DNA of 64,000 bases from Streptomyces sp. T12. Its GTDB lineage: Bacteria; Actinomycetota; Actinomycetes; Streptomycetales; Streptomycetaceae. Positions 1 through 64,000 of the stretch are shown here, one piece after another (within the stretch, counting starts at the first letter, position 1; each line of letters begins with the position of its first letter). The stretch covers positions 5,704,001 through 5,768,000 of the forward strand of contig NZ_CP117866.1 of assembly GCF_028736035.1 (NCBI RefSeq), in the 5' to 3' direction. The notes below the pieces were generated by a model. The model had not been told where the DNA came from and did no database searches. It was given only the letters and a program-made list of their open reading frames with translations. Position numbers and translations under genes: made by a program.

Positions 1-810
1 CGCGGCATAGAAGTCCGCGCGCACTCCCAGCACCACGACCGCACCGCCCGCGGGCCGGGCCAGACGGTCCAGTACGTCGATGAACCACTGCCGTTCGGTC
101 TCGTCGCCGCAGGCCGTGAAGACCTCCTCGAACTGGTCGACCACGACGACCAGGCCCGCGGAGGGGGACTCCCCGGCCGGCGCCGGATCGCCGGCTACGG
201 TGATCTCGCGCAGCTCGGCAAGGCACTGTGCGGGATCGGCCCGCCACTGTGGTGCCGTGCGCCGGGCGGTCTCGGCGTCGAGCCCGGCGGCGGCCGCCAG
301 TGCCAGGGCCGGGGACGCCGTCGGGGTCAGCAGCAGCCGGGGCCAGGTGCTCGAACCCGCCACGGGAAGCCGGCCGTCGTCCAGGGCCGGCAGCACTCCG
401 GCCGCGAGCAGGGACGACTTCCCGGCCCCCGAGGGGCCGATCAGCACCAGCGGGCCGCCCTCACGCACCCGGGCGTCCATCCGCTCGCACACGAGGTGAA
501 CCATTCGCTCACGGCCGTAGAACCACTGCTTCTCCTGCGCGCCGAACGGGGCCAAGCCCGGGTACGGGCACAGCACTTGGTCGGCGCCGGGGCCGGGCAC
601 GGTTCTGCGTCCCTCGTCGCCGTAGCGAACGTGGATGTCGCGGCCGGCCATGAAGGCGCTGCCCCCTCCCATCACGGTCGCCTTTAGCCCTTTCGGCTGC
701 CAGGGGGGCGGACCGTCAGGGGTGGGCCCGTCGGTGGGTGGCTCGTCGGGGGTGGGCTCGTCGGGGGTGGGCCCGTCGAGGGGCGCGGCCCCGGTGTCGT
801 GTTCCGTCAC
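1..810 (-). CDS. nSTAND1-type NTPase, 5' part only (runs off left edge)
   Basis: A 270-codon open frame without stop reaches the window edge. The GTG start at 810 overlaps the stop of the upstream gene as GTGA. In order it shows a Pro/Asp-rich repeat tail (residues 8-35), a Gly-rich motif ATVMGGGSAFMAGRDIHV (44-61), the family-typical CPYPGLAPF / WFYGRE entry, a Walker A GPSGAGKSS near residue 124 and a Walker B VVVVDQFEEVF near 220. STAND NTPases are signal-triggered oligomerising switches. The Gly-rich motif matches the C-termini of two proteins encoded upstream in the same operon, suggesting that it recruits them. The C-terminal sensor domain, often WD40 or TPR repeats, lies outside the window. 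Confidence 0.88.
   Translation of the reverse strand, partial: MTEHDTGAAPLDGPTPDEPTPDEPPTDGPTPDGPPPWQPKGLKATVMGGGSAFMAGRDIHVRYGDEGRRTVPGPGADQVLCPYPGLAPFGAQEKQWFYGRERMVHLVCERMDARVREGGPLVLIGPSGAGKSSLLAAGVLPALDDGRLPVAGSSTWPRLLLTPTASPALALAAAAGLDAETARRTAPQWRADPAQCLAELREITVAGDPAPAGESPSAGLVVVVDQFEEVFTACGDETERQWFIDVLDRLARPAGGAVVVLGVRADFYAA
719..779. repeat. 15-bp coding tandem repeat in the NTPase N-terminal tail
   Basis: About four imperfect copies of a 15-bp unit related to GGGTGGGCCCGTCGG. On the minus strand they encode a Pro-Thr-Asp-Glu/Gly tail (PTPDE, PTPDE, PPTDG, PTPDG) ahead of the Gly-rich motif. It is likely a disordered, length-variable tether. Confidence 0.7.
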
Positions 811-1238
811 GCCTGTCCGCCTCTGGTGACGGTCATGTCCCGGCCGGCCAGGAACGCGTCGCCGCCAAAGACGTGTGCCTCCAGCGTCATCGAGCCCGTG
901 ATCTGCTGTTCCGGGGTTTCGGCGGTGCGCAGTTCCCCGCCCAGCAGCGCGCGGAGCTCGTCGACGGCGTCCGGCCGCGTGGCCATCAGCCGGATGATGC
1001 GGGCCTGCCACTCGGCGACCAGCAGCCCCTGGAGCTCCTGGCCGTCGCCCGTCCGCTGTGCCTGAAGCAACTCGCCGCGCGCATCGGCGAGTTCCTCATC
1101 GACGCGCTCCGGGTGCGCGGACCGCCACAGCGACAGGACCGAGGACTTGACCGCGGCCCAGCCGTCCGTCGCCAGCAGATCGATCAGGCGCGCCGCGGCC
1201 ACCGATGCCAGGCCGGCGAGTTCCACACTCGTCTCCAT
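807..1238 (-). CDS. Small alpha-helical effector-like protein with C-terminal Gly-rich signalling motif
   Basis: 143 residues starting at ATG. Residues 1-105 look all-helical and rich in Ala/Leu, with no recognisable enzyme motif and no signal peptide. The last ~28 residues carry SMTLEAHVFGGDAFLAGRDM, which aligns with the C-terminus of the TIR protein and the N-terminus of the NTPase encoded next. Stop and NTPase start overlap (GTGA), so the two are translationally coupled. Family context: in published bacterial NLR loci, small helical 'Bell' proteins carry such C-terminal amyloid-like motifs and are proposed death effectors. This protein fits that layout, but assigning its domain to Bell is inference. 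The gap to the pseudokinase gene is only 16 bp. Confidence 0.75.
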   Translation of the reverse strand: METSVELAGLASVAAARLIDLLATDGWAAVKSSVLSLWRSAHPERVDEELADARGELLQAQRTGDGQELQGLLVAEWQARIIRLMATRPDAVDELRALLGGELRTAETPEQQITGSMTLEAHVFGGDAFLAGRDMTVTRGGQA

Positions 1239-1254
1239 GTCTTCTCCTTGTCCC

Positions 1255-3507
1255 TTACCGACCGTGGGCCGCGATCGCGGTCATGGTCAGGTGGGAGGCG
1301 ATGAACACGCGGTCGCCGCCCACCGTCCACAAAAACCCCCAGTCCGGCTGCCCGGGGTCGCGGTATTTCCACCGGGCCCTGCCGGTGGCCGCGTCGATGG
1401 CCCACAGCGTCTTGGCGTTGTCGGTGGCGAAGACGGTGTCGGCCGAACACTGCGCGCTCCTGCCGGAAATCCTGCTGGAGGCTTTGAACATGTTGGAAGT
1501 GCCTATGTCGCTGGCCCCGTCGAGCTTCGCGACCCACTGGATCGTGCCGTCGGCCGCGGCCAGGGCAACCAGGTCGCTGCCGACCGGTACGTAGACGGTC
1601 GCACCGTCCAGGCTGGAGAACGGGGTGCCGATCTGGACCTGGTCCCCGCTCTTCGCAGCGAAGCGCTGATGCCACTTCTCGCTGCCCGTGGCCGCGTCGA
1701 CAGCGAACAGTGTGTCGCCGTTGCCGCCGGCGAACAGGAACAGCCCGGCGGCGTAGCACGTCAGCGGCCAGCCGGTGGAGAAGTAGTACGCGGCGTCCGG
1801 GACGGATACCTTCCAGCCGCGGGCGCCTTTCCTGCCGGCGTCGATCATCTGGACGCGGCCGGGTTCCTTGCTCGGAACGGCCGAGGTGGCCAGCAGGTGA
1901 GAACCGGAGGGCGGCACGAGCACGTTGTTGATGTCCGTGCCCTTGACCTGCCAGAGTCGCTTGCCGTTCGCGGCGTTGAACGCACGGATGTAGCCGGTGG
2001 TCGGAGACTCGGCGGAGTAATTCCGCTGAGACAACGTCCCGCATACATAGACCGTGTTCCCTGCGACTGCCACGTAGTGGCTGATGTACATCGGCGCATC
2101 CGAGCCGCCGCCGGGATCGACGTCGGCCATCACGGTCGCCCACTTCGTCTTCCCGCTGGCGGCGTCGAACGCCGCCAGCAAGCCTGTCTGACTCGGTGTG
2201 TCGCAGAGCAGGTAGAACACTCCGTCCGCGTACGCCGTCAGGTACCTGTCGGAACTCGTGCCTAAGAAGACGGTCGTGTTCAGCGGGGAGAACACGGATT
2301 TTCCGGTCGTGGTGTCCAGGAAGGACGTGGCGGCGTCCGTGACCACCATGACCACCTTGTCGGACGCTTCCAGGCATTTGGGGCGGTTCTTTCCGGCGCC
2401 CGACCATGCCTTGGCGGCGTCGGGTCCGGCCAGAACGATCGCTTCCGGTCCGTCCGTCGAGGACGGCGACGCGGAGGCCGACGTCGAGCGCACGCCTGAC
2501 GGAGCGGTAGGCCGCGCAGTGGACCCGGACCCGGACCCGGACCCGGACCCGTCGGCCCGGCCGCCGGGTGTCGGCGACGAGTCGCCGGAGAAGGCGACTG
2601 CCGCCGCGGATCCGCCGAGTACGGCCGCGCCTCCGGCCAGACCGATGATCAGCTTGCGGCGGCTGACACCTGTCCCGGCGGCGCTCACCGGCGGCGGAGG
2701 AAAGGGGCCCCGGCCACCACCCCCGGCGGACGCCGACCCCACCGCCGCGGCCGCGGCGGCCATGTCGGCGGTCACCGCCGGCGGCAGCCAACTGCCCTCC
2801 AGGTCCGGCAGGTTCTGACGTCTCAGGTAGTCGACGAGTTGCTCGGCGGTGGGACGGTCCGGCGGGTCCGGGTACAGGCAGCCGCCGATCACCTCGCGAA
2901 GTGACACGGGGAGGGCGTCCGTGTCCGGCTCGCCTTCGGAAGCCGCGAACAGCACGGTCGACCCGAGGTCGAACATGTCGTCCGTCGGTGAGGGCGCCGG
3001 ACTGCCGGTGGCTCCCACGATCCCCAGGGCGGTGATGCGGGGCCCGTTCATGGTCAGCAGCACGGAGTCCGGGCTCACCTCGCCGTGGACCCTCCCGGCC
3101 GCGTGGAGCGCGGCCAGCGCCCGGGCGAGGCCGTCGGCGAGCACCCGCAGAGCCGGTTCGGACAGCGGGCCGTGCCGGTCCACCGCCTGCCGGAGCGGCA
3201 GTCCGGCGGTGAACTCGGTAGCCAGCCAGGGAACCGGCGCGTCGGCGTCGGCATCCACCACCGGCATGAGGAAGGCACCGGACAGCGTCCGTGCCGCCTC
3301 TACCGCGGCTCGGAACCGGTCCCGGAAACCCGGGTCCGCGGCGAGTTCGGGCGCCACGACCGTGACCGTGACGAGTCGCCCCTCGTCCGTGCGGGCCGCG
3401 AACACTTCACCCCCGCCGACCGTGCTCTGCCTTCCGAGCAGCGCATACGGTCCGATCCGATGAGCACCGTCTGCTCCGGGATGATCCATCGTCCGCCCGC
3501 CCCTCAC
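1255..3507 (-). CDS. Membrane pseudokinase with extracytoplasmic PQQ beta-propeller
   Basis: 750 residues. Positions 20-235 have a Ser/Thr kinase fold with a degenerate glycine loop (about 24-38). The key catalytic residues appear lost: the VAIK lysine position reads VTVTVV, the HRDLKPxN loop reads HGEVSPDS (141-148), and no DFG is visible. A Pro/Gly linker leads to a membrane segment (283-306) preceded by SRRK, then a Gly-Ser repeat and at least five PQQ-type blades with the pattern AxDAATGxxxW (about 370-750). The topology suggests a cytoplasmic pseudokinase and an outside propeller, i.e. a sensor or scaffold. The GTG start overlaps the TIR stop (GTGA); ATG at 3489 is an alternative start. 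It sits between the TIR protein and the helical protein in one operon, which is unusual for a defence-type locus. Confidence 0.85.
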   Translation of the reverse strand: MRGGRTMDHPGADGAHRIGPYALLGRQSTVGGGEVFAARTDEGRLVTVTVVAPELAADPGFRDRFRAAVEAARTLSGAFLMPVVDADADAPVPWLATEFTAGLPLRQAVDRHGPLSEPALRVLADGLARALAALHAAGRVHGEVSPDSVLLTMNGPRITALGIVGATGSPAPSPTDDMFDLGSTVLFAASEGEPDTDALPVSLREVIGGCLYPDPPDRPTAEQLVDYLRRQNLPDLEGSWLPPAVTADMAAAAAAVGSASAGGGGRGPFPPPPVSAAGTGVSRRKLIIGLAGGAAVLGGSAAAVAFSGDSSPTPGGRADGSGSGSGSGSTARPTAPSGVRSTSASASPSSTDGPEAIVLAGPDAAKAWSGAGKNRPKCLEASDKVVMVVTDAATSFLDTTTGKSVFSPLNTTVFLGTSSDRYLTAYADGVFYLLCDTPSQTGLLAAFDAASGKTKWATVMADVDPGGGSDAPMYISHYVAVAGNTVYVCGTLSQRNYSAESPTTGYIRAFNAANGKRLWQVKGTDINNVLVPPSGSHLLATSAVPSKEPGRVQMIDAGRKGARGWKVSVPDAAYYFSTGWPLTCYAAGLFLFAGGNGDTLFAVDAATGSEKWHQRFAAKSGDQVQIGTPFSSLDGATVYVPVGSDLVALAAADGTIQWVAKLDGASDIGTSNMFKASSRISGRSAQCSADTVFATDNAKTLWAIDAATGRARWKYRDPGQPDWGFLWTVGGDRVFIASHLTMTAIAAHGR
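2521..2550. repeat. (GGACCC)5 hexanucleotide repeat
   Basis: Five perfect GGACCC units inside the pseudokinase gene. On the minus strand they encode a Gly-Ser linker just outside the membrane segment. A perfect in-frame 6-bp repeat can change length by slippage without changing frame. Confidence 0.9.
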
Positions 3508-4130
3508 GCCAGCCTGATCGTCTGATCACGGGCCGCCTGGTATGCGCTGCCACCGCCGGACACATGGGCCGTCATGGTCACCGACGGCTCCGGATCGACG
3601 GCCGGCGCCGTGCCGTTCCCGGGTTCGAGAGCGGTACCGGCATCGACATCGGTGTCGGTACCGGCGTCGGACAGGAGGGCGGTCAGCTCGTCGCCCAAGT
3701 GCGCCAGCCCGTCCGGCAGATGGGTCTCCGGAACGCGGAGGAACTGCAGGCGCGCCAGCTCCGCGATCTCGGCCGGCAGCGCCGAGGCGTCGGGCAGCAT
3801 CGTCGCGTCACCCAGAAGGACCGGGACGACGCGGTTTCCCGCCCGCAGAGCTGTCGCGATCTCCAGGCGGACCCAGTCGTGAGCCCGGTCCAGGAGCCGC
3901 ACACCGTCCTCGCCCCGCGCGTCGAGCCACCTTGGCCCGATCAGTACGCACATGAGCTCGCACTCGGCGGCCTGCCGCCGCAGGATCTCGGCGAAATCGG
4001 CCCCGGGCGGTATCGACTGGCCCGACTTGAAGATCTCGTTGGCACCTAAGCGGTCGGACAGCGCGCGGTAGACGCGGTCTCGCATCCACCGGGAGTCCGG
4101 TTTGCGAAAGCTGAGGAAGATGCGCGGCAC
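3504..4130 (-). CDS. TIR-domain effector protein with C-terminal Gly-rich signalling motif
   Basis: About 208 residues from GTG at 4130, chosen because GAGGGG lies six bases upstream; TTG at 4163 would add 11 residues without a convincing RBS. The TIR domain begins at once (PRIFLSFRKPDSRW) and continues with VLIGPRWL and DWVRLEIATAL, whose Glu is at the position of the catalytic glutamate of NAD-cleaving TIR domains. Residues ~155-185 are a disordered Asp/Pro linker. The last residues read VTMTAHVSGGGSAYQAARDQ, aligning with the NTPase N-terminal motif with identical spacing. It is the first gene of the operon. The family suggests NADase activity on activation; this is inferred. Confidence 0.87.
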   Translation of the reverse strand: MPRIFLSFRKPDSRWMRDRVYRALSDRLGANEIFKSGQSIPPGADFAEILRRQAAECELMCVLIGPRWLDARGEDGVRLLDRAHDWVRLEIATALRAGNRVVPVLLGDATMLPDASALPAEIAELARLQFLRVPETHLPDGLAHLGDELTALLSDAGTDTDVDAGTALEPGNGTAPAVDPEPSVTMTAHVSGGGSAYQAARDQTIRLA

Positions 4131-4202
4131 AATTGCCCCCTCTGTGGCAAGCGTTGACGCCAAGAATCGTGCTCACCCTAGGGGTGGAGTACACGCTCGG
4201 TA

Positions 4203-4226
4203 GCTATTCGCCGGGGATTGAATAGC
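4203..4226. promoter_or_regulatory. Palindrome in the divergent promoter region of the TIR operon and XRE gene
   Basis: A perfect 7-bp inverted repeat, GCTATTC and GAATAGC, with a 10-bp spacer. It lies 29 bp upstream of the XRE start and within the 124-bp region shared with the TIR operon. It is a good candidate operator for the divergent XRE protein; binding is inferred. Confidence 0.5.
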
Positions 4227-4254
4227 AGCCGCAAGGCTCCGTACGCTGGCCGGT

Positions 4255-5448
4255 ATGGACCCGGCGGACAGTGCGGCAGGGATAGTCCCGGCAGGGAGAT
4301 CGACCAGCACGCGTCTGCCGCCGGGCGACTTCGGCGTCGTCCTGGCCACACTCCGGGCACGTCGGGGGTGGAGCGTGCGCGAGTTCGCCCGGCGTGCGAA
4401 CGTATCCGAAGGGCAGATCTGCAATCTGGAGAGCGGGTTGCGCAACCCGACGCCCGCTGTGGCGTCGGCATGCGACGCGGCCTTCGGCACCGGCGGGGAA
4501 CTTGTCGAGCTGGCCGGGGCCGGCCGCCGCGGCGCCCGGGCCGAGGGCGTCGTCGAGGCCGGCCCCGTGGTCGCCGGTTACGAGCGGGTCCTGGGGGAGC
4601 TGAAGGACATCGGCAGATCCACTGGACCGAGGTTCGTCACCGCTTCGATGAAGTCGATCACGCGGATCCTGACGGACGCCGGTCCGCACGCCGTTGGCGA
4701 GCAGCGTGCCGAGATCTGGCTGCTGGCCTCGAGGTTCGCCGAATACACGGGGTGGATGGCACAAGAGGCGGGAAATCCCGCGGAGGCGTTGCGCTGGACG
4801 AATCTCGCGGTCCGCTGGGGCGCACGCGGCGGGGACGAAACGGTGGCCGCGTATGCCCTGGTCCGCAAGGCGTTCATCGCCCAGCACCGTGGTGACACCG
4901 ATGCGGCGATCACATTCGCCGACCAGGCGGCCGGGCACCCTGCGGCCAACCCGGTGATCCGCGCGCACGCCGCGCGGCGCGCGGCCCAGGGGCATGCGCG
5001 CCGTGGCGATGCCGGGGCCTGCGGGGAGGCACTGGAGCGGTTCAGAAGCCACGCCGCCGAGGTCATCGGCGACCGGACCCCTCACTGGGGCCCGCGCATC
5101 GAGAACGGCAACCCTCGGCTCATCGAGGCGTCCTGCATGCTCAGCCTCCGTCGCTTCGAGCCGGCCGCCGCCCTTTTCACCGCCGAGCTCCGGCACCGGC
5201 CGGCCGTCCCGGCGGACAGCAACTCCCAGGCCCGCTTCGCGGTTCGGCAGGCGACAGCCCTGGCCGGTGTCGGCCGCCTCGACGACGCCTGTCAGATCGT
5301 CGAGGTCACGCTGCCCGTGATCAAGCGCATCGACTCGGCCACCGTCCGTGCGGAGCTGGGCCGGTTCGTGGAACAGGCCCGGACCCGGAGAGCCGGCCCG
5401 GGCCAACTCGCCCTCATCGATGCATCGGCCGCCCTCGCGATCGGCTGA
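4255..5448 (+). CDS. XRE-family transcriptional regulator with long helical (TPR-like) C-terminal region
   Basis: 397 residues. The HTH_XRE occupies about residues 26-78 (LRARRGWSVREFARRANVSE with NLESGLRNPTP recognition context). The remainder is Ala/Arg-rich helical repeats resembling the TPR-like domains of Streptomyces XRE regulators. No strong RBS precedes the ATG, so the transcript may be nearly leaderless. It is divergent from the TIR operon across a palindrome and is probably its regulator and autoregulator. No catalytic motif is visible. Confidence 0.82.
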   Translation: MDPADSAAGIVPAGRSTSTRLPPGDFGVVLATLRARRGWSVREFARRANVSEGQICNLESGLRNPTPAVASACDAAFGTGGELVELAGAGRRGARAEGVVEAGPVVAGYERVLGELKDIGRSTGPRFVTASMKSITRILTDAGPHAVGEQRAEIWLLASRFAEYTGWMAQEAGNPAEALRWTNLAVRWGARGGDETVAAYALVRKAFIAQHRGDTDAAITFADQAAGHPAANPVIRAHAARRAAQGHARRGDAGACGEALERFRSHAAEVIGDRTPHWGPRIENGNPRLIEASCMLSLRRFEPAAALFTAELRHRPAVPADSNSQARFAVRQATALAGVGRLDDACQIVEVTLPVIKRIDSATVRAELGRFVEQARTRRAGPGQLALIDASAALAIG

Positions 5449-5522
5449 CAGTCGCGATCGGCCGGCAACGGACAGTTCCAGGCTCCGTCTTCATGGATCA
5501 TCGGGTGGTGGATCACGGTGGG

Positions 5523-5733
5523 GTGATACGTCGTCATGAACTCACCGATCAGGAGTGGGCCTTACCGGCTCCTCTGATACCGCGGGCTGCGACGGGCCGG
5601 CCGCGGGTGTCGGACCGGCAAGTCATCAACGGGACGGTTTACAAGATCCGGACGGGGATTCCTGGCGTGACCTGCCGGACCGCTACGGCCCATGGCAGAC
5701 CGTCCCCGCCCGCTTCCGCCGTTACGCCCCCGC
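5523..5733 (+). pseudogene. IS5-family transposase N-terminal fragment (frameshifted)
   Basis: The frame starting GTG at 5523 reads VIRRHELTDQEW, RPRVSDRQVING, VYKIRTGI, typical of the N-terminus of Streptomyces IS5-group transposases. After about 5665 the match continues in another frame (WRDLPDRYGPWQTV, ARFRRYAP), so there is a frameshift. The catalytic DDE region is absent. The fragment abuts an integrase remnant, consistent with insertion into the integrase gene followed by deletion. Confidence 0.8.
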
Positions 5734-5868
5734 GTAGCCGTCGGCCTCCCTGAGGGCTTCCGCTTCTACGACCTTCGTCACACCGGACACACACTTTCGA
5801 CCCGCTCAGGAGCGACCCTCAAGGACACGACGGTCCGAGCCGGGCAGTCCTCCGGGAAAGCCGCGCTG
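5734..5868 (+). pseudogene. Tyrosine integrase C-terminal fragment
   Basis: The frame reads PEGFRFYDLRHTGHTL, then SGATLKDTTVRAGQSSGKAA, the catalytic Arg-His box and following box of actinophage/ICE tyrosine recombinases. The 5' two-thirds and the active-site Tyr are missing. It lies about 80 bp left of att repeat 1 and points toward it, the usual int-att geometry. The 55 bp after it (from GCTAATGG) recur left of att repeat 5. Confidence 0.8.
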
Positions 5869-5950
5869 CATGGGCTCTCAGTTGCAGGTGGACCGGGGCT
5901 AATGGTGCGGTTGTGGTGCGCCACCCGCCCACCGGTCGAGACAACAAAGA

Positions 5951-6156
5951 AACCCCCGGGTCTTTGACCTGGGGGTTTCGCATGGAGCGGGTGACGAGAA
6001 TCGAACTCGCGCTCTCAGCTTGGGAAGCGACGGCGCTTGCAGAGCCTCACACCGTCTGACCTGCGCAGATGCGTACAGTCGCTGCTGGTGTGGGGGCTTG
6101 GTGGCCCCGTTGTTGACCGTGGTTGTCCGTCCTTAGGGGCACGCTATGGGCACGGC
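5951..6156. repeat. att-like repeat 1: terminator, tRNA-Gly 3' end (minus strand), arm sites
   Basis: 5951-5977 is a hairpin with 12-bp arms (AACCCCCGGGTC / GACCTGGGGGTT). 5983-6028 on the minus strand equals the last 46 nt of a tRNA-Gly: half of the anticodon arm with CCC anticodon, intact T arm, acceptor strand and encoded CCA. The 5' half of the tRNA is absent. GACGGCGCTTG follows the core. At 6109-6156 come TTGACCG/TTGTCCG and GGGCAC/GGGCAC direct repeats about one helical turn apart, resembling integrase arm sites. It is read as an attL/attR remnant. Confidence 0.85.
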
Positions 6157-6319
6157 GCTCCAGGACGGGCAGGTGTCGGGCTGAAGTGGCCCGCTTTCTA
6201 CACGGAGTCTGCCGGTGCCGAGGCCGACCACGCGGCGTCCTTGCGAGTGCACATGGACTCGTCTTCGGCCTATGGGCTCCGGTGTGGTGTCCATCTCCTG
6301 CTCCGGGTCTCTCAGCGGC

Positions 6320-7297
6320 TCAGGCAGCCGCCAGTTTCCGGATGCGCGGATGGTTCTCCAACGCCCTGCGCACGGTCTTCGGCGGGCGTCCGAGCAGGGT
6401 CTCCAGTTGGTCGGTGGTGCCGCGGTACCCGCCGCCGCCCATCAGCCGGGTCAGGGTCTTCAGGTGCTCCGCGGTGTGTGGGAGCGCGGCCAGGGCGGGG
6501 TCCACGTAGGTCTCGTTCCAGGTCTCGACGTCTTCGGGAACGTAGGTGACCGGGCGGCCCAGGACGGCGGCGTAGTCCTCCGCGAACCCGTGCATGTCCT
6601 TCAGCTCCGGGCCGTTGAGGTCGTAGGACTTCGAGATGTGCGGCGCCGGGTCCATCAGGATCTTCACGCACAGTTCGGCCACGTCGTAGCCCGCGATGGG
6701 TGCGAGCCGGTGGTCACCGAAGGGCAGGCGCAGTTCACCTCTGCTCAGCGGATCCAGTGCCAGCCAGGTCATCAGGGGGTTCTCGACGAACATGGCTCCG
6801 CGGATGTTGACGGTCGGGAGGCCGGACCAGTCCAGCACCTGCTCGGCGACCCAGTGGGCCCGTTGCTGCGGCGACCAGTTGGCGATGAGTCCGCCGAGCC
6901 ACGCGCGCCGTTCTTCCTCCGGTGCGGTCATCTTGTCGAACGTCATGAACGACTGCTCGTACTCGGAGATGTTGACGAACACCTCGATGTCGCCCTGGGC
7001 CCGCGCCGCCGCGGCCATCAGGCTCACGGCGTCGGTGTAGTACGGCGACAGGCTCATGCTGAAGTAGATGCGCCGCACCCCCTTCAGCATGGCGGTCACG
7101 TCGGCGACGGTCAGCAGGTCACCGACGAAGACCTCGGCGCCGGCCTGGCGGAGCGAGTGGGCGCGTTCGTCGTCCTGGCGCACGAATGCCCGTACCGGGT
7201 GCCCTTGTTCGAGCAGCATGTCGACCATCGTCCGGCTCACACCACCGATCTCGTCGGCGGCACCGGTGATCAGGATGGGATTGCGCTCTGGCATCAA
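6320..7297 (-). CDS. NmrA-like NAD(P)-binding protein (atypical SDR)
   Basis: 325 residues. An N-terminal Rossmann fold (ILITGAADEIGGVSRTMV, then FVGDLLTVADV) is followed by the long C-terminal substrate region typical of NmrA/HSCARG-like proteins. The classical SDR Tyr-x-x-x-Lys is not visible, so it may be a sensor or an atypical reductase. It is transcribed with the downstream-numbered SDR from the operator-bearing promoter at about 8200 (61-bp gap). ATG at 7294 is an equivalent start. Confidence 0.8.
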   Translation of the reverse strand: MMPERNPILITGAADEIGGVSRTMVDMLLEQGHPVRAFVRQDDERAHSLRQAGAEVFVGDLLTVADVTAMLKGVRRIYFSMSLSPYYTDAVSLMAAAARAQGDIEVFVNISEYEQSFMTFDKMTAPEEERRAWLGGLIANWSPQQRAHWVAEQVLDWSGLPTVNIRGAMFVENPLMTWLALDPLSRGELRLPFGDHRLAPIAGYDVAELCVKILMDPAPHISKSYDLNGPELKDMHGFAEDYAAVLGRPVTYVPEDVETWNETYVDPALAALPHTAEHLKTLTRLMGGGGYRGTTDQLETLLGRPPKTVRRALENHPRIRKLAAA

Positions 7298-7358
7298 GGT
7301 GTCGTCTGTCTGGTGGAGGTGGGGCGGCTGTCCGGAAAGCCCAGGCAGCGCGTGCGCG

Positions 7359-8177
7359 TCAGTCGGCCAGCTGGTTCATCTTGCGGATCTGCTTGTCGAA
7401 GACTCCGGCGGGAGCGAGACGGCGCAGTACGCGTGCGCGTCCGGCCAGGGGGCCGGCGGTGTAGCGCGCCTTCGGCTTCGGGTCGGTCGCTGCCGTGACG
7501 ATCGCCTGGGCGACGACGGCGGGGGCGTCGCCGCCCCTGACGGCCTCCGCCATGACGCGGTCGACGGCCTGCCGCTGCTTCCCGTACGCGTGCAGGGGGG
7601 TGTCGGGCTTCGCGCTGTTGGCCTCGAATCCGGTCCTGGTGTAGGCGGGTTCGACGATGAGTGCCCGGACGCCGTGGTCACGGATCTCGTGGTCGAGGGA
7701 CTCGGTGTAGCCCTCGATCGCATGCTTGGAGGCGGCGTAAGCGGCCATGTAGGGCTGGGGCAGGAACCCGAGCACGGACGAGATGTTGATGATGCGCCCG
7801 CGTCGCTGAGCGCGCATGTGCGGCAGGACCTCGTTCACCATGCGCATGACCCCGAAGACGTTGGTGTCGAAGACGGACTGGGCCTCCTCGACGGAGGTCT
7901 CCTCCGCCGCACCCATCGAGCCGACGCCGGCGTTGTTGACCAGGACGTCGATCCGCCCGAACCGCTCGCTCACCTCCTGGACCGTGGCGGCGACCGAGGT
8001 GTCACTGGCGACGTCGAGTCCGAGGAACGTCACGCCGTCGAGCGGGGTGACGCGTGAGGTGTCACGGCTTGTGCCGACCACGTTGAATCCGGCTGCGACC
8101 AGGGCGAGCGCGGTTTCCTTCCCGATGCCGGATGACGCACCCGTCACGAGTGCCACCGGCTGATCTGTCGTCATCAT
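7359..8177 (-). CDS. Classical short-chain dehydrogenase/reductase
   Basis: 272 residues with all classical SDR marks: TGASSGIG (cofactor loop, 14-21), NNAG, an active-site Ser in INISSVLG and YAASK (Tyr/Lys). The 'classical' type usually reduces carbonyls with NADPH; the substrate is not predictable. It is divergent from a TetR gene, with two operator palindromes between them, and probably co-transcribed with the NmrA-like gene. Confidence 0.88.
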   Translation of the reverse strand: MMTTDQPVALVTGASSGIGKETALALVAAGFNVVGTSRDTSRVTPLDGVTFLGLDVASDTSVAATVQEVSERFGRIDVLVNNAGVGSMGAAEETSVEEAQSVFDTNVFGVMRMVNEVLPHMRAQRRGRIINISSVLGFLPQPYMAAYAASKHAIEGYTESLDHEIRDHGVRALIVEPAYTRTGFEANSAKPDTPLHAYGKQRQAVDRVMAEAVRGGDAPAVVAQAIVTAATDPKPKARYTAGPLAGRARVLRRLAPAGVFDKQIRKMNQLAD

Positions 8178-8195
8178 GGACTCCCGCGCTCACTC

Positions 8196-8235
8196 GAAAC
8201 CGATCGGTTTCCCCTACAGTAAACTGATCGGTTTC
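8196..8235. promoter_or_regulatory. Tandem TetR-type operators O1
   Basis: GAAACCGATCGGTTTC at 8196-8211 (perfect 16-bp palindrome) and TAAACTGATCGGTTTC at 8220-8235, centres 24 bp apart, between the divergent SDR and TetR genes. The same element recurs at 9419, 12042/12065 and 12489/12513. Confidence 0.85.
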
Positions 8236-8267
8236 CGCGTGCAAGTTCAAGCAGGGAGAATGTCGCC

Positions 8268-8792
8268 ATGGGCAGGATCAGTGCGCCGGAGAGGCGTGAG
8301 AGCGTCACCCGCGCGGCGATCACCGAGTTCGCGATCGCCGGCTACCACGGCACCTCCACCGCGGCGATCGCCAAGCGGGTCGGCGTCACGCAGCCGTATC
8401 TCTTCCGGCTCTTCCCGGACAAGAGGGCGATCTTCGTCGCCGCTCTGGTGCGGAGCATGGACGACACCCGCCTGGCTTTCGAGACGGCGGCCGACGGGGC
8501 GGAGGGCGGCGAGCGGGTTCTTCAAGCCATGGCGAACGCTTACGCGCAGCTGATCTCGACGCGACCCGAGACGCTCCTGATGCAGATGCAGGGATATGCC
8601 GCCGTGGCGGCCACCGAGGCGCAGGGCGATGACCTGATCGGTGAGGTCGTCCGGGCCGGCTGGATGAGGATCTGGGAAACCGTGCACCTGTCGCTGGGCG
8701 CCGATGCCGACGAGACCGCAAGCTTCTTCGCTTGCGGCATGCTCGGCAACACGCTTACGGCCATCGGGCTTCCCGCGAGCACCGGGAGGTGA
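8268..8792 (+). CDS. TetR-family repressor (candidate regulator of the GAAACCGATCGGTTTC operators)
   Basis: 174 residues. The HTH lies at residues ~8-55 (ESVTRAAITEFAIAGYHGTS, GVTQPYLFRLFPDK); the C-terminal helical ligand domain is short for the family. GGGAG precedes the ATG by ten bases. Its promoter contains operators O1, fitting autoregulation. The downstream TetR gene is convergent, 25 bp away. Confidence 0.87.
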   Translation: MGRISAPERRESVTRAAITEFAIAGYHGTSTAAIAKRVGVTQPYLFRLFPDKRAIFVAALVRSMDDTRLAFETAADGAEGGERVLQAMANAYAQLISTRPETLLMQMQGYAAVAATEAQGDDLIGEVVRAGWMRIWETVHLSLGADADETASFFACGMLGNTLTAIGLPASTGR

Positions 8793-8817
8793 GGGAGTCT
8801 TCTGGACGGCCGACGCG

Positions 8818-9387
8818 TCAGCGCACGCCTGCCGCGTCGAGCAAGGTGGTCACCGTGGGTGCGATGAGCCCGGTCAGGTTGTCGGCCTGGATTCCCGCGC
8901 GGGCGCTGGCGCCGTCGAAGACCAGGCTGAGCTGCCGGGCCAGCAGATCGGGATCGCCCGCCCCGCCCTGCTCGGCCTCGGCGCGGAAGAAGGCGGTCAG
9001 GTTCGCCTTGACCTGATGGGCGACCCGGCTCGCGGGGTGACTCTGGTCCTTGAGTTCGACCTGCACGGCCAGGTACCGGCAGCCGCGGAACTCGGGGGCG
9101 CTGGACTGTGATTCCACCTGCTCGAAGACGTGCAGGATCCGCTCGCGGGGTGAACGGTTGTCGTCCGCCGCAGGCAGGAGAGTCGCCACGTAGGCGGAGG
9201 AGCGCTCCTTCAGGCTTGCTGCCAGGAGTTCGTCCTTGCTCTCGAACAGCTGGTACATGGAGCGCTTCGACACCCCGGCCGCCTTGCACAGCGCCTCGAC
9301 GCCGATGCTGACGCCGTCTCGGTAGGTGAGCGTGGCCGCCGCCTCCAGCAACCGCTCCCTGGGGCTCAGTTTCACTTCGGTGGTCAT
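8818..9387 (-). CDS. TetR-family repressor 2
   Basis: 189 residues. The HTH at ~10-55 reads LLEAAATLTYRDGVSIGVEA, GVSKRSMYQLFESKDEL; the C-terminal half resembles TetR_C domains of oxidoreductase-linked regulators. One GAAACCGATCGGTTTC-type operator lies 32 bp before its start, so it belongs to the same regulon or controls itself. The sequence does not show which of the two TetRs binds the shared operator. Confidence 0.86.
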   Translation of the reverse strand: MTTEVKLSPRERLLEAAATLTYRDGVSIGVEALCKAAGVSKRSMYQLFESKDELLAASLKERSSAYVATLLPAADDNRSPRERILHVFEQVESQSSAPEFRGCRYLAVQVELKDQSHPASRVAHQVKANLTAFFRAEAEQGGAGDPDLLARQLSLVFDGASARAGIQADNLTGLIAPTVTTLLDAAGVR

Positions 9388-9418
9388 ACCGCGAGGTTAA
9401 CCCGAAGCGGACGAAATA

Positions 9419-9434
9419 AAAACCGATCGGTTTC
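9419..9434. promoter_or_regulatory. Single TetR-type operator O2
   Basis: AAAACCGATCGGTTTC, upstream of TetR repressor 2 (start 9387). It carries the same core palindrome as O1, O3 and O4 but occurs singly. Confidence 0.8.
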
Positions 9435-9452
9435 CTGGGGTCCTGAGGGAGA

Positions 9453-9491
9453 GGCTCGGCGACGGCCTGGGGAAAGGGCCGTCGCCGAGCC
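9453..9491 (-). terminator. Strong hairpin terminator
   Basis: Perfect 15-bp arms (GGCTCGGCGACGGCC and its complement) around a 9-nt loop, without a T-run as is common in Streptomyces. It lies downstream of the DUF3533 gene and separates that operon from TetR repressor 2. Confidence 0.75.
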
Positions 9492-9577
9492 ATGACGGTG
9501 CGCGCGCCTGTCGTCCACGGCGGGGCCACACACACCGGGGCCACCCCGAGTAATGGCCCGTCTTGGGTGACCTGCCG

Positions 9578-10876
9578 TCACGCCGGGACGGCGGTCTTCT
9601 CGGGCTTCGTCTCCACCGGGATGCGATGCAGCCCCTTGCGGTCGTACCACCCCAGTACGCCGAAGCCGAACAGCGCGGCCGCCACGAGGCCGGCCGCCAT
9701 CATGACCCAGCCCCGCGTCAGACCCGCGTCGCCCTGGGCGTCGTAGTAGAGGATCGAGCGGATGCCGCCGGTGATCTGCCGCAGCGGCTCGAACTCGGCG
9801 AGGAAGCGGTAGAAGCCGGGCAGCGCCTCGATGGGGGTGGTGGCACCGGCCGTGGGTACCGCCATCCCGATGAAGACCAGCGTGACCACCAGCATGCCGG
9901 GCGTGCCGAAGACCGCGAGGAGGGTGAGTGCGCCGATCCCCGAGACCGCGATGGCGCACACCGAGTACAGCCAGAGGAGCGGCAGGTGGGAGGCGTCCAT
10001 GCCCATGATGCCGACCGCGCCGGCCATGACCAGGGTGCCCATCAGCAGGGACAGTCCGGCCATGAGGGTGCTGCTGATGGTGAGGGTCTGCACCCGGGTG
10101 GCCCGTATCAGCGGGCGGTGCAGGCGCAGCGGTCCCACGTCGTTGTGGGTGTAGCCGAGGGCGTGGTCGACCTGGCTGCTGATGACATTGGCGGAGAGCA
10201 TGCCGCAGACCACGAGGACGAGCGCGTAGTAGAACGCCGTCAGGCCCAGGCCGCTGTGTGAGTCGAGGGGGTGGCCGTCCTCAACCGTGACGGCAGCCGG
10301 GTCGGCGAGCAGGACGCGTGCCGCTGCGGGCAACTTCGCCTGCGCGGTCCCGATCTGGGCGGTCAGCTCCTTGCCCACCTGGAGCGAGGCATTCTCGGCC
10401 GCCTGGGTCGTCACCGTCCGGGCCAGGCCGGAGCCCAGGCTGCCGGCGGACTGGTTGGTCAGCACTGTCAGCGTCGGGCGGGCCGGGGGCCCGGCGGGCG
10501 CGGTGCCGGTCAGTGCGGTGGTGGCTGAGGTGAAGTCGGCGGGCACGACGAGCGCGCCGAACAGCTTGCCCTTGCCGAGTTCCTCCTTCATCTCCTTCTC
10601 GTCCATCACCTTCCAGTCGATCCTGTCCCCGCTCGTGGTCGACTTCTTGATCGACTCGGTGATCTGAGCCCCGAGGTCGACCTCCTTGCCGCCGACAGTG
10701 GCTCCCTTGTCGGCGTTGACCAGGCCGACGGGCAGCTTGGTCAGGTGATCGGCCGGATCGATGTTGGCGCCGACGTAGAACACGGCGAACAGCAGCGCGA
10801 GTACGCCCGTGATGACGCCGTTCGCGATCCACAGAGGCTTGGCGCGCAGGACGCGGAAGGGGGGAATGCCACTCAT
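9578..10876 (-). CDS. DUF3533 / YhgE-like ABC-2-type membrane protein
   Basis: 432 residues from ATG at 10876, which overlaps the upstream stop (ATGA). There is an N-terminal membrane segment (~16-36), a long extracytoplasmic region (PVGLVNADKGATVGGKEVDL... of the DUF3533/YhgE family), then about five membrane segments between residues 230 and 415. No ATP-binding domain is present. Family members are implicated in export or drug tolerance. It is coupled to the 4Fe-4S protein gene and under operators O3. Confidence 0.8.
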   Translation of the reverse strand: MSGIPPFRVLRAKPLWIANGVITGVLALLFAVFYVGANIDPADHLTKLPVGLVNADKGATVGGKEVDLGAQITESIKKSTTSGDRIDWKVMDEKEMKEELGKGKLFGALVVPADFTSATTALTGTAPAGPPARPTLTVLTNQSAGSLGSGLARTVTTQAAENASLQVGKELTAQIGTAQAKLPAAARVLLADPAAVTVEDGHPLDSHSGLGLTAFYYALVLVVCGMLSANVISSQVDHALGYTHNDVGPLRLHRPLIRATRVQTLTISSTLMAGLSLLMGTLVMAGAVGIMGMDASHLPLLWLYSVCAIAVSGIGALTLLAVFGTPGMLVVTLVFIGMAVPTAGATTPIEALPGFYRFLAEFEPLRQITGGIRSILYYDAQGDAGLTRGWVMMAAGLVAAALFGFGVLGWYDRKGLHRIPVETKPEKTAVPA

Positions 10877-11997
10877 GATGTACGTGTCTCTCGGTCGGTG
10901 GACGCGGAGCGTTTCGCCGGGGGCTGCCAGCCGCCGGTGACTTCCTTGACGGGCTTGTGGGGGAAGCGACGCCGGGCGTACTCCTGCGCGTGCGAGCCCG
11001 GCAGGACGTACAGGGTTTCCTTCTTGTCCTGGAGCGGGCGCAGCACGGTGTCCATAAACGTCTTGCGGTCGTCCAGGTACGGGCCCAGGACGTCCTCGCC
11101 GGCGGGGCAGACGGCAAGGCAGTAGCCGGACTTGTAGCCGGGCGGCGAGCTGAGGCTCTGCCACATGGAGGCGCTCTCGGAATCAGTGACGCGGGAGCGG
11201 TAGTCGGCGGCGTCCTCGCTGTCGGCCACCGTCTGCGCCCAGTCGGTGAACCCGCTCATGAACTCGCGGTAGTTGTGCGTGGTGCAGGCCAGCGCGTCGA
11301 AGGCGCCGTCCTTGGCGATGGCGCCGACCGGACAGGCGGCGACGCACAACTTGCAGTCGATGCAGGGGTTGTAGTCCAGCGCCTGCCCGTACTCGCTCAC
11401 CTCCGTGTCCACCAGGACGGTGACCAGCAGGACGAAGCTGCCGAACTTCGGGTGGATGACGTTGCGGTGCAGGCCCATCACGCCGAGTCCGGCGGCCACC
11501 GCGACCGTCTTGTGCGCCACCACCCAGATCCGCTCGCTGGGGAAGCGGTCCATCTCCTGGGGGAAGCCGACGGACGGGTTGAGGGCGCGGTAGCCGGCGT
11601 CCTGGAGCGCCTGGGTGACGCTGCGGGCGGCGTGGTTGGCCTGTTCGTCGGCCTGGTGGAACTCCTGGTTGGCCACGCTGCGGGCCGGGGAGCGGCAGTT
11701 GTCGCGGTTCATCCGCACCGCCATCGCGATCAGGGTGCGGGTGCCGGGCAGCGCGGACTGTACGTGCTCGCGTTCGCCGGCCAGATCGGGGTGATCCAGG
11801 CTGACCGCGGCCGCGTCGTCCGCGCCGGCCGCGAGGCACAGCTCGCGCAGCCATTCCGCGTCGATCACCGCCGACGGACGTGCGATGCCGCCGGTCCTGC
11901 GCCGGGCGAGTACGGCCTGCACCGACGGGTGGGCCGCCAGTTTCGCCGGAAGCCTGGGAGGAGTGGGTTGCCCCTCGGTGTCGCGCGCGGCAGTCAT
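10873..11997 (-). CDS. 4Fe-4S oxidoreductase related to reductive dehalogenase / epoxyqueuosine reductase
   Basis: 374 residues from ATG at 11997, preferred because CCTAGGAG sits just upstream; the longer frame from 12036 would push its start against operator O3. The C-terminal half has CIDCKLCVAACPVG (~232) and a second cluster ligand set GYCLAVCPAG (~315), i.e. two [4Fe-4S] clusters as in QueG and RdhA families. The N-terminal half (GVMGLHRNVIHPKFGS) resembles the cobalamin-binding region of these families. There is no Tat signal, so it is cytoplasmic. It is co-transcribed with DUF3533. Confidence 0.78.
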   Translation of the reverse strand: MTAARDTEGQPTPPRLPAKLAAHPSVQAVLARRRTGGIARPSAVIDAEWLRELCLAAGADDAAAVSLDHPDLAGEREHVQSALPGTRTLIAMAVRMNRDNCRSPARSVANQEFHQADEQANHAARSVTQALQDAGYRALNPSVGFPQEMDRFPSERIWVVAHKTVAVAAGLGVMGLHRNVIHPKFGSFVLLVTVLVDTEVSEYGQALDYNPCIDCKLCVAACPVGAIAKDGAFDALACTTHNYREFMSGFTDWAQTVADSEDAADYRSRVTDSESASMWQSLSSPPGYKSGYCLAVCPAGEDVLGPYLDDRKTFMDTVLRPLQDKKETLYVLPGSHAQEYARRRFPHKPVKEVTGGWQPPAKRSASTDRETRTS

Positions 11998-12041
11998 CCG
12001 TGCTCCTAGGGATGCGGGTTCCAGGCTTGCCATCACGGCGA

Positions 12042-12080
12042 GAAACCGACCAGTTTCACCACCGTAAACTGATCGGTTTC
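12042..12080. promoter_or_regulatory. Tandem TetR-type operators O3
   Basis: GAAACCGACCAGTTTC (12042-12057) and TAAACTGATCGGTTTC (12065-12080), centres 23 bp apart, upstream of the 4Fe-4S/DUF3533 operon. Confidence 0.82.
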
Positions 12081-12085
12081 TGCGC

Positions 12086-12488
12086 GCAAGCCCAAGCGGC
12101 GAGCCTCTTCCTCGGACCGTCGATCAAGTTCCTTGCGGACGTTGGTGATCGATCGCCAGGTGATCAGGGCTCAGCCCCGCGAATTGGTCCGGGCCGACGT
12201 CCATGCTGCGAGGCGACCGCACCACCATGTACGTCGAGAGCCTGACGGGCACCCTCTCCGGCATCGAAGGCATCCCCCTGCCCTCAGTCCTCCGCCTCCA
12301 CCTCACGCCCGACACCGTCCCGGAGTGGCTCTACGGCATGGTCGGGAAACTCGGCCCAGACTCCGAGTCGACTTGGGCGACGCCGACATCGACCAGGCCG
12401 GTCGGACAGGTGGAGAGCTCGTCATCCCGGGGATCCAGGGGTACGGAACGCCCCGGTGAACCCGGGGAGCCTGTTGGGCTTGCGCTTG
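12086..12488. other. 403-bp gap, no gene recognised
   Basis: A plus-strand frame (IPLPSVLRLHLTPDTVPEWL, about 12268-12330) looks protein-like but has no clear start or family. The rest appears non-coding; it may be debris of a deleted gene. Confidence 0.5.
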
Positions 12489-12528
12489 GAAACCGATCGG
12501 TTTACCTTAATGGAAACCGATCGGTTTC
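12489..12528. promoter_or_regulatory. Tandem TetR-type operators O4
   Basis: GAAACCGATCGGTTTA (12489-12504) and GAAACCGATCGGTTTC (12513-12528), centres 24 bp apart, about 20 bp before the start of the downstream SDR gene. Confidence 0.85.
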
Positions 12529-12547
12529 TCATTCTGTGGAGGCAGTC

Positions 12548-13249
12548 ATGACCGCACTCAAGGGCGCCAACGTCTTCGTCACCGGCGGCAGCCGAGGCAT
12601 TGGCAAGGCCCTGGTGGAAGAGCTGTACGCGCGCGGTGCCGGCAAGGTCTACGCCACGGCCCGCGACCCGCGCACGGTGACGCACCCCGACGCGGTACCG
12701 GTGGCGCTGGAGGTCACCGACCCGGCTTCCGTGGCGGCCGCCGCGGCGCAGGCGCAAGACGTGACCGTGCTGATCAACAACGCCGGTGCCTCGGTCGGCG
12801 CGTCCTTCCTCGACTCCCCGGTCGACGACGTACGCCGGGAGTTCGAGACCAACTTCTACGGCCCGCTGCTTCTCACCCGCGCCTTCGTGCCCCTCATCGA
12901 GCGCAACGGCGGCGGCCACCTCCTCAACGTGCACTCCGTGCTCTCCTGGCTGGCCCTCGGCGGCTCCTACAGCGCATCCAAGGCCGCCCTGTGGTCGCAG
13001 ACCAACTCCCTGCGCCTGGAGCTGCAGCCGCGCGGCATCGCCGTCACCGGACTTCACGTCGGCTACGTCGACACGGACCTGGCGGCGGACGTCGAGGCGC
13101 CCAAGTCCGACCCGCGTGACGTCGCCGCACTCGCCCTCGACGGCGTCGAGGCGGGCGCGTACGAGGTGCTCGCCGACGACATCTCGCGGCAGGTCAAGGC
13201 CGGCCTGGCCGGCGAACTGGCCGGCCTGTACGCCCAGCTGGCGAAGTAA
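12548..13249 (+). CDS. Short-chain dehydrogenase/reductase
   Basis: 233 residues from ATG at 12548 with GGAGG seven bases upstream. It has TGGSRGIG (12-19), NNAG, VHSVLSW and YSASK, so cofactor and catalytic residues are complete. It differs from the other SDRs in the window in lacking a C-terminal extension. It is directly under operators O4 and is followed after 28 bp by an alpha/beta hydrolase in the same direction. Confidence 0.88.
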   Translation: MTALKGANVFVTGGSRGIGKALVEELYARGAGKVYATARDPRTVTHPDAVPVALEVTDPASVAAAAAQAQDVTVLINNAGASVGASFLDSPVDDVRREFETNFYGPLLLTRAFVPLIERNGGGHLLNVHSVLSWLALGGSYSASKAALWSQTNSLRLELQPRGIAVTGLHVGYVDTDLAADVEAPKSDPRDVAALALDGVEAGAYEVLADDISRQVKAGLAGELAGLYAQLAK

Positions 13250-13277
13250 CCCCCTTTACATCCGAGGAGTCGGCGAG

Positions 13278-14156
13278 ATGCCCAGCCACAAGTCACGTCC
13301 CACGATTCACATTCCGGGGACCACCAGCCACACCATCGCCCCGCGCGCGGGGCTCGACGGCCGTGAGGGAACCCTGCGCTACCTCAAGGCGGGCACCGGT
13401 GCTCCCGTGGTCCTGCTGCACACCGTGCGCACGCAGGCCGAGCACTTCCGCTCCCTCATCCCGCTGATCTCGGACCAGTACACCGTGTATGCCCTCGATC
13501 TGCCGGGGATGGGCTACTCCGAGATCGTGCCCGGGGCGTCGTACGACGAGCCGGCCATGCGCGCGGGCGTCGAGCGGCTCCTGACCGAACTCGACCTCCA
13601 CGACGTGACGTTGGTGGGGGAGTCCATGGGGGCGGTGCTCGCCCTGACCGCCGCGGCCGACTTGCCCGAGCGGGTCCGGCGCGTCGTCGCGGTGAACGCG
13701 TACGACTTCCGCGGCGGTATCGCCCGGTCCAGTCTTCTCGCCCGTGTGGTGGTCGGCGGTGTCCTCACTCCGGGGGTGGGCCCGGTGGTCGCCGGGGTGG
13801 AGCCCAAGCCTGTCGTCCGCAGGATCCTGCAGGGCGGGCTGGTCGACAAAACTGCGCTGCGGGAGGACTACGTCGACGAACTCCTCCAGGTGGGCCGCCG
13901 CCCCGGCTACCCGAGCGTCGCCCGGGCCGTGTATCAGAGCATGCCCAGTCTCATCGCCGCCCGCTCGCGCTACCGCGAGGTCAAGGCGCCCATCCACCTC
14001 GTCTACGGGGAGAAGGACTGGTCCCGTCCTTCGGACCGGCAGGCCAACAAGGAGTTGCTGCCGGCCGCCGACTTCACGCAGGTCCCCAAGACCGGCCACT
14101 TCATCGCCCTGGAACGGCCCGACGTGCTGGCCGACCTGTTGAACGCGGTGGCCTGA
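13278..14156 (+). CDS. Alpha/beta hydrolase
   Basis: 292 residues, GAGGAGT before the ATG. An oxyanion-side TVRTQAEHF follows the first core strand VVLLH; the nucleophile elbow is GESMGA (Ser), the acid Asp is probably in YGEKDWSRPSD, and the His is in KTGHFIALE. The catalytic triad therefore looks complete. Similar proteins include haloalkane dehalogenase-like and epoxide-hydrolase-like enzymes; the substrate is unknown. It is the second gene of the O4-controlled unit and the last gene before att repeat 2. Confidence 0.86.
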   Translation: MPSHKSRPTIHIPGTTSHTIAPRAGLDGREGTLRYLKAGTGAPVVLLHTVRTQAEHFRSLIPLISDQYTVYALDLPGMGYSEIVPGASYDEPAMRAGVERLLTELDLHDVTLVGESMGAVLALTAAADLPERVRRVVAVNAYDFRGGIARSSLLARVVVGGVLTPGVGPVVAGVEPKPVVRRILQGGLVDKTALREDYVDELLQVGRRPGYPSVARAVYQSMPSLIAARSRYREVKAPIHLVYGEKDWSRPSDRQANKELLPAADFTQVPKTGHFIALERPDVLADLLNAVA

Positions 14157-14207
14157 CCCCCGGGACCACTGACATAAATCATCCCCGAATTGGACTAGAC
14201 AACAAGT

Positions 14208-14413
14208 AACCCCCGGGTCGATGACCTGGGGGTTCGTATTGGAGCGGGTGACGAGAATCGAACTCGCGCTCTCAGCTTGGGAAGCGACGGCGCTTGCGCG
14301 GCCAGATAGCTTCTGACCTGGGCAAATGTCTCTCGGTCCAGGGCCCGAAGGTGCGGGATCGCACCGCTGTTGACCGTGGTTTACCGCTCTTACGGGCACG
14401 CCAAGGGCACACC
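14208..14413. repeat. att-like repeat 2
   Basis: Terminator hairpin 14208-14234 (12-bp arms), tRNA-Gly 3' end on the minus strand at 14240-14285 (46 nt, identical to repeat 1, CCC anticodon), GACGGCGCTTG, then arm-type repeats at 14359-14413 (TTGACCG/TTTACCG and GGGCACG/GGGCACA). No tRNA 5' half. No integrase remnant was recognised on its left. Confidence 0.85.
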
Positions 14414-14783
14414 GTGCGGACGGGGCCGCTGGGAGCCCGCGTCCGGGGCCGGCGGACTGCCGATCCTTGGACGTCCGGTCGGTCGCGCAGCCGTTCCCAT
14501 GCGTGCCGAGGCGGCTCCTCAACGTCCCCAAGCTGAACTCTGAGCGTCCGGGTCGGCGAAACTCGCCAACTGAGGCGCTCAGTCACACCGGTCCGGGGAG
14601 CGCTCACATATCCGCGGGGTCCCACGCGCGCCGTTTCCAGCGCATCCGCGTTCAGTCGCACCACCGTGCGCCCCCGATCGGTCCTGCTCCGACCAGCCCG
14701 GCGAGTCGGCGTACGAGCGTGCCGTGCCCAGCCAGTAGCCCTCGGGACGCTGCCACGCCTCCATCGGCTCCACGGATGTACAG
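14414..14783. other. 370-bp gap, no gene recognised
   Basis: Right of att repeat 2. Neither strand gives a frame with codon bias or a family motif. Confidence 0.5.
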
Positions 14784-14827
14784 CGACGGCTCCTTCCTGC
14801 TGCGGGCGCAGTGGGAAGGAGCCGTCG
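14784..14827 (-). terminator. Hairpin terminator
   Basis: Perfect 14-bp arms (CGACGGCTCCTTCC and its complement) around a 16-nt loop that can itself form CTGC/GCAG. It lies 23 bp past the stop of the secreted CHAP-like/peptidoglycan-binding gene. Confidence 0.75.
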
Positions 14828-14850
14828 GCCGGCCGCCGGGACCGCTCGCG

Positions 14851-15939
14851 TCAGCGGGTGCCGAGCAGGGCGCGCCAGGTCTCCGGGCCGATGACGCCGT
14901 CGACCTGCAAGTGGTGGTTCTGCTGGAAGGCGACCGCCGCCGACTTCGTCTTCGAGCCGAACCCGCCGTCGACTGCGAGGCCGTAGCCGTAGACGTTCAG
15001 CTGCGTCTGCGCTGCCTTCACCGCCTGGCCGGACGAGCCGTACTGCACCGTCGTGGTCAGCTTTGACCAGGTGTTCGGGCCGATGACGCCGTCAGCGGCC
15101 AGGGACTGGGACTTCTGGAACTGGATCACCGCGGAGCGGGTGTTCGGGCCGAAGATGCCGTCGGCCTCGAGCGTGTAGCCCCGCGCGGTCAGCAGCTGCT
15201 GGGCGGACTGCACGTCCGCACCCTTGGAACCGCTCTGGAGGATCGGCCAGGAGACACCCGGGGACGGGAGCTGCCCGCCGCCACCGCCATCACCCAGATT
15301 GACCGGGCGGAAGGGGTCGTAGTTGTCACTGCCGATTCCGTAACTGAGCTGCCGGTGGGTCGTGCCGTACGTACCGCGCTGTTCGTACGCCCAGTAGGCG
15401 CTGTGCGACGTGTCGGCCCACTTCTCGAAGATCACTACATGACGGAAATCGCCGTCAGTGGTGCTGTAGTCGAGCAGCAGGTCACCCTTCTTGAGCTGAC
15501 TCGTGCTGCTGAGCCGCGTGGTGACGCGCGAGTCGGCCAGCCCGACGGTGTTCAGGCCGGGCTTCCCCAGCCCGAGCGCCATGGAGACATAGCCGGAGCA
15601 GTCCTGGCGGTAGCCGTCCTTCCAAGTGCGCTCCATGCTGTAGGGGACTGGGGCTCCGTTGTCGGCCGTGAGCCAGGTACGGGCCCGGTTGATCATCGTG
15701 TCGGGCGAGAGCGTGGCCGTGGCCATGGTCGTCAGCTCGCTGACCTGGGTGACGAGCTTGCTGTCGGCCTCGGGCTCGGGCCCGTAGTCGGTCTCCTTCT
15801 GGGCGGCGACCGTCGCCAGCTTCGAGGAGTCGCTGTCGGCGAGCGACGGTACGACGGCGATTGCGGCCGCGACACCTCCGGCGGCGACGCCTATGAGCGT
15901 GACCCGCGCGCGGCGCGTGAGTCGGCTGCGAAGAGACAT
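14851..15939 (-). CDS. Secreted amidase/peptidase-like protein with two peptidoglycan-binding domains
   Basis: 362 residues. The signal peptide covers ~1-34 (RRARVTLIGVAAGGVAAAIA..ADS). Residues 75-215 form a papain-fold domain of NlpC/P60 or CHAP type: RQDCSGYVSMALGLG carries the nucleophile Cys and DFRHVVIFEKW the His. Two PG_binding_1 repeats follow (~230-290 and ~298-360; ADGIFGPNTRSAVIQFQ, VDGGFGSKTKSAAVAFQ). It probably acts on or in the cell wall. It is monocistronic with its own terminator. Confidence 0.85.
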   Translation of the reverse strand: MSLRSRLTRRARVTLIGVAAGGVAAAIAVVPSLADSDSSKLATVAAQKETDYGPEPEADSKLVTQVSELTTMATATLSPDTMINRARTWLTADNGAPVPYSMERTWKDGYRQDCSGYVSMALGLGKPGLNTVGLADSRVTTRLSSTSQLKKGDLLLDYSTTDGDFRHVVIFEKWADTSHSAYWAYEQRGTYGTTHRQLSYGIGSDNYDPFRPVNLGDGGGGGQLPSPGVSWPILQSGSKGADVQSAQQLLTARGYTLEADGIFGPNTRSAVIQFQKSQSLAADGVIGPNTWSKLTTTVQYGSSGQAVKAAQTQLNVYGYGLAVDGGFGSKTKSAAVAFQQNHHLQVDGVIGPETWRALLGTR

Positions 15940-16099
15940 GATTCCCCGTATTCCTTTTGTTGTGGCACGCCGAGCCGAGTGGGCCGACCAGGGCTTGGAA
16001 TGCTTGTCGTCAGCGGATCTTCACTTGCAGGAGTGATGGCGAAGGACCGGACCCGGCCAGGCGTTTCGTCCGGATCACCGGGCGGACCGGAGGGACACG

Positions 16100-16137
16100 C
16101 GCGGCCCGTCCCTTCCTGCATGAGGGGACGGGCCGCG
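16100..16137 (-). terminator. Hairpin terminator
   Basis: Perfect 13-bp arms (CGCGGCCCGTCCC and its complement), 12-nt loop, 26 bp after the small secreted peptidoglycan-binding gene. Confidence 0.75.
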
Positions 16138-16162
16138 GTGGGTTCGTGGGACGGCTGGTCCG

Positions 16163-16609
16163 TCAGAGCCTGTTGGCCCACGTCTTGAACGCCGACCTGG
16201 TCCCGTCGCCGGCGATGCCGTCGATCGCGCCGTTGTAGTAGCCGTTGGCCTTCAGCAGGCGCTGCAGCGCCTTGATCGTGTTGGGGCCGACGATTCCGTC
16301 GATCGCGTCGTTGTAGCCCCAGTACGTCGCCAGGCAGCGCTGGAACGCCTTCCAGCTGTTGGTGCCGAGGTACCCGTCGATCGCGTCGTTGTAGCCCCAG
16401 TGCGTCGCCAGCCAGCGCTGGACGTTCCGGGCCTCCGCCTGGGTCAGCCCCAGGTTCTGCACCGCGAGCGGCGTGACGGCCTTGGCGCTCGCCGCCTGCT
16501 GCTGGGCCGGCGCGGGAGCCGCCATGGCCGTGCCTGCGGTGGCCAGGCCGCCGGCGGCGATCCCGACGGCGGTGGTGACACTGACGAGTGCCTTGGTGAG
16601 AGCTCGCAT
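16163..16609 (-). CDS. Small secreted peptidoglycan-binding protein
   Basis: 148 residues: signal peptide with AxA-like end (~1-31), a short linker, then three WGYNDAIDG / NGYYNGAIDG-type repeats (~66-148) of the PG_binding_1 fold. No catalytic domain is present, so it may act as a wall-binding module or decoy. It is divergent from a membrane HTH protein carrying the same type of domain. Confidence 0.82.
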   Translation of the reverse strand: MRALTKALVSVTTAVGIAAGGLATAGTAMAAPAPAQQQAASAKAVTPLAVQNLGLTQAEARNVQRWLATHWGYNDAIDGYLGTNSWKAFQRCLATYWGYNDAIDGIVGPNTIKALQRLLKANGYYNGAIDGIAGDGTRSAFKTWANRL

Positions 16610-16699
16610 GCTGTTCCCCTCCGTTGACGTGCGTTGGTCGGAGCCGACCGCACCGGCCGGCTTCGCAACGAGACTGCGGGTTCGGCGTGATGTTCGGCC

Positions 16700-16878
16700 A
16701 CAGCTGACGCAGAAGTGACCTCATCCCGGGACGTCCCGTGCACTGACCTGCGGAGATGTCGCCGGCTGAGTCCTTGCGGCGGGACTGCGGCGAGAGGGAA
16801 TGGCTGATTCCGCGCCAGGGCTGGGTCGCACCAGGGCGTCGTGCCCGCTCTGTGATCCCCGTGACAGCTGATGCAGAA
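16700..16878. promoter_or_regulatory. Pair of direct repeats in the divergent promoter region
   Basis: ACAGCTGACGCAGAA (16700-16714) and ACAGCTGATGCAGAA (16864-16878), 14 of 15 identical, one near each end of the 323-bp region between the secreted peptidoglycan-binding gene and the membrane HTH gene. They are candidate binding sites shared by the two promoters. Confidence 0.4.
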
Positions 16879-16932
16879 TGAGACCGGGACACGGGGGCCG
16901 GACCAGCGGCCTCTGACGCGAGCGGGGGGAAC

Positions 16933-17730
16933 ATGTCGCGTTGGAAAGAGCTGCCTGCTGAACTGCATCCACACGTTCACCAGCTGATCGTGCGATTGCG
17001 CAAACTGAAGGACCGCAGCGAACTGAGCGCCCGTCAACTGGCCGCGAAGACCGGGTACAGCGCGAAGTCGTGGCAGCGATATCTGAACGGCAGGTCTCTG
17101 CCGCCCCGGGAGGCCGTCGAGGCGATGGCCCGCGTCGGCGGTGACGATCCGCACCGGCTGCTGGTGATGCACGAGATCGCCGCCCAACGCTGGGCGGAGG
17201 GACGGGCGTTCACCACCGACACCCCCGAGGACTTCTCCGCGACACCGGAACACACCCCCACGGAGCAGCAGCCGTACGGGCGTCACCTGCGCGTCGCGCT
17301 CACGGCGGGAGCCGTGGTCACGGCGCTGTCCGTCTCCGCCGCACTCCTGTTGGCCGTGCGGCTCACCGAGGCCCGTGCCCAGCTCGCGCACGACCGCAGC
17401 GATGCTGTCGCGACGGCCCTGGCCACCGTGTCGGAGTCCATGGTGCCGGTCATCTACACCTGCCGGCTGGAGCAGCGTGACGGCCGCTGGTACGCGGGCC
17501 TGAGCCGGACCACGGACATCCTCCTGTCCAACACCCACGTGGGGCTCGAAGTGGCCGAGGCGCAGTGCCTGCTGAGCCGGGCGGGCACCGCGCCGGGGGA
17601 GATCGACGGCGTCTTCGGCCCCAAGACGCGCCGAGCGGTCGAGCGCATGCAGAAGCAGAACGGGCTGATCGTGAACGGAGTCATCGACCCGCCCACCTGG
17701 CAGGCCCTGCGGGAGGCGGATCCGAAGTGA
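16933..17730 (+). CDS. Membrane-anchored XRE regulator with external peptidoglycan-binding domain
   Basis: 265 residues. HTH ~20-65 (LSARQLAAKTGYSAKSWQRY, LNGRSLPP), a linker, one membrane segment (~120-142), then a C-terminal PG_binding_1 domain (~205-262; IDGVFGPKTRRAVERMQKQ). The topology is DNA-binding inside and wall-binding outside in a single chain. GGGGGG lies just before the ATG. It is translationally coupled to the DUF2690 HTH gene (GTGA). It may report on wall state to the divergent secreted protein; this is inferred. Confidence 0.8.
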   Translation: MSRWKELPAELHPHVHQLIVRLRKLKDRSELSARQLAAKTGYSAKSWQRYLNGRSLPPREAVEAMARVGGDDPHRLLVMHEIAAQRWAEGRAFTTDTPEDFSATPEHTPTEQQPYGRHLRVALTAGAVVTALSVSAALLLAVRLTEARAQLAHDRSDAVATALATVSESMVPVIYTCRLEQRDGRWYAGLSRTTDILLSNTHVGLEVAEAQCLLSRAGTAPGEIDGVFGPKTRRAVERMQKQNGLIVNGVIDPPTWQALREADPK

Positions 17731-18617
17731 CCGCGGAACACACCCGGCTGGTCGCGGCGCTGCGGGAGCTGCGGGCCGGTGCGGGGCTGAGCCTGGCGGC
17801 GCTGGCTGAGCGAACGCCGTACAGCAAGTCCTCGTGGGAGCGTTACCTCAACGGCAAGAGCCTGCCTCCTCGCCAGGCCGTACGGGAACTGTGCCGGCTC
17901 GCGAACGAACCGGACGGGCGGCTGCTGGCCCTGTGGGAGATCGCCGAGTCACACTGGAGCGGACGCGCGGTGGCCCCCGCACCCGCCCCTCCCGCGGACG
18001 AGTCGCCGCGGCCACAACCTCAGGAGGCGCCACCACCCGCCGGGACCGGGCGGCGGCGACTTGGCGGGAGCAGGCTCCTGGTGGTGCTGGCGTCGGCGTA
18101 CACAGTGATCGTCGGTGGTGCTGCGGCCCTGCTGTTCCTCCTGCTGCCGGACTCGGAGGCTCAGGAGGACGAACCGCTGCCGGCCTCCGTCCCGTTCTCC
18201 CTCGCTCCCCAATGCCACGGAGCCGCCTGCGAGGGCCGGGACCCGATGCGCCTGATCTGCGGCCTCGGCCCCGACACCCTCGCCTCGTACCGCACGGCCA
18301 CCGGCGCCCACGTCGAGCTGCGCCACAGCAAGAAGTGCGGTGCGAGCTGGGCCCGGACCTGGGGGACCGAGATCGGCGACCGGGTGGACGTCACGGCAGG
18401 CGGCCCGACCCACAGCGTGCGCATCAGGAACAAGGACGACGCGGCAACCTTCATCTACACCGAGATGACCGAAGTCCGTCCCGGCAGCACCGTCCGGGCC
18501 TGCTTCCGGCCCGCGTCGGCCGACGGCGAACGGGAGTGCTTCGAGGCCCGCGTGGGTGGGGCCGCCACCAAGACCCGGCTGCCCTCACCTCCAGTGGCGT
18601 CAGGCTCTCGCGAGTAG
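17727..18617 (+). CDS. Membrane-anchored HTH protein with DUF2690 domain
   Basis: 296 residues from the GTG that overlaps the previous stop. The HTH (~14-55; LSLAALAERTPYSKSSWERY, LNGKSLPP) is closely related to that of its partner. A Pro-rich linker and one membrane segment (~114-138) lead to an external DUF2690 domain (~155-275) with CHGAACEGRDP, four further Cys and ELRHSKKCGASWAR. DUF2690 is often fused to XRE domains in Streptomyces; its function is unknown. The pair shares one transcript and could heterodimerise. Confidence 0.82.
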   Translation: MTAEHTRLVAALRELRAGAGLSLAALAERTPYSKSSWERYLNGKSLPPRQAVRELCRLANEPDGRLLALWEIAESHWSGRAVAPAPAPPADESPRPQPQEAPPPAGTGRRRLGGSRLLVVLASAYTVIVGGAAALLFLLLPDSEAQEDEPLPASVPFSLAPQCHGAACEGRDPMRLICGLGPDTLASYRTATGAHVELRHSKKCGASWARTWGTEIGDRVDVTAGGPTHSVRIRNKDDAATFIYTEMTEVRPGSTVRACFRPASADGERECFEARVGGAATKTRLPSPPVASGSRE

Positions 18618-18752
18618 CGTCCGGCCCTCGGACGTGTCGATGCCGGAGTCGGGAATTCCCAGTGGGGGGTGGGCGGGTGGGGAGGCCGTCGGTGGTGGTC
18701 GGAAGAGCTCGGCGTCGGGGCCCGGGGGTTGCGCGTGAGTCGCTGACTTCTT

Positions 18753-19007
18753 GTGGTTCGAGGGAGCCGATGCGAGGGTGACAAGAGAGGCATGCGACCA
18801 CCAGATGAACCGCGCGGCGGCCAGGGTGCGGACGAGCACGAGTTCGACGCCTTTTGCGCCGCGAGCGTCGGCCGTCCGGTTCTACGACAGGAGGAGGTCG
18901 CCGCCGGGCTGGACGCCACGGTCCGCAGGGCTCGGGCCGCCCGGGACGCTGCCGTCCGGAAGAAGCCCGACGAGCCTTCTGGCACGAATCTGGCACGCGA
19001 CCGCTGA
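18753..19007 (+). pseudogene. Fusion debris: possible ECF sigma N-terminus joined to integrase C-terminus
   Basis: An 84-codon frame. DEHEFDAFCAASVGRPV (from about 18828) looks like the start of an ECF sigma factor. The end, VRRARAARDAAVRKKPDEPS then GTNLARDR and stop, resembles the basic tail of actinobacterial tyrosine integrases. The stop lies next to a coreless att repeat. Sequence around the stop (CGCGACCGCTGATCACC) recurs left of att repeat 6. Confidence 0.45.
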
Positions 19008-19131
19008 TCACCACGGACAGCAAAAAGCCACTGACCTGCGCGGATTCGTCGTTTCGGTACCGTTGCGCGGGCCCGATCGCACCGGTGTTGACCGTGGTTG
19101 TCCGTTCTTACGGGCACGCTCTGGGCACGCG
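18996..19131. repeat. att-like repeat remnant lacking the tRNA core
   Basis: The left flank CGCGACCGCTGATCACC and AGCAAAAAGCC match the flank of att repeat 6. Then CTGACCTG (19031-19038) leads straight into right-arm sequence, with TTGACCG/TTGTCCG and GGGCACG/GGGCACG at 19089-19131. Intact copies have CTGACCTG both in the terminator and about 15-30 bp after the core. Deletion between these two copies explains the loss of the tRNA segment. Confidence 0.7.
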
Positions 19132-19500
19132 AACCACCAGCGGCTGAGCCATACGGCGCGCGGCACTTCGCACCGACCAGCGGGCATCGCCTGCCGGACT
19201 GATCCGGAGTGGCCGTTGCGATGGCAGATCCGGCAACAGCGCCCGGAACGGACGCGAGTACGACGAGAGCGCGGGGATGTTCACCGACCTCTGTCCCGAT
19301 GCGGCGGTGCCGAAGAACGCGGGGCGTGGTGAGCCTGCTGACCCGCGGCGTCCCGGCGACCAGGTCGGCGACCACAGTCGTTCGTGTACGGCCGAGACCG
19401 ACCCCCGCCAATCGGAGGGGGGGCAGTTGGCCGAGCGGCGGGGCACCTTCCGAAGCCCGGCGGATGGTCGACCGCCCCCCGCCTCGGCAAGGTTGTCCCG
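19132..19500. other. 369-bp gap, no gene recognised
   Basis: It holds the leader of the first DUF418 gene. No convincing frame or repeat. Confidence 0.4.
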
Positions 19501-20769
19501 GTGACCGAGATCGAAAGCGCCAACAAGACGCCTCCCCGGCCCTTACCCTCACCCGAGTCCGCCACGGCGACGGAACGCCCCGCGCCGATGGCGCGGCTGG
19601 TCGGGGTGGACCTCGCCCGTGCACTGGCCGTGTTCGGAATGTTCACCGTGCACGTCGGCCCCGCCCCCACGCCAGGCGGCGGCGTCGGCGACTGGTTCCT
19701 GGGCCTGGCGAGCGGCCGGGCGTCGGCGCTGTTCGCCACCCTCGCCGGGTTCTCGTTGATGCTGATCGCCGGTCGCCTTGAGCCGAAAACCGGACTGGCC
19801 GGCCGGCAGGCGAGGGCCCGGATCGTGATCCGGGCCGTGATCCTGCTGGTGCTGGGCAGCGCGTTGGCGATGACCAACTTCGGCGGCGCCGGGATCCTCA
19901 ACTTCTACGCGGTGTACTTCCTGCTGGCCCTGCCCCTGCTGCGGCTGCGGGCCAGGACGCTCGCGATCATCGCGGTCGCGCTCGCGGTCGTCACGCCGCA
20001 GCTGGCGTACGTGATCCGGGCACTGCTCACCGAGTCGATCGTGAACACCATCGACTTCTGGGACCCGATCGCGCGACTCTCCGGCGTGGGCGTGCTCGAC
20101 CTTCTCCTCACCGGCCTCTACCCGGCGATCACCTGGATGACATTCGTGGTCACCGGCATGGCGTTGGGCCGACTGGATCTGACCTCCGGCGCGGTACGGC
20201 GGCGGCTGGCCGTGGTCGGTCCCGCGCTGGTCGCGTTCGGATACGGCGTCTCGTGGCTGGCGCTCCGGTTGACCGGCGGCGCTGAGAAGATCATGGCCGG
20301 GATGCCTGCCCTGAAGAACCCCGGTGCCCTGAAGGACCCCGGCATGGCAGCGGGATCCTTCGACGCGCCGGTCGGTGGTGAGCTGTGGGGCCCCGACGCA
20401 TGGGGGCTACTGGCAGCCGAGCCGCACACCGGTTCCACGTTCGACCTCATCGGCAGCATCGGGATCGCCATCACCACGCTCCTGTGCCTGACGGTGGCGC
20501 TGGACCGACTGCCCTGGCTGCGCCGACTGGCAACTCCGATCATCGCCGTCGGCACCATGTCCCTGACCCTCTACGTCGGCCACATCCTGGTCATCCTCGC
20601 CCTGCCCGGCGAAGCGGCCACCCCGCCGCAGTCCGCCTCCGCCGCGCTGCTGCTCTGCTTCATCCTCGGGGCCACCCTGTTCGCGGCGATCTGGTCCCGC
20701 TTCTTCCGACGCGGACCGCTGGAGTACCTGCTCAACAGCGCCACCAAACTGGCGAATCGCGTCCGCTGA
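19501..20769 (+). CDS. DUF418 multi-pass membrane protein A
   Basis: 422 residues from GTG. After an N-terminal hydrophilic tail, RLVGVDLARALAVFGMFTVH opens about ten membrane segments. The family-typical C-terminus reads FFRRGPLEYLLNSATKLANR. DUF418 proteins are related to heparan-alpha-glucosaminide acetyltransferase-like membrane transferases; substrates are unknown. A close paralogue lies at 32726 on the other strand. The next gene is a GT39 glycosyltransferase, suggesting cell-surface glycan work. Confidence 0.82.
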   Translation: MTEIESANKTPPRPLPSPESATATERPAPMARLVGVDLARALAVFGMFTVHVGPAPTPGGGVGDWFLGLASGRASALFATLAGFSLMLIAGRLEPKTGLAGRQARARIVIRAVILLVLGSALAMTNFGGAGILNFYAVYFLLALPLLRLRARTLAIIAVALAVVTPQLAYVIRALLTESIVNTIDFWDPIARLSGVGVLDLLLTGLYPAITWMTFVVTGMALGRLDLTSGAVRRRLAVVGPALVAFGYGVSWLALRLTGGAEKIMAGMPALKNPGALKDPGMAAGSFDAPVGGELWGPDAWGLLAAEPHTGSTFDLIGSIGIAITTLLCLTVALDRLPWLRRLATPIIAVGTMSLTLYVGHILVILALPGEAATPPQSASAALLLCFILGATLFAAIWSRFFRRGPLEYLLNSATKLANRVR

Positions 20770-21001
20770 GCCTCGGGCGGGCACCCCGGGAAGTCCGTAC
20801 AAAGAAGTGACTGCTGCTCGGGATCACCGCTGGCCTCCGGCGTGCGGGAGCCGGAAGCCGGAGCCGTCTCTCGACGCGCATCGCCGGTCTGTCGGGCGGC
20901 GTACCGCCGGACGGCACGCACGTGCGGTGCCCGCGGCTCCCGCGCAGCCTTCCGCCTCTCACCTGCCATTCCGCCTCACCACTGATCCAGGGACCTTCAC
21001 C

Positions 21002-22918
21002 GTGGCCGCCACCCCCACCGCCCAGAGCACCGGCTCCCATGGCCTCCGCCAGGAATCGCACCGCCGCGCCGACCGGCCGGAAGCTCCGGCGCGCTGGGAA
21101 CGCCCGGCGCTGGCCGCGGTGTTGGGCGTCGCCGCACTGCTGTACGCCTGGGGCATGGGGCACGCCGCGATCCACCCCTACTACAGCGCGGCGATACGGT
21201 CGATGGCCACCAGCTGGCGGGCCTTCTTCTTCGGCGGTCTCGACACCAGCGGTTCGATCACCCTCGACAAGGTGCCCGGCGCCTTCTGGCCCGATGCCCT
21301 CTCCGTATGGATCTTCGGGCCGCACACGTGGGCGGCCGCGCTGCCCCATGTGATCGAGGGCGTGCTCACGGTATGGCTGCTGCACCGGATCGTACGGGCC
21401 TGGGCCGGGCCGTTCGCCGCACTGATCGCCTCGCTGGCGCTCACCTTCACTCCGGTCACCGTGGTACTGAACAGGGCCACCATCCCGGACACCGCCCTCA
21501 CCCTGCTGCTGGTGGCAGCCGCCGGAGCCCTGCAGAAGGCGGTGCGGACCGGGCGGCTGCTCCCGCTGATCATGTGTGGCGTCTGGGCCGGGCTCGCTTT
21601 CCAGACGAAGATGCTGCAAGCCTGGCTCGTCCTGCCGGTATTCGCCGTGGTCCATCAACTCACCGCGCCCAACTCGCCGTTGCAGAGGGCTCTGCGCCTG
21701 CTGCTCAGCGGTGCGGTCACGCTGGCCGTCTCCTGCTCGTGGGCGCTGATCGCGTGGATGACTCGCGCGGACAGCCGCCCGTACATCGACGCTACGTCGA
21801 ACAACAACCCCTTCAGCCTGGTCTTCGGCTACAACGGCCTGAGCCGCTTCAGCGACGACGCCACCGCGTTCGGCGCCGTCCCGGCCACCGCCGCCAGCCG
21901 TATGACCGGGAACACCGGATGGGGGATGCTCCTCAACCACACCGTCGGCCCGCAGATCGCCTGGTTCCTGCCGCTCGCCGTGCTCGCCGTCGTCACGGCC
22001 CTCATCTGGAGAGCCCGTGAGCCGCGGACCGACCCGCTGCGTGCGGGTTTCCTCCTCTGGGGCGGCTGGCTCGTCATCCATGCCGTGGTGTTCAGCGTCT
22101 CCAACGCCAATCACGTCTACTACACGGCCGTGCTCGCACCGGCGATCGCCGCGCTGGCCGGAGGCGGGCTCGCGCTCTTTCGGTCCGCTTACGAGGCGGG
22201 CGGCCGGCGACGGCTGTGGCTGCCGTCGGCGATCGTGCTGACGGTGGCCTGGGCGCTCGTACTCGACGGGCCGACCTGGTTCGCCTCCCGGCTGCTGGTG
22301 TTCGCCGTGATCTTCGCGGTGTGCGGGACGTTCGGCCTGTGGCCCAGCGGGTCACGCGCCTCCCGGCGGCTGGTCCAAGGCTCTCTGGCCGCCGGAATCG
22401 CGGCCACTCTGCTCGTACCCGCCGGCTGGGCCGTCTCGTCCCTCGACCCGCGCTACGCGGGCGCCTCCACGTCCCCGACAGCCGGTCCGGTCGGCGAGTT
22501 CCACCACAGAGCCCTCCACGACCCGCGCGCCCTGCGCCGGGCCGAGCTCGGCCGGCCCAGCGCCCGCGACGCCGCGCTGCTGGACTACCTCATCGCCCAC
22601 CGCAAGGGCGAGAAGTACCTGCTCGCGACCCAGGCCGCCTACCCCGCGGAACGTCTGCTGCGCGCTCAGTCCCAACCCGTGCTCGTCATGGGCGGGTTCA
22701 CCGGGAAGACCCCCTTCCCCAGCGCCCCGCAGCTCGGCAACCTGATCGCCACCCACCAACTCCGCTACGTTCTGCTCACCCACCTGCGACCCACCACCCC
22801 CGCCACGACGTGGGTGAAGTCCCACTGCGAGCGCATCCGCTCCGGGGCCTACGGCTGGCGCACCAGGGGCAACTTCGGCCTCTACGACTGCCGCACCCCC
22901 GCCGATCGGCGGGGGTGA
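21002..22918 (+). CDS. GT39 (ArnT/PMT-like) membrane glycosyltransferase
   Basis: 638 residues from GTG at 21002; the open frame extends upstream to 20807, but that part has poor codon character and no RBS. It contains about eleven membrane segments. YYSAAIRSMATSWRAFFFGG followed by SITLDKVPGAFWPDALS is the first-loop signature of ArnT/PMT-type transferases using polyprenyl-phosphate sugars. The C-terminal ~150 residues form a soluble domain (DYLIAHRKGEKYLLATQAAY). It faces the outer side of the membrane. A hairpin covers its stop codon. Confidence 0.85.
   Translation: MAATPTAQSTGSHGLRQESHRRADRPEAPARWERPALAAVLGVAALLYAWGMGHAAIHPYYSAAIRSMATSWRAFFFGGLDTSGSITLDKVPGAFWPDALSVWIFGPHTWAAALPHVIEGVLTVWLLHRIVRAWAGPFAALIASLALTFTPVTVVLNRATIPDTALTLLLVAAAGALQKAVRTGRLLPLIMCGVWAGLAFQTKMLQAWLVLPVFAVVHQLTAPNSPLQRALRLLLSGAVTLAVSCSWALIAWMTRADSRPYIDATSNNNPFSLVFGYNGLSRFSDDATAFGAVPATAASRMTGNTGWGMLLNHTVGPQIAWFLPLAVLAVVTALIWRAREPRTDPLRAGFLLWGGWLVIHAVVFSVSNANHVYYTAVLAPAIAALAGGGLALFRSAYEAGGRRRLWLPSAIVLTVAWALVLDGPTWFASRLLVFAVIFAVCGTFGLWPSGSRASRRLVQGSLAAGIAATLLVPAGWAVSSLDPRYAGASTSPTAGPVGEFHHRALHDPRALRRAELGRPSARDAALLDYLIAHRKGEKYLLATQAAYPAERLLRAQSQPVLVMGGFTGKTPFPSAPQLGNLIATHQLRYVLLTHLRPTTPATTWVKSHCERIRSGAYGWRTRGNFGLYDCRTPADRRG
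22894..22917 (+). terminator. Hairpin terminator overlapping a stop codon
   Basis: Perfect 10-bp arms (CACCCCCGCC and its complement) with a GATC loop, ending inside the GT39 stop codon. Confidence 0.7.
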
Positions 22919-23180
22919 AACAGCCGACTGCGGGATGGGCGAGGAAGAAGAAATGCAAAATAATCCTTGCGGGTAATTGTCGTCCCGTTCACGGGTTGGT
23001 CCATCGCGATTGTTCGCATTTCGTGAAGCCCAAATTCACCATGCTCACGGGTATGCAAACCAGCAGGTCATGATGGCTGCTACATTCTTTCGGTGAGCAC
23101 CGTCACACCTCCCCGATAAACCGGCGAAGCATTCCCGTCGTCAGACAGGTCGAGAACTTCTTTCCTGGAAAGGATTCTTC

Positions 23181-25502
23181 TTGACCATCAATCGATCCCC
23201 GATATCCAAATTGCGCTCCGCTCGGCGTCGCGCGGACATGGCGGTGTTAGGAGGTGTGCGGCCGCCACTGGCGGCCCTGCCGGTTCTGTTGGCGCTCGTC
23301 GCGGGCCTGACGGTGTTCGCCGTCGGGAGCGATGCCGAACGCGGCGTTCCCGAGGCCGTCCTCAGCTCCCAGCAGCACATCGCCGAGGACGGGGCGGTCG
23401 CGCTGCAGGGCGCCGTCGACCAGAGCGTCACCGATCTGCGGACAGCGGCCGCGGACTTCGCGGGCTCCAAGTCCGTAACGGCGGACGGAATGCTGACCCG
23501 CCTCAACCGGACCTACCCCAAGTGGCGCGGTACCGCCGTCGTCGACCAGTCCACCGGTCGGCTGCTCGCCGCGCAGGGCGAGGCCCTACCGCTCGGGAAG
23601 GTGAACCTTCGTGGACTGCCGGCGAACCCGCCACCGAGACTGGTGCGGGACGACTCGGGCGTAACCCGGCTGCTGGCCTTTGCGACGCTGTCGCAAGGCG
23701 GCAGGCAGGAGTTGCTCGTCGCCTCCCAGAGCGTGAAGCTGCCGGGCATCTCCGTCGGCAAGCAGCACACGCTCAACGTCGTGGACCGTGACGGGGCCAC
23801 CCTCACCTCGGCCGGGCCGGGATCCGGCACCGAGCAGGCCAAGTCGCTGGCCGGCACCGCCGCCCGCCAGGCGCAGAGCAGGGGACCGTCGGACACCGCC
23901 GCCGGCGGCTTCGACGGTCCGAGCGGCAGCCTCGTCCGGGCAGCGGACGGCAACACCCGTACCGCCGTCGGGTACGCCGCAGTGGCTCGGGGGCTTGCCT
24001 CGAAGGAGAGTCCGAGCAGCGGACTCGGACTGACGGTCGTCACGACGGTGCAGACCGAGCGCCATGGGGCCGGGACCGGTGACCTGCGTCTCGCCCTCCT
24101 CGCCGCGGCCGTGCTCCTGGCCTTCGCGGCCGGGGTCACCGCCGCCCTCCACATGCTGGTGCAGCGGCCTGTGCTGCGGTTGCGCCGCGACGCGCAGAGG
24201 CTCGGCTCGGGTGACCTCACGGCTCCCGTCCACGTGTCCCGCTTCGGAGAACCCGCCCGGATCGGCGCCGCACTGGAGGCGCTGCGCCTTCAACTCCGCG
24301 GCAGGGGCGGGCCGTCGCAGGAGACGGTCGCGCAGCCACCGGCCAAGGGGCGTGTTCCGCGCGGGACCGGCAAGGGCCGGCGCCGGCTCGGACTGCGCAC
24401 CGTCCTTGTGGTGTGCGCGTTCGCTCTGCTGGCCTGGCCCGCGTCGATGCTGCTGACGCTCGGCAGCACCTTGCCGCACCCGGCTGCGGTCGTACCGCGG
24501 GTGATCTCCGACGACCAGCGGCAACGCACCGAGACGACGGCGGATCGCGTGCGCAGGGGGATCAACGACGGATACGCGGACCTCACCCATCTGGCCACCG
24601 TGATCGACGCTTCCCGGTCGGAGGAGGCGCGCAAGGTCCTCGACAGGTCCCTGGAGCAGCACGGCCGGTACCGGTCCCTGTACGTCGTCGACGGCGCCGG
24701 CAAGATCCTCGCCCGCGCCGGTGATGAACCCCGTACCCCGACGAAGGTCCGCATCAGGCCCGGGGTCAGGCAGACGAACACCTCCGGCACGGAGCCGGTG
24801 CTCGCCGCCGTGGCCGCTCAGCCGGTCAAGGGTGGGACGGCGGCATCCGGACGCCACTATGTCGTGGGCGAGTTCAAGGTCCAGTACCTGACCGGCATCC
24901 TCAACCGACCCGGTCTCGGCTCGGTGTGGCTGGTGGACTCCGCGCACCGGGTCATCGCGTCCAACAAGGGGTTCGTGGCCTTCGGGCGGGTCTCCGACAG
25001 CCGGCTGCGGGCCCAGATGAAGGCCGTCCGCACGACCAAGGGCTCCACAGAGCTGCTGCTCGGCTGGAGGGATCCTGCGGTCGCCGCCGTGGCGCCGTTC
25101 AACGACAAGCTGGGCGTCGCGGGCGCACTCGGCTGGAAGGTCGCCTCGATCAGGCCGGTGTTCTGGATCGGCCTGCCTGAGTACGAGGCACAGCGGCGGA
25201 TCATGCTCGTCGGTCTGCTGGGGGTGACCACGGGCGCCCTCTGCATCAGCTGGCTGTACCTCGTCGTCGTACGTCCGCTGCGTGAAGTCGCCCAGGGCGC
25301 CGAGGCGTTGGCAGCCGGGAACCGCAGAACGGTGCTCTACCCGCGCTACCACGACGAGGTGGGATCCATCGCCCGCAGCCTCGAACTGACCAGACAGCGA
25401 CTTCTCCGCACCGACACACCGCCCGTGCCCGGTTCCCCGGACGGGGCGCACACCCCGCACACCCCCTCCACTTCCCCGTCAGGCCCCGGTCCCAGGAGCT
25501 GA
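23181..25502 (+). CDS. Double sensor-HAMP membrane protein without output domain
   Basis: 773 residues from TTG, supported by GGAAAGGA eight bases upstream. The protein is an internal duplication. Unit 1: membrane segment ~31-50, external sensor, membrane segment ~305-327, HAMP (RPVLRLRRDAQRLGSGDL). Unit 2: membrane segment ~408-428, Cache-like external sensor (LYVVDGAGKILARAG), membrane segment ~675-695, HAMP (RPLREVAQGAEALAAGN). No kinase, cyclase or methyl-accepting domain follows; the C-terminus is a short Pro/Ser tail. It sits 6 bp before pgsB, so it likely belongs to the polyglutamate complex rather than to ordinary signalling. Confidence 0.8.
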   Translation: MTINRSPISKLRSARRRADMAVLGGVRPPLAALPVLLALVAGLTVFAVGSDAERGVPEAVLSSQQHIAEDGAVALQGAVDQSVTDLRTAAADFAGSKSVTADGMLTRLNRTYPKWRGTAVVDQSTGRLLAAQGEALPLGKVNLRGLPANPPPRLVRDDSGVTRLLAFATLSQGGRQELLVASQSVKLPGISVGKQHTLNVVDRDGATLTSAGPGSGTEQAKSLAGTAARQAQSRGPSDTAAGGFDGPSGSLVRAADGNTRTAVGYAAVARGLASKESPSSGLGLTVVTTVQTERHGAGTGDLRLALLAAAVLLAFAAGVTAALHMLVQRPVLRLRRDAQRLGSGDLTAPVHVSRFGEPARIGAALEALRLQLRGRGGPSQETVAQPPAKGRVPRGTGKGRRRLGLRTVLVVCAFALLAWPASMLLTLGSTLPHPAAVVPRVISDDQRQRTETTADRVRRGINDGYADLTHLATVIDASRSEEARKVLDRSLEQHGRYRSLYVVDGAGKILARAGDEPRTPTKVRIRPGVRQTNTSGTEPVLAAVAAQPVKGGTAASGRHYVVGEFKVQYLTGILNRPGLGSVWLVDSAHRVIASNKGFVAFGRVSDSRLRAQMKAVRTTKGSTELLLGWRDPAVAAVAPFNDKLGVAGALGWKVASIRPVFWIGLPEYEAQRRIMLVGLLGVTTGALCISWLYLVVVRPLREVAQGAEALAAGNRRTVLYPRYHDEVGSIARSLELTRQRLLRTDTPPVPGSPDGAHTPHTPSTSPSGPGPRS

Positions 25503-25508
25503 CCTGCC

Positions 25509-26768
25509 ATGCTCTTCCTGTACTGCGTCCTCGCGGCGTGCTGCGTCGGCCTGCTCGTCGCAGGCATCGTCGAACAGCGCCGCCACGACGCGAATCTCGC
25601 CGCCATACCCACCCGAGTGCTGGTCAACGGCATTCGCGGCAAGTCCTCCATCACCCGGCTGTGCGCGGGCGCGCTGCGCGGCAGCGGCCTGGTGACCGTC
25701 GCCAAGACCACGGGCACCGCGGCCCGGTTCATCCACCCCGATGCCACCGAGGAGCCGGTCTACCGCAAGTTCGGCATCGCCAACGTCGTGGAGCAGATCG
25801 GCATCGTCCGGCGGGCCGCCGGCTACCGGCCCGATGTCCTGGTCATGGAGTGCATGGCCGTCATGCCGGCACTCCAGGAGATCAACCAGTCCAAGCTGAT
25901 CCGCTCCACCATCGGCGTGCTGTGCAACGTCCGCGAGGACCATCTCGCCGAGATGGGCCCGACGCTGGACGACGTGGCCCGCTCCCTGTGCCGGTCCCTG
26001 CCGGAGGGCGGCGTCTGTGTCACCGCCGAGAAGGAGCGCTTCCACATCCTTCAGGAGGAGGCCGACGCCCGGAACTGCGAGCTGGTCTACGCCGACCCGG
26101 AAACCGTCACCGACGAGGAACTGCGCGGCTTCAGCTGGTTCACCTTCAAGGAGAACGTCGCCATCGCACTCGCGGTCGCCGAACTGCTCGGCGTCGACCG
26201 CGCGACCGCGCTGAAGGGAATGTACGAGGCGCCACCGGACCCGGGTGTGCTGTCCGTCGAGCGGTACCGCACCCCTGACGGAAAGCGGCTGGGCTTCGCG
26301 AACGTCTTCGCCGCCAACGACCCCGAGTCGACGCTGATGAACATCAACCAGCTGCTCGAACTGGGCGCGATCCACCGTCCGTTGCACGTCGTCATCAACT
26401 GCCGTCCCGACCGTGTGGAGCGCAACGGGCAGATGGGCGCGCTCATCCCCCAGCTCGACCCGGAGACGGTGTTCCTCATCGGCCACCCCACCAAGTCGGC
26501 CGCCGACGCCATACCCGCCCACTGGACCGGGAACGTCGTCGATCTCGGCGGCGACCGCCGCGACCCCGACCGGCTCACCACCGATCTGCTGGCTCACCTG
26601 GGGCCGGACTCCTCGCTCGTCGCCATCGGCAACATCCACGGCCAGGGCGAACTCTTCCTGGAGCGGCTCGCGGCACTCGCACCCGACCACCTCGACCCCG
26701 CCGACCCGAGCGACGCCCTCACATCGCCCGGCGCCCACCACAACTCCTCCCACGGAGCATCCCGTTGA
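25509..26768 (+). CDS. pgsB: Poly-gamma-glutamate synthase ligase PgsB/CapB
   Basis: 419 residues. An N-terminal membrane anchor (~1-20) precedes a Mur-ligase-like ATP-grasping domain: NGIRGKSSITR is the P-loop, followed by KTTGTAARFI, VMECMAVMPALQ and LCNVREDHLAEMG, all characteristic of PgsB/CapB. The enzyme activates the gamma-carboxyl of the chain and adds glutamate using ATP. It overlaps pgsC (TTGA). The last ~30 residues are a His/Ser/Asp-rich tail. No pgsA/capA is adjacent. Confidence 0.93.
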   Translation: MLFLYCVLAACCVGLLVAGIVEQRRHDANLAAIPTRVLVNGIRGKSSITRLCAGALRGSGLVTVAKTTGTAARFIHPDATEEPVYRKFGIANVVEQIGIVRRAAGYRPDVLVMECMAVMPALQEINQSKLIRSTIGVLCNVREDHLAEMGPTLDDVARSLCRSLPEGGVCVTAEKERFHILQEEADARNCELVYADPETVTDEELRGFSWFTFKENVAIALAVAELLGVDRATALKGMYEAPPDPGVLSVERYRTPDGKRLGFANVFAANDPESTLMNINQLLELGAIHRPLHVVINCRPDRVERNGQMGALIPQLDPETVFLIGHPTKSAADAIPAHWTGNVVDLGGDRRDPDRLTTDLLAHLGPDSSLVAIGNIHGQGELFLERLAALAPDHLDPADPSDALTSPGAHHNSSHGASR

Positions 26769-27247
26769 TCCCCGCAGTAGTCACCCCGCAGATCGCCGCG
26801 ATCGGCATCGCCCTCGGTCTGGTCTTCTCCCTCCTGTGCTACCTGACCACGAACCTCTCACCGGGCGGCATGATCACCCCCGGCTGGCTCGCCCTCACCC
26901 TCGTCGACGATCTGCGGCGCGCCGCCATGGTCGCGGCCGTGGCAGGCCTGACCTACCTGCTGACCAAGCTGCTGCAGCGCTTCGTCATCCTCTACGGCAA
27001 GCGGCTGTTCGCCGCCGTCGTGCTCACCGGTGTCCTGCTCCAGGCCGGGCTCTCCCTGTTGCTCCAACAGCAGTTCCCGCTGCTGTTCGCCCATCAGGCC
27101 CTCGGGTTCATCGTCCCCGGTCTCATCGCCTACCAGCTCGAGAGGCAGCCCAAGACAGCGACGGTCCTCTCCACCGGCGCGGTCACCTTCGCCACCTACG
27201 TGATCTTGGTTTCCGGGCTGCTGCTGGGCGCCCTGCCCACGAAATGA
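26765..27247 (+). CDS. pgsC: Poly-gamma-glutamate synthesis membrane subunit PgsC/CapC
   Basis: 160 residues from TTG overlapping the pgsB stop, with GGAG upstream. Five membrane segments and the family-typical TTNLSPGGMITPGWLAL, LYGKRLFA, and GFIVPGLIAYQLERQ. PgsC forms the membrane part of the synthase with PgsB. Followed after 58 bp by the NlpC/P60-like gene. Confidence 0.92.
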   Translation: MIPAVVTPQIAAIGIALGLVFSLLCYLTTNLSPGGMITPGWLALTLVDDLRRAAMVAAVAGLTYLLTKLLQRFVILYGKRLFAAVVLTGVLLQAGLSLLLQQQFPLLFAHQALGFIVPGLIAYQLERQPKTATVLSTGAVTFATYVILVSGLLLGALPTK

Positions 27248-27305
27248 GCCGCCCCCGCACCGACCTGCGGCGCCATCTCCCCTTCCCCCCCATCGGAGTT
27301 GACCA

Positions 27306-28421
27306 GTGAAACGCCTCCTGCCCAGAATCCGTAGGTTCTCCCTGACCAGGAACACGGTCCTGTTCCTGGTGACAGCCGTTCTGCTCGCGGCGAGCTGCGA
27401 GCTGTCCCTGCAGCTCAAGCACCGTACTGACAAACCGGATACCTCACCGGCAACACAGACATCAAGGGCATCACAGGCATCGCAAGCATCACTGGGTGAC
27501 GGAATCCGGGTCAGGAGCGGCCCGCTGCACTTCGAGCGGATCGGCAACCCCGCCCGCACGGTGGCACGCGACCCGCGCGGCACCGTCGTCGCCACGTTCA
27601 CCGACGGCGCCCGTACGGCCGTACTGACCGGGCCCAGCAGGACCTTCGCGGAGCCGCGTACGACGGATGCCAAGGTCGTCACCAAGAGCTGGGTGCGGTT
27701 GCTGCCCAAGCCCTGGGCCCGAGGCGCGGAGCGGAGCGGCTGGTTCAGGACCTGGCTCAGGTCCCGGCTCGGCAGCCGCGACCCCGACATCCTCGCCACG
27801 GCCTTCGACTACGTCGCCGGTGCCCCGGCCCGGACGACGGCAGCGGGAGTCAAATACAGCGGTGCCGCCCGCTACACACCCGACACCACCAGCGGCTCCG
27901 GGCGTGCTGCGCAAGGGAAGCCGAAGCCGCGCACGGGCTCGGACTTCTACGACTACCTGGGCATCCCCTGGACCTTCCCCGACGCGGTCACCCGCCGCCC
28001 CGAGAAGGACCGCGCGCGCTCCGTCGACAGCTCCGGCTATGTCCGGCTGGTGTACGGATACCGCGCCAAGTTCCCGCTGAGCAGCCGGGACAGCGCGGCG
28101 GGCAGCGGGCTGCAGCGGACCCCCGACGCGATCGCCCACGGGCGGCTCGGCGTACCCGTCATCCCCCTCACCGACCGCCGCCCCGCCGTCATCCAGCAGC
28201 TCCAGCCCGGCGACCTGGTCTTCTTCAGAACACGGGAGCTGCCCGGCAAACGGATCGGCCACATCGGTGTCTACCTCGGCCTGGACACCGCCGACCACCC
28301 GCGCTTCATCTCCAGCCGGAAGAACGCGGGCGGCCCCACCATGGGTGACAAGGGCGGCACCTCACGGCTCGACGGCGACGGCTACTACGCCCAGGGGCTG
28401 CGCGGGGCCCGGCGCCTCTGA
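27306..28421 (+). CDS. Exported NlpC/P60-like protein with Ser at the nucleophile position, in the pgs operon
   Basis: 371 residues from GTG with GGAG upstream. A signal or anchor segment covers ~14-32 and includes a Cys31 in LLAASCELS (possible lipobox). The C-terminal NlpC/P60-like domain (~212-371) keeps the fold marks: VDSSGYVRLVYGYR, QPGDLVFF and GKRIGHIGVYLG (His309). The residue normally Cys in DCSG is Ser242. NlpC/P60 enzymes include gamma-glutamyl hydrolases such as PgdS, so a polymer-cleaving, anchoring or binding role is plausible. Whether Ser242 is active is unknown. Confidence 0.8.
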   Translation: MKRLLPRIRRFSLTRNTVLFLVTAVLLAASCELSLQLKHRTDKPDTSPATQTSRASQASQASLGDGIRVRSGPLHFERIGNPARTVARDPRGTVVATFTDGARTAVLTGPSRTFAEPRTTDAKVVTKSWVRLLPKPWARGAERSGWFRTWLRSRLGSRDPDILATAFDYVAGAPARTTAAGVKYSGAARYTPDTTSGSGRAAQGKPKPRTGSDFYDYLGIPWTFPDAVTRRPEKDRARSVDSSGYVRLVYGYRAKFPLSSRDSAAGSGLQRTPDAIAHGRLGVPVIPLTDRRPAVIQQLQPGDLVFFRTRELPGKRIGHIGVYLGLDTADHPRFISSRKNAGGPTMGDKGGTSRLDGDGYYAQGLRGARRL

Positions 28422-28428
28422 CGGCGCT

Positions 28429-28463
28429 CCGCCCGGGCCGACGCCGGCCTGTCGGCGGGGCGG
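28429..28463 (+). terminator. Imperfect hairpin after the pgs operon
   Basis: CCGCCCGGGCCGAC pairs with GTCGGCGGGGCGG with one bulge, 8 bp after the stop of the last pgs-operon gene. Confidence 0.45.
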
Positions 28464-28548
28464 ATCCCGCTGATCGGCGGAGTGACTTGCGGTGAGCGGT
28501 GCGCTGGGATGAGAAGGGCGACGGTTCCGAGTTCTGAAGCGGATTCAC

Positions 28549-29844
28549 ATGATCTTTGTCCTGATTGTGATCACCACGGTGGTGGCCGGGTGGTCGCTGG
28601 TCGCCGGCCGGCTGGAGCAACGGCATGTGCGGGCTCCTCTGGTGCTGGTGCTCGCGGGCGTGGTCACGGGGGTGTTCACCCACAGTCATATCGCTGTCAC
28701 CCTGAACTCCCAGGTCGCTCAGCATGTGGCCGAGGTCATCCTGGCCGTCCTGCTGTTCGTCGACGCCACCGAGCTGCCGGGCGGGCGACTGTTCGGCAAC
28801 GACCCCGGCTCCGCCGCGCGGGCCCTGCTGGTGGCCCTGCCGCTGAGCCTGATCACGATGGTCCTGCTGGGAACGCTGCTGTTGCCCGGACTGCCGGTCG
28901 CGCTGCTGCTGCTCATCGCGTGCATCGTCGTCCCGACCGACTTCGCTCCGGCCGAGACGCTGGTCCGCGACCGGCGTATCCCGTCGAGGGTGCGCAGCGT
29001 GCTCAACGTGGAGAGCGGCTACAACGACGGCATCGTGTCGCCCCTCTTCCTGTTCGCCCTGATCCTCGTCGGCACCAACTCCGTCACCCGAACGCCCATG
29101 CAGGCCCTCGGCACGGCCGTGCCGTTCGCGCTGAAGGCCCTCGTGGCCGGCTTCGTGGTGGGGGCGCTGGTGGCGTGGCTGATCAATCTGGCCGACCGCG
29201 CCGAGTGGATGACGGAGCAGTCCCGGCGGATCGTCGTGCTGGTCACACCGCTGCTCGCCTACACCGTGACCACGGCGATGGACGGCAACGGTTTCGTGGC
29301 CTCGTTCGTGTGCGGGATCGCCTTCCGCTACATCAGGCAGGCACCGGTCCGCCGACGGGGCGCTTCGGCTCCCCACGCCTCGGACTTCCAGCTCATCGAG
29401 GACACCAACTCGATGATGACGATGTGCATGTGGTTCTTCTTCGGCAACGCCGTGGTGCTCGCCGTGGGGGAGGGCGTCCACTGGCCCACCGTCGTGCTCT
29501 GCGTCGCCGCGCTCACCGTCGTGCGCATCCTTCCGATCATGCTCGCCTTCCTCGGCTCGACGTTCACCTGGCGAGAACGGCTCATGGTCGGCGCGCTCGG
29601 ACCACGCGGCACCACCTCCATCGTGTTCGGCCTGCTCGCGTTCAACGCTCTGCCGGACGGGCGGTACGCCGACACCGCCCTGTACGCCATGACCCTGGTG
29701 GTGCTCGGCAGCGTTCTGCTCCACGGCGGCGGCTCGGTGGTCATCGCCCGGTCCCTGACCGGCCCGCCCCCGTCGGCTGCCGGCGGCCCCGGCTCCCCGG
29801 GGACCGACGAGCCGGACTCACGGGTCGTCGCCATGCAGGGTTGA
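28549..29844 (+). CDS. CPA1-family Na+(K+)/H+ antiporter
   Basis: 431 residues with about twelve membrane segments. CIVVPTDFAPAETL and SVLNVESGYNDGIVSP match the two ion-binding helices of CPA1 exchangers (PTD...E-x-x-x-NDG). The C-terminal tail is short, so there is no regulatory TrkA/UspA domain. Polyglutamate is polyanionic, and an antiporter beside a pgs operon could balance cations at the surface; this link is inference from position. Confidence 0.86.
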   Translation: MIFVLIVITTVVAGWSLVAGRLEQRHVRAPLVLVLAGVVTGVFTHSHIAVTLNSQVAQHVAEVILAVLLFVDATELPGGRLFGNDPGSAARALLVALPLSLITMVLLGTLLLPGLPVALLLLIACIVVPTDFAPAETLVRDRRIPSRVRSVLNVESGYNDGIVSPLFLFALILVGTNSVTRTPMQALGTAVPFALKALVAGFVVGALVAWLINLADRAEWMTEQSRRIVVLVTPLLAYTVTTAMDGNGFVASFVCGIAFRYIRQAPVRRRGASAPHASDFQLIEDTNSMMTMCMWFFFGNAVVLAVGEGVHWPTVVLCVAALTVVRILPIMLAFLGSTFTWRERLMVGALGPRGTTSIVFGLLAFNALPDGRYADTALYAMTLVVLGSVLLHGGGSVVIARSLTGPPPSAAGGPGSPGTDEPDSRVVAMQG

Positions 29845-29947
29845 TGTGCCCCTCCTACCTCAGGCCGGTCTTCTCCAGCCACTCGGCGGGGGAGGGCCCG
29901 ACAGCCGCCGGATGTGCGGCGAGCGGCCGGGCGTCCAGGCTGAAGGC

Positions 29948-30130
29948 ATGACACAGCACGTTCGTGACAAGGAGCCCGAGACCGCCGTCGAGCCTGGCAG
30001 AGGCCGGTTGCTGGAACTTCTCTGCCTGACGCTGATGGCGGGCGCCGGTGTCCTGTTCGTCGTCCGTCCTGAGTTCTACGAAGCAGGGGTGCACCTCTTC
30101 GCCTCGCGGGCGGCCTCACTGGTCCACTGA
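29948..30130 (+). CDS. Small single-span membrane protein
   Basis: 60 residues from ATG at 29948: a charged N-terminus, one membrane segment (LLELLCLTLMAGAGVLFVV, ~20-39) and a short C-terminus. No family recognised. It follows the antiporter by about 100 bp in the same direction. It could be an accessory subunit or a spurious frame. Confidence 0.45.
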   Translation: MTQHVRDKEPETAVEPGRGRLLELLCLTLMAGAGVLFVVRPEFYEAGVHLFASRAASLVH

Positions 30131-30283
30131 GCCTGCGATCGCACATCTCTTTGGCGGGCGTTGCTGACGGGCGGCCTCTCTCTGGCCGTCGTACGCCTGA
30201 TCTCCGCGCCCCAAGGCCCCCGGCGGGCCGATGCCCGTAACCGCTGACGCGGTGCGCGGCCGAACACATAGGAAAGGAACCCT

Positions 30284-32089
30284 GTGAACACCGCATCCGC
30301 CCCGGAGGCGACGGGTGCCGAGTCCCTGCGCGCCCGCGAGACGCTCAAAGCGCTGTACGGGTACGTCCGTCCGCACCGGTGGGCCGTCGCGCTCGGTCTG
30401 CTGTGCGCGCTGGCCGGGGCCGCCGGCGGGCTGCTGCAGCCGCTGGCGACGAAGACGCTGGTCGACCGGCTCTCGTCCGGTGGCACGATCGGCACCGTCC
30501 TGCTGGCGATGACCGTTCTGGTCCTGCTGAGCATGGTGGCCGAGGCGTTCGGTGCCTATGTGCTGGAACGGACGGCGGAGTCGGTGGTGCTCGCCGCCCG
30601 CCGCAGCCTCATCGGACGGTTGCTGCGGCTGCGCCTCGCGGAGGTGGACCGGATGCAGCCGGGCGATCTGATGTCGCGGGTGACCTCCGACACCACGCTG
30701 TTGCGGGCGGTCAGTACCCAGGCGGTGGTCTCCGCGGCGACGGGGGCGGTGACACTGGTCGCGGCGGTCGTGGTGATGGCGTTCCTCGATGCCGTCCTTC
30801 TGGGCGTCACGCTCGGCGTGGTCGCGGTCGTCGGTGTGGGTGCCGTGCTGGTGATGCCGAAGATCGGGCAGGCCGCCGAGCGTGCGCAGGCGGCTGTCGG
30901 GGAGATGTCCACGGGCCTGGAGCGGGTCTTCGGCGCGTTCCGTACGGTGAAGGCGTCCGGCGCCGAGGAGCGGGAGACCGCTCGCGTCGAGGCGGCGGCA
31001 CGCAGGGCGTGGCGCCACGGCGTGCGCAGCGCGAAGTGGGAGGCCGTGCTGGGCTCGGCGGACAACCTCGCCGTCGAGCTGGCGTTCCTCGCGGTACTCG
31101 CCGTCGGCGGGGCGCGGGTGGCGTCCGGCGACATGCCCGTTTCCACGCTGATCGCGTTCCTGCTGTACCTCTTCTACCTGATGGAGCCGGTGTACAAGCT
31201 GGTCGAGGCAGCGTCCCACTACCAGGAGGGCGCGGCCGCGATCGCCCGTATCGCGCAGGTGGACGACCTGGCGACAGAGAAGCAGGACCGGCACCGGTCG
31301 GTGCGGCCCGCGGCGACCCCGGCGGTGCGGCCGCGTCCGGCGTCGGTTCGCTTCGAGGAGGTGTCCTTCCGGTACGGGCCCCGGCTGCCGGACATCCACC
31401 AGCGGGTGGACTTCGAGGTGCCGGGAGGCGGGATGACGGCGTTCGTCGGCCCCTCGGGCGCGGGCAAGTCGACGGTCTTCGCGCTCGTCGAGCGGTTCTA
31501 CGAAGCGACCGGCGGCCGTGTCCTGGTCGACGGCAAGGACGTGACCAAGTGGCCGCTGCCCGAGCTGCGGTCCGTCATCGGGTACGTCGAGCAGGACGCG
31601 CCGGTGCTGGCCGGCACGCTGCGGGAGAACCTGGTCTTCGCCGCGCCCGGCGCGACCGACGACGACATACGCGCGGTCCTCGCCCGAACCAGGCTCGACG
31701 CCCTCGTCGAGCGCCTCCCGCACGGCCTGGACACCCCGGTCGGGCACCGCGGCACGAAACTGTCCGGTGGCGAGCGCCAGCGCGTCGCGATCGCCCGCGC
31801 GCTGCTGCGCAGGCCCCGGCTGCTGCTCCTTGACGAGGCGACCTCGCAGCTCGACGCCGTCAACGAGCTGGCACTGCGGGACGTCATCGCCGAGACGGCA
31901 CGCGAGACGACCGTGCTGGTGGTGGCCCACCGCCTGTCGACGGTCACGGACGCCGACCGCATCGTCGTCATGGACGCGGGCACGGTCCGCGCGGTCGGCA
32001 CTCATGAGGAACTGGTGGCCAAGGACGAGCTGTACGCGCAGCTCGCGGCGACGCAGCTCCTGACCACGGCGGGACGCCCCCGCGACTGA
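30284..32089 (+). CDS. ABC half-exporter (fused membrane and ATPase domains)
   Basis: 601 residues from GTG with AAAGGAA upstream. Six membrane segments lie in ~35-310. The nucleotide-binding domain (~345-590) has Walker A GPSGAGKST, Q-loop VEQDAPVLAGT, signature LSGGERQRVA, Walker B LLLLDEATS and a switch His in VVAHRLSTV. All catalytic residues are present, so it would work as a homodimer. No partner gene and no substrate clue beyond the surface-polymer neighbourhood. Confidence 0.9.
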   Translation: MNTASAPEATGAESLRARETLKALYGYVRPHRWAVALGLLCALAGAAGGLLQPLATKTLVDRLSSGGTIGTVLLAMTVLVLLSMVAEAFGAYVLERTAESVVLAARRSLIGRLLRLRLAEVDRMQPGDLMSRVTSDTTLLRAVSTQAVVSAATGAVTLVAAVVVMAFLDAVLLGVTLGVVAVVGVGAVLVMPKIGQAAERAQAAVGEMSTGLERVFGAFRTVKASGAEERETARVEAAARRAWRHGVRSAKWEAVLGSADNLAVELAFLAVLAVGGARVASGDMPVSTLIAFLLYLFYLMEPVYKLVEAASHYQEGAAAIARIAQVDDLATEKQDRHRSVRPAATPAVRPRPASVRFEEVSFRYGPRLPDIHQRVDFEVPGGGMTAFVGPSGAGKSTVFALVERFYEATGGRVLVDGKDVTKWPLPELRSVIGYVEQDAPVLAGTLRENLVFAAPGATDDDIRAVLARTRLDALVERLPHGLDTPVGHRGTKLSGGERQRVAIARALLRRPRLLLLDEATSQLDAVNELALRDVIAETARETTVLVVAHRLSTVTDADRIVVMDAGTVRAVGTHEELVAKDELYAQLAATQLLTTAGRPRD

Positions 32090-32262
32090 GACGGGCCTGA
32101 CCATGGGCTCGCCGGTGTCGTCGGTCGTACCGGGTGGCGGGATGGTGGCGTCGGGCATCTGCCGGATACGCCGTGCTGTACCGCCACGGCCGGTTCCTCG
32201 ACGTTCTGCTCGCCGACAGCCCCGCGACCCGGACGAGCCCGTCGAGCACATCGCCGGCCTCA

Positions 32263-32442
32263 GAGCCTGTGTCATATCCCCGGCCGGGCGCGCGGCGCCT
32301 GGCACGCACTCCCCCAGAGGGGGGACCCCCAGCCGCGTTGCCGAACCGCCCACGTGGCTCCGCCACGAGGGCGCTCCGGCGCCTTGCGATCGCACGCACC
32401 AGACGCCGCGCGCTGATCCGACCGGAGATATGACACAGGCTC
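32263..32442. mobile_element. 180-bp MITE-like element with 21-bp terminal inverted repeats and TCA duplication
   Basis: Ends begin GAGCCTGTGTCATATC and are inverted copies with one mismatch over 21 bp. The imperfect inverted repeat continues to about 48 bp per side (GCGCGCGGCG...TGG...CGCAC). TCA flanks both ends (32260-32262 and 32443-32445), a 3-bp target duplication of the type made by some IS5-family members. No coding capacity, so it would be mobilised in trans. The centre contains CTCCCCCAGAGGGGGGACC, a palindromic unit also seen in the PaoC-like gene. Confidence 0.75.
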
Positions 32443-32636
32443 TCAGGGTGGAGTACACCCTCGGGCGAAGGGGATCGTGCGCGCGGTGCACCGTGCGCCA
32501 GGCGCGAGCCGACGCACACGTACGCCACGTCGTGATCAACGCTCCCTGCGCGCCTGCCAGTACTGACGATCGCCCCCGGGCCGCGCCGGCACCCTGCCCA
32601 CGCATGTCCCCGACATCAGTCGGTCAAGAACAACAG

Positions 32637-32673
32637 CCGAAGCCCGCAGGGGCGATCCCCCTGCGGGCTTCGG
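32637..32673 (-). terminator. Strong hairpin terminator
   Basis: Perfect 16-bp arms (CCGAAGCCCGCAGGGG and its complement) and a 5-nt loop, 53 bp past the stop of DUF418 protein B. Confidence 0.8.
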
Positions 32674-32725
32674 CAGACCGTTCAGGCCGGGATGGGGCAG
32701 GAAGCCGAGCCACCCCGGCCGGACC

Positions 32726-33976
32726 TCACCGGACGTACTTGGCGGGCTTGGTGGCGGTGTTGAGCACGTGCTCCAGAGGGCCGCGGCGGAAGAAGCGGGA
32801 CCAGACGGTGGCGAACACGATCGCCCCGAGGACGTACATGAGCAGCGGCACCCAGGACTGCTGGGTCCCTGTCCCGGCGGGCGTGGACAGCACGGACTGC
32901 GCGACGAAGTGGCCGACGTAGGCGGTCAGGGACATGGTGCCCACGGCGATGACCGGCTTCGCCAGGCGCCGCAGCCGCGGCAGGCGGTCCATCACCACCG
33001 TCGCGCCCACGATCACGAGGATCGCGACGCCCACGCTGCCGATGATGTCGAACGTGGTGCCGCTGTGCGGCCCGGCGGACAACAGATCCGAGAACGACAG
33101 CTGGGGCTTCATGGACCCACTGCCCATGGACGCCGACCCGGAGCCACTGGACGACGCCCCGTCCTCCGCCATGCTCCTCAACGCGTTCTTGCCCGCCAGC
33201 AGCAGGGACAAGCCGTAAGCCCCCACGACGAGGCCGGCGCCGATCGCCGCCAGGCGCCGCTGGACGGCGGCCGCCGACAGGTCCATGCGACCCAGCGCCA
33301 TGCCGGCGATCACGAACGGCATCCAGGTGAGCGCCGGGTAGAAACCGGTGAGCAGCAGATCGAGCACTCCCACCTCGCTGAGGTGGCGGAGCGGGTCGTA
33401 GGCGTTGATGCTCTGCTGGACGGATTCGCTCAGCCCCGTGGTCAGGACGAACGCCAGCTGCGGCATGACGAGCGCGAGCCCCGCCGCGATCATCGCGAGG
33501 GTCCCCGCGCTCAGTCGCACCAGGGGCAGGGCGAGGAGGAAGTAGACGCCGTAGAAGCCGAGGATGATCACGCCCCCGTACTCCATCGCCATCACGGTGC
33601 CCAGCGCCAGGAGGATCACGGCGCGGATCGCGATCCGGGCCTTCGCCTGCCGGCCCGCCAGGCCGGTCTTCGGCTCGAAGCGGCCCGCGATCAGCATCAG
33701 CGAGAACCCGGCGAGGGTGGCGAACAGGACCGACGAGTGGCCGTCCGCGATGTACCGGACCCAGCTGCCGACGCCGTGTGTGGCCGACAGCGGCGGGCCG
33801 ATGTGCACGACGTACATGCCGAACACCGCCAGCGCGCGGGCCAGGTCCACCCCGACCAGGCGTCCCATCGAGGGACCGCCGGGGGTCTGCCCGGCGGAGT
33901 CGGGCGAGGTTCGGGACCGTGCAGGCGCGCTCTCCTGCGGAGCCGGTGTCTCCTGGGGCGGCTGTATCTGTGTCAT
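32726..33976 (-). CDS. DUF418 multi-pass membrane protein B
   Basis: 416 residues, GAAGGA nine bases before the ATG. It is closely similar to protein A along its whole length: RLVGVDLARALAVFGMY, ATLAGFSLMLIAGRFEPKTG, VGVLDLLLTGFYPALTWM, FFRRGPLEHVLNTATKPAK. It differs in its hydrophilic N-terminus and a Gly/Ser insert (~265-285). The two genes are on opposite strands about 13 kb apart within the same block, so they represent an old duplication or two acquisitions. Confidence 0.85.
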   Translation of the reverse strand: MTQIQPPQETPAPQESAPARSRTSPDSAGQTPGGPSMGRLVGVDLARALAVFGMYVVHIGPPLSATHGVGSWVRYIADGHSSVLFATLAGFSLMLIAGRFEPKTGLAGRQAKARIAIRAVILLALGTVMAMEYGGVIILGFYGVYFLLALPLVRLSAGTLAMIAAGLALVMPQLAFVLTTGLSESVQQSINAYDPLRHLSEVGVLDLLLTGFYPALTWMPFVIAGMALGRMDLSAAAVQRRLAAIGAGLVVGAYGLSLLLAGKNALRSMAEDGASSSGSGSASMGSGSMKPQLSFSDLLSAGPHSGTTFDIIGSVGVAILVIVGATVVMDRLPRLRRLAKPVIAVGTMSLTAYVGHFVAQSVLSTPAGTGTQQSWVPLLMYVLGAIVFATVWSRFFRRGPLEHVLNTATKPAKYVR

Positions 33977-34118
33977 ACGGAAAATCCTTCGGTGCCGTCA
34001 GGAGGCGGACCATCCGGCAGGCTTCGGTAGCACCCCCGCCGACCGGCCGGGTCTGCCCCGCCGACCGGCGGAACAGCGCCGCGTCGGCCGTTCGGCGGGC
34101 CCCGGACGGCCAACTGCC

Positions 34119-34646
34119 CTACTTGATGAGGGCGTTGGCCACCACGACCGCCAGCCCGAGCAACGCGTCCACTGTGCCGATCTTCAAGGCGGAGCCCCAC
34201 GTGCGACCTGCGGCGCGGGCCGCGAGCAGGCCCCAGGCGAACAGCAGCACCACGTTCACGGCGAAGGCCACGTACTCGACGCCCTCCGAGGGCCACCACC
34301 CCCAGCCCGCGCCGAGCAGCAGGACCACTGTCGGCACCGTCGCCACCACCAACGGCCACTCGGCCAGCAACAGCCGCAACGCGGCGCGCACACCGTGATG
34401 GGTCCGGTCGCCGCGCAGGGCGATCAGATGTGCGTAACCGTGCGCCAAGGCCGATGCGGCGGCCGTGACCAGGAGCCACTGGGCGCTGCTGAACCGGTCG
34501 GCGGGCGCAGTCTCACCCTGCTCCGTCAGGGCGGCCACCATGGAGCTGGCCAGTACCGCCCCGTACACGCCCCCGAACAGCACATGGGGCCGCGCCGCAC
34601 AGCGGCGCAGAGCACGGACAGGCTGACGAAGGTACAACTCGGGCAT
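34119..34646 (-). CDS. Integral membrane protein, unknown function
   Basis: 175 residues from ATG at 34646. About five hydrophobic segments: HVLFGGVYGAVLASSMVAAL, QWLLVTAAASALAHGYAHLI, WPLVVATVPTVVLLL, VAFAVNVVLLFAWGLLA and a C-terminal helix. No family recognised. The long upstream extension of the open frame has poor coding character. It is divergent from the two-component genes. Confidence 0.65.
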   Translation of the reverse strand: MPELYLRQPVRALRRCAARPHVLFGGVYGAVLASSMVAALTEQGETAPADRFSSAQWLLVTAAASALAHGYAHLIALRGDRTHHGVRAALRLLLAEWPLVVATVPTVVLLLGAGWGWWPSEGVEYVAFAVNVVLLFAWGLLAARAAGRTWGSALKIGTVDALLGLAVVVANALIK

Positions 34647-34972
34647 GGCTGGGTGATCCTCGAACGGTGCGGAAAACGACGGCGGCCGGCAGACCCGGTC
34701 GGGCCCGCGGAGCGATCCCACCGGACGAGAGCCGCCGACACCATCCGCCGAGCCTCGCCCACCCGCCCGCCGCCGGGCCGGAGCGCTCCCCCCGAACGGC
34801 TGGAACCGGCCTGCCGGGTGGCGGGAGTCCACAACGGCCGCACCGTCGCGCACCTGGCCGGACGTACTGTCGACAGCGAGCGATCACCGTGCGGGAACGT
34901 GGACGCCCCGATGCGGGGTGTACTGGTCGCCGAGAAGCTGGACAGAGCAGACGAGTGTGAGGCGGAACGCCG
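34647..34972. other. 326-bp divergent promoter region
   Basis: Between the membrane protein and the response regulator. No gene, and no clear palindrome was picked out. Confidence 0.4.
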
Positions 34973-35650
34973 GTGATCCGGGTAGTGGTGGTGGACGACG
35001 AGGCGCTGGTGCGGTCCGGGTTCGAGCTGATCCTGAACGCGTCCGACGGCATCCAGGTCGTGGCGACCGCGGAAGGAGCGCAGGCCGCCGACGCGATCCG
35101 GCGCGAGCATCCGGACGTCGTGCTCCTCGACATCCGCATGCCGGACGTGGACGGCCTGACCGTCCTGAGGGAGATCCAGACGCTGCCCGAGCCGCCGACG
35201 GTGGCCATGCTGACCACCTTCGACACCGACGAGTACATCCTGACCGCGCTGCGCACGGGAGCCGCGGGCTTCCTGCTCAAGGACACCGAGCCCGAACAGC
35301 TCGCCCAACTCGTACGCACCCTGGCCGCGGGCGGGGTGGTGATGTCCCCGAAAGCCTCGCGGGCTCTGCTGCGCGGCCATCCGGGGGCGAACGCGCCCCA
35401 GGACGCGGACGTGGCGCGCGTGAACCTGCTCACCGACCGCGAACGTGACGTCCTCGTCCTGATCGCGGAAGGACTGTCCAACGCCGACATCGGCACCCGC
35501 ATCCACCTGAGCGCGGGCACCGTCAAGGACCACGTCAGCTCGATCCTGACCAAGCTCCGGGTCTCCAGCCGCGTCCAGGCGGCGCTCCTCGCGGAGCGGG
35601 CCGGGCTGCTCGGCGACGACGGCGCCAACAAGGCAGGGGGCAACGGATGA
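34973..35650 (+). CDS. NarL/FixJ-family response regulator
   Basis: 225 residues from GTG. Receiver domain 1-120 with acidic pocket VVDDE, phospho-acceptor Asp in VVLLDIRMPDVDG, Thr in AMLTTFD and Lys in FLLKDTEP. The LuxR-type HTH covers ~155-210 (LTDRERDVLVLIAEGLSNAD, GTVKDHVSSILTKL). It overlaps the sensor kinase gene by ATGA, so they are coupled. Confidence 0.92.
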   Translation: MIRVVVVDDEALVRSGFELILNASDGIQVVATAEGAQAADAIRREHPDVVLLDIRMPDVDGLTVLREIQTLPEPPTVAMLTTFDTDEYILTALRTGAAGFLLKDTEPEQLAQLVRTLAAGGVVMSPKASRALLRGHPGANAPQDADVARVNLLTDRERDVLVLIAEGLSNADIGTRIHLSAGTVKDHVSSILTKLRVSSRVQAALLAERAGLLGDDGANKAGGNG

Positions 35651-36786
35651 TGAGCACGGCTCAGGAACGGTGGCGGCGGGTGCCGCCCTGGGCCGTCGAC
35701 GCGGGCCTCGTCGTGCTGGCCGCCCTCGACGCCTGGATCAACCTCTACGGCGAGGCGACACCGTTCATATGGGCCTGCGCCGCCCTCGGCTGCGCCGGAC
35801 TGCTCCTGCGCAGGCGCTTTCCACTGACCGTCTTCCTGTTGACCCTGCCCATGACCCTGTTCATGGACGTGGCGGTCGCGCCGATCGCCGCCCTGTACAC
35901 ACTGGCCACGCGCACCCGCAACCGCCCCCTGCTGGCCGGCTGCGCCCTGCTGAACGCGGCGGCGGGCACCCTCGCCTGGCCCCTGTCCGACACGTTTTCC
36001 GGCGACACGTTTCCCGGCGACCGCACCTGGACGCTCATCCAGTTCGTCTACACGCTGGCCACGGCCTTCGCCCCGATCCTGTTCGGCCAGCTCGTGCAGG
36101 CCAGACACGACGTGGCCCGCCAGCTCGTCGAGGTCGAAGTGGCCCGCGAACACGAACGCGCCCTGTACGCCCAGACCGTCCTCGCCCGCGAACGCGCCCA
36201 ACTGGCCCGCGAGATGCACGATGTGGTCTCCCACCAGGTCAGCCTCATCGCCGTGCAGGCCGGAGCCCTGCAGGTCGCCGCCAAGGACCCCGACGCCCGC
36301 GACGCCGCCCGCACCATCCGCACCCTGAGCGTGAACACCCTCGACGAACTCCGCCACATGGTCACCCTGCTGCGCGCCTCCGGCGGCAACGACACCGAAC
36401 TCACCCCGCAGCCCACCCTCGCCGACCTCCAGCAGCTGATCGCCAACAGCGGCATCGAGACCACCCTGACCGGGGAGCTCCCGCCCAGCATCAGCACAAC
36501 CGCCCAACGCACCGTCTACCGAACGGTCCAAGAAGCCCTCACGAACGTCCGCAAGCACGCCCCGGGCGCCCGCGCGGAGGTGCGCCTGTGGCATGACGCG
36601 CAGCACTTCGGCGTCACCGTCACCAACACCGCCGCCACCCGCCCGTCCGTCGCCCTGCCCAGCGCCCGGCACGGCCTGATCGGCCTGAGAGAACGCGCCG
36701 AACTGCTCGACGGCACCCTCACCGCCGAGCCCGTCCCACAGGGCGGATACAAGATCGAACTACGGGCCTCCACTCGGCCCGCCTGA
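35647..36786 (+). CDS. HisKA_3-type sensor histidine kinase
   Basis: 379 residues. Five membrane segments (~15-145) with very short loops, then a coiled coil and HisKA_3 with phospho-acceptor His in AREMHDVVSHQVSLIAVQAG. The ATPase domain has EALTNVRKHAPGA (N box) and HGLIGLRERAELLDG (G box). Such intramembrane-type sensors commonly respond to envelope stress. Partner of the upstream response regulator. Last gene before att repeat 3. Confidence 0.9.
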   Translation: MMSTAQERWRRVPPWAVDAGLVVLAALDAWINLYGEATPFIWACAALGCAGLLLRRRFPLTVFLLTLPMTLFMDVAVAPIAALYTLATRTRNRPLLAGCALLNAAAGTLAWPLSDTFSGDTFPGDRTWTLIQFVYTLATAFAPILFGQLVQARHDVARQLVEVEVAREHERALYAQTVLARERAQLAREMHDVVSHQVSLIAVQAGALQVAAKDPDARDAARTIRTLSVNTLDELRHMVTLLRASGGNDTELTPQPTLADLQQLIANSGIETTLTGELPPSISTTAQRTVYRTVQEALTNVRKHAPGARAEVRLWHDAQHFGVTVTNTAATRPSVALPSARHGLIGLRERAELLDGTLTAEPVPQGGYKIELRASTRPA

Positions 36787-36895
36787 GCACAACCCGTCCG
36801 ACGCGGATCGGCGTGAATACCCCTGAGGTGGCCATTTCGCCTCGACTTGGGGCACCCAGAGGGCATGAAGCCCTCAGAATGGCCCAGACGCGACA

Positions 36896-37099
36896 AACCC
36901 CAGGCCGCTGACCTGGGGTTCGCATGGAGCGGGTGACGAGAATCGAACTCGCGCTCTCAGCTTGGGAAGCGATGGCGCTTGCGGAGCCGGATAGCTGCTG
37001 ACCTGACCTTATGTGCGCTGGCGTGCCGCCTGAGGGTGCGAGTTCGCGCCGCTGTTGACCGTGGTTGACCGCTCTTAACGGCACGCTATGGGCACGACC
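36896..37099. repeat. att-like repeat 3
   Basis: Terminator AACCCCAGG...CCTGGGGTT (36896-36920), tRNA-Gly 3' end on the minus strand at 36925-36970 (identical to copy 1), GATGGCGCTTG (one difference from other copies), and arm repeats at 37044-37099 (TTGACCG/TTGACCG, GGCACG/GGGCACG). No tRNA 5' half. The sensor kinase gene ends about 110 bp to its left, with no integrase remnant. Confidence 0.85.
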
Positions 37100-37334
37100 G
37101 GCGGAAAGTCAGTGGGTCCTGGAAGCTCTCGGTGACGCGTCCGTCGGTCGGCGTGGCCGGATGTCCATCGCGCAGGACTGACCGCGACATCCCGGTCAGC
37201 ACGGCGACCACCCTCGCCGGCCGGGACGACGGTGGTCAAGAGCGCAGTGCTCGCCGCCCTGTGTCCGGAATCGAGTGGCGGAACGGGAATCTACGGAAAC
37301 GCCGTGTGAGTCCTGACGCTGGATGTCACGTACG

Positions 37335-37961
37335 TCACTTCGTCAACGCGCCCATCGCCCGGTCGAGCAGCACGGCCAGCGGGACAGTGCCCTCACAGGC
37401 CACCCACGCCGTGGAGGCCACGTCCAGGCAGGCGAGCGCGGCGGCGGCCAGAGCGCTCGGCCTGGTGTCCTCGGGCCGGTCCTGGCTTGCCCCCAGCCGC
37501 CGGGCGATCTCCGGCACCAACAGCTTCTGCCAGCTCAGCTGCTTCTCGTAGTGCCGGGCGCGCAGGGACGGGGTCTCCTGGAGCATGCGCAGATAGCTGA
37601 GTACCTGCTCGGGCGGCGCTGCCTCGTTCATCCGCGTCAGGACGTCGAAGGCCCGGCGCAGTGCCTCCCAGGGCTGCTCGTCGTCGGGGCGGGCGGCGAG
37701 TGCCTCCGCGATTCGGCGGCCGGATTCCTCCAGGCGTCCCAGGACGATGTCTTCCTTGGTGCCGAAGTACCTGAACAGGCTGGCGCGTGACAGGCCCACC
37801 TCGGCGGCGATCTGGTCGACGGTCGTCTTGTCGAACCCCTGCTCGGTGAAGAGCCGGTGCGCCACCTCGACCACTTCCGCCTGAACCGTCGCACGCACAC
37901 GCTCGCGCAGGCCGGGCGGCTTGCGTGCGGACTGGTCGGCGGTACGGGCGCTCTCGGACAT
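37335..37961 (-). CDS. TetR-family regulator
   Basis: 208 residues from ATG at 37961; the open frame runs further upstream without an RBS. HTH ~22-68 (EVVEVAHRLFTEQGFDKTTV, GLSRASLFRYFGTKEDI), with a long helical ligand domain. TGATACCGAGTATCA lies about 30 bp upstream of the start. A related palindrome precedes the neighbouring SDR, its likely target. Confidence 0.87.
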   Translation of the reverse strand: MSESARTADQSARKPPGLRERVRATVQAEVVEVAHRLFTEQGFDKTTVDQIAAEVGLSRASLFRYFGTKEDIVLGRLEESGRRIAEALAARPDDEQPWEALRRAFDVLTRMNEAAPPEQVLSYLRMLQETPSLRARHYEKQLSWQKLLVPEIARRLGASQDRPEDTRPSALAAAALACLDVASTAWVACEGTVPLAVLLDRAMGALTK

Positions 37962-37989
37962 ACCAGGAGGGTACAGCAAAGACTCAATC

Positions 37990-38004
37990 TGATACCGAGT
38001 ATCA
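37990..38004. promoter_or_regulatory. Operator-like palindrome upstream of the TetR gene
   Basis: TGATACCGAGTATCA: perfect 5-bp arms TGATA/TATCA around CCGAG. A variant (TGAGATTCAGTATCA) sits upstream of the SDR gene at 39195. Confidence 0.55.
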
Positions 38005-38186
38005 TTGTGTGGAGCGCAGTTACCCATCCTTCTACGCCGCCGACGGTAAGCGCCGCGAGCAGGCATCGATGCCGGGTGCACGGCCTTCACCGCAGGTCGT
38101 CCTCCGTGTCCACGACGAGGAAGGCGGACCCGAGGCGCCTCACCGCCGTCGCAGTCAATGCTGACTGTGAAGAGGTGGAGGCGGCC

Positions 38187-38270
38187 ATGAACAGGCGTGA
38201 CGAACAGCGCGACGCCACGAGGGCACAGATCGTGGACGCTGCGGTCGAGTCGCTGATCGAAGTGTTCCCG
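38187..38270 (+). pseudogene. TetR-type regulator N-terminal stub
   Basis: ATG at 38187 with GGAGG upstream begins MNRRDEQRDATRAQIVDAAV then ESLIEVF, the opening helix of a TetR protein. After about 38270 similarity stops and the frame runs into the antisense end of the SDR gene. It is read as a truncated gene. Confidence 0.5.
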
Positions 38271-38318
38271 GGGCTGCTGCGACGAGCGCCGGCTCTGGCC
38301 GACGCCTGTGCCCTACGG

Positions 38319-39143
38319 TTACGCGGCGCTGCCATGGGCCTCGGTGGCGACGTCGGCCCATTCCTCCCAGGTCTTCAGGCGTTCGGCGTAGACCTGGGGG
38401 ACGAGCTGGAGCGGGGAGGTGCCGAAGAAGACCCGCAGGGGCGGGTTGTCGGCGTCCACGATCTTCAGCAGGGCCGCGCCGGTGGCGGCAGGGTCGCCGG
38501 GCTGGGTGGTGCTCCAGTAGGCGGCGAGGGCCGTGCGCAGGTCGTCGTAGGCGGGGAGCTGCTCGGCGAAGGTGGCGGAGGGGCCGGACCAGTCGGTGGC
38601 GAAGCCGCCGGGCTCGACGAGGGTGACCTTGATGCCGAATCCGGCGACCTCCTGGGAGAGGGCCTCGCTCAGTGCCTCCAGGGCCCACTTGGAGGCGTTG
38701 TAGACGCCGAGGTTGGGGAAGGCGGTGACGCCGCCGACGCTGGAGATCTGCACGATGTGGCCGCTGCCCTGGGCCCGCAGGAGGGGCAGGGCGGCCTGGG
38801 TGACCCACAGGGCGCCGTAGAAGTTGGTCTCCATCTGGTTGCGGACCTGCTGTTCCGTCAGTTCCTCGACGGCGCCGAACAGTCCGTAGCCGGCGTTGTT
38901 GACGACGACGTCCAGGCGGCCGAAGTGGTCGTGCGCCCGCTGGACGGCCTCGGTGACGGCGGCCTTGTCGGTGACGTCCAGGGTGAGGGGAAGGATCGCC
39001 TCGCCGTGGGCGGCCACCAGGTCCGCGAGGGAGTCGGTGTCGCGGGCGGTGGCCGCGACCTTGTCGCCGCGCTCCAGGGCCGCCTGGGCGAACTGGCGGC
39101 CGAAGCCGCGGGATGAGCCGGTGATGAACCAGATCTTGCGCAC
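38319..39143 (-). CDS. Classical short-chain dehydrogenase/reductase
   Basis: 274 residues from GTG with GGGAG upstream. TGSSRGFG, NNAG, ISSVGGV and YNASK are all present. It belongs to the SDR subgroup that often lies next to MmyB-type XRE regulators in Streptomyces. Divergent from such a gene here, with a shared palindrome in between. Substrate unknown. Confidence 0.88.
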   Translation of the reverse strand: MRKIWFITGSSRGFGRQFAQAALERGDKVAATARDTDSLADLVAAHGEAILPLTLDVTDKAAVTEAVQRAHDHFGRLDVVVNNAGYGLFGAVEELTEQQVRNQMETNFYGALWVTQAALPLLRAQGSGHIVQISSVGGVTAFPNLGVYNASKWALEALSEALSQEVAGFGIKVTLVEPGGFATDWSGPSATFAEQLPAYDDLRTALAAYWSTTQPGDPAATGAALLKIVDADNPPLRVFFGTSPLQLVPQVYAERLKTWEEWADVATEAHGSAA

Positions 39144-39194
39144 GAGAACACTCCCGTTCGAGGTGAAGTCTTATGGGGAGACTCTACACCGATA

Positions 39195-39209
39195 TGAGAT
39201 TCAGTATCA
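39195..39209. promoter_or_regulatory. Operator-like site upstream of the SDR gene
   Basis: TGAGATTCAGTATCA. Its complement (TGATACTGAATCTCA) matches the site at 37990 at 12 of 15 positions, in the divergent region between the SDR and MmyB-type genes. Confidence 0.45.
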
Positions 39210-39281
39210 AGATGAGCCATGGGGTCGATGCTGTACGCTGCCCTGCAACGGCGAGGCACGTTGGACAACTGGAGGACAGAG

Positions 39282-40169
39282 ATGTCTTCACATGTGGCGC
39301 CCGATGACCAAGCGACGTCCGGACTTGACCGGCGTAGCGAGCTGAGGGAGTTCCTGCGGTCGCGCAGGGCCCGGCTCAGGCCCGAGGACGTGGGCCTGCC
39401 GTCGTACGGGCGGCGGCGGGTTCCCGGACTGCGGCGCGAGGAGCTGGCGCAGCTTGCGGGGGTGTCGTACGCGTACTACGCGCGCCTGGAGCAGGGACAC
39501 GGCGAGACGATGTCGGCCGATGTGCTGGACGCCGTCGCCCACGCCCTGAGCCTGAGCGAGGAGGAGCGGGAGCATCTGGTCCGGCTGGCCCAGCCCGAAC
39601 GGCAGGGCACCCCGCAGGCCGCGCCTCCGCCGCAGCGGCTGCGGCCCAGCGTCCAGCATCTGCTCGACGGGCTCGGCGTGCCCGCCTACGTTGTCAGCCG
39701 GCGCCTGGACATCCTGGGGTGGAACCGGCTCGCCGCCACCGTCTTCGGGGACTGGGCCCAACTGATGCCCGAGGAGCGCAACATCGTCCGGCTGATCTTC
39801 CTCTCGCCTGAGACACGCGACCGGTTCGCCGACCCGGAACGGACGGCTCTGACAGCCGTCGGCGCTCTGCGCATGAACGCCGGTAAAAGCCCCGAGGATT
39901 CCTACCTCTCTTCGCTGTTCGAGGAGTTGTCGCAGAAGAGCGAGGAGTTCCGGCGGTTGTGGGCACGGCATGAGGTGAGCTGCGGGACCGTTGGCGACAT
40001 CGTGCGGATGCGGCACCCGCTGGTGGGAGAGTTCGACCTCGTCCACGAGCCCATGGCGTTGCGCGGGGGCGCCCCGATGCGGCTGGTCACCTACCACGCC
40101 GAGCCGGGCTCCCGGTCGGAGGAGGCCCTGCGGATGCTGGCCAGTTGGGAGCTGGAGCCGCAGCGCTGA
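39282..40169 (+). CDS. MmyB-like XRE-family regulator
   Basis: 295 residues from ATG at 39282 with GGAGG nine bases upstream. HTH ~15-90 with the subgroup signature PSYGRRRVPGLRREELAQLA, GVSYAYYARLEQGH. The C-terminal MmyB-type ligand-binding domain runs ~115-290 (LGVPAYVVSRRLDILGWN, NIVRLIFL, RHPLVGEFDL). Such proteins usually regulate the adjacent SDR. Convergent with moaE, 31 bp apart. Confidence 0.88.
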   Translation: MSSHVAPDDQATSGLDRRSELREFLRSRRARLRPEDVGLPSYGRRRVPGLRREELAQLAGVSYAYYARLEQGHGETMSADVLDAVAHALSLSEEEREHLVRLAQPERQGTPQAAPPPQRLRPSVQHLLDGLGVPAYVVSRRLDILGWNRLAATVFGDWAQLMPEERNIVRLIFLSPETRDRFADPERTALTAVGALRMNAGKSPEDSYLSSLFEELSQKSEEFRRLWARHEVSCGTVGDIVRMRHPLVGEFDLVHEPMALRGGAPMRLVTYHAEPGSRSEEALRMLASWELEPQR

Positions 40170-40200
40170 GACGCGGGTCCGGCCAGGGCCTGTGACGGCA

Positions 40201-40665
40201 TCACGCGCCGACCCATTCATCGGTCCCGTCCGAGAACTTCTGGTGTTTCCAGATGGGCACTTCGTGCTTGAGGTCGTCGATCAGTTGCCTGCAGGCTGCG
40301 AAGGCATCTCCCCGGTGGGGACATGCCACGGCGACCACGACCGCTGTGTCGCCCACCGCCAGTTCTCCGACCCGGTGCACCGCGGCGAGGGCGCGCACCG
40401 GGTGGTTCGCCACGACCTTCTGCGCGATCCGCCGCAGCTCGGCCTCGGCTGTCGGGTGGCACGAATACCCCAGTCCGTTCACGTCCGCGCCCGCGTCATG
40501 GTTGCGCACCGTGCCGACGAACAGCGCGATCCCGCCTGCCGCTTCGTCGCCGACGGCCTGGAAGACCTCCTCCAGGGAGAGCGGTGTCCGCCGTATCGCG
40601 AGCAGCCTGACCGGCTGCGGATGCGCCCGCTCACCGCGGTGCTCGCGGGCTCGGTCAGCTGCCAC
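40201..40665 (-). CDS. moaE: Molybdopterin synthase catalytic subunit MoaE
   Basis: 154 residues from GTG at 40665. SLEEVFQAVGDEAAGGIALF, VGTVRNHDAG, LGYSCHPTAEAEL, VHRVGELAVGDTAVVVAVAC and VPIWKHQKFSDGTDEWVG are family landmarks, including the conserved Lys residues near the C-terminus. MoaE with thiocarboxylated MoaD converts cPMP to molybdopterin. No moaD is in the window. Last gene of a molybdoenzyme cluster. Confidence 0.9.
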   Translation of the reverse strand: MAADRAREHRGERAHPQPVRLLAIRRTPLSLEEVFQAVGDEAAGGIALFVGTVRNHDAGADVNGLGYSCHPTAEAELRRIAQKVVANHPVRALAAVHRVGELAVGDTAVVVAVACPHRGDAFAACRQLIDDLKHEVPIWKHQKFSDGTDEWVGA

Positions 40666-40699
40666 GCCTCCATACCTTCCTGACCTGCCTGTCACAGCG

Positions 40700-41701
40700 T
40701 CAGCCTCCGATCGCCGACATCGGCCTGTCCGGCTGCACGAAGGACGGGTCGTCCAGGCCCGCTCCCGCCTTCTTGCCCCACATCGCCAGGCGCCAGATGC
40801 GGGCGATCTCCTCGTCGGGGGCTCCGGCGCGCAGGACGGCGCGGAGGTCGGTCTCCTCCTGGGCGAACAGGCACGTGCGGATCTGGCCGTCGGCGGTGAG
40901 GCGGGTGCGGTCGCAGGCCGCGCAGAAGGGGCGGGTGACGGAGGCGATGACGCCGACGACATGAGGGCCGCCGTCGACCAGCCAGCGTTCGGCGGGGGCC
41001 GAGCCGCGCTTCTGCTCACCCTCGGGGGTGAGGTCGAAGCGGGTGCGCAGGGAGGTCAGGATGTCCCCGGCGGTGATCATGCCGTCGCGCTTCCAGCCGT
41101 GCTGGGCGTCCAGGGGCATCTGCTCGATGAAGCGCAGTTCGTAGTCGTGCGCCACCGCCCAGGCGAGCAGGTCCGGGGCCTCGTCGTCGTTCAGGCCCGG
41201 CATCAGGACGGAGTTGACCTTGACGGGCGTCAGGCCGGCCTCGCGGGCGGCGTCGAGGCCCTCGATGACGTCCTCGTGGCGGTCACGGCGGGTGAGGGCC
41301 TCGAAGACGTCCGGGCGGAGGGTGTCCAGGGAGACGTTGACCCGGTCCAGGCCCGCCGCCTTCAGGGCGGGCGCGGTGCGCCTGAGGCCGATGCCGTTGG
41401 TGGTCAGCGACATCTGGGGGCGCGGGTCGAGGGCGGCGATGCGCTCGACGATGCCGACCAGGCCGGGCCGCAGCAGGGGCTCGCCGCCGGTGAAGCGGGC
41501 TTCCTCGATGCCGAGGGAGGCGACGGCGATGTCGATCAGGCGGACGATCTCGTCGTCCGTGAGCAGGTCTGGCTTGGCCAGCCACTGCAGACCCTCCTCG
41601 GGCATGCAGTACGTGCACCGCAGATTGCAGCGGTCGGTCAGTGAGACCCTCAGGTCGGTGGCCACTCGGCCGTAGGTGTCGATGAGCACGTGGGGCCTCA
41701 T
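40700..41701 (-). CDS. moaA: GTP 3',8-cyclase MoaA (radical SAM)
   Basis: 333 residues. Radical-SAM cluster CNLRCTYC, SAM-binding FTGGEPLLRPG, C-terminal second cluster FCAACDRTRL...IRTCLF and the essential C-terminal Gly-Gly. It starts the molybdenum cofactor pathway from GTP. The start overlaps the xdhC stop (ATGA). Its presence in the cluster makes the enzyme less dependent on host MoaA. Confidence 0.95.
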   Translation of the reverse strand: MRPHVLIDTYGRVATDLRVSLTDRCNLRCTYCMPEEGLQWLAKPDLLTDDEIVRLIDIAVASLGIEEARFTGGEPLLRPGLVGIVERIAALDPRPQMSLTTNGIGLRRTAPALKAAGLDRVNVSLDTLRPDVFEALTRRDRHEDVIEGLDAAREAGLTPVKVNSVLMPGLNDDEAPDLLAWAVAHDYELRFIEQMPLDAQHGWKRDGMITAGDILTSLRTRFDLTPEGEQKRGSAPAERWLVDGGPHVVGVIASVTRPFCAACDRTRLTADGQIRTCLFAQEETDLRAVLRAGAPDEEIARIWRLAMWGKKAGAGLDDPSFVQPDRPMSAIGG

Positions 41702-42852
41702 ACGGCCAGGAGTTCGGCCGGCGACGACACCTGGGCCATGGGGCCGGAACGGTGGATGGGGCCCGGGATGTGGGACAGGGGCAGGCCGGTGCCGTCGTTG
41801 ATGTGGGCGATGATCTCGGCGGTGATGGAGATCGCCGTCTCTTCGGGGGTGTGGGCGCCGAGGTCGAGTCCGATCGGTGAGCGCAGGCGGGCGAGGTGTT
41901 CCTCGGGCACGCCGGCCTCACGCAGACGTTCCAGGCGGTGTTCGTGGGTGCGGCGGGAGCCCATCGCGCCGATGTAGCCGACCGGAAGGTCGAGGGCCAG
42001 GCGGAGCAGGGGGATGTCGAACTTGGCGTCGTGGGTGAGGACGCAGATCGCGGTACGGGCGTCGACCTCGGCGCGCTCCAGGTAGCGGTGCGGCCAGTCG
42101 GCGACGACCTCGTCGGCGTACGGAAAGCGGGCCGGGGTGGCGAAGACGGGGCGGGCGTCGCAGACGGTGACCCGGTAGCCGAGGAAGCGTCCGGCCTGGC
42201 TGAGGGCGGCGGCGAAGTCGACGGCGCCGAAGATCAGCATGCGGGGCGGCGCTGCGTGGGTGTGGACCAGGAGTGTCAGCTTCTGAGGGCAGGTGTCGGC
42301 GTCCCCGCCGACTTCGACGTGGGCGGTCCGGCCTGCCCGCAGCAGCGCGCGGACCTGGGTGGCCACCGTACGGTCCTGCTGTCGACTGCCCAGGGTCCCG
42401 TCGTACGCGCTGCCGCCCCCGAGAACGGACAGGGTGCGGCCGAGAAGGCGCTGCGGCCCGTCGATCACCTGTGCCACGGCGACGGGCACACCGGCCGACA
42501 CGTGTTCCAGGGCGGTGGTGAGGTGGGACTGGTCGGCGGGGTCGACCCGCTGGACCAGGACCTCGATCTCGCCGCCGCAGGTCAGGCCCACGGCGAAGGC
42601 GTCGTCGTCGGAGTAGCCGAACGAGGCCCGTATCGGGGGTTCGCCCGTCTCCAGCACCTGTCGGCACAGCTCGTAGACGGCGCCTTCCACACATCCTCCG
42701 GAGATGCTGCCGACCGCCTCGCCGCCGGTGCCCACGGCCAGTGCGGTGCCGGGTGGCAGGGGTGCGCTGCCGCTGACCCGGATCACGGTGGCGAGGGCGA
42801 AGGGGCGGTCCTCGCGGCACCAGCGGTGCAGCGTGTCCGCGATGTTCAGCAT
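41698..42852 (-). CDS. XdhC/PaoD-like molybdenum cofactor maturation protein
   Basis: 384 residues. N-terminal XdhC/CoxI domain (ATVIRVSGSAPLPPGTALAV, GSISGGCVEGAVY) and C-terminal Rossmann domain (RMLIFGAVDFAAALSQAGRF, AICVLTHDAKFDIPLL, YIGAMGSRRT). This family sulfurates and delivers Moco to xanthine-oxidase-type enzymes; PaoD is the E. coli counterpart. 140 bp downstream of the large subunit gene, same strand. Confidence 0.92.
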   Translation of the reverse strand: MLNIADTLHRWCREDRPFALATVIRVSGSAPLPPGTALAVGTGGEAVGSISGGCVEGAVYELCRQVLETGEPPIRASFGYSDDDAFAVGLTCGGEIEVLVQRVDPADQSHLTTALEHVSAGVPVAVAQVIDGPQRLLGRTLSVLGGGSAYDGTLGSRQQDRTVATQVRALLRAGRTAHVEVGGDADTCPQKLTLLVHTHAAPPRMLIFGAVDFAAALSQAGRFLGYRVTVCDARPVFATPARFPYADEVVADWPHRYLERAEVDARTAICVLTHDAKFDIPLLRLALDLPVGYIGAMGSRRTHEHRLERLREAGVPEEHLARLRSPIGLDLGAHTPEETAISITAEIIAHINDGTGLPLSHIPGPIHRSGPMAQVSSPAELLAV

Positions 42853-42992
42853 GAGAGGTGTCCTTCGGTGGGTGGTTGGGAAGCCCGCCGCCGCGCCGGC
42901 ATCGGGGGATCGGAGACACGGCGGCGGGCCGATCAGTGGGACGGCTCTCAGAGCCCCGCCCGGGTGGCGGGAGGGGCCCTGCCGCCCGGGGT

Positions 42993-45242
42993 TCAGAGCA
43001 GGGCTTCGGCGGTGATGGGCAGGTCGCGGACGCGGCGGCCGGTGGCGTTGAAGACCGCGTTCGCGATGGCAGGCGCGACCCCGACCTTCACGATCTCGCC
43101 GAGGCCCTTGACGCCGATGGGGTCGGCGTGGAGGTCCTCCCCGTCCAGGTAGATCGCCTTGATGTCGGGGATGTCGGCGTTGACGGGCACGAGGTAGTCG
43201 GCGAGGTTGGCATTGACGATCCGGCCGTCGCGGTGGTCGGTGACCGTGTGCTCCAGCAGGGCCTGCCCGACGCCGCCCACCATGGCGCCGAGGGCCTGGC
43301 TGTCGGCGAGCTTGGGACTGATGATCCGCCCGACGTCGTAGACGCCCAGCATGCGCCGCATCCGCACCAGGCCCAGCCGCTGGTCGACGGCCACCTCGGC
43401 GAACGTCACGCTGTAGGCGTTCATGGAGTACCGGTCGTCGCCGCTCGGGGTGAAGATCCCGCGCGTCTCCAGGTGCGTACGGCTGTTACGGGCCAGCAGT
43501 TGCCGGTAGGTCTCCCCGCGCGCGGGGTTGCCCTTGACGTGCAGCCGGCCGCCGCGGACCACGATGTCGGCGGCGTCGACGCCGTGCAGCGGTGACCGCT
43601 CGTCCTCGACGGCGAGTTTGATCGCCTCCTGTCGCAGCTTGTCGCAGCCGTCCTGGACGGCGGAGCCGACGCCGGCCATGGTCTGCGATCCGCCGTGCGG
43701 CGGGGACGGCGGGAAGGTGGAGTCACCGAGTTCGAAGCGGACCGTACGCATGGTCAGGCCGAGGGCGTCGGCGGCGACCTGGGTCATGGAGGTGTAGGTT
43801 CCGGGGCCCATGTCGCTGGTCGACGCCTGGACCAGGGCCGTGCCGTCGGCGTCCAGCCTGACCCGTGCCTCGGACCGCATGCGCAGGGTGTCGTAGATAC
43901 CGCTGGCCATGCCCATGCCGATCAGCCAGTCGCCGTCCCGCCGGGAGCGGGGCTTGGGGTTGCGCCGGTGCCAGCCGAACTCGCGGGCTCCGGTCCGCAG
44001 GCACTCGCTCAGGCGCCGGGTGGACCAGGGCAGCCCGTTGGCAGGGTCCTCCTGCGGTTCGTTGCGCAGCCGCAGCTCAATCGGGTCGATGCCGGTCTCG
44101 TGGGCGAGTTCGTCCATGGACGACTCGATGGCGAAGGCGGCGCTGGACCAGCCGGGGCCCCGCATGAACGTCGGTGTGTTCACGTCCAGCGGCACGGTCC
44201 GAAGCGCCTGGCGGACGTGGGGCGTGGCGTAGAGCATCTGCCCCGGGTTCATCACGCCCTCGACGTAGTGCTCGTACGAGGACGTCTCGGCCCGTATCCG
44301 GTGGAGCGCCGCGGTCAGGCGTCCGCCTCGGGTGCTGCCCAGACGCAGCTCGTACTCGTAGGCGGGCCGGTAGCCCACCCCGTAGTACAGCTGCTCGCGG
44401 GTCAGTACCAGCTTGACCGGGCGGCGGATCTGGCGGGCGGCGAGGGCCGCGATGGTGGTGTGCGGCCAGGTACGCAGCGCGTTGCCGAACGCGCCGCCGA
44501 CGAACGGCGAGATGACGCGCACGTTCTCTGCCGGCATGCCGAACACGGCGGCGAGTTCGTCCCGCGCGCCCACCACCCACTGGCTCTTGTCCCACACGGT
44601 GAGCTTGTCGCCGTCCCAGCGGGCGATGGTGGCGTGCGGCTCCAGCGCGTTGTGGTGGTTACGGGTGAGCCGGTAGGTGCCCTCCAGTTTGACCTCCGCC
44701 GACGCCAGCGCGTCTTCGGGGTTGCCGCGCACGTAGTTCTGCGGCGGCAGGGGGTCGTTCTCCCGGACTCCGGGTGCCGACATGTCGGTCGACGGCTTGT
44801 CGGCGTCGTAGGTGACCTTCACCAGGTCCGCGGCGTGCTGGGCGACCTCCAGTGTGCGGGCGACGACCACGGCGACGGGCTGCCCCAGGAAGCGGACCTT
44901 GTCGTCCTGGAAGACGTGCAGCCGTTCGCCGACGAAGGGGTCCAACCAGGCGCCCGGGTTGTCGCGGTAGGCCAGCGCGGGTTTGTCGAGGTGGCTGATG
45001 ACGCCCAGGACGCCGGGCTGGGCGTCGGCGGCGCGGGTGTCGATGCCGGTGATCCGTCCGCGCGCGACACTGCTGTCGACGATGACGGCGTGCACGACTC
45101 CGTCGATGATGGGGGTCCCCCCGCGCGAGGTTGTTCGAGCGTGGGGGAGGTCGGCGGTGTACTTGGCCTGGCCGGTCACCTTCAGCCGTCCGTCCACCCG
45201 GGACAGCGGGGCGCCGACGGCTGCCTGCGGCTGCGGGCTCAC
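42993..45242 (-). CDS. paoC: PaoC-like molybdenum subunit of aldehyde oxidoreductase
   Basis: 749 residues from GTG at 45242 (GTGA overlap with paoB). Xanthine-oxidase-family large subunit: QAKYTADLP, KVRFLGQPVAVVVA, FVGGAFGNALRTWPHTTIAA, TFMRGPGWSSAAFAIESSMD and the C-terminal catalytic Glu in GVKGLGEIVKVG. Typical length. A 13-codon insert (HARTTSRGGTPI region, 45111-45149) interrupts the otherwise conserved N-terminal strand and comes from a palindromic repeat. Likely exported with the Tat subunit PaoA as a complex; substrates probably aldehydes. Confidence 0.9.
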   Translation of the reverse strand: MSPQPQAAVGAPLSRVDGRLKVTGQAKYTADLPHARTTSRGGTPIIDGVVHAVIVDSSVARGRITGIDTRAADAQPGVLGVISHLDKPALAYRDNPGAWLDPFVGERLHVFQDDKVRFLGQPVAVVVARTLEVAQHAADLVKVTYDADKPSTDMSAPGVRENDPLPPQNYVRGNPEDALASAEVKLEGTYRLTRNHHNALEPHATIARWDGDKLTVWDKSQWVVGARDELAAVFGMPAENVRVISPFVGGAFGNALRTWPHTTIAALAARQIRRPVKLVLTREQLYYGVGYRPAYEYELRLGSTRGGRLTAALHRIRAETSSYEHYVEGVMNPGQMLYATPHVRQALRTVPLDVNTPTFMRGPGWSSAAFAIESSMDELAHETGIDPIELRLRNEPQEDPANGLPWSTRRLSECLRTGAREFGWHRRNPKPRSRRDGDWLIGMGMASGIYDTLRMRSEARVRLDADGTALVQASTSDMGPGTYTSMTQVAADALGLTMRTVRFELGDSTFPPSPPHGGSQTMAGVGSAVQDGCDKLRQEAIKLAVEDERSPLHGVDAADIVVRGGRLHVKGNPARGETYRQLLARNSRTHLETRGIFTPSGDDRYSMNAYSVTFAEVAVDQRLGLVRMRRMLGVYDVGRIISPKLADSQALGAMVGGVGQALLEHTVTDHRDGRIVNANLADYLVPVNADIPDIKAIYLDGEDLHADPIGVKGLGEIVKVGVAPAIANAVFNATGRRVRDLPITAEALL
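45111..45149. repeat. 39-bp palindromic repeat inserted in frame in paoC
   Basis: GGGGGTCCCCCCGCGCGAGG and a near-inverse TTCGAGCGTGGGGGAG. The length is exactly 13 codons, so the reading frame is kept. A related C/G-run palindrome lies in the centre of the MITE (about 32307-32330) and a half unit at about 52698. It resembles dispersed REP-like palindromes of Streptomyces genomes. Confidence 0.7.
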
Positions 45243-46219
45243 TTGCCACCTCCCACGATGCGCAGCTGGCGCTCGACGGTCCGTTTGAGCAACTCGACCT
45301 TGAAACGGTTGTGTTGGAGGGGCCGTGCCCCGTCGGCGGCGTGTTCGGCGGCCGTGGTCCACAGGGCGTCGGACGGCCGCCGCCCGATCAGCTGCCGTTC
45401 GACGGCGGTGAGCTTCCAGGGCACGGTGCCCACGCCTCCGGCAGCCACCTTCGCCTCGCGGATCACCCCGTGCCGGATGTGCAGGGCGACGGCCGCCGAG
45501 GTCAGCGCGAACTCGTAGGACTGCCGGTCGCGGACCTTCAGATAGCCCGACCTCAGCGGGCGCGGAAGGGCCGGAAGCTCGACCGCGGTGATCAACTCGC
45601 CTGGGCGCAGGGCCTGTTCACGGTTCGGGGTGCTGCCCGGCTTGAGCAGGAAGTCGGCGAAGGGCACGGTGCGCTCGCCGTCCGCCCCCATCAGGTGCAC
45701 GCTCGCTTCCAGGGCGGCGAAGGCCACGGCCACGTCGGAGGGATGCGTGGCCACGCAGTCGTCGGAGGTGCCGAGGATCGCGTGGGTGCGGTTGACGCCG
45801 TGCAGGGCCGCGCAACCGGAGCCCGGCTCCCGCTTGTTGCAGGCGGCCGTCACATCGCGGAAGTACGTGCACCGGGTGCGCTGCATGATGTTGCCGCCGA
45901 TGGTCGCCATGTTCCGCAGCTGCGCGGACGCGCTCAGCTCCAGGGCCTGCGAGATCACCGGGTACAGGGCGCGCACGCCCCGGTGGGCGGCGGCCTCGGA
46001 CATCCGCACCAGTGCGCCGATGCGCAGGCCCCCGCGCCGGGTGACCATGATGTCGCGCAGCGGCAGGGCGCTGATGTCGACCAGCGTGCGGGGGCGTTCG
46101 ACGGTCTCGCGCATCAGGTCGACCAGCGTGGTGCCGCCGGCGATGTAACGGCCGCCGTCGCGGCCGGCGTGGAGGGCTTGCCGGGTGTCGGTGGCCCTGG
46201 TGTAGGAGAAGGGATGCAT
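45239..46219 (-). CDS. paoB: PaoB-like FAD subunit of aldehyde oxidoreductase
   Basis: 326 residues. FAD-binding marks AGGTTLVDLMRE and LRNMATIGGNIMQRTRCTYF. The Cys set CTYF...ACNKREPGSGC suggests the extra [4Fe-4S] cluster known in PaoB-type subunits. The CO-dehydrogenase-type C-terminal domain is present. The stop overlaps paoC (GTGA); 12 bp separate it from paoA. Confidence 0.9.
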   Translation of the reverse strand: MHPFSYTRATDTRQALHAGRDGGRYIAGGTTLVDLMRETVERPRTLVDISALPLRDIMVTRRGGLRIGALVRMSEAAAHRGVRALYPVISQALELSASAQLRNMATIGGNIMQRTRCTYFRDVTAACNKREPGSGCAALHGVNRTHAILGTSDDCVATHPSDVAVAFAALEASVHLMGADGERTVPFADFLLKPGSTPNREQALRPGELITAVELPALPRPLRSGYLKVRDRQSYEFALTSAAVALHIRHGVIREAKVAAGGVGTVPWKLTAVERQLIGRRPSDALWTTAAEHAADGARPLQHNRFKVELLKRTVERQLRIVGGGK

Positions 46220-46231
46220 GGGGGCCGTGCC

Positions 46232-46897
46232 TCATTTCCCGTGCGCGGTCTGCTCGACCGCGCGCACGATCTTCACGTAGCAGCCGCAGCGGCAGATGTT
46301 GCCGCTCATGAACTCCCGGATCTCCTCCGGTGAGCCGGTGTGGCCCTCCTTGATGCAGCCGACGCCGGACATGATCTGGCCGGAGGTGCAGAAACCGCAC
46401 TGGAAGGCGTCCTGGTCGATGAACGCCTGCTGCAGCGGGTGCAGCCGTTCGCCCTTGGCCAGGCCCTCGATGGTGGTGACCTCGGCGCCGTCCAGCCGGA
46501 CCGCCAGCGTCAGGCAGGAGTTGACCCGCTGTCCGTCGACCAGGACGGTGCAGGCGCCGCAGGCACCGGCGTTGCAGCCCTTCTTCGATCCGGTCAGCCC
46601 CATGTGTTCGCGCAGCAGGTCCAGCAGCGAGGTCCGGTTGTCGACCGTGACGGTGCGGCGCTCGCCGTTGACGGTCACGGAGACGCTGCTGGTGGGCGGC
46701 GCCTGGGTGGCGGCGTCCGCCGGCTCGACGCCGAACACGGACGGCCCGCCTATCAGGCCACCCGCCACGACAGCACCGCCGACGGCCGTGGTCGCGATGA
46801 ACGTGCGCCGGGACGGGGCGGACGAAGATCCCTCGGAATCTCCCTCCGAATATCCTTCGGAGGGAGAAACAGTTGACTCGGGGGGTTCGATGGACAT
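46232..46897 (-). CDS. paoA: PaoA-like Tat-exported 2Fe-2S subunit
   Basis: 221 residues from ATG at 46897; the open frame extends to 47086, but the upstream part lacks coding character. Twin-arginine signal SRRTFIATTAVGGAVVAGGL at ~29-48. Two [2Fe-2S] clusters: CNAGACGACTVLVDG...C and CGFCTSGQ...ICRCGCY. It is the first gene of the pao operon and would carry the whole folded heterotrimer through Tat. An SEGYSEGDSEG repeat precedes the signal. Confidence 0.9.
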   Translation of the reverse strand: MSIEPPESTVSPSEGYSEGDSEGSSSAPSRRTFIATTAVGGAVVAGGLIGGPSVFGVEPADAATQAPPTSSVSVTVNGERRTVTVDNRTSLLDLLREHMGLTGSKKGCNAGACGACTVLVDGQRVNSCLTLAVRLDGAEVTTIEGLAKGERLHPLQQAFIDQDAFQCGFCTSGQIMSGVGCIKEGHTGSPEEIREFMSGNICRCGCYVKIVRAVEQTAHGK

Positions 46898-47415
46898 GCC
46901 CACTCTCTTGGTCGACGGAAGACGGATGGCGTACCGACCACCGTCATGTGCACGAATCGGCGTGAGTACGGGAGACGGTTCACGCCGCGGTGGACGAGCC
47001 GGGCCCTCGGCCCGCGAGGATGGTGGCGACCGGGGGTCGAACACGGTCGGCAGCCGCCTCACCAGGCCCTCGGTGCGGCATGGCATCCACTGTGCTGCAT
47101 GCGGCGCGATACAACGAGCAAGCAGTTTTGGGACGACTCCGGTAGCTACGACTGCCGTTGGTACGTCTGGCAGTAGCAGTCAGAGCGGTCGTCCCGTGGC
47201 AGCCGCAGCGGTCCACCCGTCGGCGGCGCTGATGTCGTCTTGCGCGACGCGGGTGCCACAAACGAAAGGCCTCTGCGTGACTGCCTGTTCAGCCCGGAGC
47301 TCAAAGAACAAGGTGCGTGGCATGAACCGCGCACGCGACGGAAGTCCGCCCCGGTCATGCCCCCTTTTCCCCGCACCCCCCCAGCCCGCGTCACGTCAAT
47401 CGGGCCGCCGACACG
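46898..47415. other. 518-bp gap upstream of the pao operon
   Basis: It should contain the pao promoter. No gene or tRNA found. Frames here have poor coding character. Confidence 0.45.
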
Positions 47416-48711
47416 TCACGCCCTGGTCGGCCAAGCCGTCGGCAGCACCGCCGTGACCTCCCAGCCCTGGCCGGTGGGACGGGGGCCGGTGCGCAGTTCG
47501 CCGCCGAGGGCGGTGACGCGTTCGGTGAGGCCGACGAGACCGAAGCCGCCGCCCCGCGCGGCCTGCGGGATCCGGGTGCCGCCGCGGCCGTCGTCGCGCA
47601 CGGTCACCGTCAGGGCGCGGCCGTCGTGGACCAGGTCCACGGTGACCTCGTCGGCGTCGGCGGCGTGGCGGCGGACGTTGGTCAGGGCCTCCTGGACGAC
47701 GCGGTATGCGGCTGTCTGCACCTCGGGCGGGAGGTCGTCGGGTACGGCGGGGTCGCGGCACACGACGACCTTCGGGCCGACGGGACCGCTGAAGCCCTCG
47801 ACCAGGCTCGGGAGCGCCGCCAGATCGCCGAGCGGACGGCTCGTGCCGTCGGCTGCGGTGGTGTGGTCCGGGGCCTCGCGCAGCAGGCCGACGGTGCGCC
47901 GCATGGAGGCCAGGGCCTCGGTGGCGGAGGTTTCGATGTTCCGCAGCACGGGGCGCAGTTGGTCCGGGTCGGTCGCCATCATCTGGGCCATCTGCGTCTG
48001 CACCAGGATCCCCGTGACGTGATGGGCGACGAAGTCGTGCAGGTCGGCGGCCATCGCGAGGCGTTCGCTCCGGCGGGTCCTGTCGACCATCGCGCGGCGG
48101 CGGTGATCGAGGAAGCGCAGGTAGCCGCCCAGTCCGGCGGCCACCATGACCGGAAACAGGAGCCCCAGCCCGACTCCTCCGGCAGGCACGTCGGGGACGG
48201 GAATCCTGGCAGGCAGGATGACGACGGCCACGCCGCACAGCCCCACGAACGCCGTCGCCCACCACCCGGGGCAGGAACGGACGGCAACCAGCAACAGGTA
48301 CAGCAGTGTCGCGATTTCCCCCAGGCCGAACGCCATCGGCCAGTCGGTCAGGACAGCGACCACCGTCAACGCCACCGAGGCCCCGGCGGGTACGGCGATG
48401 CGCAGGGCGGGGCTGACCCACGCAGGCCGCCTGGCCATGGGCCAGAGCACCGCGGCCAGGCACAGCGGCAGCACGGTGGCGGGCTGCAGCCACGGCGTCA
48501 CGCCATACCCGTCCTGCGGTCCCAGTGCCGCCATGAGGCCCGCTTCCAGCAGGTCCGTGCCGGCCGCCAGGATCATCAGGGCCACGCCGACCGCACGCAG
48601 CCCTCTGCGCCGACGGCCGCCTGGCACGGCCGGTCCGTCGATCACGGGCACAAGGTTCACGGCGCCAGAGTAAGCATCCTGCGGCCCGGCAGGATTCGGC
48701 CGAACGGCCAT
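47416..48711 (-). CDS. HisKA_3-type sensor histidine kinase, orphan
   Basis: 431 residues from ATG; GTG at 48660 is an alternative start. Six membrane segments (~40-200). The phospho-acceptor His lies in LAMAADLHDFVAHHVTGILV; the ATPase domain has EALTNVRRHAADA and DDGRGGTRIP...GGGFGLVGLTERV. All kinase residues are present. No response regulator lies within reach, unlike the RR/HK pair at 34973, so its partner is elsewhere or was lost in island rearrangement. Confidence 0.87.
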   Translation of the reverse strand: MAVRPNPAGPQDAYSGAVNLVPVIDGPAVPGGRRRRGLRAVGVALMILAAGTDLLEAGLMAALGPQDGYGVTPWLQPATVLPLCLAAVLWPMARRPAWVSPALRIAVPAGASVALTVVAVLTDWPMAFGLGEIATLLYLLLVAVRSCPGWWATAFVGLCGVAVVILPARIPVPDVPAGGVGLGLLFPVMVAAGLGGYLRFLDHRRRAMVDRTRRSERLAMAADLHDFVAHHVTGILVQTQMAQMMATDPDQLRPVLRNIETSATEALASMRRTVGLLREAPDHTTAADGTSRPLGDLAALPSLVEGFSGPVGPKVVVCRDPAVPDDLPPEVQTAAYRVVQEALTNVRRHAADADEVTVDLVHDGRALTVTVRDDGRGGTRIPQAARGGGFGLVGLTERVTALGGELRTGPRPTGQGWEVTAVLPTAWPTRA

Positions 48712-49705
48712 CGCCGCCCGAGCGGGGCCGCCTCAACAGTGGCCGAATGACCGAGGCGCGCGCGGGATCCCGCGAGGAAGGCGGGCGATGTCCGTCTCAG
48801 GTGCGGTCCTCCGCGCGCTGGTACTGCTCGCCGTCCGGCAGGGCGCAGCCACCGTACCGACCGCACCGCCTGTCGCACCCGGCTCCCCTGGTGCTCCGGC
48901 AGGCCGTCCGCACGGCCCGAGCGGTGTGTGCTCAGGCGCTGCTGGAGCAGGCCGGCCACCCAGGACGTGACGTCGTCGGCCGCGGCAGGCCACTCAGGCC
49001 TGGCTCGCACGGCGGCGGCTCGGTACGAGGCAGGGTCCGGCCGAGTCACCCGGCAGGTGTGGGCCAAGCATCCGACGACAAGATCCGGCTCTTCCGCGCG
49101 TTCCGGCAATCACTCCCCGGCGCCTTCCTGGTCCGGCCAACGGGGGCAGCCGGGACCGACCGTCGTCGTGCGATGAACGTCGCCACCGCGATCATCCACG
49201 CCCTCCGGGCGTACGCGCACCCGGAGGCGCCGGCGGCCGTACCGCACACCAGCACCATCGCGAAAACGTCAGAGGCCGACACGCGGCACCTTCTCCCGTG
49301 AGCCCTCACACCCACCATCACCCTCGACCGACGGGACTTCCGCGCCGTACGCCTTTTGGGCCGGCACAAGGCATTTCCGGGTTCTCCCCGACGACCTCCC
49401 GCTCTGACACGAGATCCTCCGTGGCCAAGCATCCTCTCCCGCAAGGGGCTTGGCCCCCTCCTGCCGAGATGCGATGCGCGGTAGGTGTCCGGCGCCGTTC
49501 GGGACGGGCGACGTAGGGCCCTTGCCGGGTGATGGCAGCAGTACCCAGTAGGCACCGCCTGCCTCTCAAAGCCGCGCGCTGGTCGCCGACTCGCCTCATT
49601 CACTACGGAGACCACCTGACTGCTGGCTGACTGCTGGCGCTGTGAGGCCCCCGGAACCCGGTCGGAGAGACGGCCCTCGAAGCAGCTCTCACTAGAGTGC
49701 GATCC
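48712..49705. other. 994-bp gap, no gene recognised
   Basis: The longest gene-free stretch in the window. Open frames exist on both strands but none shows a family motif, RBS or third-position bias that I trust. Probably degenerate DNA plus the MarR promoter at the right end. Confidence 0.5.
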
Positions 49706-50200
49706 ATGGAACCCCGTTGGCTCTCCCCCGAGGAGCAGCGCGCCTGGCGCGCCTACCGCGACCTCAGCCTGGTACTGGAAGACGCTCTCGACCAGCAACT
49801 GCGACACAAGGCCGACCTCAGCCACCTGTACTACTCGGTGATGGTGTTCCTCTCGGAGGCCCCCGAGCGACGGCTGCGCATGACAGACCTCGCCGAACAG
49901 CTGAAGATCGCCCGGACACGGCTCTCCTACACCGTCAGCCGCATGGAGGAGCGCGGCTGGGTGCGCCGCGAGGACGCGCCGGGGGACGGGCGGGCCCAGC
50001 TCGCCGTGCTGACGGAGGAGGGGATGACCGCCCTTGAGCAGGCCGCCCCCAGTCACGTCGCCACCGTCCGGGCTGCCGTCTTCGACCGGCTGACGCCCGA
50101 GCAGGCGCGCGCCTTCGGTGAAGCATGCGAGATCATCCTCGCCGGCCTCACGGGCCCGGACCGCCCGGCCTTCCCCGCCGACCTCCCCTGGCGCCGCTGA
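49706..50200 (+). CDS. MarR-family regulator
   Basis: 164 residues from ATG at 49706. Dimer helices, then a winged HTH ~60-105 (RLRMTDLAEQLKIARTRLSY, TVSRMEERGWVRREDAPGDG, RAQLAVLTEEG). The wing with Arg/Asp-x-R pattern is complete. A TTGCA/TGCAA palindrome lies in the promoter of the next gene, its probable target. Confidence 0.88.
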   Translation: MEPRWLSPEEQRAWRAYRDLSLVLEDALDQQLRHKADLSHLYYSVMVFLSEAPERRLRMTDLAEQLKIARTRLSYTVSRMEERGWVRREDAPGDGRAQLAVLTEEGMTALEQAAPSHVATVRAAVFDRLTPEQARAFGEACEIILAGLTGPDRPAFPADLPWRR

Positions 50201-50289
50201 CCTCCCTCCAGAGGCAGAGGCGAGCCTGCCGAACTCCCACACCCCCCCGACTTCTCTGCGCGACCACCCCAGGCACTCATCCCAATATC

Positions 50290-50318
50290 TTGCAGATTTG
50301 CAATACCTGTCCTAGGGT
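50290..50318 (+). promoter_or_regulatory. Promoter with overlapping MarR-type operator
   Basis: TTGCAG (-35, 50290-50295), a 17-bp spacer and TAGGGT (-10, 50313-50318). The perfect inverted repeat TTGCAgattTGCAA (50290-50303) covers the -35 element. It lies about 60 bp before the start of the binding-protein gene. Confidence 0.6.
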
Positions 50319-50378
50319 GAAAGCAGATGGTTGAAGTGTCAACCTTCCCCTTCTTGCCCCACCACGAAGGAGTCGAGT

Positions 50379-51518
50379 GTGAAGTCCCCCCACAAGGCAT
50401 GGGCCGTCGCCGTCGCCCTGGGCGTCCTGGCCGCGAGCGGTGCCACCGTCGCCGCCGCCACGCCTTCCCCGAAGTCCGCCCCCAAGCCCACGAGTGAAGA
50501 AGACCAGCTGCAGAAGCTGTACCAGGAGGCCGTGGCCGAGGGCGGCCGTCTGGTCGTCTACGCCGGCGGTGACAAGCCGGGCCAGGCGGACTACCTCAAG
50601 GACGCGTTCGTCAAGAAGTTCCCCAAGATGAAGGTCGACATCGTCGTCGACTTCAGCAAGAACCACGACGCCCGCGTCGACAACCAGATCGCCGAGCACC
50701 ACGTGGTTGCCGACGTCGTCCACCTCCAGACCGTCGACGACTTCCCGCGCTGGAAGAAGGAAGGCGTGCTGCAGAAGTACAAGCCGGTCGGCTGGGACAA
50801 GGTCTTCGACCAGATCAAGGACAAGGACGGCTACTACACCGGCCTGTTCTTCTTCGCCTTCTCCAACGTCACGGCCACCAAGCTCGGCGACGACGCGCCC
50901 GTCGAGGCCAAGGACTTCCTCAAGCCCGAGTTCAAGAACAAGCTCGTCTTCACCTACCCGAACGACGACGACGCCGTCCTCTACTACTTCAAACAGCTCA
51001 CCGACAAGTACGGCTTCGACTACCTGAAGAAGCTGCTCGCCCAGAACCCGAAGTTCGTCCGCGGCACCCAGGACTCCGCCGACCTGGTCGGCTCCGGTGA
51101 CTACGTGGCGAGCTTCGGCACAAGCGGAGGCGTCCCGGGTGTCGCTGAGACCACCCTGCCGAAGAAGTCGCCATGGGTCGCCTGGCCGCAGACCGGCGCC
51201 ATTCTCAAGAACGCCCCGCACAAGGCCGCCGCCAAGCTCTACCTGAGCTGGCTGCTGTCCAAGGATGCCCAACACGACTCCATAGGCACCTGGAGCGCCC
51301 GCACCGACGTCGCCGCGCCGGCGGGCCGCAAGGGCATCTTCGACTACGAGAACATGAACCCGCTCGGTCTCGGCGAGTTCATGGGCAACCGCACCGCCCT
51401 CGACCGCTACAAGGCCCGCATCAACCTCTATGTCGGCGACGTCAAGGGCGCGAACCCCTCCGACCCGCAGGGCGTGCTCGGCCTGTACCCCGTCAACCAG
51501 GACGGCACCCAGGGCTGA
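50379..51518 (+). CDS. Secreted ABC-type substrate-binding protein (family 1, iron/anion-type), orphan
   Basis: 379 residues from GTG with AAGGAG upstream. Signal peptide ~1-26 with AAA-type cleavage and no lipobox Cys. The mature part is Lys/Asp/Tyr-rich: LYQEAVAEGGRLVVYAGGDK, VVDFSKNHDARVDNQI, GLFFFAFSNVTATKLG, PWVAWPQTGAILKNAPHKAA. The two-lobe fold resembles Fe3+/thiamine/putrescine-type binding proteins. No permease or ATPase gene is nearby, so it may be a free binding protein, or its transporter was lost. Under a MarR-type operator. Confidence 0.82.
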   Translation: MKSPHKAWAVAVALGVLAASGATVAAATPSPKSAPKPTSEEDQLQKLYQEAVAEGGRLVVYAGGDKPGQADYLKDAFVKKFPKMKVDIVVDFSKNHDARVDNQIAEHHVVADVVHLQTVDDFPRWKKEGVLQKYKPVGWDKVFDQIKDKDGYYTGLFFFAFSNVTATKLGDDAPVEAKDFLKPEFKNKLVFTYPNDDDAVLYYFKQLTDKYGFDYLKKLLAQNPKFVRGTQDSADLVGSGDYVASFGTSGGVPGVAETTLPKKSPWVAWPQTGAILKNAPHKAAAKLYLSWLLSKDAQHDSIGTWSARTDVAAPAGRKGIFDYENMNPLGLGEFMGNRTALDRYKARINLYVGDVKGANPSDPQGVLGLYPVNQDGTQG

Positions 51519-51532
51519 CGGCCCTTTCCACC

Positions 51533-52265
51533 CCTCTGCTCCCCACCAGTCAACCCGCGATGAGCGCGGCCCTGGCCCGGCTGCGCCGCCACTTCGACGA
51601 TGACCTGCTCGCCCGGGTGGGCGGAGGGTACGAACTGACCGCCCTCGGGCGGGCCCTCCTCGACCGGACCACCACCGCGTGCGACCTGCTGGAGCGCGTC
51701 TTCGCCAGTCAGGCCGAATTCAACCCCTCCCGCGAGGAACATGAGTTCACGCTGATCGCCTCGGACTACGCGGTTGCCGTCTTCGGCACCGAACTCGCCC
51801 GCACCATCCAAGCCGAGGCGCCGGGCATCCGGCTCAGGTTCAAACAGGTACCGAACGAAATCATCGACGACACCGGGTCGCTGCTCAGCACTGTGGACGG
51901 GCAGCTCACCCTCGACGACCTGGCCCGACTGCCATGGGTGACGTACCAACGAGCCTACGACGCCCCCGCCGCCCGCCAGATCGCCATGCTCGGCATCGAG
52001 CCGCGCGTGGCGGTCTCCATCGACAGTTTCCAGCTGATGCCACTCCTGGTCGCGGGCACCCGCCGGGTAGCTCTCCTTCAAAGGCGTCTCGCCGACGAGC
52101 TGGACGGACTCGCACCCGTCCGCATCATGGAACCGCCCTATGACGCCGTGCCGATCCAGCAGGCCCTGTGGTGGCATCCGGTCCACATGCACGACGCGGC
52201 GCACATGTGGCTGCGGGAAGGCCGGTCGGCCCACGATCTCCGGTCCGCCGAAATGAGCGTTGGGC
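51533..52265 (+). pseudogene. LysR-family regulator, truncated and internally deleted
   Basis: The reading begins in the middle of the HTH (TSQPAMSAALARLRRHFDDD) with no start codon for the missing first helix. An abrupt join at about 51894 (GSLLSTVDGQLTLDDLARLP) removes roughly 50 residues of the first effector lobe. The remainder (SIDSFQLMPLLVAGTRRVAL) is well preserved. It runs into the terminator of att repeat 4. Likely non-functional. Confidence 0.8.
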
Positions 52266-52307
52266 TGTGCCCTGCACGCCACCCCCAAATTGGCCTGGAC
52301 AAAAAAC

Positions 52308-52533
52308 AAACCCCAGGCCACTGACCTGGGGTTTCATCGTGGAGCGGGTGACGAGAATCGAACTCGCGCTCTCAGCTTGGGAAGCGACGGCGCTTGCACA
52401 GGCTCCACGGCTCTGACCGGCACAGTTACGTGGACCTTGGGGTGGTCGTGTGGGCTGGCTCGCACCGCTGCTGACTGGCTCGCACCGCTGCTGACCGTGG
52501 TTTTCCGTTCTTACGGGCACGTGGAGGTCACGG
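52308..52533. repeat. att-like repeat 4, with duplicated arm segment
   Basis: Terminator AAACCCCAGG...CCTGGGGTTT (52308-52334), tRNA-Gly 3' end on the minus strand at 52340-52385 (identical core), GACGGCGCTTG, then arm region 52457-52533. Here a segment CTGGCTCGCACCGCTGCTGA occurs twice in tandem, and the second GGGCAC repeat has decayed to GGTCAC. Confidence 0.83.
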
Positions 52534-52883
52534 AATCTCGGAAGGGGGGTACGGGCATCGGACTGTCCAGGCCCGACCGGACACCCCAGGGGCGTGAGGC
52601 TCTGCCCATCAGCGGCCTCCAGCCGCGGGCCGCCCCCGCATTCCTGGACCACGCACCAGATGCGTGCCGCCCGGACGCGGAGCGAAAGCGGGCGACCTGG
52701 GGGTACCTCCCATGCCCCTGATGAGGGTCTGTTGCGAAAGGGGCGCCGATTCATGACAGTGAGCCACCCGCGCGCCGCCCTGAGGTGACGCGCCGATGGC
52801 TCACTGATCACATAGCTCTTCGCGTAGCCCGGTCGCCCGGTTCCGGTCCCTCACTGAAACCGGATCGGTGCGTCCGGCCGGTC
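52534..52883. other. 350-bp gap, no gene recognised
   Basis: Contains a half palindrome CTGGGGGTACCTCCCATGCC at about 52698. No coding signal. Confidence 0.4.
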
Positions 52884-54329
52884 CTACTCCTTGTAGAAGG
52901 TGGCGTCCTGCTGGCCGACGGTGGTGGTCACCGGCTGGGTGTAGAGCAGGTGGTTGTAGTGCCGGATGTACCGGCCGGGGAAGTTGTACGACTCGTACGA
53001 CACAGCCGCGGGGTCGGCGAGACCGGCCCGCTCGTGGAACGAGGCGTCATTGTCGAACAGGGTGGTGCCGTCGTCCTTCTCCACCCACACCTCGTTGTTC
53101 TTGTGGCGCAGGTAGTAGCCGGGGAAGTTGGCCGATTCGAGGGAGACGGTGCCGTTGCCGGCCAGGCCGGGGACGACGCGGAACTGCGAGTCGGCGAGTT
53201 CGGTGACGTTGGACTCGGTCTTGGCCCGGAACTCCCAGTGCCGGATGAACTTGTCCGGGTAGTTGTACGAGGAGAAGCGGACGGGGGTGACACCGTCGGC
53301 GACGGGGATGCCGAAGTTGGGTGTGCCGTCGGCGTTCCAGTAGATCTTCTGGTAGCGGGTGCGGCGGTTGGGGTCCTTGAGCGGGTCGCCGACGATGTCC
53401 CTGTAGTTGCGGGCGTGGTAGACGAGGATGTCCGACTTGCCGTCCTCGGAGACCGTGAACGTGTTGTGGCCGGGGCCGTACTGGCTGGTCTTGTCGTTGC
53501 TCTTGAGGACCGGCGTGGGAGTCTTGCTCCAGGAGGCCGGGTTCATCAGGTCGGCGGTGGCGTCGGCGGTCAGCAGGCCGAGGCAGTAGTTGGCGTTGGT
53601 GGCGCTGGCCGAGAAGGTCATGAAGACCTTGCCGTTCTTCTGGATCACGGCCGGGCCCTCGTTGACGCGGGCGCCGGCGGTCTCCCAGGCGTACTGGGGC
53701 TTGGAGATCATGACCGGGCTGCCCTCGATGGTCCAGGGGTTGGCCATCTTCGCCAGGTAAATTTGCGTGCCCTTGCCGAACGCCGGGTCTTCCTGGGCCC
53801 AGCTCAGGTAGCGGGTGCCGTTGTGCGTGAAGGTGGTGGCGTCCAGCGAGAAGGTGTCCATGGGCAGGCTGATCCTGCCCTTCTCGGTCCAGGTGCCGGT
53901 GATCGGGTTGGCGGCGCTGGTCTCCAGGACGTACGGGCGGATCCGCCAGATGTCGTTGGACCAGCCGGCCGTGAAGTAGATGTACCACTTGCCGTCGATG
54001 AAGTGGATCTCCGGGGCCCAGATGTGGGCGCCCATCTCACCGGTGGGGTGCTTGGTCCAGATCGTGGTCTCCGGGGCCGTGGCGAGGCCCTGGAGGGTGG
54101 TGGCCCGGCGCATCACGATCCTGTCGTACGCGGGGACCGTGGCGGTGAAGTAGTAGAAGCCGTCGGTGTGCTTGAAGATGTGCGGGTCGGCGCGCTGCTC
54201 GGCTATCGGGTTGGTGAAGGTGACGGCGGGGGACGCGGGCACGGCAGCCTGGGCAGGGGTGGTCACGGTGGTGAGCACGGCGAGCGCGGCCGCCGCAGCC
54301 ACCAGAACCCGTCTGGCGAGATGTCTCAT
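52884..54329 (-). CDS. Secreted GH43 glycosidase with C-terminal AbfB (CBM42) arabinose-binding domain
   Basis: 481 residues from ATG at 54329. Signal peptide ~1-29 (ARRVLVAAAAALAVL...AQA). GH43 five-blade propeller ~35-335: the base Asp is in QRADPHIF, a further Asp in FSLDATTF and the acid Glu probably in ARVNEGPAV. The AbfB beta-trefoil (~345-478) has three SxNFPGxYLRH-type repeats (VRFSSYNYPDKFIRHWE, SLESANFPGYYLRH, SYESYNFPGRYIRH). It likely removes arabinose from hemicellulose outside the cell. The only intact gene of its block. Confidence 0.88.
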   Translation of the reverse strand: MRHLARRVLVAAAAALAVLTTVTTPAQAAVPASPAVTFTNPIAEQRADPHIFKHTDGFYYFTATVPAYDRIVMRRATTLQGLATAPETTIWTKHPTGEMGAHIWAPEIHFIDGKWYIYFTAGWSNDIWRIRPYVLETSAANPITGTWTEKGRISLPMDTFSLDATTFTHNGTRYLSWAQEDPAFGKGTQIYLAKMANPWTIEGSPVMISKPQYAWETAGARVNEGPAVIQKNGKVFMTFSASATNANYCLGLLTADATADLMNPASWSKTPTPVLKSNDKTSQYGPGHNTFTVSEDGKSDILVYHARNYRDIVGDPLKDPNRRTRYQKIYWNADGTPNFGIPVADGVTPVRFSSYNYPDKFIRHWEFRAKTESNVTELADSQFRVVPGLAGNGTVSLESANFPGYYLRHKNNEVWVEKDDGTTLFDNDASFHERAGLADPAAVSYESYNFPGRYIRHYNHLLYTQPVTTTVGQQDATFYKE

Positions 54330-54353
54330 GTTTCTGTTGCGGCCCTTCGGGAT

Positions 54354-54520
54354 CAGGCGGCCGTGGGGACGAGCCGCCACTGCTGGCAGGTGGTGCTGAG
54401 CCAGCTCCACCGGCGTACGTCGGTACCGTTGGCGTGCCGCGGTCGGCGACGTCCATGACCTTGCCGGTGGAGGCGTTGACGATGCGGGCGTAGTCGCCGC
54501 CGAGGCAGACCAGGCCGAAT
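54354..54520 (-). pseudogene. Ricin-type lectin domain C-terminal remnant
   Basis: One frame reads YARIVNASTGKVMDVADRG and a second continues NGTDVRRWSWLSTTCQQWRL VPTAA-stop, together the last repeat of a ricin-B lectin with a frameshift between. No start or upstream repeats. It is debris directly upstream of the GH43 gene. Confidence 0.6.
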
Positions 54521-54779
54521 GGTGTTCGACGCTACGAACGGCGTGCGGAACTGCGGACGAAACGTAAAGGCGGCTCAGGGGCGGCGTCAATGGGGCGAAT
54601 GAAACCGATATCCCGAACGCCGCCGACCACCCGAAAAACCATTGTCAGCCACACGACAAGCCCAGGCCGCGCCCCGCGGCGAGTCGTACGCTTGGTCGGC
54701 CCGAACCCGGTCCGGGCGCTTGCGCGGCCTGCCCGGCCCCTGCCGCGGGACCCGGACGGACCAGGGCCGCTTCAAACTG

Positions 54780-55017
54780 CTGCCGGCGCCGGAACAGATA
54801 TTGCCACCGTTGCCCAGGTCGATGCCCTCGCCGAGCGATCGGTATCCGCTGGCGCCTCATGGTCTACCTCGGCGTGTATGGCCCGACGCGACCCGAGGAA
54901 CTCGCCGGTCTTCGCCGCCGGGACGTCGGCCTCGACGGCCTGGTGCGCGCGGAGCGTGCGAACCACGACGACCCCGCATCCCTACCCGCGCACCGCAACG
55001 AGGAGGCTGCCAAGAGC
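54780..55017 (+). pseudogene. Tyrosine integrase fragment (catalytic-domain start, frameshifted)
   Basis: TDIATVAQVDALAER in one frame continues after a shift as MVYLGVYGPTRPEELAGLRR RDVGLDG, the beginning of the integrase catalytic domain. The Arg in the usual 'GLR' position appears in PTRPEELAGLR. The centre and Tyr are missing and the end jumps to a short tail before TAA. It points toward att repeat 5, and the 55 bp after its stop match those after the integrase remnant at att repeat 1. Confidence 0.75.
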
Positions 55018-55067
55018 TAATGGCGCGGTTGTGGTGCGCCACTCACCCACCGATCTAGACAACAAAG

Positions 55068-55273
55068 AACCCCCGGGCCGCTGGCCTGGGGGTTTCGCAT
55101 GGAGCGGGTGACGAGAATCGAACTCGCGCTCTCAGCTTGGGAAGCGACGGCGCTTGGATGGTGGTACTGCTTCTGACCTGCAGTTATGTTGCCGCAAAGC
55201 GGCTTCGGAGGGCTGGCTTCGTGCCGCTGTTTACCGTTGTTGCCCGGTCTTATGGGCACGCTTTGGGCACGGA
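55068..55273. repeat. att-like repeat 5
   Basis: Terminator (AACCCCCGGGCC...GGCCTGGGGGTT, 55068-55094), tRNA-Gly 3' end on the minus strand at 55100-55145 (identical core), GACGGCGCTTG, and arm repeats at 55218-55273 (TTTACCG/TTGCCCG, GGGCACG/GGGCACG). The left flank (55016-55067) is about 90% identical to that of repeat 1. Confidence 0.85.
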
Positions 55274-55774
55274 CCCACAGGGGGACGGTGTGCGGGGGCT
55301 CGACCGCTCAGTTGCGGTACTGCACCTGCGGGTGCGGGATGTGCCTGACGTGTTGGCATTGCAGATGCACACTCCTGTGACAGCGTATGCGGTCCGAGGG
55401 CAGCGGTGGCCCAGTGGGCGGCCACGTTCGGCCGAGCAGAGCAGCCGGGTCAGTGCGGAGGCGTCGAAGATCCTCTGCGCTGCCCTCATCCAATGCCTCG
55501 ACAGAGTTCGACACCCGCTTTGGGAGTGGGATCGAATCCTTGCCGGGTGCGCTCGTCGGTGCTATCTGATGTTGTTTTCCCTGGTCAGCAACATGCGGGC
55601 CGTGCACTCAATCCCGCGCATGACGCTCCGTCGCGGACGCCTCGGCAGCAAGGGGCAACCCTCAACACGCTGTCCAAATGTTCGTCTGGGGGTTCGGGAC
55701 TGATCAGGAGTGCTCACCTGCTGGCGGCCACTCATCGAGTCTCACTCACGACCCGATAAGCCCCATGAGGCGGC
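55274..55774. other. About 500-bp gap, no gene recognised
   Basis: No frame with convincing features. Base composition is somewhat less GC-rich around 55560-55620. It may be remnants of the element entering at repeat 5. Confidence 0.4.
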
Positions 55775-56046
55775 TGGGAGGCGGCGGCGTGGCGGCGCGC
55801 GAGCAGGTCGCGGTGCCACCGCAGCACCGTGTCCGGACGCATCAGCAACCGCAGCCTGGGCGGCACGTCCTTCGGGAGCTGGTGCAGCGGCGCCGCCATG
55901 AATGCCCGATCACCCGGGTGGAACCGCACCCTCTTCTTGCCGAGTCGGCGGTCCAGGACGGTGATCTGATGGCGCAGGACGAGGATCTCGACGTCCTTGT
56001 CCCTGTCGCTCATCACCAGCAGACGCAGCATGGCGAACGCGTTCGT
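55775..56046 (-). pseudogene. Transposase/integrase-core family N-terminal fragment
   Basis: The frame TNAFAMLRLLVMSDRDKDVE, ILVLRHQITVLDRRLGKKRV, FMAAPLHQLPKDV, LLMRPDTVLRWHRDLLARRH matches the N-terminal region of an actinobacterial integrase-core transposase group. The DDE core is missing after about 55780. No terminal repeats seen. Confidence 0.75.
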
Positions 56047-56545
56047 GACGCCGAAATGGTGCCAGTCGCAGCAGCACGGCCGATCACCATGTCGCAGCGA
56101 TCGCCAACTGCGGGAGAGCACAGGCGCAAGCGGCCGGCAACTGGGAGCCGGAAGGCCGAGTCGAACTACCGGATGGACGGGCATGAGGGCAAACGAAGCA
56201 CGCCGCGCCGCAACCGTAGGCGCGGACTGGTCACGGGCATTCCCTTGGCGCTGCTGGTCGTCGGGTGCCGGCGTGCCGTCCCCCCGGGAGCGGGACCGGT
56301 GTCATGATCACCGACATCTACGGGGAGCGGCTGACCGTCGACGGCACCGCCGTGCAGCCGGACGTCGCGCAGCCGACGGGCGTCCAGTTCGCCCGGCATT
56401 GACCAGCCCGCCGGACAGCCTTCACCGGTCCGCAACCGAGCACGACCGCCGTTCGAATCCCGGGCCGCGCACTGTTAGGCTGCGCCCCCTGTTGTTAAAC
56501 ATGCAACTAACGCGCACATCATCGCCAGGAGAGGGCGACGGAGGG

Positions 56546-57076
56546 ATGCTCGTCGACGGCGCGTCCGCGGAGTTCCACGAATTCTTCGAACGCCACTATG
56601 CCGAACTCGCCCGTCTGGCACACCTCCTGACCGGCGAGACCGACGCGGCGGACGACCTCGCGGCGGATGCCCTGGTCGCCCTGTGGCAGCGCTGGGACCG
56701 GTTGCGGCAGGCCGACCACCCGCTCGCCTACGCCCGCGGTGTGGTGGCCAACCTGGCGCGCGGACGGATCCGCAGCGCGGTGCGCGAGCGACGCCGGATC
56801 ACGCTGTTCTGGTCCCGCAGCCCCGAGAAGGTGGACGGGCCGGACATGGCGGCCGTGCTGGACGTCCGCGCGGCGCTCGCCCGGCTGCCGTTCCGCAAGC
56901 GTGCCTGCGTGGTGCTGCGGCACGCCTTCGACCTGTCGGAGAAGGACACGGCGGCAGCGCTGGGCATATCGGTCGGCACGGTGAAGAGCCAGACCTCGAA
57001 GGGAATGGCCGAGCTGGAAAGGATACTGGGCGCACGAGCGGTCGGGGACCTGGTGGCAGGGAGGAGGAACCGGTGA
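56546..57076 (+). CDS. SigE-family ECF RNA polymerase sigma factor
   Basis: 176 residues, GGAGGG just before the ATG. Region 2 ~10-80 (FERHYAELARLAHLLTGETD, ADDLAADALVALWQRWDRL) and region 4 ~110-165 (ALARLPFRKRACVVLRHAFD, LSEKDTAAALGISVGTVKSQ). No C-terminal extension. Its stop overlaps the following membrane protein (GTGA), the usual place of an anti-sigma or co-sensor. Confidence 0.9.
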   Translation: MLVDGASAEFHEFFERHYAELARLAHLLTGETDAADDLAADALVALWQRWDRLRQADHPLAYARGVVANLARGRIRSAVRERRRITLFWSRSPEKVDGPDMAAVLDVRAALARLPFRKRACVVLRHAFDLSEKDTAAALGISVGTVKSQTSKGMAELERILGARAVGDLVAGRRNR

Positions 57077-57855
57077 ACGACGAGATCGCACGTCGGCTGC
57101 GCGAGGCCGCCGAGGCGCACCGGCCCGACCGCGCGAGGATGCTGGCCCGGGTGCAACGCGGCATGGCCGGCCCCGCCGTCCGTCACCGCGCGCGGCCGTT
57201 CGCGAGGTCTGGGACCAGGGTCGCGCTCGCCGGGCTCGCCACCGTCGGCATCCTGGCGACCGGCGGCCTCGCCGTCGCCGCCATCGTCGTGACCCCGTCG
57301 CCGTCGGCCACCGTGACCACGCCTGCCACCCCGTCCCCGACCGTCAGCTCCCCGCACCCGACATCGGGCCGCCCCACCCCTGTTGCGCCGGCCCCGGCCA
57401 CCCCGGGCAGGGCGCGCCCGACTCCGCCGGCCACCAGTCCATTGCCGACCGCCGGCGAGAGCCAGAACGGGCCGCTGTGGTCGGCCGGCTCGGTGGACCC
57501 GCACAGCACCGTCTACTGGACGCAGAACAACCTCGCCCTCAAGACGACCCGGCCGCTCACCTCGCTCACGATCGAGATGCGGATCGTGCAGACCGGCGGG
57601 GTGAAGAACACCGGCACCTGGCAGACCTCGCCGAGTGGTGACTTCACCGTCACCGCCCAGGAGGCCGACGGCACGCTGGTCTACCGCTGGGTCCTCAAAC
57701 CGGGCCTGACCGTGCCAGCCGGGAGCTATGAGTTTGCCGCCCAGTTCGACAACGGCACCGGCGTGCGCAGTGCCGCGCGCGACGGCTACCGCGTCGACGC
57801 GCAGGGTTCGGGCGGCTCCGTGTCGGTCCGGGGAGGGTTCGTCCCGACCCGGTGA
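57073..57855 (+). CDS. Single-span membrane protein coupled to the sigma factor (putative anti-sigma/sensor)
   Basis: 260 residues from GTG overlapping the sigma stop, with GGAGGAA upstream. Short cytoplasmic helix region (1-45), membrane segment (~47-68), long Pro/Thr/Ser linker (~75-130), then a beta-rich external domain (~135-258; [40 protein letters not shown]). No zinc anti-sigma motif. By position it could sequester the sigma factor or sense a surface ligand. Its own stop overlaps the start of a truncated GH62 frame. Confidence 0.75.
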
Positions 57856-58382
57856 ACGCCGCTGTGCGGCAAGGGGACGAGACCCTGATCGCTGACGGCC
57901 AGAACATGTACCTGTTCTTCGCCGGCGACAACGGCAAGATCTACCGGGCGAGCATGCCGATCGGGAACTTCCCGGGCAACTTCGGCTCGTCGTACACGAC
58001 GGTCATGAGCGATTCGACGAAGAACCTGTTCGAGGCGCCGCAGGTCTACAAGGTTCAGGGCCAGAACCAGTACCTCATGATCGTCGAGGCTCGGGGTGCG
58101 AACGAGCAGCGCTACTTCCGCTCGTTCACCGCCTCCAGCCTGAGTGGTTCCTGGACCCCGCAGGCCGCCGGCGAGAGCAAACCCTTCGCGGGCAAGGCCA
58201 ACAGCGGTGCCACCTGGACCAACGACATCAGCCACGGCGACCTGGTCCGCAACAACCCCGACCAGACCATGACCATCGACCCCTGCCACCTGCAGTTCCT
58301 CTACCAGGGCAAGTCCCCCACCGCGATCGGCCCCTACGACCGACTGCCGTGGCGGCCGGGTGTCCTCACCCTGCAGCGCTGA
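57852..58382 (+). pseudogene. GH62 alpha-L-arabinofuranosidase, C-terminal half only
   Basis: 176 codons. [55 protein letters not shown] and [13 protein letters not shown] are classic GH62, ending at the normal C-terminus. The N-terminal half, with signal peptide and the catalytic base Asp, is absent; the likely acid Glu (NLFEAPQ) remains. A GTG at 57852 overlaps the preceding stop, so the fragment is still translatable. Without secretion signal and half the propeller it cannot be a normal enzyme. Confidence 0.85.
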
Positions 58383-58488
58383 CCCGCCTGATCCACGGTG
58401 ATGGCGATCGGGTGCGGTGCACCGGCGCGTAGACGAGCGGTCTACGGCGTGGGCACCTCCACCCGCTGACCGCTGCTCACCGCCTCGA

Positions 58489-58519
58489 GGAACCCCAGCC
58501 GTGCGCCGGCTGGGGTTCC
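58489..58519 (+). terminator. Hairpin terminator
   Basis: Perfect 12-bp arms (GGAACCCCAGCC and its complement), 7-nt loop, about 105 bp after the GH62 fragment. Confidence 0.7.
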
Positions 58520-58694
58520 AATCGTTTGGGGACCAGGCGGAGGCTCGGCGAGGCTTGTCGGGCTGATGGGTGGGCTCCTGGTCCTGCGTCAGCACGATCA
58601 TCCCCTTCGCCAAGGCTGCCTCGATCGGCGCCCGCACCGACGGCGGCATGGCCGGCGCCGACGGGAGAAGGCCTCAGCCCGACGCAGACGACGA

Positions 58695-58727
58695 AATGCG
58701 CCCCCATCGAAGAGATGGGGGCGCATT
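58695..58727 (-). terminator. Hairpin terminator
   Basis: Perfect 14-bp arms (AATGCGCCCCCATC and its complement), loop GAAGA, 12 bp beyond the stop of the lectin-linked protein. Confidence 0.8.
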
Positions 58728-58739
58728 CGCCGGCTTCGC

Positions 58740-60611
58740 CTACTTGAGTCGTGTACCACCCGAGTTGTGATACGCGATCGTCTTGCGGATCAGGTTTCCG
58801 CCGTCGGTCTCAGGCGTCGTCTGCTCCGTCCACCCCGCACCGAACAGCAGGCCGGCGATGTGGGCGTTCGCCACCTGGTCCATGTGGCCGAAGAGCCAGT
58901 CCACCTTGTCGTCCTTGAAGTGGCCGGGAGTGTTGTTCCCCGCCATGTTGCCCACGGGGATCTGCCACAGGACCACCGGCTTGCCCACGGACTCGGCCAT
59001 CGTCTTCCAGAACTTCAGCGAGGCGGCGGCCTTCTGGTCGGTCCAGAAGGTGTCACGGCTGCCGTGGGCCGGCTGTGCGTACCAGCCCGCGTCGCGGTCC
59101 GACACATCGGTGACCAGGAAGTCGGCGTTCTTCGCCCCGAGGTCCGCGTAGTCCTTGACGCACTTCTGGAGGTTGCTCTCCCAGTCGAAGCAGGAGAGGT
59201 GCAGCCCCACGGCGGCGTTCGGCGCGTACTTGTGCGCCATGTGAATCAGGCACTGGGCGAGTCCGGCGGCGCTGTTCTCCTGCGATCCGCAGTCCGTCGG
59301 GTTGGCGCCCGAGACCTGCGAGGGAACCTGGTGCAGATTGCCGAGCGACCGGGCGAAGCCCCAGAAGTCGGGCTCCAGGTCGATCATGTCGTGGGACTTG
59401 CCGATCTTCTGGAGGAAGAACCGGTAGTCGTTCAGGTACATGGTGAGCAGGTCACGCCTGTTGATGGCCTTGACCTCGCCCGGGCCGTCACCCTCGCCTG
59501 CCATGTCCCCGAGGTCGCGCAACGAGTACCAGGTCCAAAGATACTTCTGCGGTCGCGACTTGCCCTGGTACGTCGCCTTGGCCGCCACGCTGTCCTGCCA
59601 GGTCACCTGGTTTCCGGGCGCCGTGCTGCTGCCGCCCCAGCAGCCCCACCAGCCCGACCACTCATCCTTGCAACGCGACGCCGTATAGGCGGCCGACGTG
59701 GGCGCGGGCTGGCTGTGTATATAGGCGTAGCGCACGTCGAACGGCGCGGCGTTCGCCGAGGCGTCAGTCATCGAACCGCCGATGAACACCTTGTCGCTGC
59801 CCATGAAACGTGTCGTCGAGCTGCCGTTGGTGGGGGTCGGAGACGTCGGCGGCGACGCCGGAGCGCTGCCGCTCGGAGCCGGGCTCGCCGGAGTGCTGCC
59901 GCCGGGCGCGGGCGTGCTGCCGGAGTTCCCCGGCTTCCCGGTGCCGCCGGCGACGCTACCGGCCGCGACGAGCTTCCACTGCTGGTTGGCACCGCCCCGG
60001 TCGCGGTTCTGGACGACGTCGCCCCCGTTGGCCTTGGTGGCGTTCTTGACACCGACAGCCATGCCACTGAAGCGATTGACCAAACGCACGTAGCCGTCCG
60101 ACGACTTGGCCAGTTTGAACTGCTGGTTGGTGGCGTTCAGGTCTTTCCACTGCACGATGGCGGAGCCGACGGTCTTCGACCAGCCGAAGTCGTCCAGCAC
60201 CTTGCCGGAGGTCCGGTTCTGCAGCCGGTAGTACCCGTCACCCGAGTCGACGAACCGCCACTGCTGGTTGGCCCCGCCGTGACGGCTCCACTGCACCACC
60301 GCCGCGCCGTCGTTCTTGGCGGAGCCGCGGTCGTCCAGCACCTTGCCGCTGTTGCGGTTGACCAGCACGTACCACTTCTTCAGATCCAGGGTTTTCTGCT
60401 GCGCCGAAGCCTGGTTGACCACGACAGCCGAGCCGGCCACGACCACCATGGCGAGACCCGCCCAGAAACCCCGACGCGCGAGCAACCGACGGCCACGATG
60501 CTTCGGGCGGTCACCGCGCGCGCCGCCGTCGGCACGGTGGCCGCCGACGCGGGACGCCACCGATGACGTGGGTGGGCCGGGGACATGTCTGTGCTCTCGT
60601 TCCAGGGACAT
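58740..60611 (-). CDS. Secreted ricin-type lectin fused to a putative TIM-barrel hydrolase domain
   Basis: 623 residues from ATG at 60611; in-frame ATGs at 60641 and 60590 are possible. An Arg-rich N-tail and a signal/anchor (~46-70, cleavage near ASAQ) precede a ricin-B beta-trefoil (~80-215) with three Q-x-W-like motifs (NQQWRF, NQQFKL, NQQWKL), a Pro/Ser/Thr linker (~219-266) and a ~350-residue C-terminal domain. That domain has FIGGSMTDASANAAPFDVRY, HDMIDLEPDFWGFARS, VGLHLSCFDWE, FLVTDVSDRDAGWYA and KPVVLWQIPVGNM. The strand-ending acidic residues suggest a TIM-barrel glycosidase, but I cannot name the family. Confidence 0.78.
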   Translation of the reverse strand: MSLEREHRHVPGPPTSSVASRVGGHRADGGARGDRPKHRGRRLLARRGFWAGLAMVVVAGSAVVVNQASAQQKTLDLKKWYVLVNRNSGKVLDDRGSAKNDGAAVVQWSRHGGANQQWRFVDSGDGYYRLQNRTSGKVLDDFGWSKTVGSAIVQWKDLNATNQQFKLAKSSDGYVRLVNRFSGMAVGVKNATKANGGDVVQNRDRGGANQQWKLVAAGSVAGGTGKPGNSGSTPAPGGSTPASPAPSGSAPASPPTSPTPTNGSSTTRFMGSDKVFIGGSMTDASANAAPFDVRYAYIHSQPAPTSAAYTASRCKDEWSGWWGCWGGSSTAPGNQVTWQDSVAAKATYQGKSRPQKYLWTWYSLRDLGDMAGEGDGPGEVKAINRRDLLTMYLNDYRFFLQKIGKSHDMIDLEPDFWGFARSLGNLHQVPSQVSGANPTDCGSQENSAAGLAQCLIHMAHKYAPNAAVGLHLSCFDWESNLQKCVKDYADLGAKNADFLVTDVSDRDAGWYAQPAHGSRDTFWTDQKAAASLKFWKTMAESVGKPVVLWQIPVGNMAGNNTPGHFKDDKVDWLFGHMDQVANAHIAGLLFGAGWTEQTTPETDGGNLIRKTIAYHNSGGTRLK

Positions 60612-61052
60612 GCCTGTGCTCTCTTTCAGCCGTTGCATCTGACCGGACCACTTGGCCGGACAACGCTTAGTGGTCCGAGAGGCCGAAAAGGTTGCCGCGA
60701 AGATCCACAGATTTTTTCGCCTTGACCGCTTCCCGTTCGCTGCGGAGCACGGCACGCCTGACGCCGGTGGTGGCGAACGCCTGATGGCTGGTCGGGGAAG
60801 GTGGGGGACAGCAGCGCGATCCCGACCCGGCAAGGCCGCTCCGAGCGCCTCGCCGACCTTGCGGCAGGGCATTCCCGTGCTGCCCTTCCACACCCAATGC
60901 GCTTGTGGACCACCTGGCCGCCCAACGAGAAGCCCACCATCCTGGACCCCACCCGTGACCGCCGGCATCTCCGACACCCTCGCCCTGGGCATCCTGTGCG
61001 AGGGGTACGGCATGTACTGGAAACGCGACCGCTGATCACCCCACACAGCAAA
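60612..61052. other. 441-bp gap before att repeat 6
   Basis: No intact gene. The last bases (CGCGACCGCTGATCACC, 61024-61040) match the flank of the coreless att remnant at about 18997, suggesting a related integrase end. No integrase motif is readable. Confidence 0.45.
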
Positions 61053-61259
61053 AAGGCCCGGGTCTCTGACCTGGGCCTTAGTCATGGAGCGGGTGACGAG
61101 AATCGAACTCGCGCTCTCAGCTTGGCAAGCGACGGCGCTTGGGGAGTCGGATAGCTTCTGGCCTGGGCATATGCGCTCTGCTGTGGGGCTCGGGAGCGCA
61201 GGATCGCACCGCTGTTGACCGTGGTTTACCGGTCTTACGGGCACGCTATGGGCACGCCG
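61053..61259. repeat. att-like repeat 6, variant core
   Basis: Terminator AAGGCCCGGGTC...GACCTGGGCCTT (61053-61079), tRNA-Gly 3' end on the minus strand at 61085-61130, GACGGCGCTTG, and arm repeats at 61204-61259 (TTGACCG/TTTACCG, GGGCACG/GGGCACG). The core differs from the others by one base (CTTGGCAAGC instead of CTTGGGAAGC), which turns the anticodon from CCC to GCC. Confidence 0.85.
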
Positions 61260-61431
61260 TCGACTCGAAGGCGTGGAAGGCCCCTCTTGGTGGCTGGCGA
61301 GCGGCCGTGCCTTGAAAGCGAGCGTTGGCCGGAAGAGCGCGTTGCAGGAGCACATGAAGGACGGCTCAGCGGCGACCGAACAACTCGAACAGCGTTGGCG
61401 GTTGATCTGACAGATGGCATGATCGCCGTTC

Positions 61432-62049
61432 ATGGACACGCTGCCGTTCGACGCGGTGCTGTGCGACTTCGACGGAGTCGTGCACCTGTGGGATCCCGAC
61501 GGGATGGCCTCGCTGGACCGGGCCTGGGGCCTGACCGAGGGCACGCTCGCAGCAGCAGCGTTCGATGGCGAGCTTCTGCAGGCAGCCGTCACGGGACGTC
61601 TGAGCGACGAACAGTGGCGGGGCCAGGTCGCCCAGGCCCTGGCCCCGGTCTGCGGATCACCGGAACGGGCCCGGGGGCTCGTCGAGGCATGGAGCGGGCT
61701 CACCGGCCGGGTCGACCCTGACGTTGTGGATCTGCTCGCCGTGCTCCGCACGAGGGTGCCGGTGGTCCTGGTCTCCAACGCGACGACCCGGCTGGAGGCA
61801 TATCTTTCCGCGATCGGGTTGGACGAGGCGTTCGACGTAGTGATCAACACAGCCCGGATCGGGGTGGCCAAGCCCGACCGGCGCGTCTTCGACATAGCCG
61901 CCCAGCGGGTCGGAGCCGATCTCAAGCGTTGTCTGTTCGTCGATGACACCGCCGCCCATGTCACCGCAACACAGGCGGCAGGGGCGACCGGCGTGCACTA
62001 CCAGCACATCAAGCAACTGCGCGCCGCGGCCGCACCGCTACTGGACTGA
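61432..62049 (+). CDS. HAD-superfamily hydrolase (subfamily IA)
   Basis: 205 residues. Motif I DFDGVV, motif II VVLVSNATT, motif III Lys in GVAKPDRRVF and motif IV FVDDTAAHV; helical cap ~16-85. The active-site residues are complete. Typical activities are small phosphoester hydrolysis. First gene of the last block, monocistronic. Confidence 0.87.
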   Translation: MDTLPFDAVLCDFDGVVHLWDPDGMASLDRAWGLTEGTLAAAAFDGELLQAAVTGRLSDEQWRGQVAQALAPVCGSPERARGLVEAWSGLTGRVDPDVVDLLAVLRTRVPVVLVSNATTRLEAYLSAIGLDEAFDVVINTARIGVAKPDRRVFDIAAQRVGADLKRCLFVDDTAAHVTATQAAGATGVHYQHIKQLRAAAAPLLD

Positions 62050-62115
62050 CCGGCCACCCGCCCCCCTACGACGCTGGCTTCGAGTGTTGCTGCTCCTCAC
62101 CGACACAACCACCTG

Positions 62116-63141
62116 TCATCTCCGGTACCGCTGCGCCACTGCCGCGAAGGCGGCCTTGGGTTCCCATTCCATGTCGGGGTAGGTCTGCCCCCGGCGCCCT
62201 TCGAGGAGTTTGACGATGCCCAGGCCGGCCCGGTCCAAGTCGTCCCGGGGATCGCCGTCGGGGCGGTGCGGGTAGCCGGGCAAGGCGAACAGGAACACGA
62301 ACGCGCTGTCCACGCCCTCGGTCTCGAAGATCTCCAGCAGTTCGCTCAGATATGCGGCCTGGCCGGCCTCGTCACGCTCGTATATGCCGTTCAGCCGTAC
62401 TGGTGCCTTGGTTTCCGGGTCGTACTCGACCACTTCCAGCACCCGCCCACCGCGGTCTCCCGCGCCGCGGTAGGCCGCGGTGCCGAACCCGGTGATGGCG
62501 AGCGGCTTCGGGCCTTGGGCCAGGGAGCGCACCGCGTCCCGGAACCGGTCGGCGACCCCGGCGGAGCGGATCAGCTCGAACGTCACCAGGTCGAAGGGAG
62601 TCCAGTCGACCTGCTCGAACTGGATGGATGCGTAGGTGAGCTCGCCCTGGAAGCACGCGCGGACCGTGGCCGCGGCGTCGCCGAGGAATGCGTTGATGCG
62701 CACGCCCAGCTCACGCATCGCTTCGGCCCGCCGCTCGGGTTGGCTCATCAGCTGCTCGACCCGTTCCTCGGGGCTCTCCCCGGGCAGGAACCCGCGGTTC
62801 ATCACGCTCAGCTCGACCCCTGCGACGAACACGACTGTGGCCCCCTGCTGCCGGAGCCGTTCCGCTCGCTCGGCGCAGTCGCGGAGCAGCGTGAGGATCC
62901 GCTCCGGGTCCAGCTCCAGCGGATAGGGCGAGAACCAGACCTCCAGGCCGAGCCCGGCGGCGGCACCGGCGGCCAGCTCCAAGCGGTCCGGGGCACCGCC
63001 GATGATCTGGACCGCGTTGCAGTGCAGGTCGTCGCGGATGACGGCGAGCTCGCGCCGGACCACCGCGGGGTCGAAGTGCTCGCGGGATATCCGGCCGTGC
63101 ACGACGAATCCGGTGTCGTAGGTCATTCCTCTTGCTCGCAT
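62116..63141 (-). CDS. TIM-barrel-like protein of unknown function
   Basis: 341 residues from ATG at 63141 with GGAGG upstream. GMTYDTGFVVHG, VIRDDLHCNAVQIIGGAPDR, GLEVWFSPYPLELDP, ATVVFVAGVELSVMNRGFLP, WTPFDLVTFELIRS and ITGFGTAAYRGAGDRG mark successive strands of a barrel with acidic residues at strand ends, as in glycosidase folds. I recall relatives being labelled 'abortive phage infection protein' in Streptomyces annotations, but I see no direct evidence for that role. No signal peptide. Divergent from a TetR gene with a strong operator between. Confidence 0.7.
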   Translation of the reverse strand: MRARGMTYDTGFVVHGRISREHFDPAVVRRELAVIRDDLHCNAVQIIGGAPDRLELAAGAAAGLGLEVWFSPYPLELDPERILTLLRDCAERAERLRQQGATVVFVAGVELSVMNRGFLPGESPEERVEQLMSQPERRAEAMRELGVRINAFLGDAAATVRACFQGELTYASIQFEQVDWTPFDLVTFELIRSAGVADRFRDAVRSLAQGPKPLAITGFGTAAYRGAGDRGGRVLEVVEYDPETKAPVRLNGIYERDEAGQAAYLSELLEIFETEGVDSAFVFLFALPGYPHRPDGDPRDDLDRAGLGIVKLLEGRRGQTYPDMEWEPKAAFAAVAQRYRR

Positions 63142-63193
63142 CGTGGTGACGTCCTCCCTGTCGGTCTCGGTCGGGCCGACGCTGACAGGAAAA

Positions 63194-63223
63194 GTGCGTG
63201 CACGCAAGTTTGCGTGCACGCAC
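63194..63223. promoter_or_regulatory. Double palindromic operator
   Basis: GTGCGTGCACGCAA (63194-63207) and TTGCGTGCACGCAC (63210-63223) are inverse copies with a 2-bp spacer. Each contains the self-complementary TGCGTGCACGCA, centres 16 bp apart. It lies 20 bp before the TetR start and 52 bp before the divergent gene. Confidence 0.75.
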
Positions 63224-63243
63224 CAGTGTGGAACGCTGACACC

Positions 63244-63900
63244 GTGACGACGCCACCACCCGGGCTGCGGGAGCGGAAGAAGCAGGCCACGCGCGAGGCG
63301 CTACGCGAGGCGGCCCTGCGCCTGGCCGTGGAGCGCGGACCGGACCAGGTGCGGGTCGAGGACATCGCCGAGGCGGCCGGGGTCTCGCCGCGCACCTACA
63401 ACAACTACTTCGCCAGCCGCGAGCAGGCGATCGTCTCCGCTGTCACCGCGGACCGGGAGGCGCAGATCGCGGCGGCGGTGGCGGCCCGGCCCGCAGAAGT
63501 GCGCCTGGCTGACGCCGTCACCGAAGCAGTGGTCGAGCAGTACACGAACACCGGTGAGCACGAACACCGGGCGCTGCTGCTGATCACCACCCGGACCGCG
63601 CTGCTCGACGCGTTCCTCGACGCCACCGCCGGCATCGAGCCCCCTCTCACGGCGGTGATCGCCGAACGCATCGGTGACGCCGGAGCGCACACAGCCCGCG
63701 TTCTCGCGGCAAGCGTGGCCGCAGCGGTGCGCATCGCGCTGGAAGGCTGGCTCCAGCCGGCCGAGAACGCAGAGGCCGCCGGGAGTCTCGGTGCCGGAGG
63801 ACTGGTCGTGCCCTCCGGCTCACTGCCCGACCAGCTCCGCGCGGCACTGTCCCCGCTCACGCCCGCGTTCGACGCCGCCGAGCGACGCGCCCAGCCGTGA
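63244..63900 (+). CDS. TetR-family regulator
   Basis: 218 residues from GTG. HTH ~10-60 (ATREALREAALRLAVERGPD, GVSPRTYNNYFASREQAI). Helical ligand domain with Ala-rich segments. It probably represses itself and the divergent TIM-barrel gene through the palindromes at 63194-63223. Last gene in the window. Confidence 0.87.
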   Translation: MTTPPPGLRERKKQATREALREAALRLAVERGPDQVRVEDIAEAAGVSPRTYNNYFASREQAIVSAVTADREAQIAAAVAARPAEVRLADAVTEAVVEQYTNTGEHEHRALLLITTRTALLDAFLDATAGIEPPLTAVIAERIGDAGAHTARVLAASVAAAVRIALEGWLQPAENAEAAGSLGAGGLVVPSGSLPDQLRAALSPLTPAFDAAERRAQP

Positions 63901-64000
63901 AGTCGACCCGACTGGGGCATCTGCTGGACAAACAGTAGATCCGGAACATGCCGATGCGCCCGGCCGTCATCATCCTCGTCAGCCGATGCAACCGTAGATG

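Follow-up and report, generated by a model that had tools for sequence, protein, structure and literature searches.

Organisation of the Array

The window, i.e., the whole stretch of 64,000 nucleotides analysed (genome positions 5704001–5768000), contains a ladder of attachment-site repeats, termed rungs here (Table 1). All seven copies proposed in the earlier sequence-only reading were recovered in a single orientation, with start-to-start distances of 8257, 4718, 17967, 15436, 2739 and 5985 bp; six are full and share, as had been claimed, 46 nt of the tRNA-Gly 3′ end up to GGGAAGC, and the seventh, R3 (repeat at 19031–19129), indeed lacks its core. The P′ arm motif, with three mismatches allowed, occurs seven times in the window against 0.00 expected from 100 shuffles. 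The ladder runs past both window edges, and a genome search revealed two further full rungs.

A tRNA gene search of the 64-kb window found none; the intact tRNA-Gly(CCC) gene that had been predicted to the right was located 22.6 kb beyond the window, which supports accretion at the tRNA-Gly 3′ end. This single gene is the intact target at one end of the array, and its 3′ end is repeated at the boundaries, R3 with its lost core being the exception. Among the matches listed, the chromosome to the right of the gene is alignable with related genomes. The blocks between rungs carry diverse cargo (Table 1), and part of block R6–R7 is 94% identical to an array stretch of G049 that stops within 77 bp of a rung there. 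Elsewhere in the same genome, a second, two-rung locus lies at 646–660 kb and a fragment at 9.29 Mb.

Table 1. Features of the array (window positions unless marked as genome positions).
Feature	Position	Strand	Description
Full rung outside window	genome 5648167	+	
Type A integrase remnant	5740–5868	+	C-terminal, 43 aa, 93%
R1	5904–6154	+	P arm class I (GGTGCG pair), terminator, tRNA-Gly 3′ end 5983–6028, P′ pairs TTGACCG at 6113 and GGGCACG at 6137
Block R1–R2	6155–14180		NmrA-like, SDR, TetR, ABC-2 membrane, ferredoxin-like and alpha/beta hydrolase genes
R2	14180–14411	+	Terminator, tRNA-Gly 3′ end to 14285, P′ arm pairs from 14370
Block R2–R3	14412–18995		Peptidoglycan-binding and HTH/DUF2690 proteins
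R3, coreless	18995–19129	+	Class III P-side piece fused to complete P′ arm (pairs from 19088)
Block R3–R4	19130–36845		CapC and Mur-ligase-like, NlpC/P60, mannosyltransferase-like, Na/H exchanger, ABC transporter and two-component genes
VapC type 1 remnant	19235–19393	+	51 aa, 60%; right of R3 P′ arm
R4	36845–37096	+	P arm class II, terminator, core to 36970, P′ arm
Block R4–R5	37097–52260		Molybdopterin hydroxylase subunits, MoaA-like, XdhC-like, solute-binding protein, LysR, MarR and TetR regulators
VapC type 2 remnant	49311–49376	+	22 aa, 77%; within block R4–R5
R5	52260–52532	+	Degenerate class II-like P side, core to 52385, P′ arm
GH43 family protein	52884–54242	−	AbfB domain (arabinofuranosidase-type); main gene found in the 2.8-kb block R5–R6
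Type A integrase remnant	54835–54945	+	37 aa, 86%
R6	55020–55271	+	P arm class I, core to 55145, P′ arm
Block R6–R7	55272–61005		Sigma factor, GH62 piece, ricin-lectin protein
R7	61005–61256	+	Class III-like P side, core to 61130, P′ arm
Full rung outside window	genome 5769959	+	
Intact integrase gene	genome 5785242–5786393		tRNA-proximal block
tRNA-Gly(CCC)	genome 5790590–5790663	−	Intact; array end

Rung Anatomy and Arm Geometry

Each rung is a hybrid attachment site. Its left part, made up of an arm pair, the terminator and the 46-nt tRNA 3′ end, is the right end of one element, and its right part, with arm pairs at +84 and +108, is the left end of the element that follows. An incoming element would restore the tRNA gene with its own 3′ end and terminator, and older elements would be shifted left by every new integration; since elements would stack from the tRNA side, a rung would combine the P arm of its left element with the P′ arm of its right element. 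Individual rungs deviate in detail: in R4, GACGGCGCTTG is replaced by GATGGCGCTTG, a 21-nt duplication in the P′ spacer of R5 gives a P′ arm offset of 105 instead of 84, and R7 has one substitution within the 46-nt tRNA part. A search for RNA families at the rungs gave two sub-threshold matches only, both elsewhere, so that an RNA family at the rungs was rejected.

Among 56 junctions of the GACGGCG type, the TTGACCG pair lay within 1 nt of +84 in 43, and 43 had their GGGCACG pair no more than 1 nt from +108; fuzzy matching recognised no pair in 7 and 6 junctions, respectively. Among the 32 junctions whose GGGCACG pair lay at exactly +108, the two arm pairs reached identities of 0.84 and 0.89, the spacer windows 0.32 to 0.69 and the sequence beyond the arms 0.33–0.37; the arm spacing was held while parts of the spacers drifted to near chance. 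The P arms fell into four classes, with the pair at −123 to −125 in 17/20 (class I), at −124 or −125 in 17/21 (class II), at −124 to −126 in 13/13 (class III) and at −147 to −150 in 21/21 (class IV). These arms would be bound by an integrase. An origin of the ladder in which site-specific recombination took no part, and in which rungs recombined by homology or one rung was copied by segmental duplication, is very improbable. The length of the rungs would suffice for homologous exchange, and G206 has three half rungs of equal score, spaced by about 5.5 kb, in a duplication-like pattern, yet rungs diverge strongly outside core and arms and have four P arm classes, the tRNA identity stops at the anticodon-loop core and the repeat after the second GGGCACG, and a single orientation relative to the array-end tRNA is kept.

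Integrases and Their Remnants

The intact integrase in the tRNA-proximal block matched PF00589 with 41.9 bits (cut-off 27.1), and the 70-aa HTH_17 gene directly upstream is, judged from its sequence, a putative xis. The integrase is presumably specific for this site, which its homologues adjoin in other genomes. By integrase status, the array comprises this one block, two blocks with remnants (adjoining R1 and R6 on the left) and six without a trace of these families. To the left of the 5648-kb rung, an integrase-like match of 19 aa was not significant (E 0.34). The gene at genome positions 5691162–5692865 was rejected as driver: it is a remote member of PF00589 (32.6 bits) and lies far away from all rungs.

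An AICE would carry a TraB/FtsK-type transfer gene and a replication initiator besides int; in the tRNA-proximal block, 18 gene calls, one of them scanned in part, gave no FtsK/TraB match and one HTH_36 match below its cut-off. An IME would combine an integrase with a mobilisation gene; here, the block has a MobC-like gene (25.2 bits; cut-off 23.2) and a weak match of one gene to the MobB model (28 against 400). Relatives of the intact integrase among phages were all less than 60% identical, and phage records matched the rung repeat in part only, over at most 26% of the query among the matches listed. A viral contig with an 18-base P′ junction was dismissed as rung carrier, the profile having given no rung there. 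A search of solved structures returned five distant recombinase sequences and nothing specific.

Survey of Related Genomes

At least 65 genomes were P′-positive, namely this one and at least 64 of 294 others, with two candidates scored per genome. The list was derived from alignment spans; a pattern scan with three mismatches (86/295) was dropped on account of many matches in the reversed control. With one genome per species, 61 P′-positive genomes were analysed, own genome included, leaving out G138 and G017 (no tRNA match), G182 and G238; the first 16 relatives had been picked for visible ladders, and the remaining 45 completed the list. The 90 bounded elements came from 46 of these 61 genomes, excluding elements unbounded on a side within the fetched stretch and those of 11 pattern-negative genomes.

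An intact integrase was present in 11 of these elements, a remnant in 11 and none in 68, "none" standing for the absence of tblastn matches to five related integrases; this class includes 29 of the 44 tRNA-proximal bounded elements. A PF00589 check of seven genomes revealed array stretches without tyrosine recombinase in six and two such genes in the tRNA-proximal element of G079, so that a different recombinase is present in one or more elements of the class. The G079 pair was rejected as integrases of the attachment site, a similar-sized pair occurring at three other places in that genome, and may represent a transposon. Serine recombinases were likewise rejected, PF07508 giving no match in the array stretches of eight genomes.

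As in CIMEs, the bounded elements kept both attachment ends, with arm pairs unrecognised on some ends, and 68 of the 90 had no match to the five integrases. GGGCACG P′ arms together with class II P arms were found in all three bounded elements with an intact type B integrase, and TGGCACG P′ arms in six of eight with an intact type A integrase, the exceptions being G084 (GGGCACG P′ arms) and G253 (none recognised); the matching of arm to integrase is therefore not strict. The integrase-free elements have GGGCACG P′ arms in 64 of 68 cases, their P arms being of class II in 11, of class IV in 20 and unrecognised in 28.

Class IV comprises 25 junctions in 19 genomes. An integrase of these families within 5.5 kb was found at none of them but at 41 of 127 other junctions, and VapC within 1.6 kb at 13 of 25 versus 4 of 127; the sequences are related to each other, and Fisher p-values overstate these comparisons. 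Class IV cassettes are linked to VapBC and look like a lineage spreading without integrase. Toxin–antitoxin cassettes occur in integrons.

Cassettes Shared between Species

Three whole cassettes, rung to rung, were common to species pairs at 91.3, 94.5 and 93.6% identity, compared with 85.0, 82.4 and 82.9% in the respective chromosomal flanks. All three are integrase-free (tblastn, five integrases), and their right-hand neighbours are alignable in the attachment sequences only and otherwise unrelated. Of the shared stretches, 98 had no end at the tRNA; only these 3 among them ran from rung to rung, and for 77 neither end fell within 150 bp of a rung in both genomes, implying that internal rearrangement or decay is common. 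The earlier reading had proposed a comparison of related strains for single blocks bounded by the repeats; between species, three cassettes agree with such boundaries and those 77 stretches do not.

It is unlikely that the array is a fossil, in which autonomous islands integrated serially and their integrases were deleted, leaving rungs as inert scars. Such a history would fit the remnants that lie beside R1 and R6 and that 11 of 90 elements contain, the lost core of R3, the substituted core of R7 and the fact that shared stretches mostly end away from rungs, but it is at odds with P′ arms retained at fixed spacing in nearly all integrase-free elements, with the three integrase-free cassettes exceeding the flanks in identity and with the lack of such an integrase within 5.5 kb of class IV junctions. 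The integrase decay assumed in the sequence-only reading applies to two blocks here, but not to the tRNA-proximal one; the view of decayed relics is too passive because most bounded elements have no trace of this integrase family and three integrase-free cassettes occur across species.

Another explanation, possible but on balance doubtful, is mobilisation in cis only, as in the CIME model, with integrase-free blocks as passengers in composites whose ends are rungs of a neighbouring autonomous element. Conjugative transfer of CIME–ICE tandems is on record (PMC5704250), and the MobC-like gene and weak MobB match of the tRNA-proximal block are compatible with it. The unrelated right-hand neighbours of the three shared cassettes argue against it, as do the integrase-free cassettes of 1.2 kb (G127) and 1.5 kb (G001) that adjoin the tRNA, under this model the position of the latest arrival; an element with an integrase may, however, have been lost from there afterwards.

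We conclude that the island is probably a tandem array added at the tRNA-Gly(CCC) 3′ end, consisting mostly of integrase-free elements that were likeliest moved by the integrase of another element. Most elements keep the attachment site without an integrase of this family, and an integrase encoded by another element, e.g., the intact one in the tRNA-proximal block, would excise and insert them in trans; alternatively, an integrase-free element could be moved together with its neighbour, in cis. An intercellular vehicle would be involved in transfer; neither excision nor a circular form nor transfer was observed. The best reading is of an array that is integron-like in behaviour without being an integron: tandem accretion at a tRNA, which is of a known kind, with non-autonomous cassettes dominating.

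As a tentative extension, which we find plausible without favouring it, tRNA-Gly(CCC) may serve in Streptomyces as an integron-like platform where whatever DNA gains an arm–core–arm site turns into a cassette for a resident integrase to insert, stack and shuffle in trans, with VapBC-linked class IV as a genus-wide selfish lineage that never owned an integrase. If the proposal is true, much strain-specific cargo near tRNA-Gly(CCC), including catabolic genes, Shedu and restriction-type defence genes and toxin–antitoxin pairs, arrived as small non-autonomous cassettes with a borrowed integrase. Actinomycetes would have an integron-like route of gene capture, arm sequence and spacing would provide a simple rule for predicting integrase–cassette pairing, and the origin and persistence of non-autonomous elements would gain a testable case.

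Relation to Known Systems

The array resembles PAISt of Streptomyces turgidiscabies, for which PMC4057263 describes modular excision via repeated attachment sites and one tyrosine recombinase, a behaviour that the present array would share; there, the site is an 8-bp palindrome at bacA, with repeats at one internal and two flanking positions, whereas the present ladder is built on a tRNA. AICE accretion at tRNA-Arg (PMC9513070) likewise concerns tandem tRNA elements with decayed members in the same genus, but one to three elements plus a remnant are described, compared with up to nine P′-bearing rungs in a single array here and no TraB/FtsK match in the tRNA-proximal gene calls. CIMEs and ICE–CIME tandems also retain attachment sites and have no integrase; PMC5704250 describes CIMEs as decayed ICEs or IMEs, whereas class IV looks like an integrase-free spreading lineage.

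Integron cassette arrays and CALINs (PMC11389934) resemble the proposed arrangement in having cassettes of one or a few genes that are moved by an integrase encoded elsewhere; the present attachment sites are instead of tRNA type with arm-type repeats, and the intact integrase scored 44.9 bits with the XerA/integron-integrase model (cut-off 220) and is thus not of IntI type. The ssrA islands of Dehalococcoides (PMC3146451) are tandem islands at one RNA gene bounded by its 3′-end repeats, too, and 15 without an integration module might, per the authors, be cis-mobilizable. Those islands involve serine recombinases and a 20-bp repeat at ssrA rather than a tyrosine recombinase and tRNA-Gly; set against that description, the present arrays have arm sites whose spacing is fixed, an integrase-free class linked to VapBC and cassettes as small as 1.2 kb.

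Array extent and tRNA anchor

The seven same-orientation repeats claimed in the sequence-only reading were all recovered in the window (5704001-5768000 of the 11.46-Mb assembly), with seven occurrences of the arm motif against 0.00 expected from shuffling. These att-like repeats are termed rungs and numbered R1 to R7 from left to right, and the DNA between them is referred to as blocks. Full rungs were also present outside the window, and the intact tRNA-Gly(CCC) gene that had been predicted to its right was found there, closing the array. To the right of this gene, the chromosome was alignable between genomes, among the matches listed.

Coordinates of features of the array and of related loci
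Feature	Location	Strand	Remark
Full rung	genome 5648167		left of window
Full rung	genome 5769959		right of window
Intact tRNA-Gly(CCC)	genome 5790590-5790663	minus
Second locus, two rungs	genome 646189-646254, 660372-660562	minus	near one chromosome arm
Lone fragment	genome 9294562-9294640	minus	tRNA 3' end, core, first P' bases
R5 spacer	window 52385-52532
CTGACCTG, example	window 6056-6063
GAAACCGATCGGTTTC-type palindromes	window 8196-8258, 12041-12103, 12489-12552		block R1-R2
Three half rungs	G206:C1:4697413-4708590		about 5.5 kb apart
Tyrosine recombinase pair	G079:C1:4679472-4681918		tRNA-proximal element
Class IV cassette	G001 13974-15460		1.49 kb, tRNA-proximal
P'-armed rung	L144 14970-15189		NZ_CP108708.1, linear plasmid
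P'-armed rung with adjacent integrase piece	L145 7955-8192		NZ_CP109481.1, linear plasmid

Rung anatomy

From left to right, a rung consists of a direct-repeat pair (P arm), a terminator hairpin, the 46-nt tRNA 3' end and the P' side. The tRNA-derived part stops at GGGAAGC, within the anticodon stem-loop, and is followed by GACGGCGCTTG, a spacer, and the TTGACCG and GGGCACG pairs (P' arm); in the intact tRNA, TGATGTTC follows GGGAAGC in place of GACGGCGCTTG. Accordingly, the left part of a rung represents the right end of the element on its left and the right part the left end of the element on its right, a hybrid pattern that is expected from repeated insertion at the tRNA. Insertion via tyrosine recombination at the tRNA-Gly core, by which the tRNA would be restored, is well supported by this anatomy, and the position and phasing of the repeats mark them as putative integrase arm sites.

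Geometry was determined by fuzzy matching on 56 GACGGCG-type junctions, out of 69 element junctions in 18 stretches. The TTGACCG pair was positioned exactly at +84 in 34 of the 56 (within 1 nt in 43; no pair matched in 7) and the GGGCACG pair exactly at +108 in 32 (within 1 nt in 43; no pair matched in 6). For the 32 junctions with the GGGCACG pair exactly at +108 (461 pairs, near-identical ones excluded), mean identity was 0.89 directly past the core and ranged from 0.32 to 0.69 across six windows of the spacer; the two P' arm pairs had 0.84 and 0.89, and the sequence past the arms 0.33-0.37. Fixed spacing despite partial sequence drift suggests constraint, not recent duplication. P arms of classes I (GGTGCG), II (GGGCACG) and III (TGGCACG) usually lie near position -125 relative to the core, and those of class IV, an inverted class II site, at -147 to -150. 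The R5 spacer carries a 21-nt tandem duplication, its P' arm being shifted by about two helical turns.

The motif CTGACCTG, which recurs around +28, within the P' spacer, and has relatives in the terminator hairpin, is possibly a further protein-binding site. The half rungs of genome G206 have equal scores, and a single element may have been duplicated in tandem there recently. The palindromes of the GAAACCGATCGGTTTC type, in a block with TetR-family genes, are possible operators.

Array integrases

The tRNA-proximal block of 20.6 kb encodes an intact 383-aa tyrosine recombinase, designated type B, whose gene is immediately preceded by a 70-aa HTH_17 gene (putative xis), as well as a MobC-like gene and one matching MobB weakly. 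The second kind of array integrase, type A, adjoins the P arm on its left in other genomes; in the window, type A remnants were located immediately left of R1 and R6. The remaining six array blocks gave no match to the type A/B families, and the leftmost block contains a distant recombinase.

At the second two-rung locus, type A remnants lie left of the 660 kb rung, and no tRNA gene was found in the stretches scanned at 646-660 kb. The lone fragment lacks terminator and arms.

Elements without integrase in related genomes

A match spanning the tRNA 3' end and the P' arm was obtained in at least 64 of the 294 further genomes sampled from the genus, and 61 of the 65 P'-positive genomes (own genome counted) plus 11 lacking the P' pattern were analysed. 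In ten of these 11, the 20 kb examined at the same tRNA contained a related integrase or rungs that had diverged. Across 249 genomes sampled from the whole family, those of the matches listed that extended through the P' arm all came from the window's genus.

Altogether, 101 elements in 72 stretches were bounded on both sides, with a median of 6.6 kb; 37 were shorter than 4 kb and 13 shorter than 2 kb. The 90 from P'-positive genomes (46 genomes) comprised 11 with an intact integrase (at least 300 aa aligned), 11 with a remnant and 68 with none, meaning no match to five type A/B queries. Type A/B matches were absent from 29 of 44 tRNA-proximal elements, which on the repeated-insertion model are the latest insertions. 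With the PF00589 model, no tyrosine recombinase was detected in the array stretch of six of seven genomes, the exception being G079 with two inside its tRNA-proximal element. A similar-sized pair occurs at three other places in the G079 genome.

The P' arm was GGGCACG in 64 of the 68 integrase-free elements and in all three with an intact type B integrase, and TGGCACG in six of eight with an intact type A integrase. P arms of the integrase-free elements were of class II (11), IV (20), I or III (9) or unrecognised (28), a looser match than on the P' side.

Cassettes shared between species

Three cassettes, i.e. rung-bounded elements, matched rung to rung between species: G079/G127 (3.3 kb, 91.3%), G116/G123 (2.4 kb, 94.5%) and G123/G294 (9.0 kb, 93.6%), with flank identities right of the tRNA of 85.0%, 82.4% and 82.9%, respectively (G123 flank about 0.6 kb). 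No integrase match was found in any of the three. Their right-hand neighbours were alignable over the end attachment sequences only (75-107 bp), as was the sequence to the left in G079/G127 and G116/G123; for G123/G294, the 0.6 kb of G294 compared on the left gave no match. Among 98 shared stretches (at least 85% identity, at least 600 bp, not ending at the tRNA), a rung bounded both ends in both genomes (within 150 bp) only in the three cassettes above; it bounded the left end in 8, the right end in 16 and neither in 77. Positions no more than 150 bp from a core make up 4.1% of the array sequence, so rung-bound ends exceed chance, although most boundaries are elsewhere.

The kept sites, matching P' arms and interspecies sharing suggest that integrase-free elements are moved by another element's integrase. 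Linear plasmids with P'-armed rungs are possible vehicles between cells.

Class IV and VapBC cassettes

By profile, class IV P arms were assigned to 25 junctions in 19 genomes. Integrase matches within 5.5 kb to the left were found at none of these 25 versus 41 of 127 other junctions, and VapC within 1.6 kb at 13 of 25 versus 4 of 127. Adjoining cargo varies: G116 and G123 have a Shedu-type gene (PADLOC SduA, 514 bits) and, as assigned by eye, G242 has DEAD-box-like and CBS-like genes and G049 an ABC transporter. The G001 cassette carries VapBC alone by ORF judgement. A VapC2-bearing cassette of G003, with a P arm outside the class IV count, encodes a TerD-domain protein, and a 1.2-kb tRNA-proximal cassette of G127 holds one Uma2-family gene. 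In the window, VapC remnants lie beside R3 and inside block R4-R5.

Many VapC-family toxins cut tRNAs; in class IV cassettes such as that of G001, their genes adjoin a tRNA-derived integration site.

Comparison with known systems

Among the titles listed from open-access papers, none concerned a tRNA-Gly ladder or VapBC cassettes like these in Streptomyces, and the passages on islands in the S. coelicolor/S. lividans comparison name other tRNAs, tRNA-Gly not among them (PMC1934918). Tandem accretion is already known, as described in excerpts on Dehalococcoides ssrA islands, 15 of them without an integration module (PMC3146451), on Streptomyces AICEs (integrative elements) at tRNA-Arg (PMC9513070) and on cis-mobilizable elements, which have att sites without integrase (PMC5704250). 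The Streptomyces element PAISt is reported to excise in modules (PMC4057263), and an AICE survey terms tandem arrays with a common integrase and site inherently unstable (PMC3218068). Integron cassettes without integrase, mobilisable in trans, have been described (PMC11389934).
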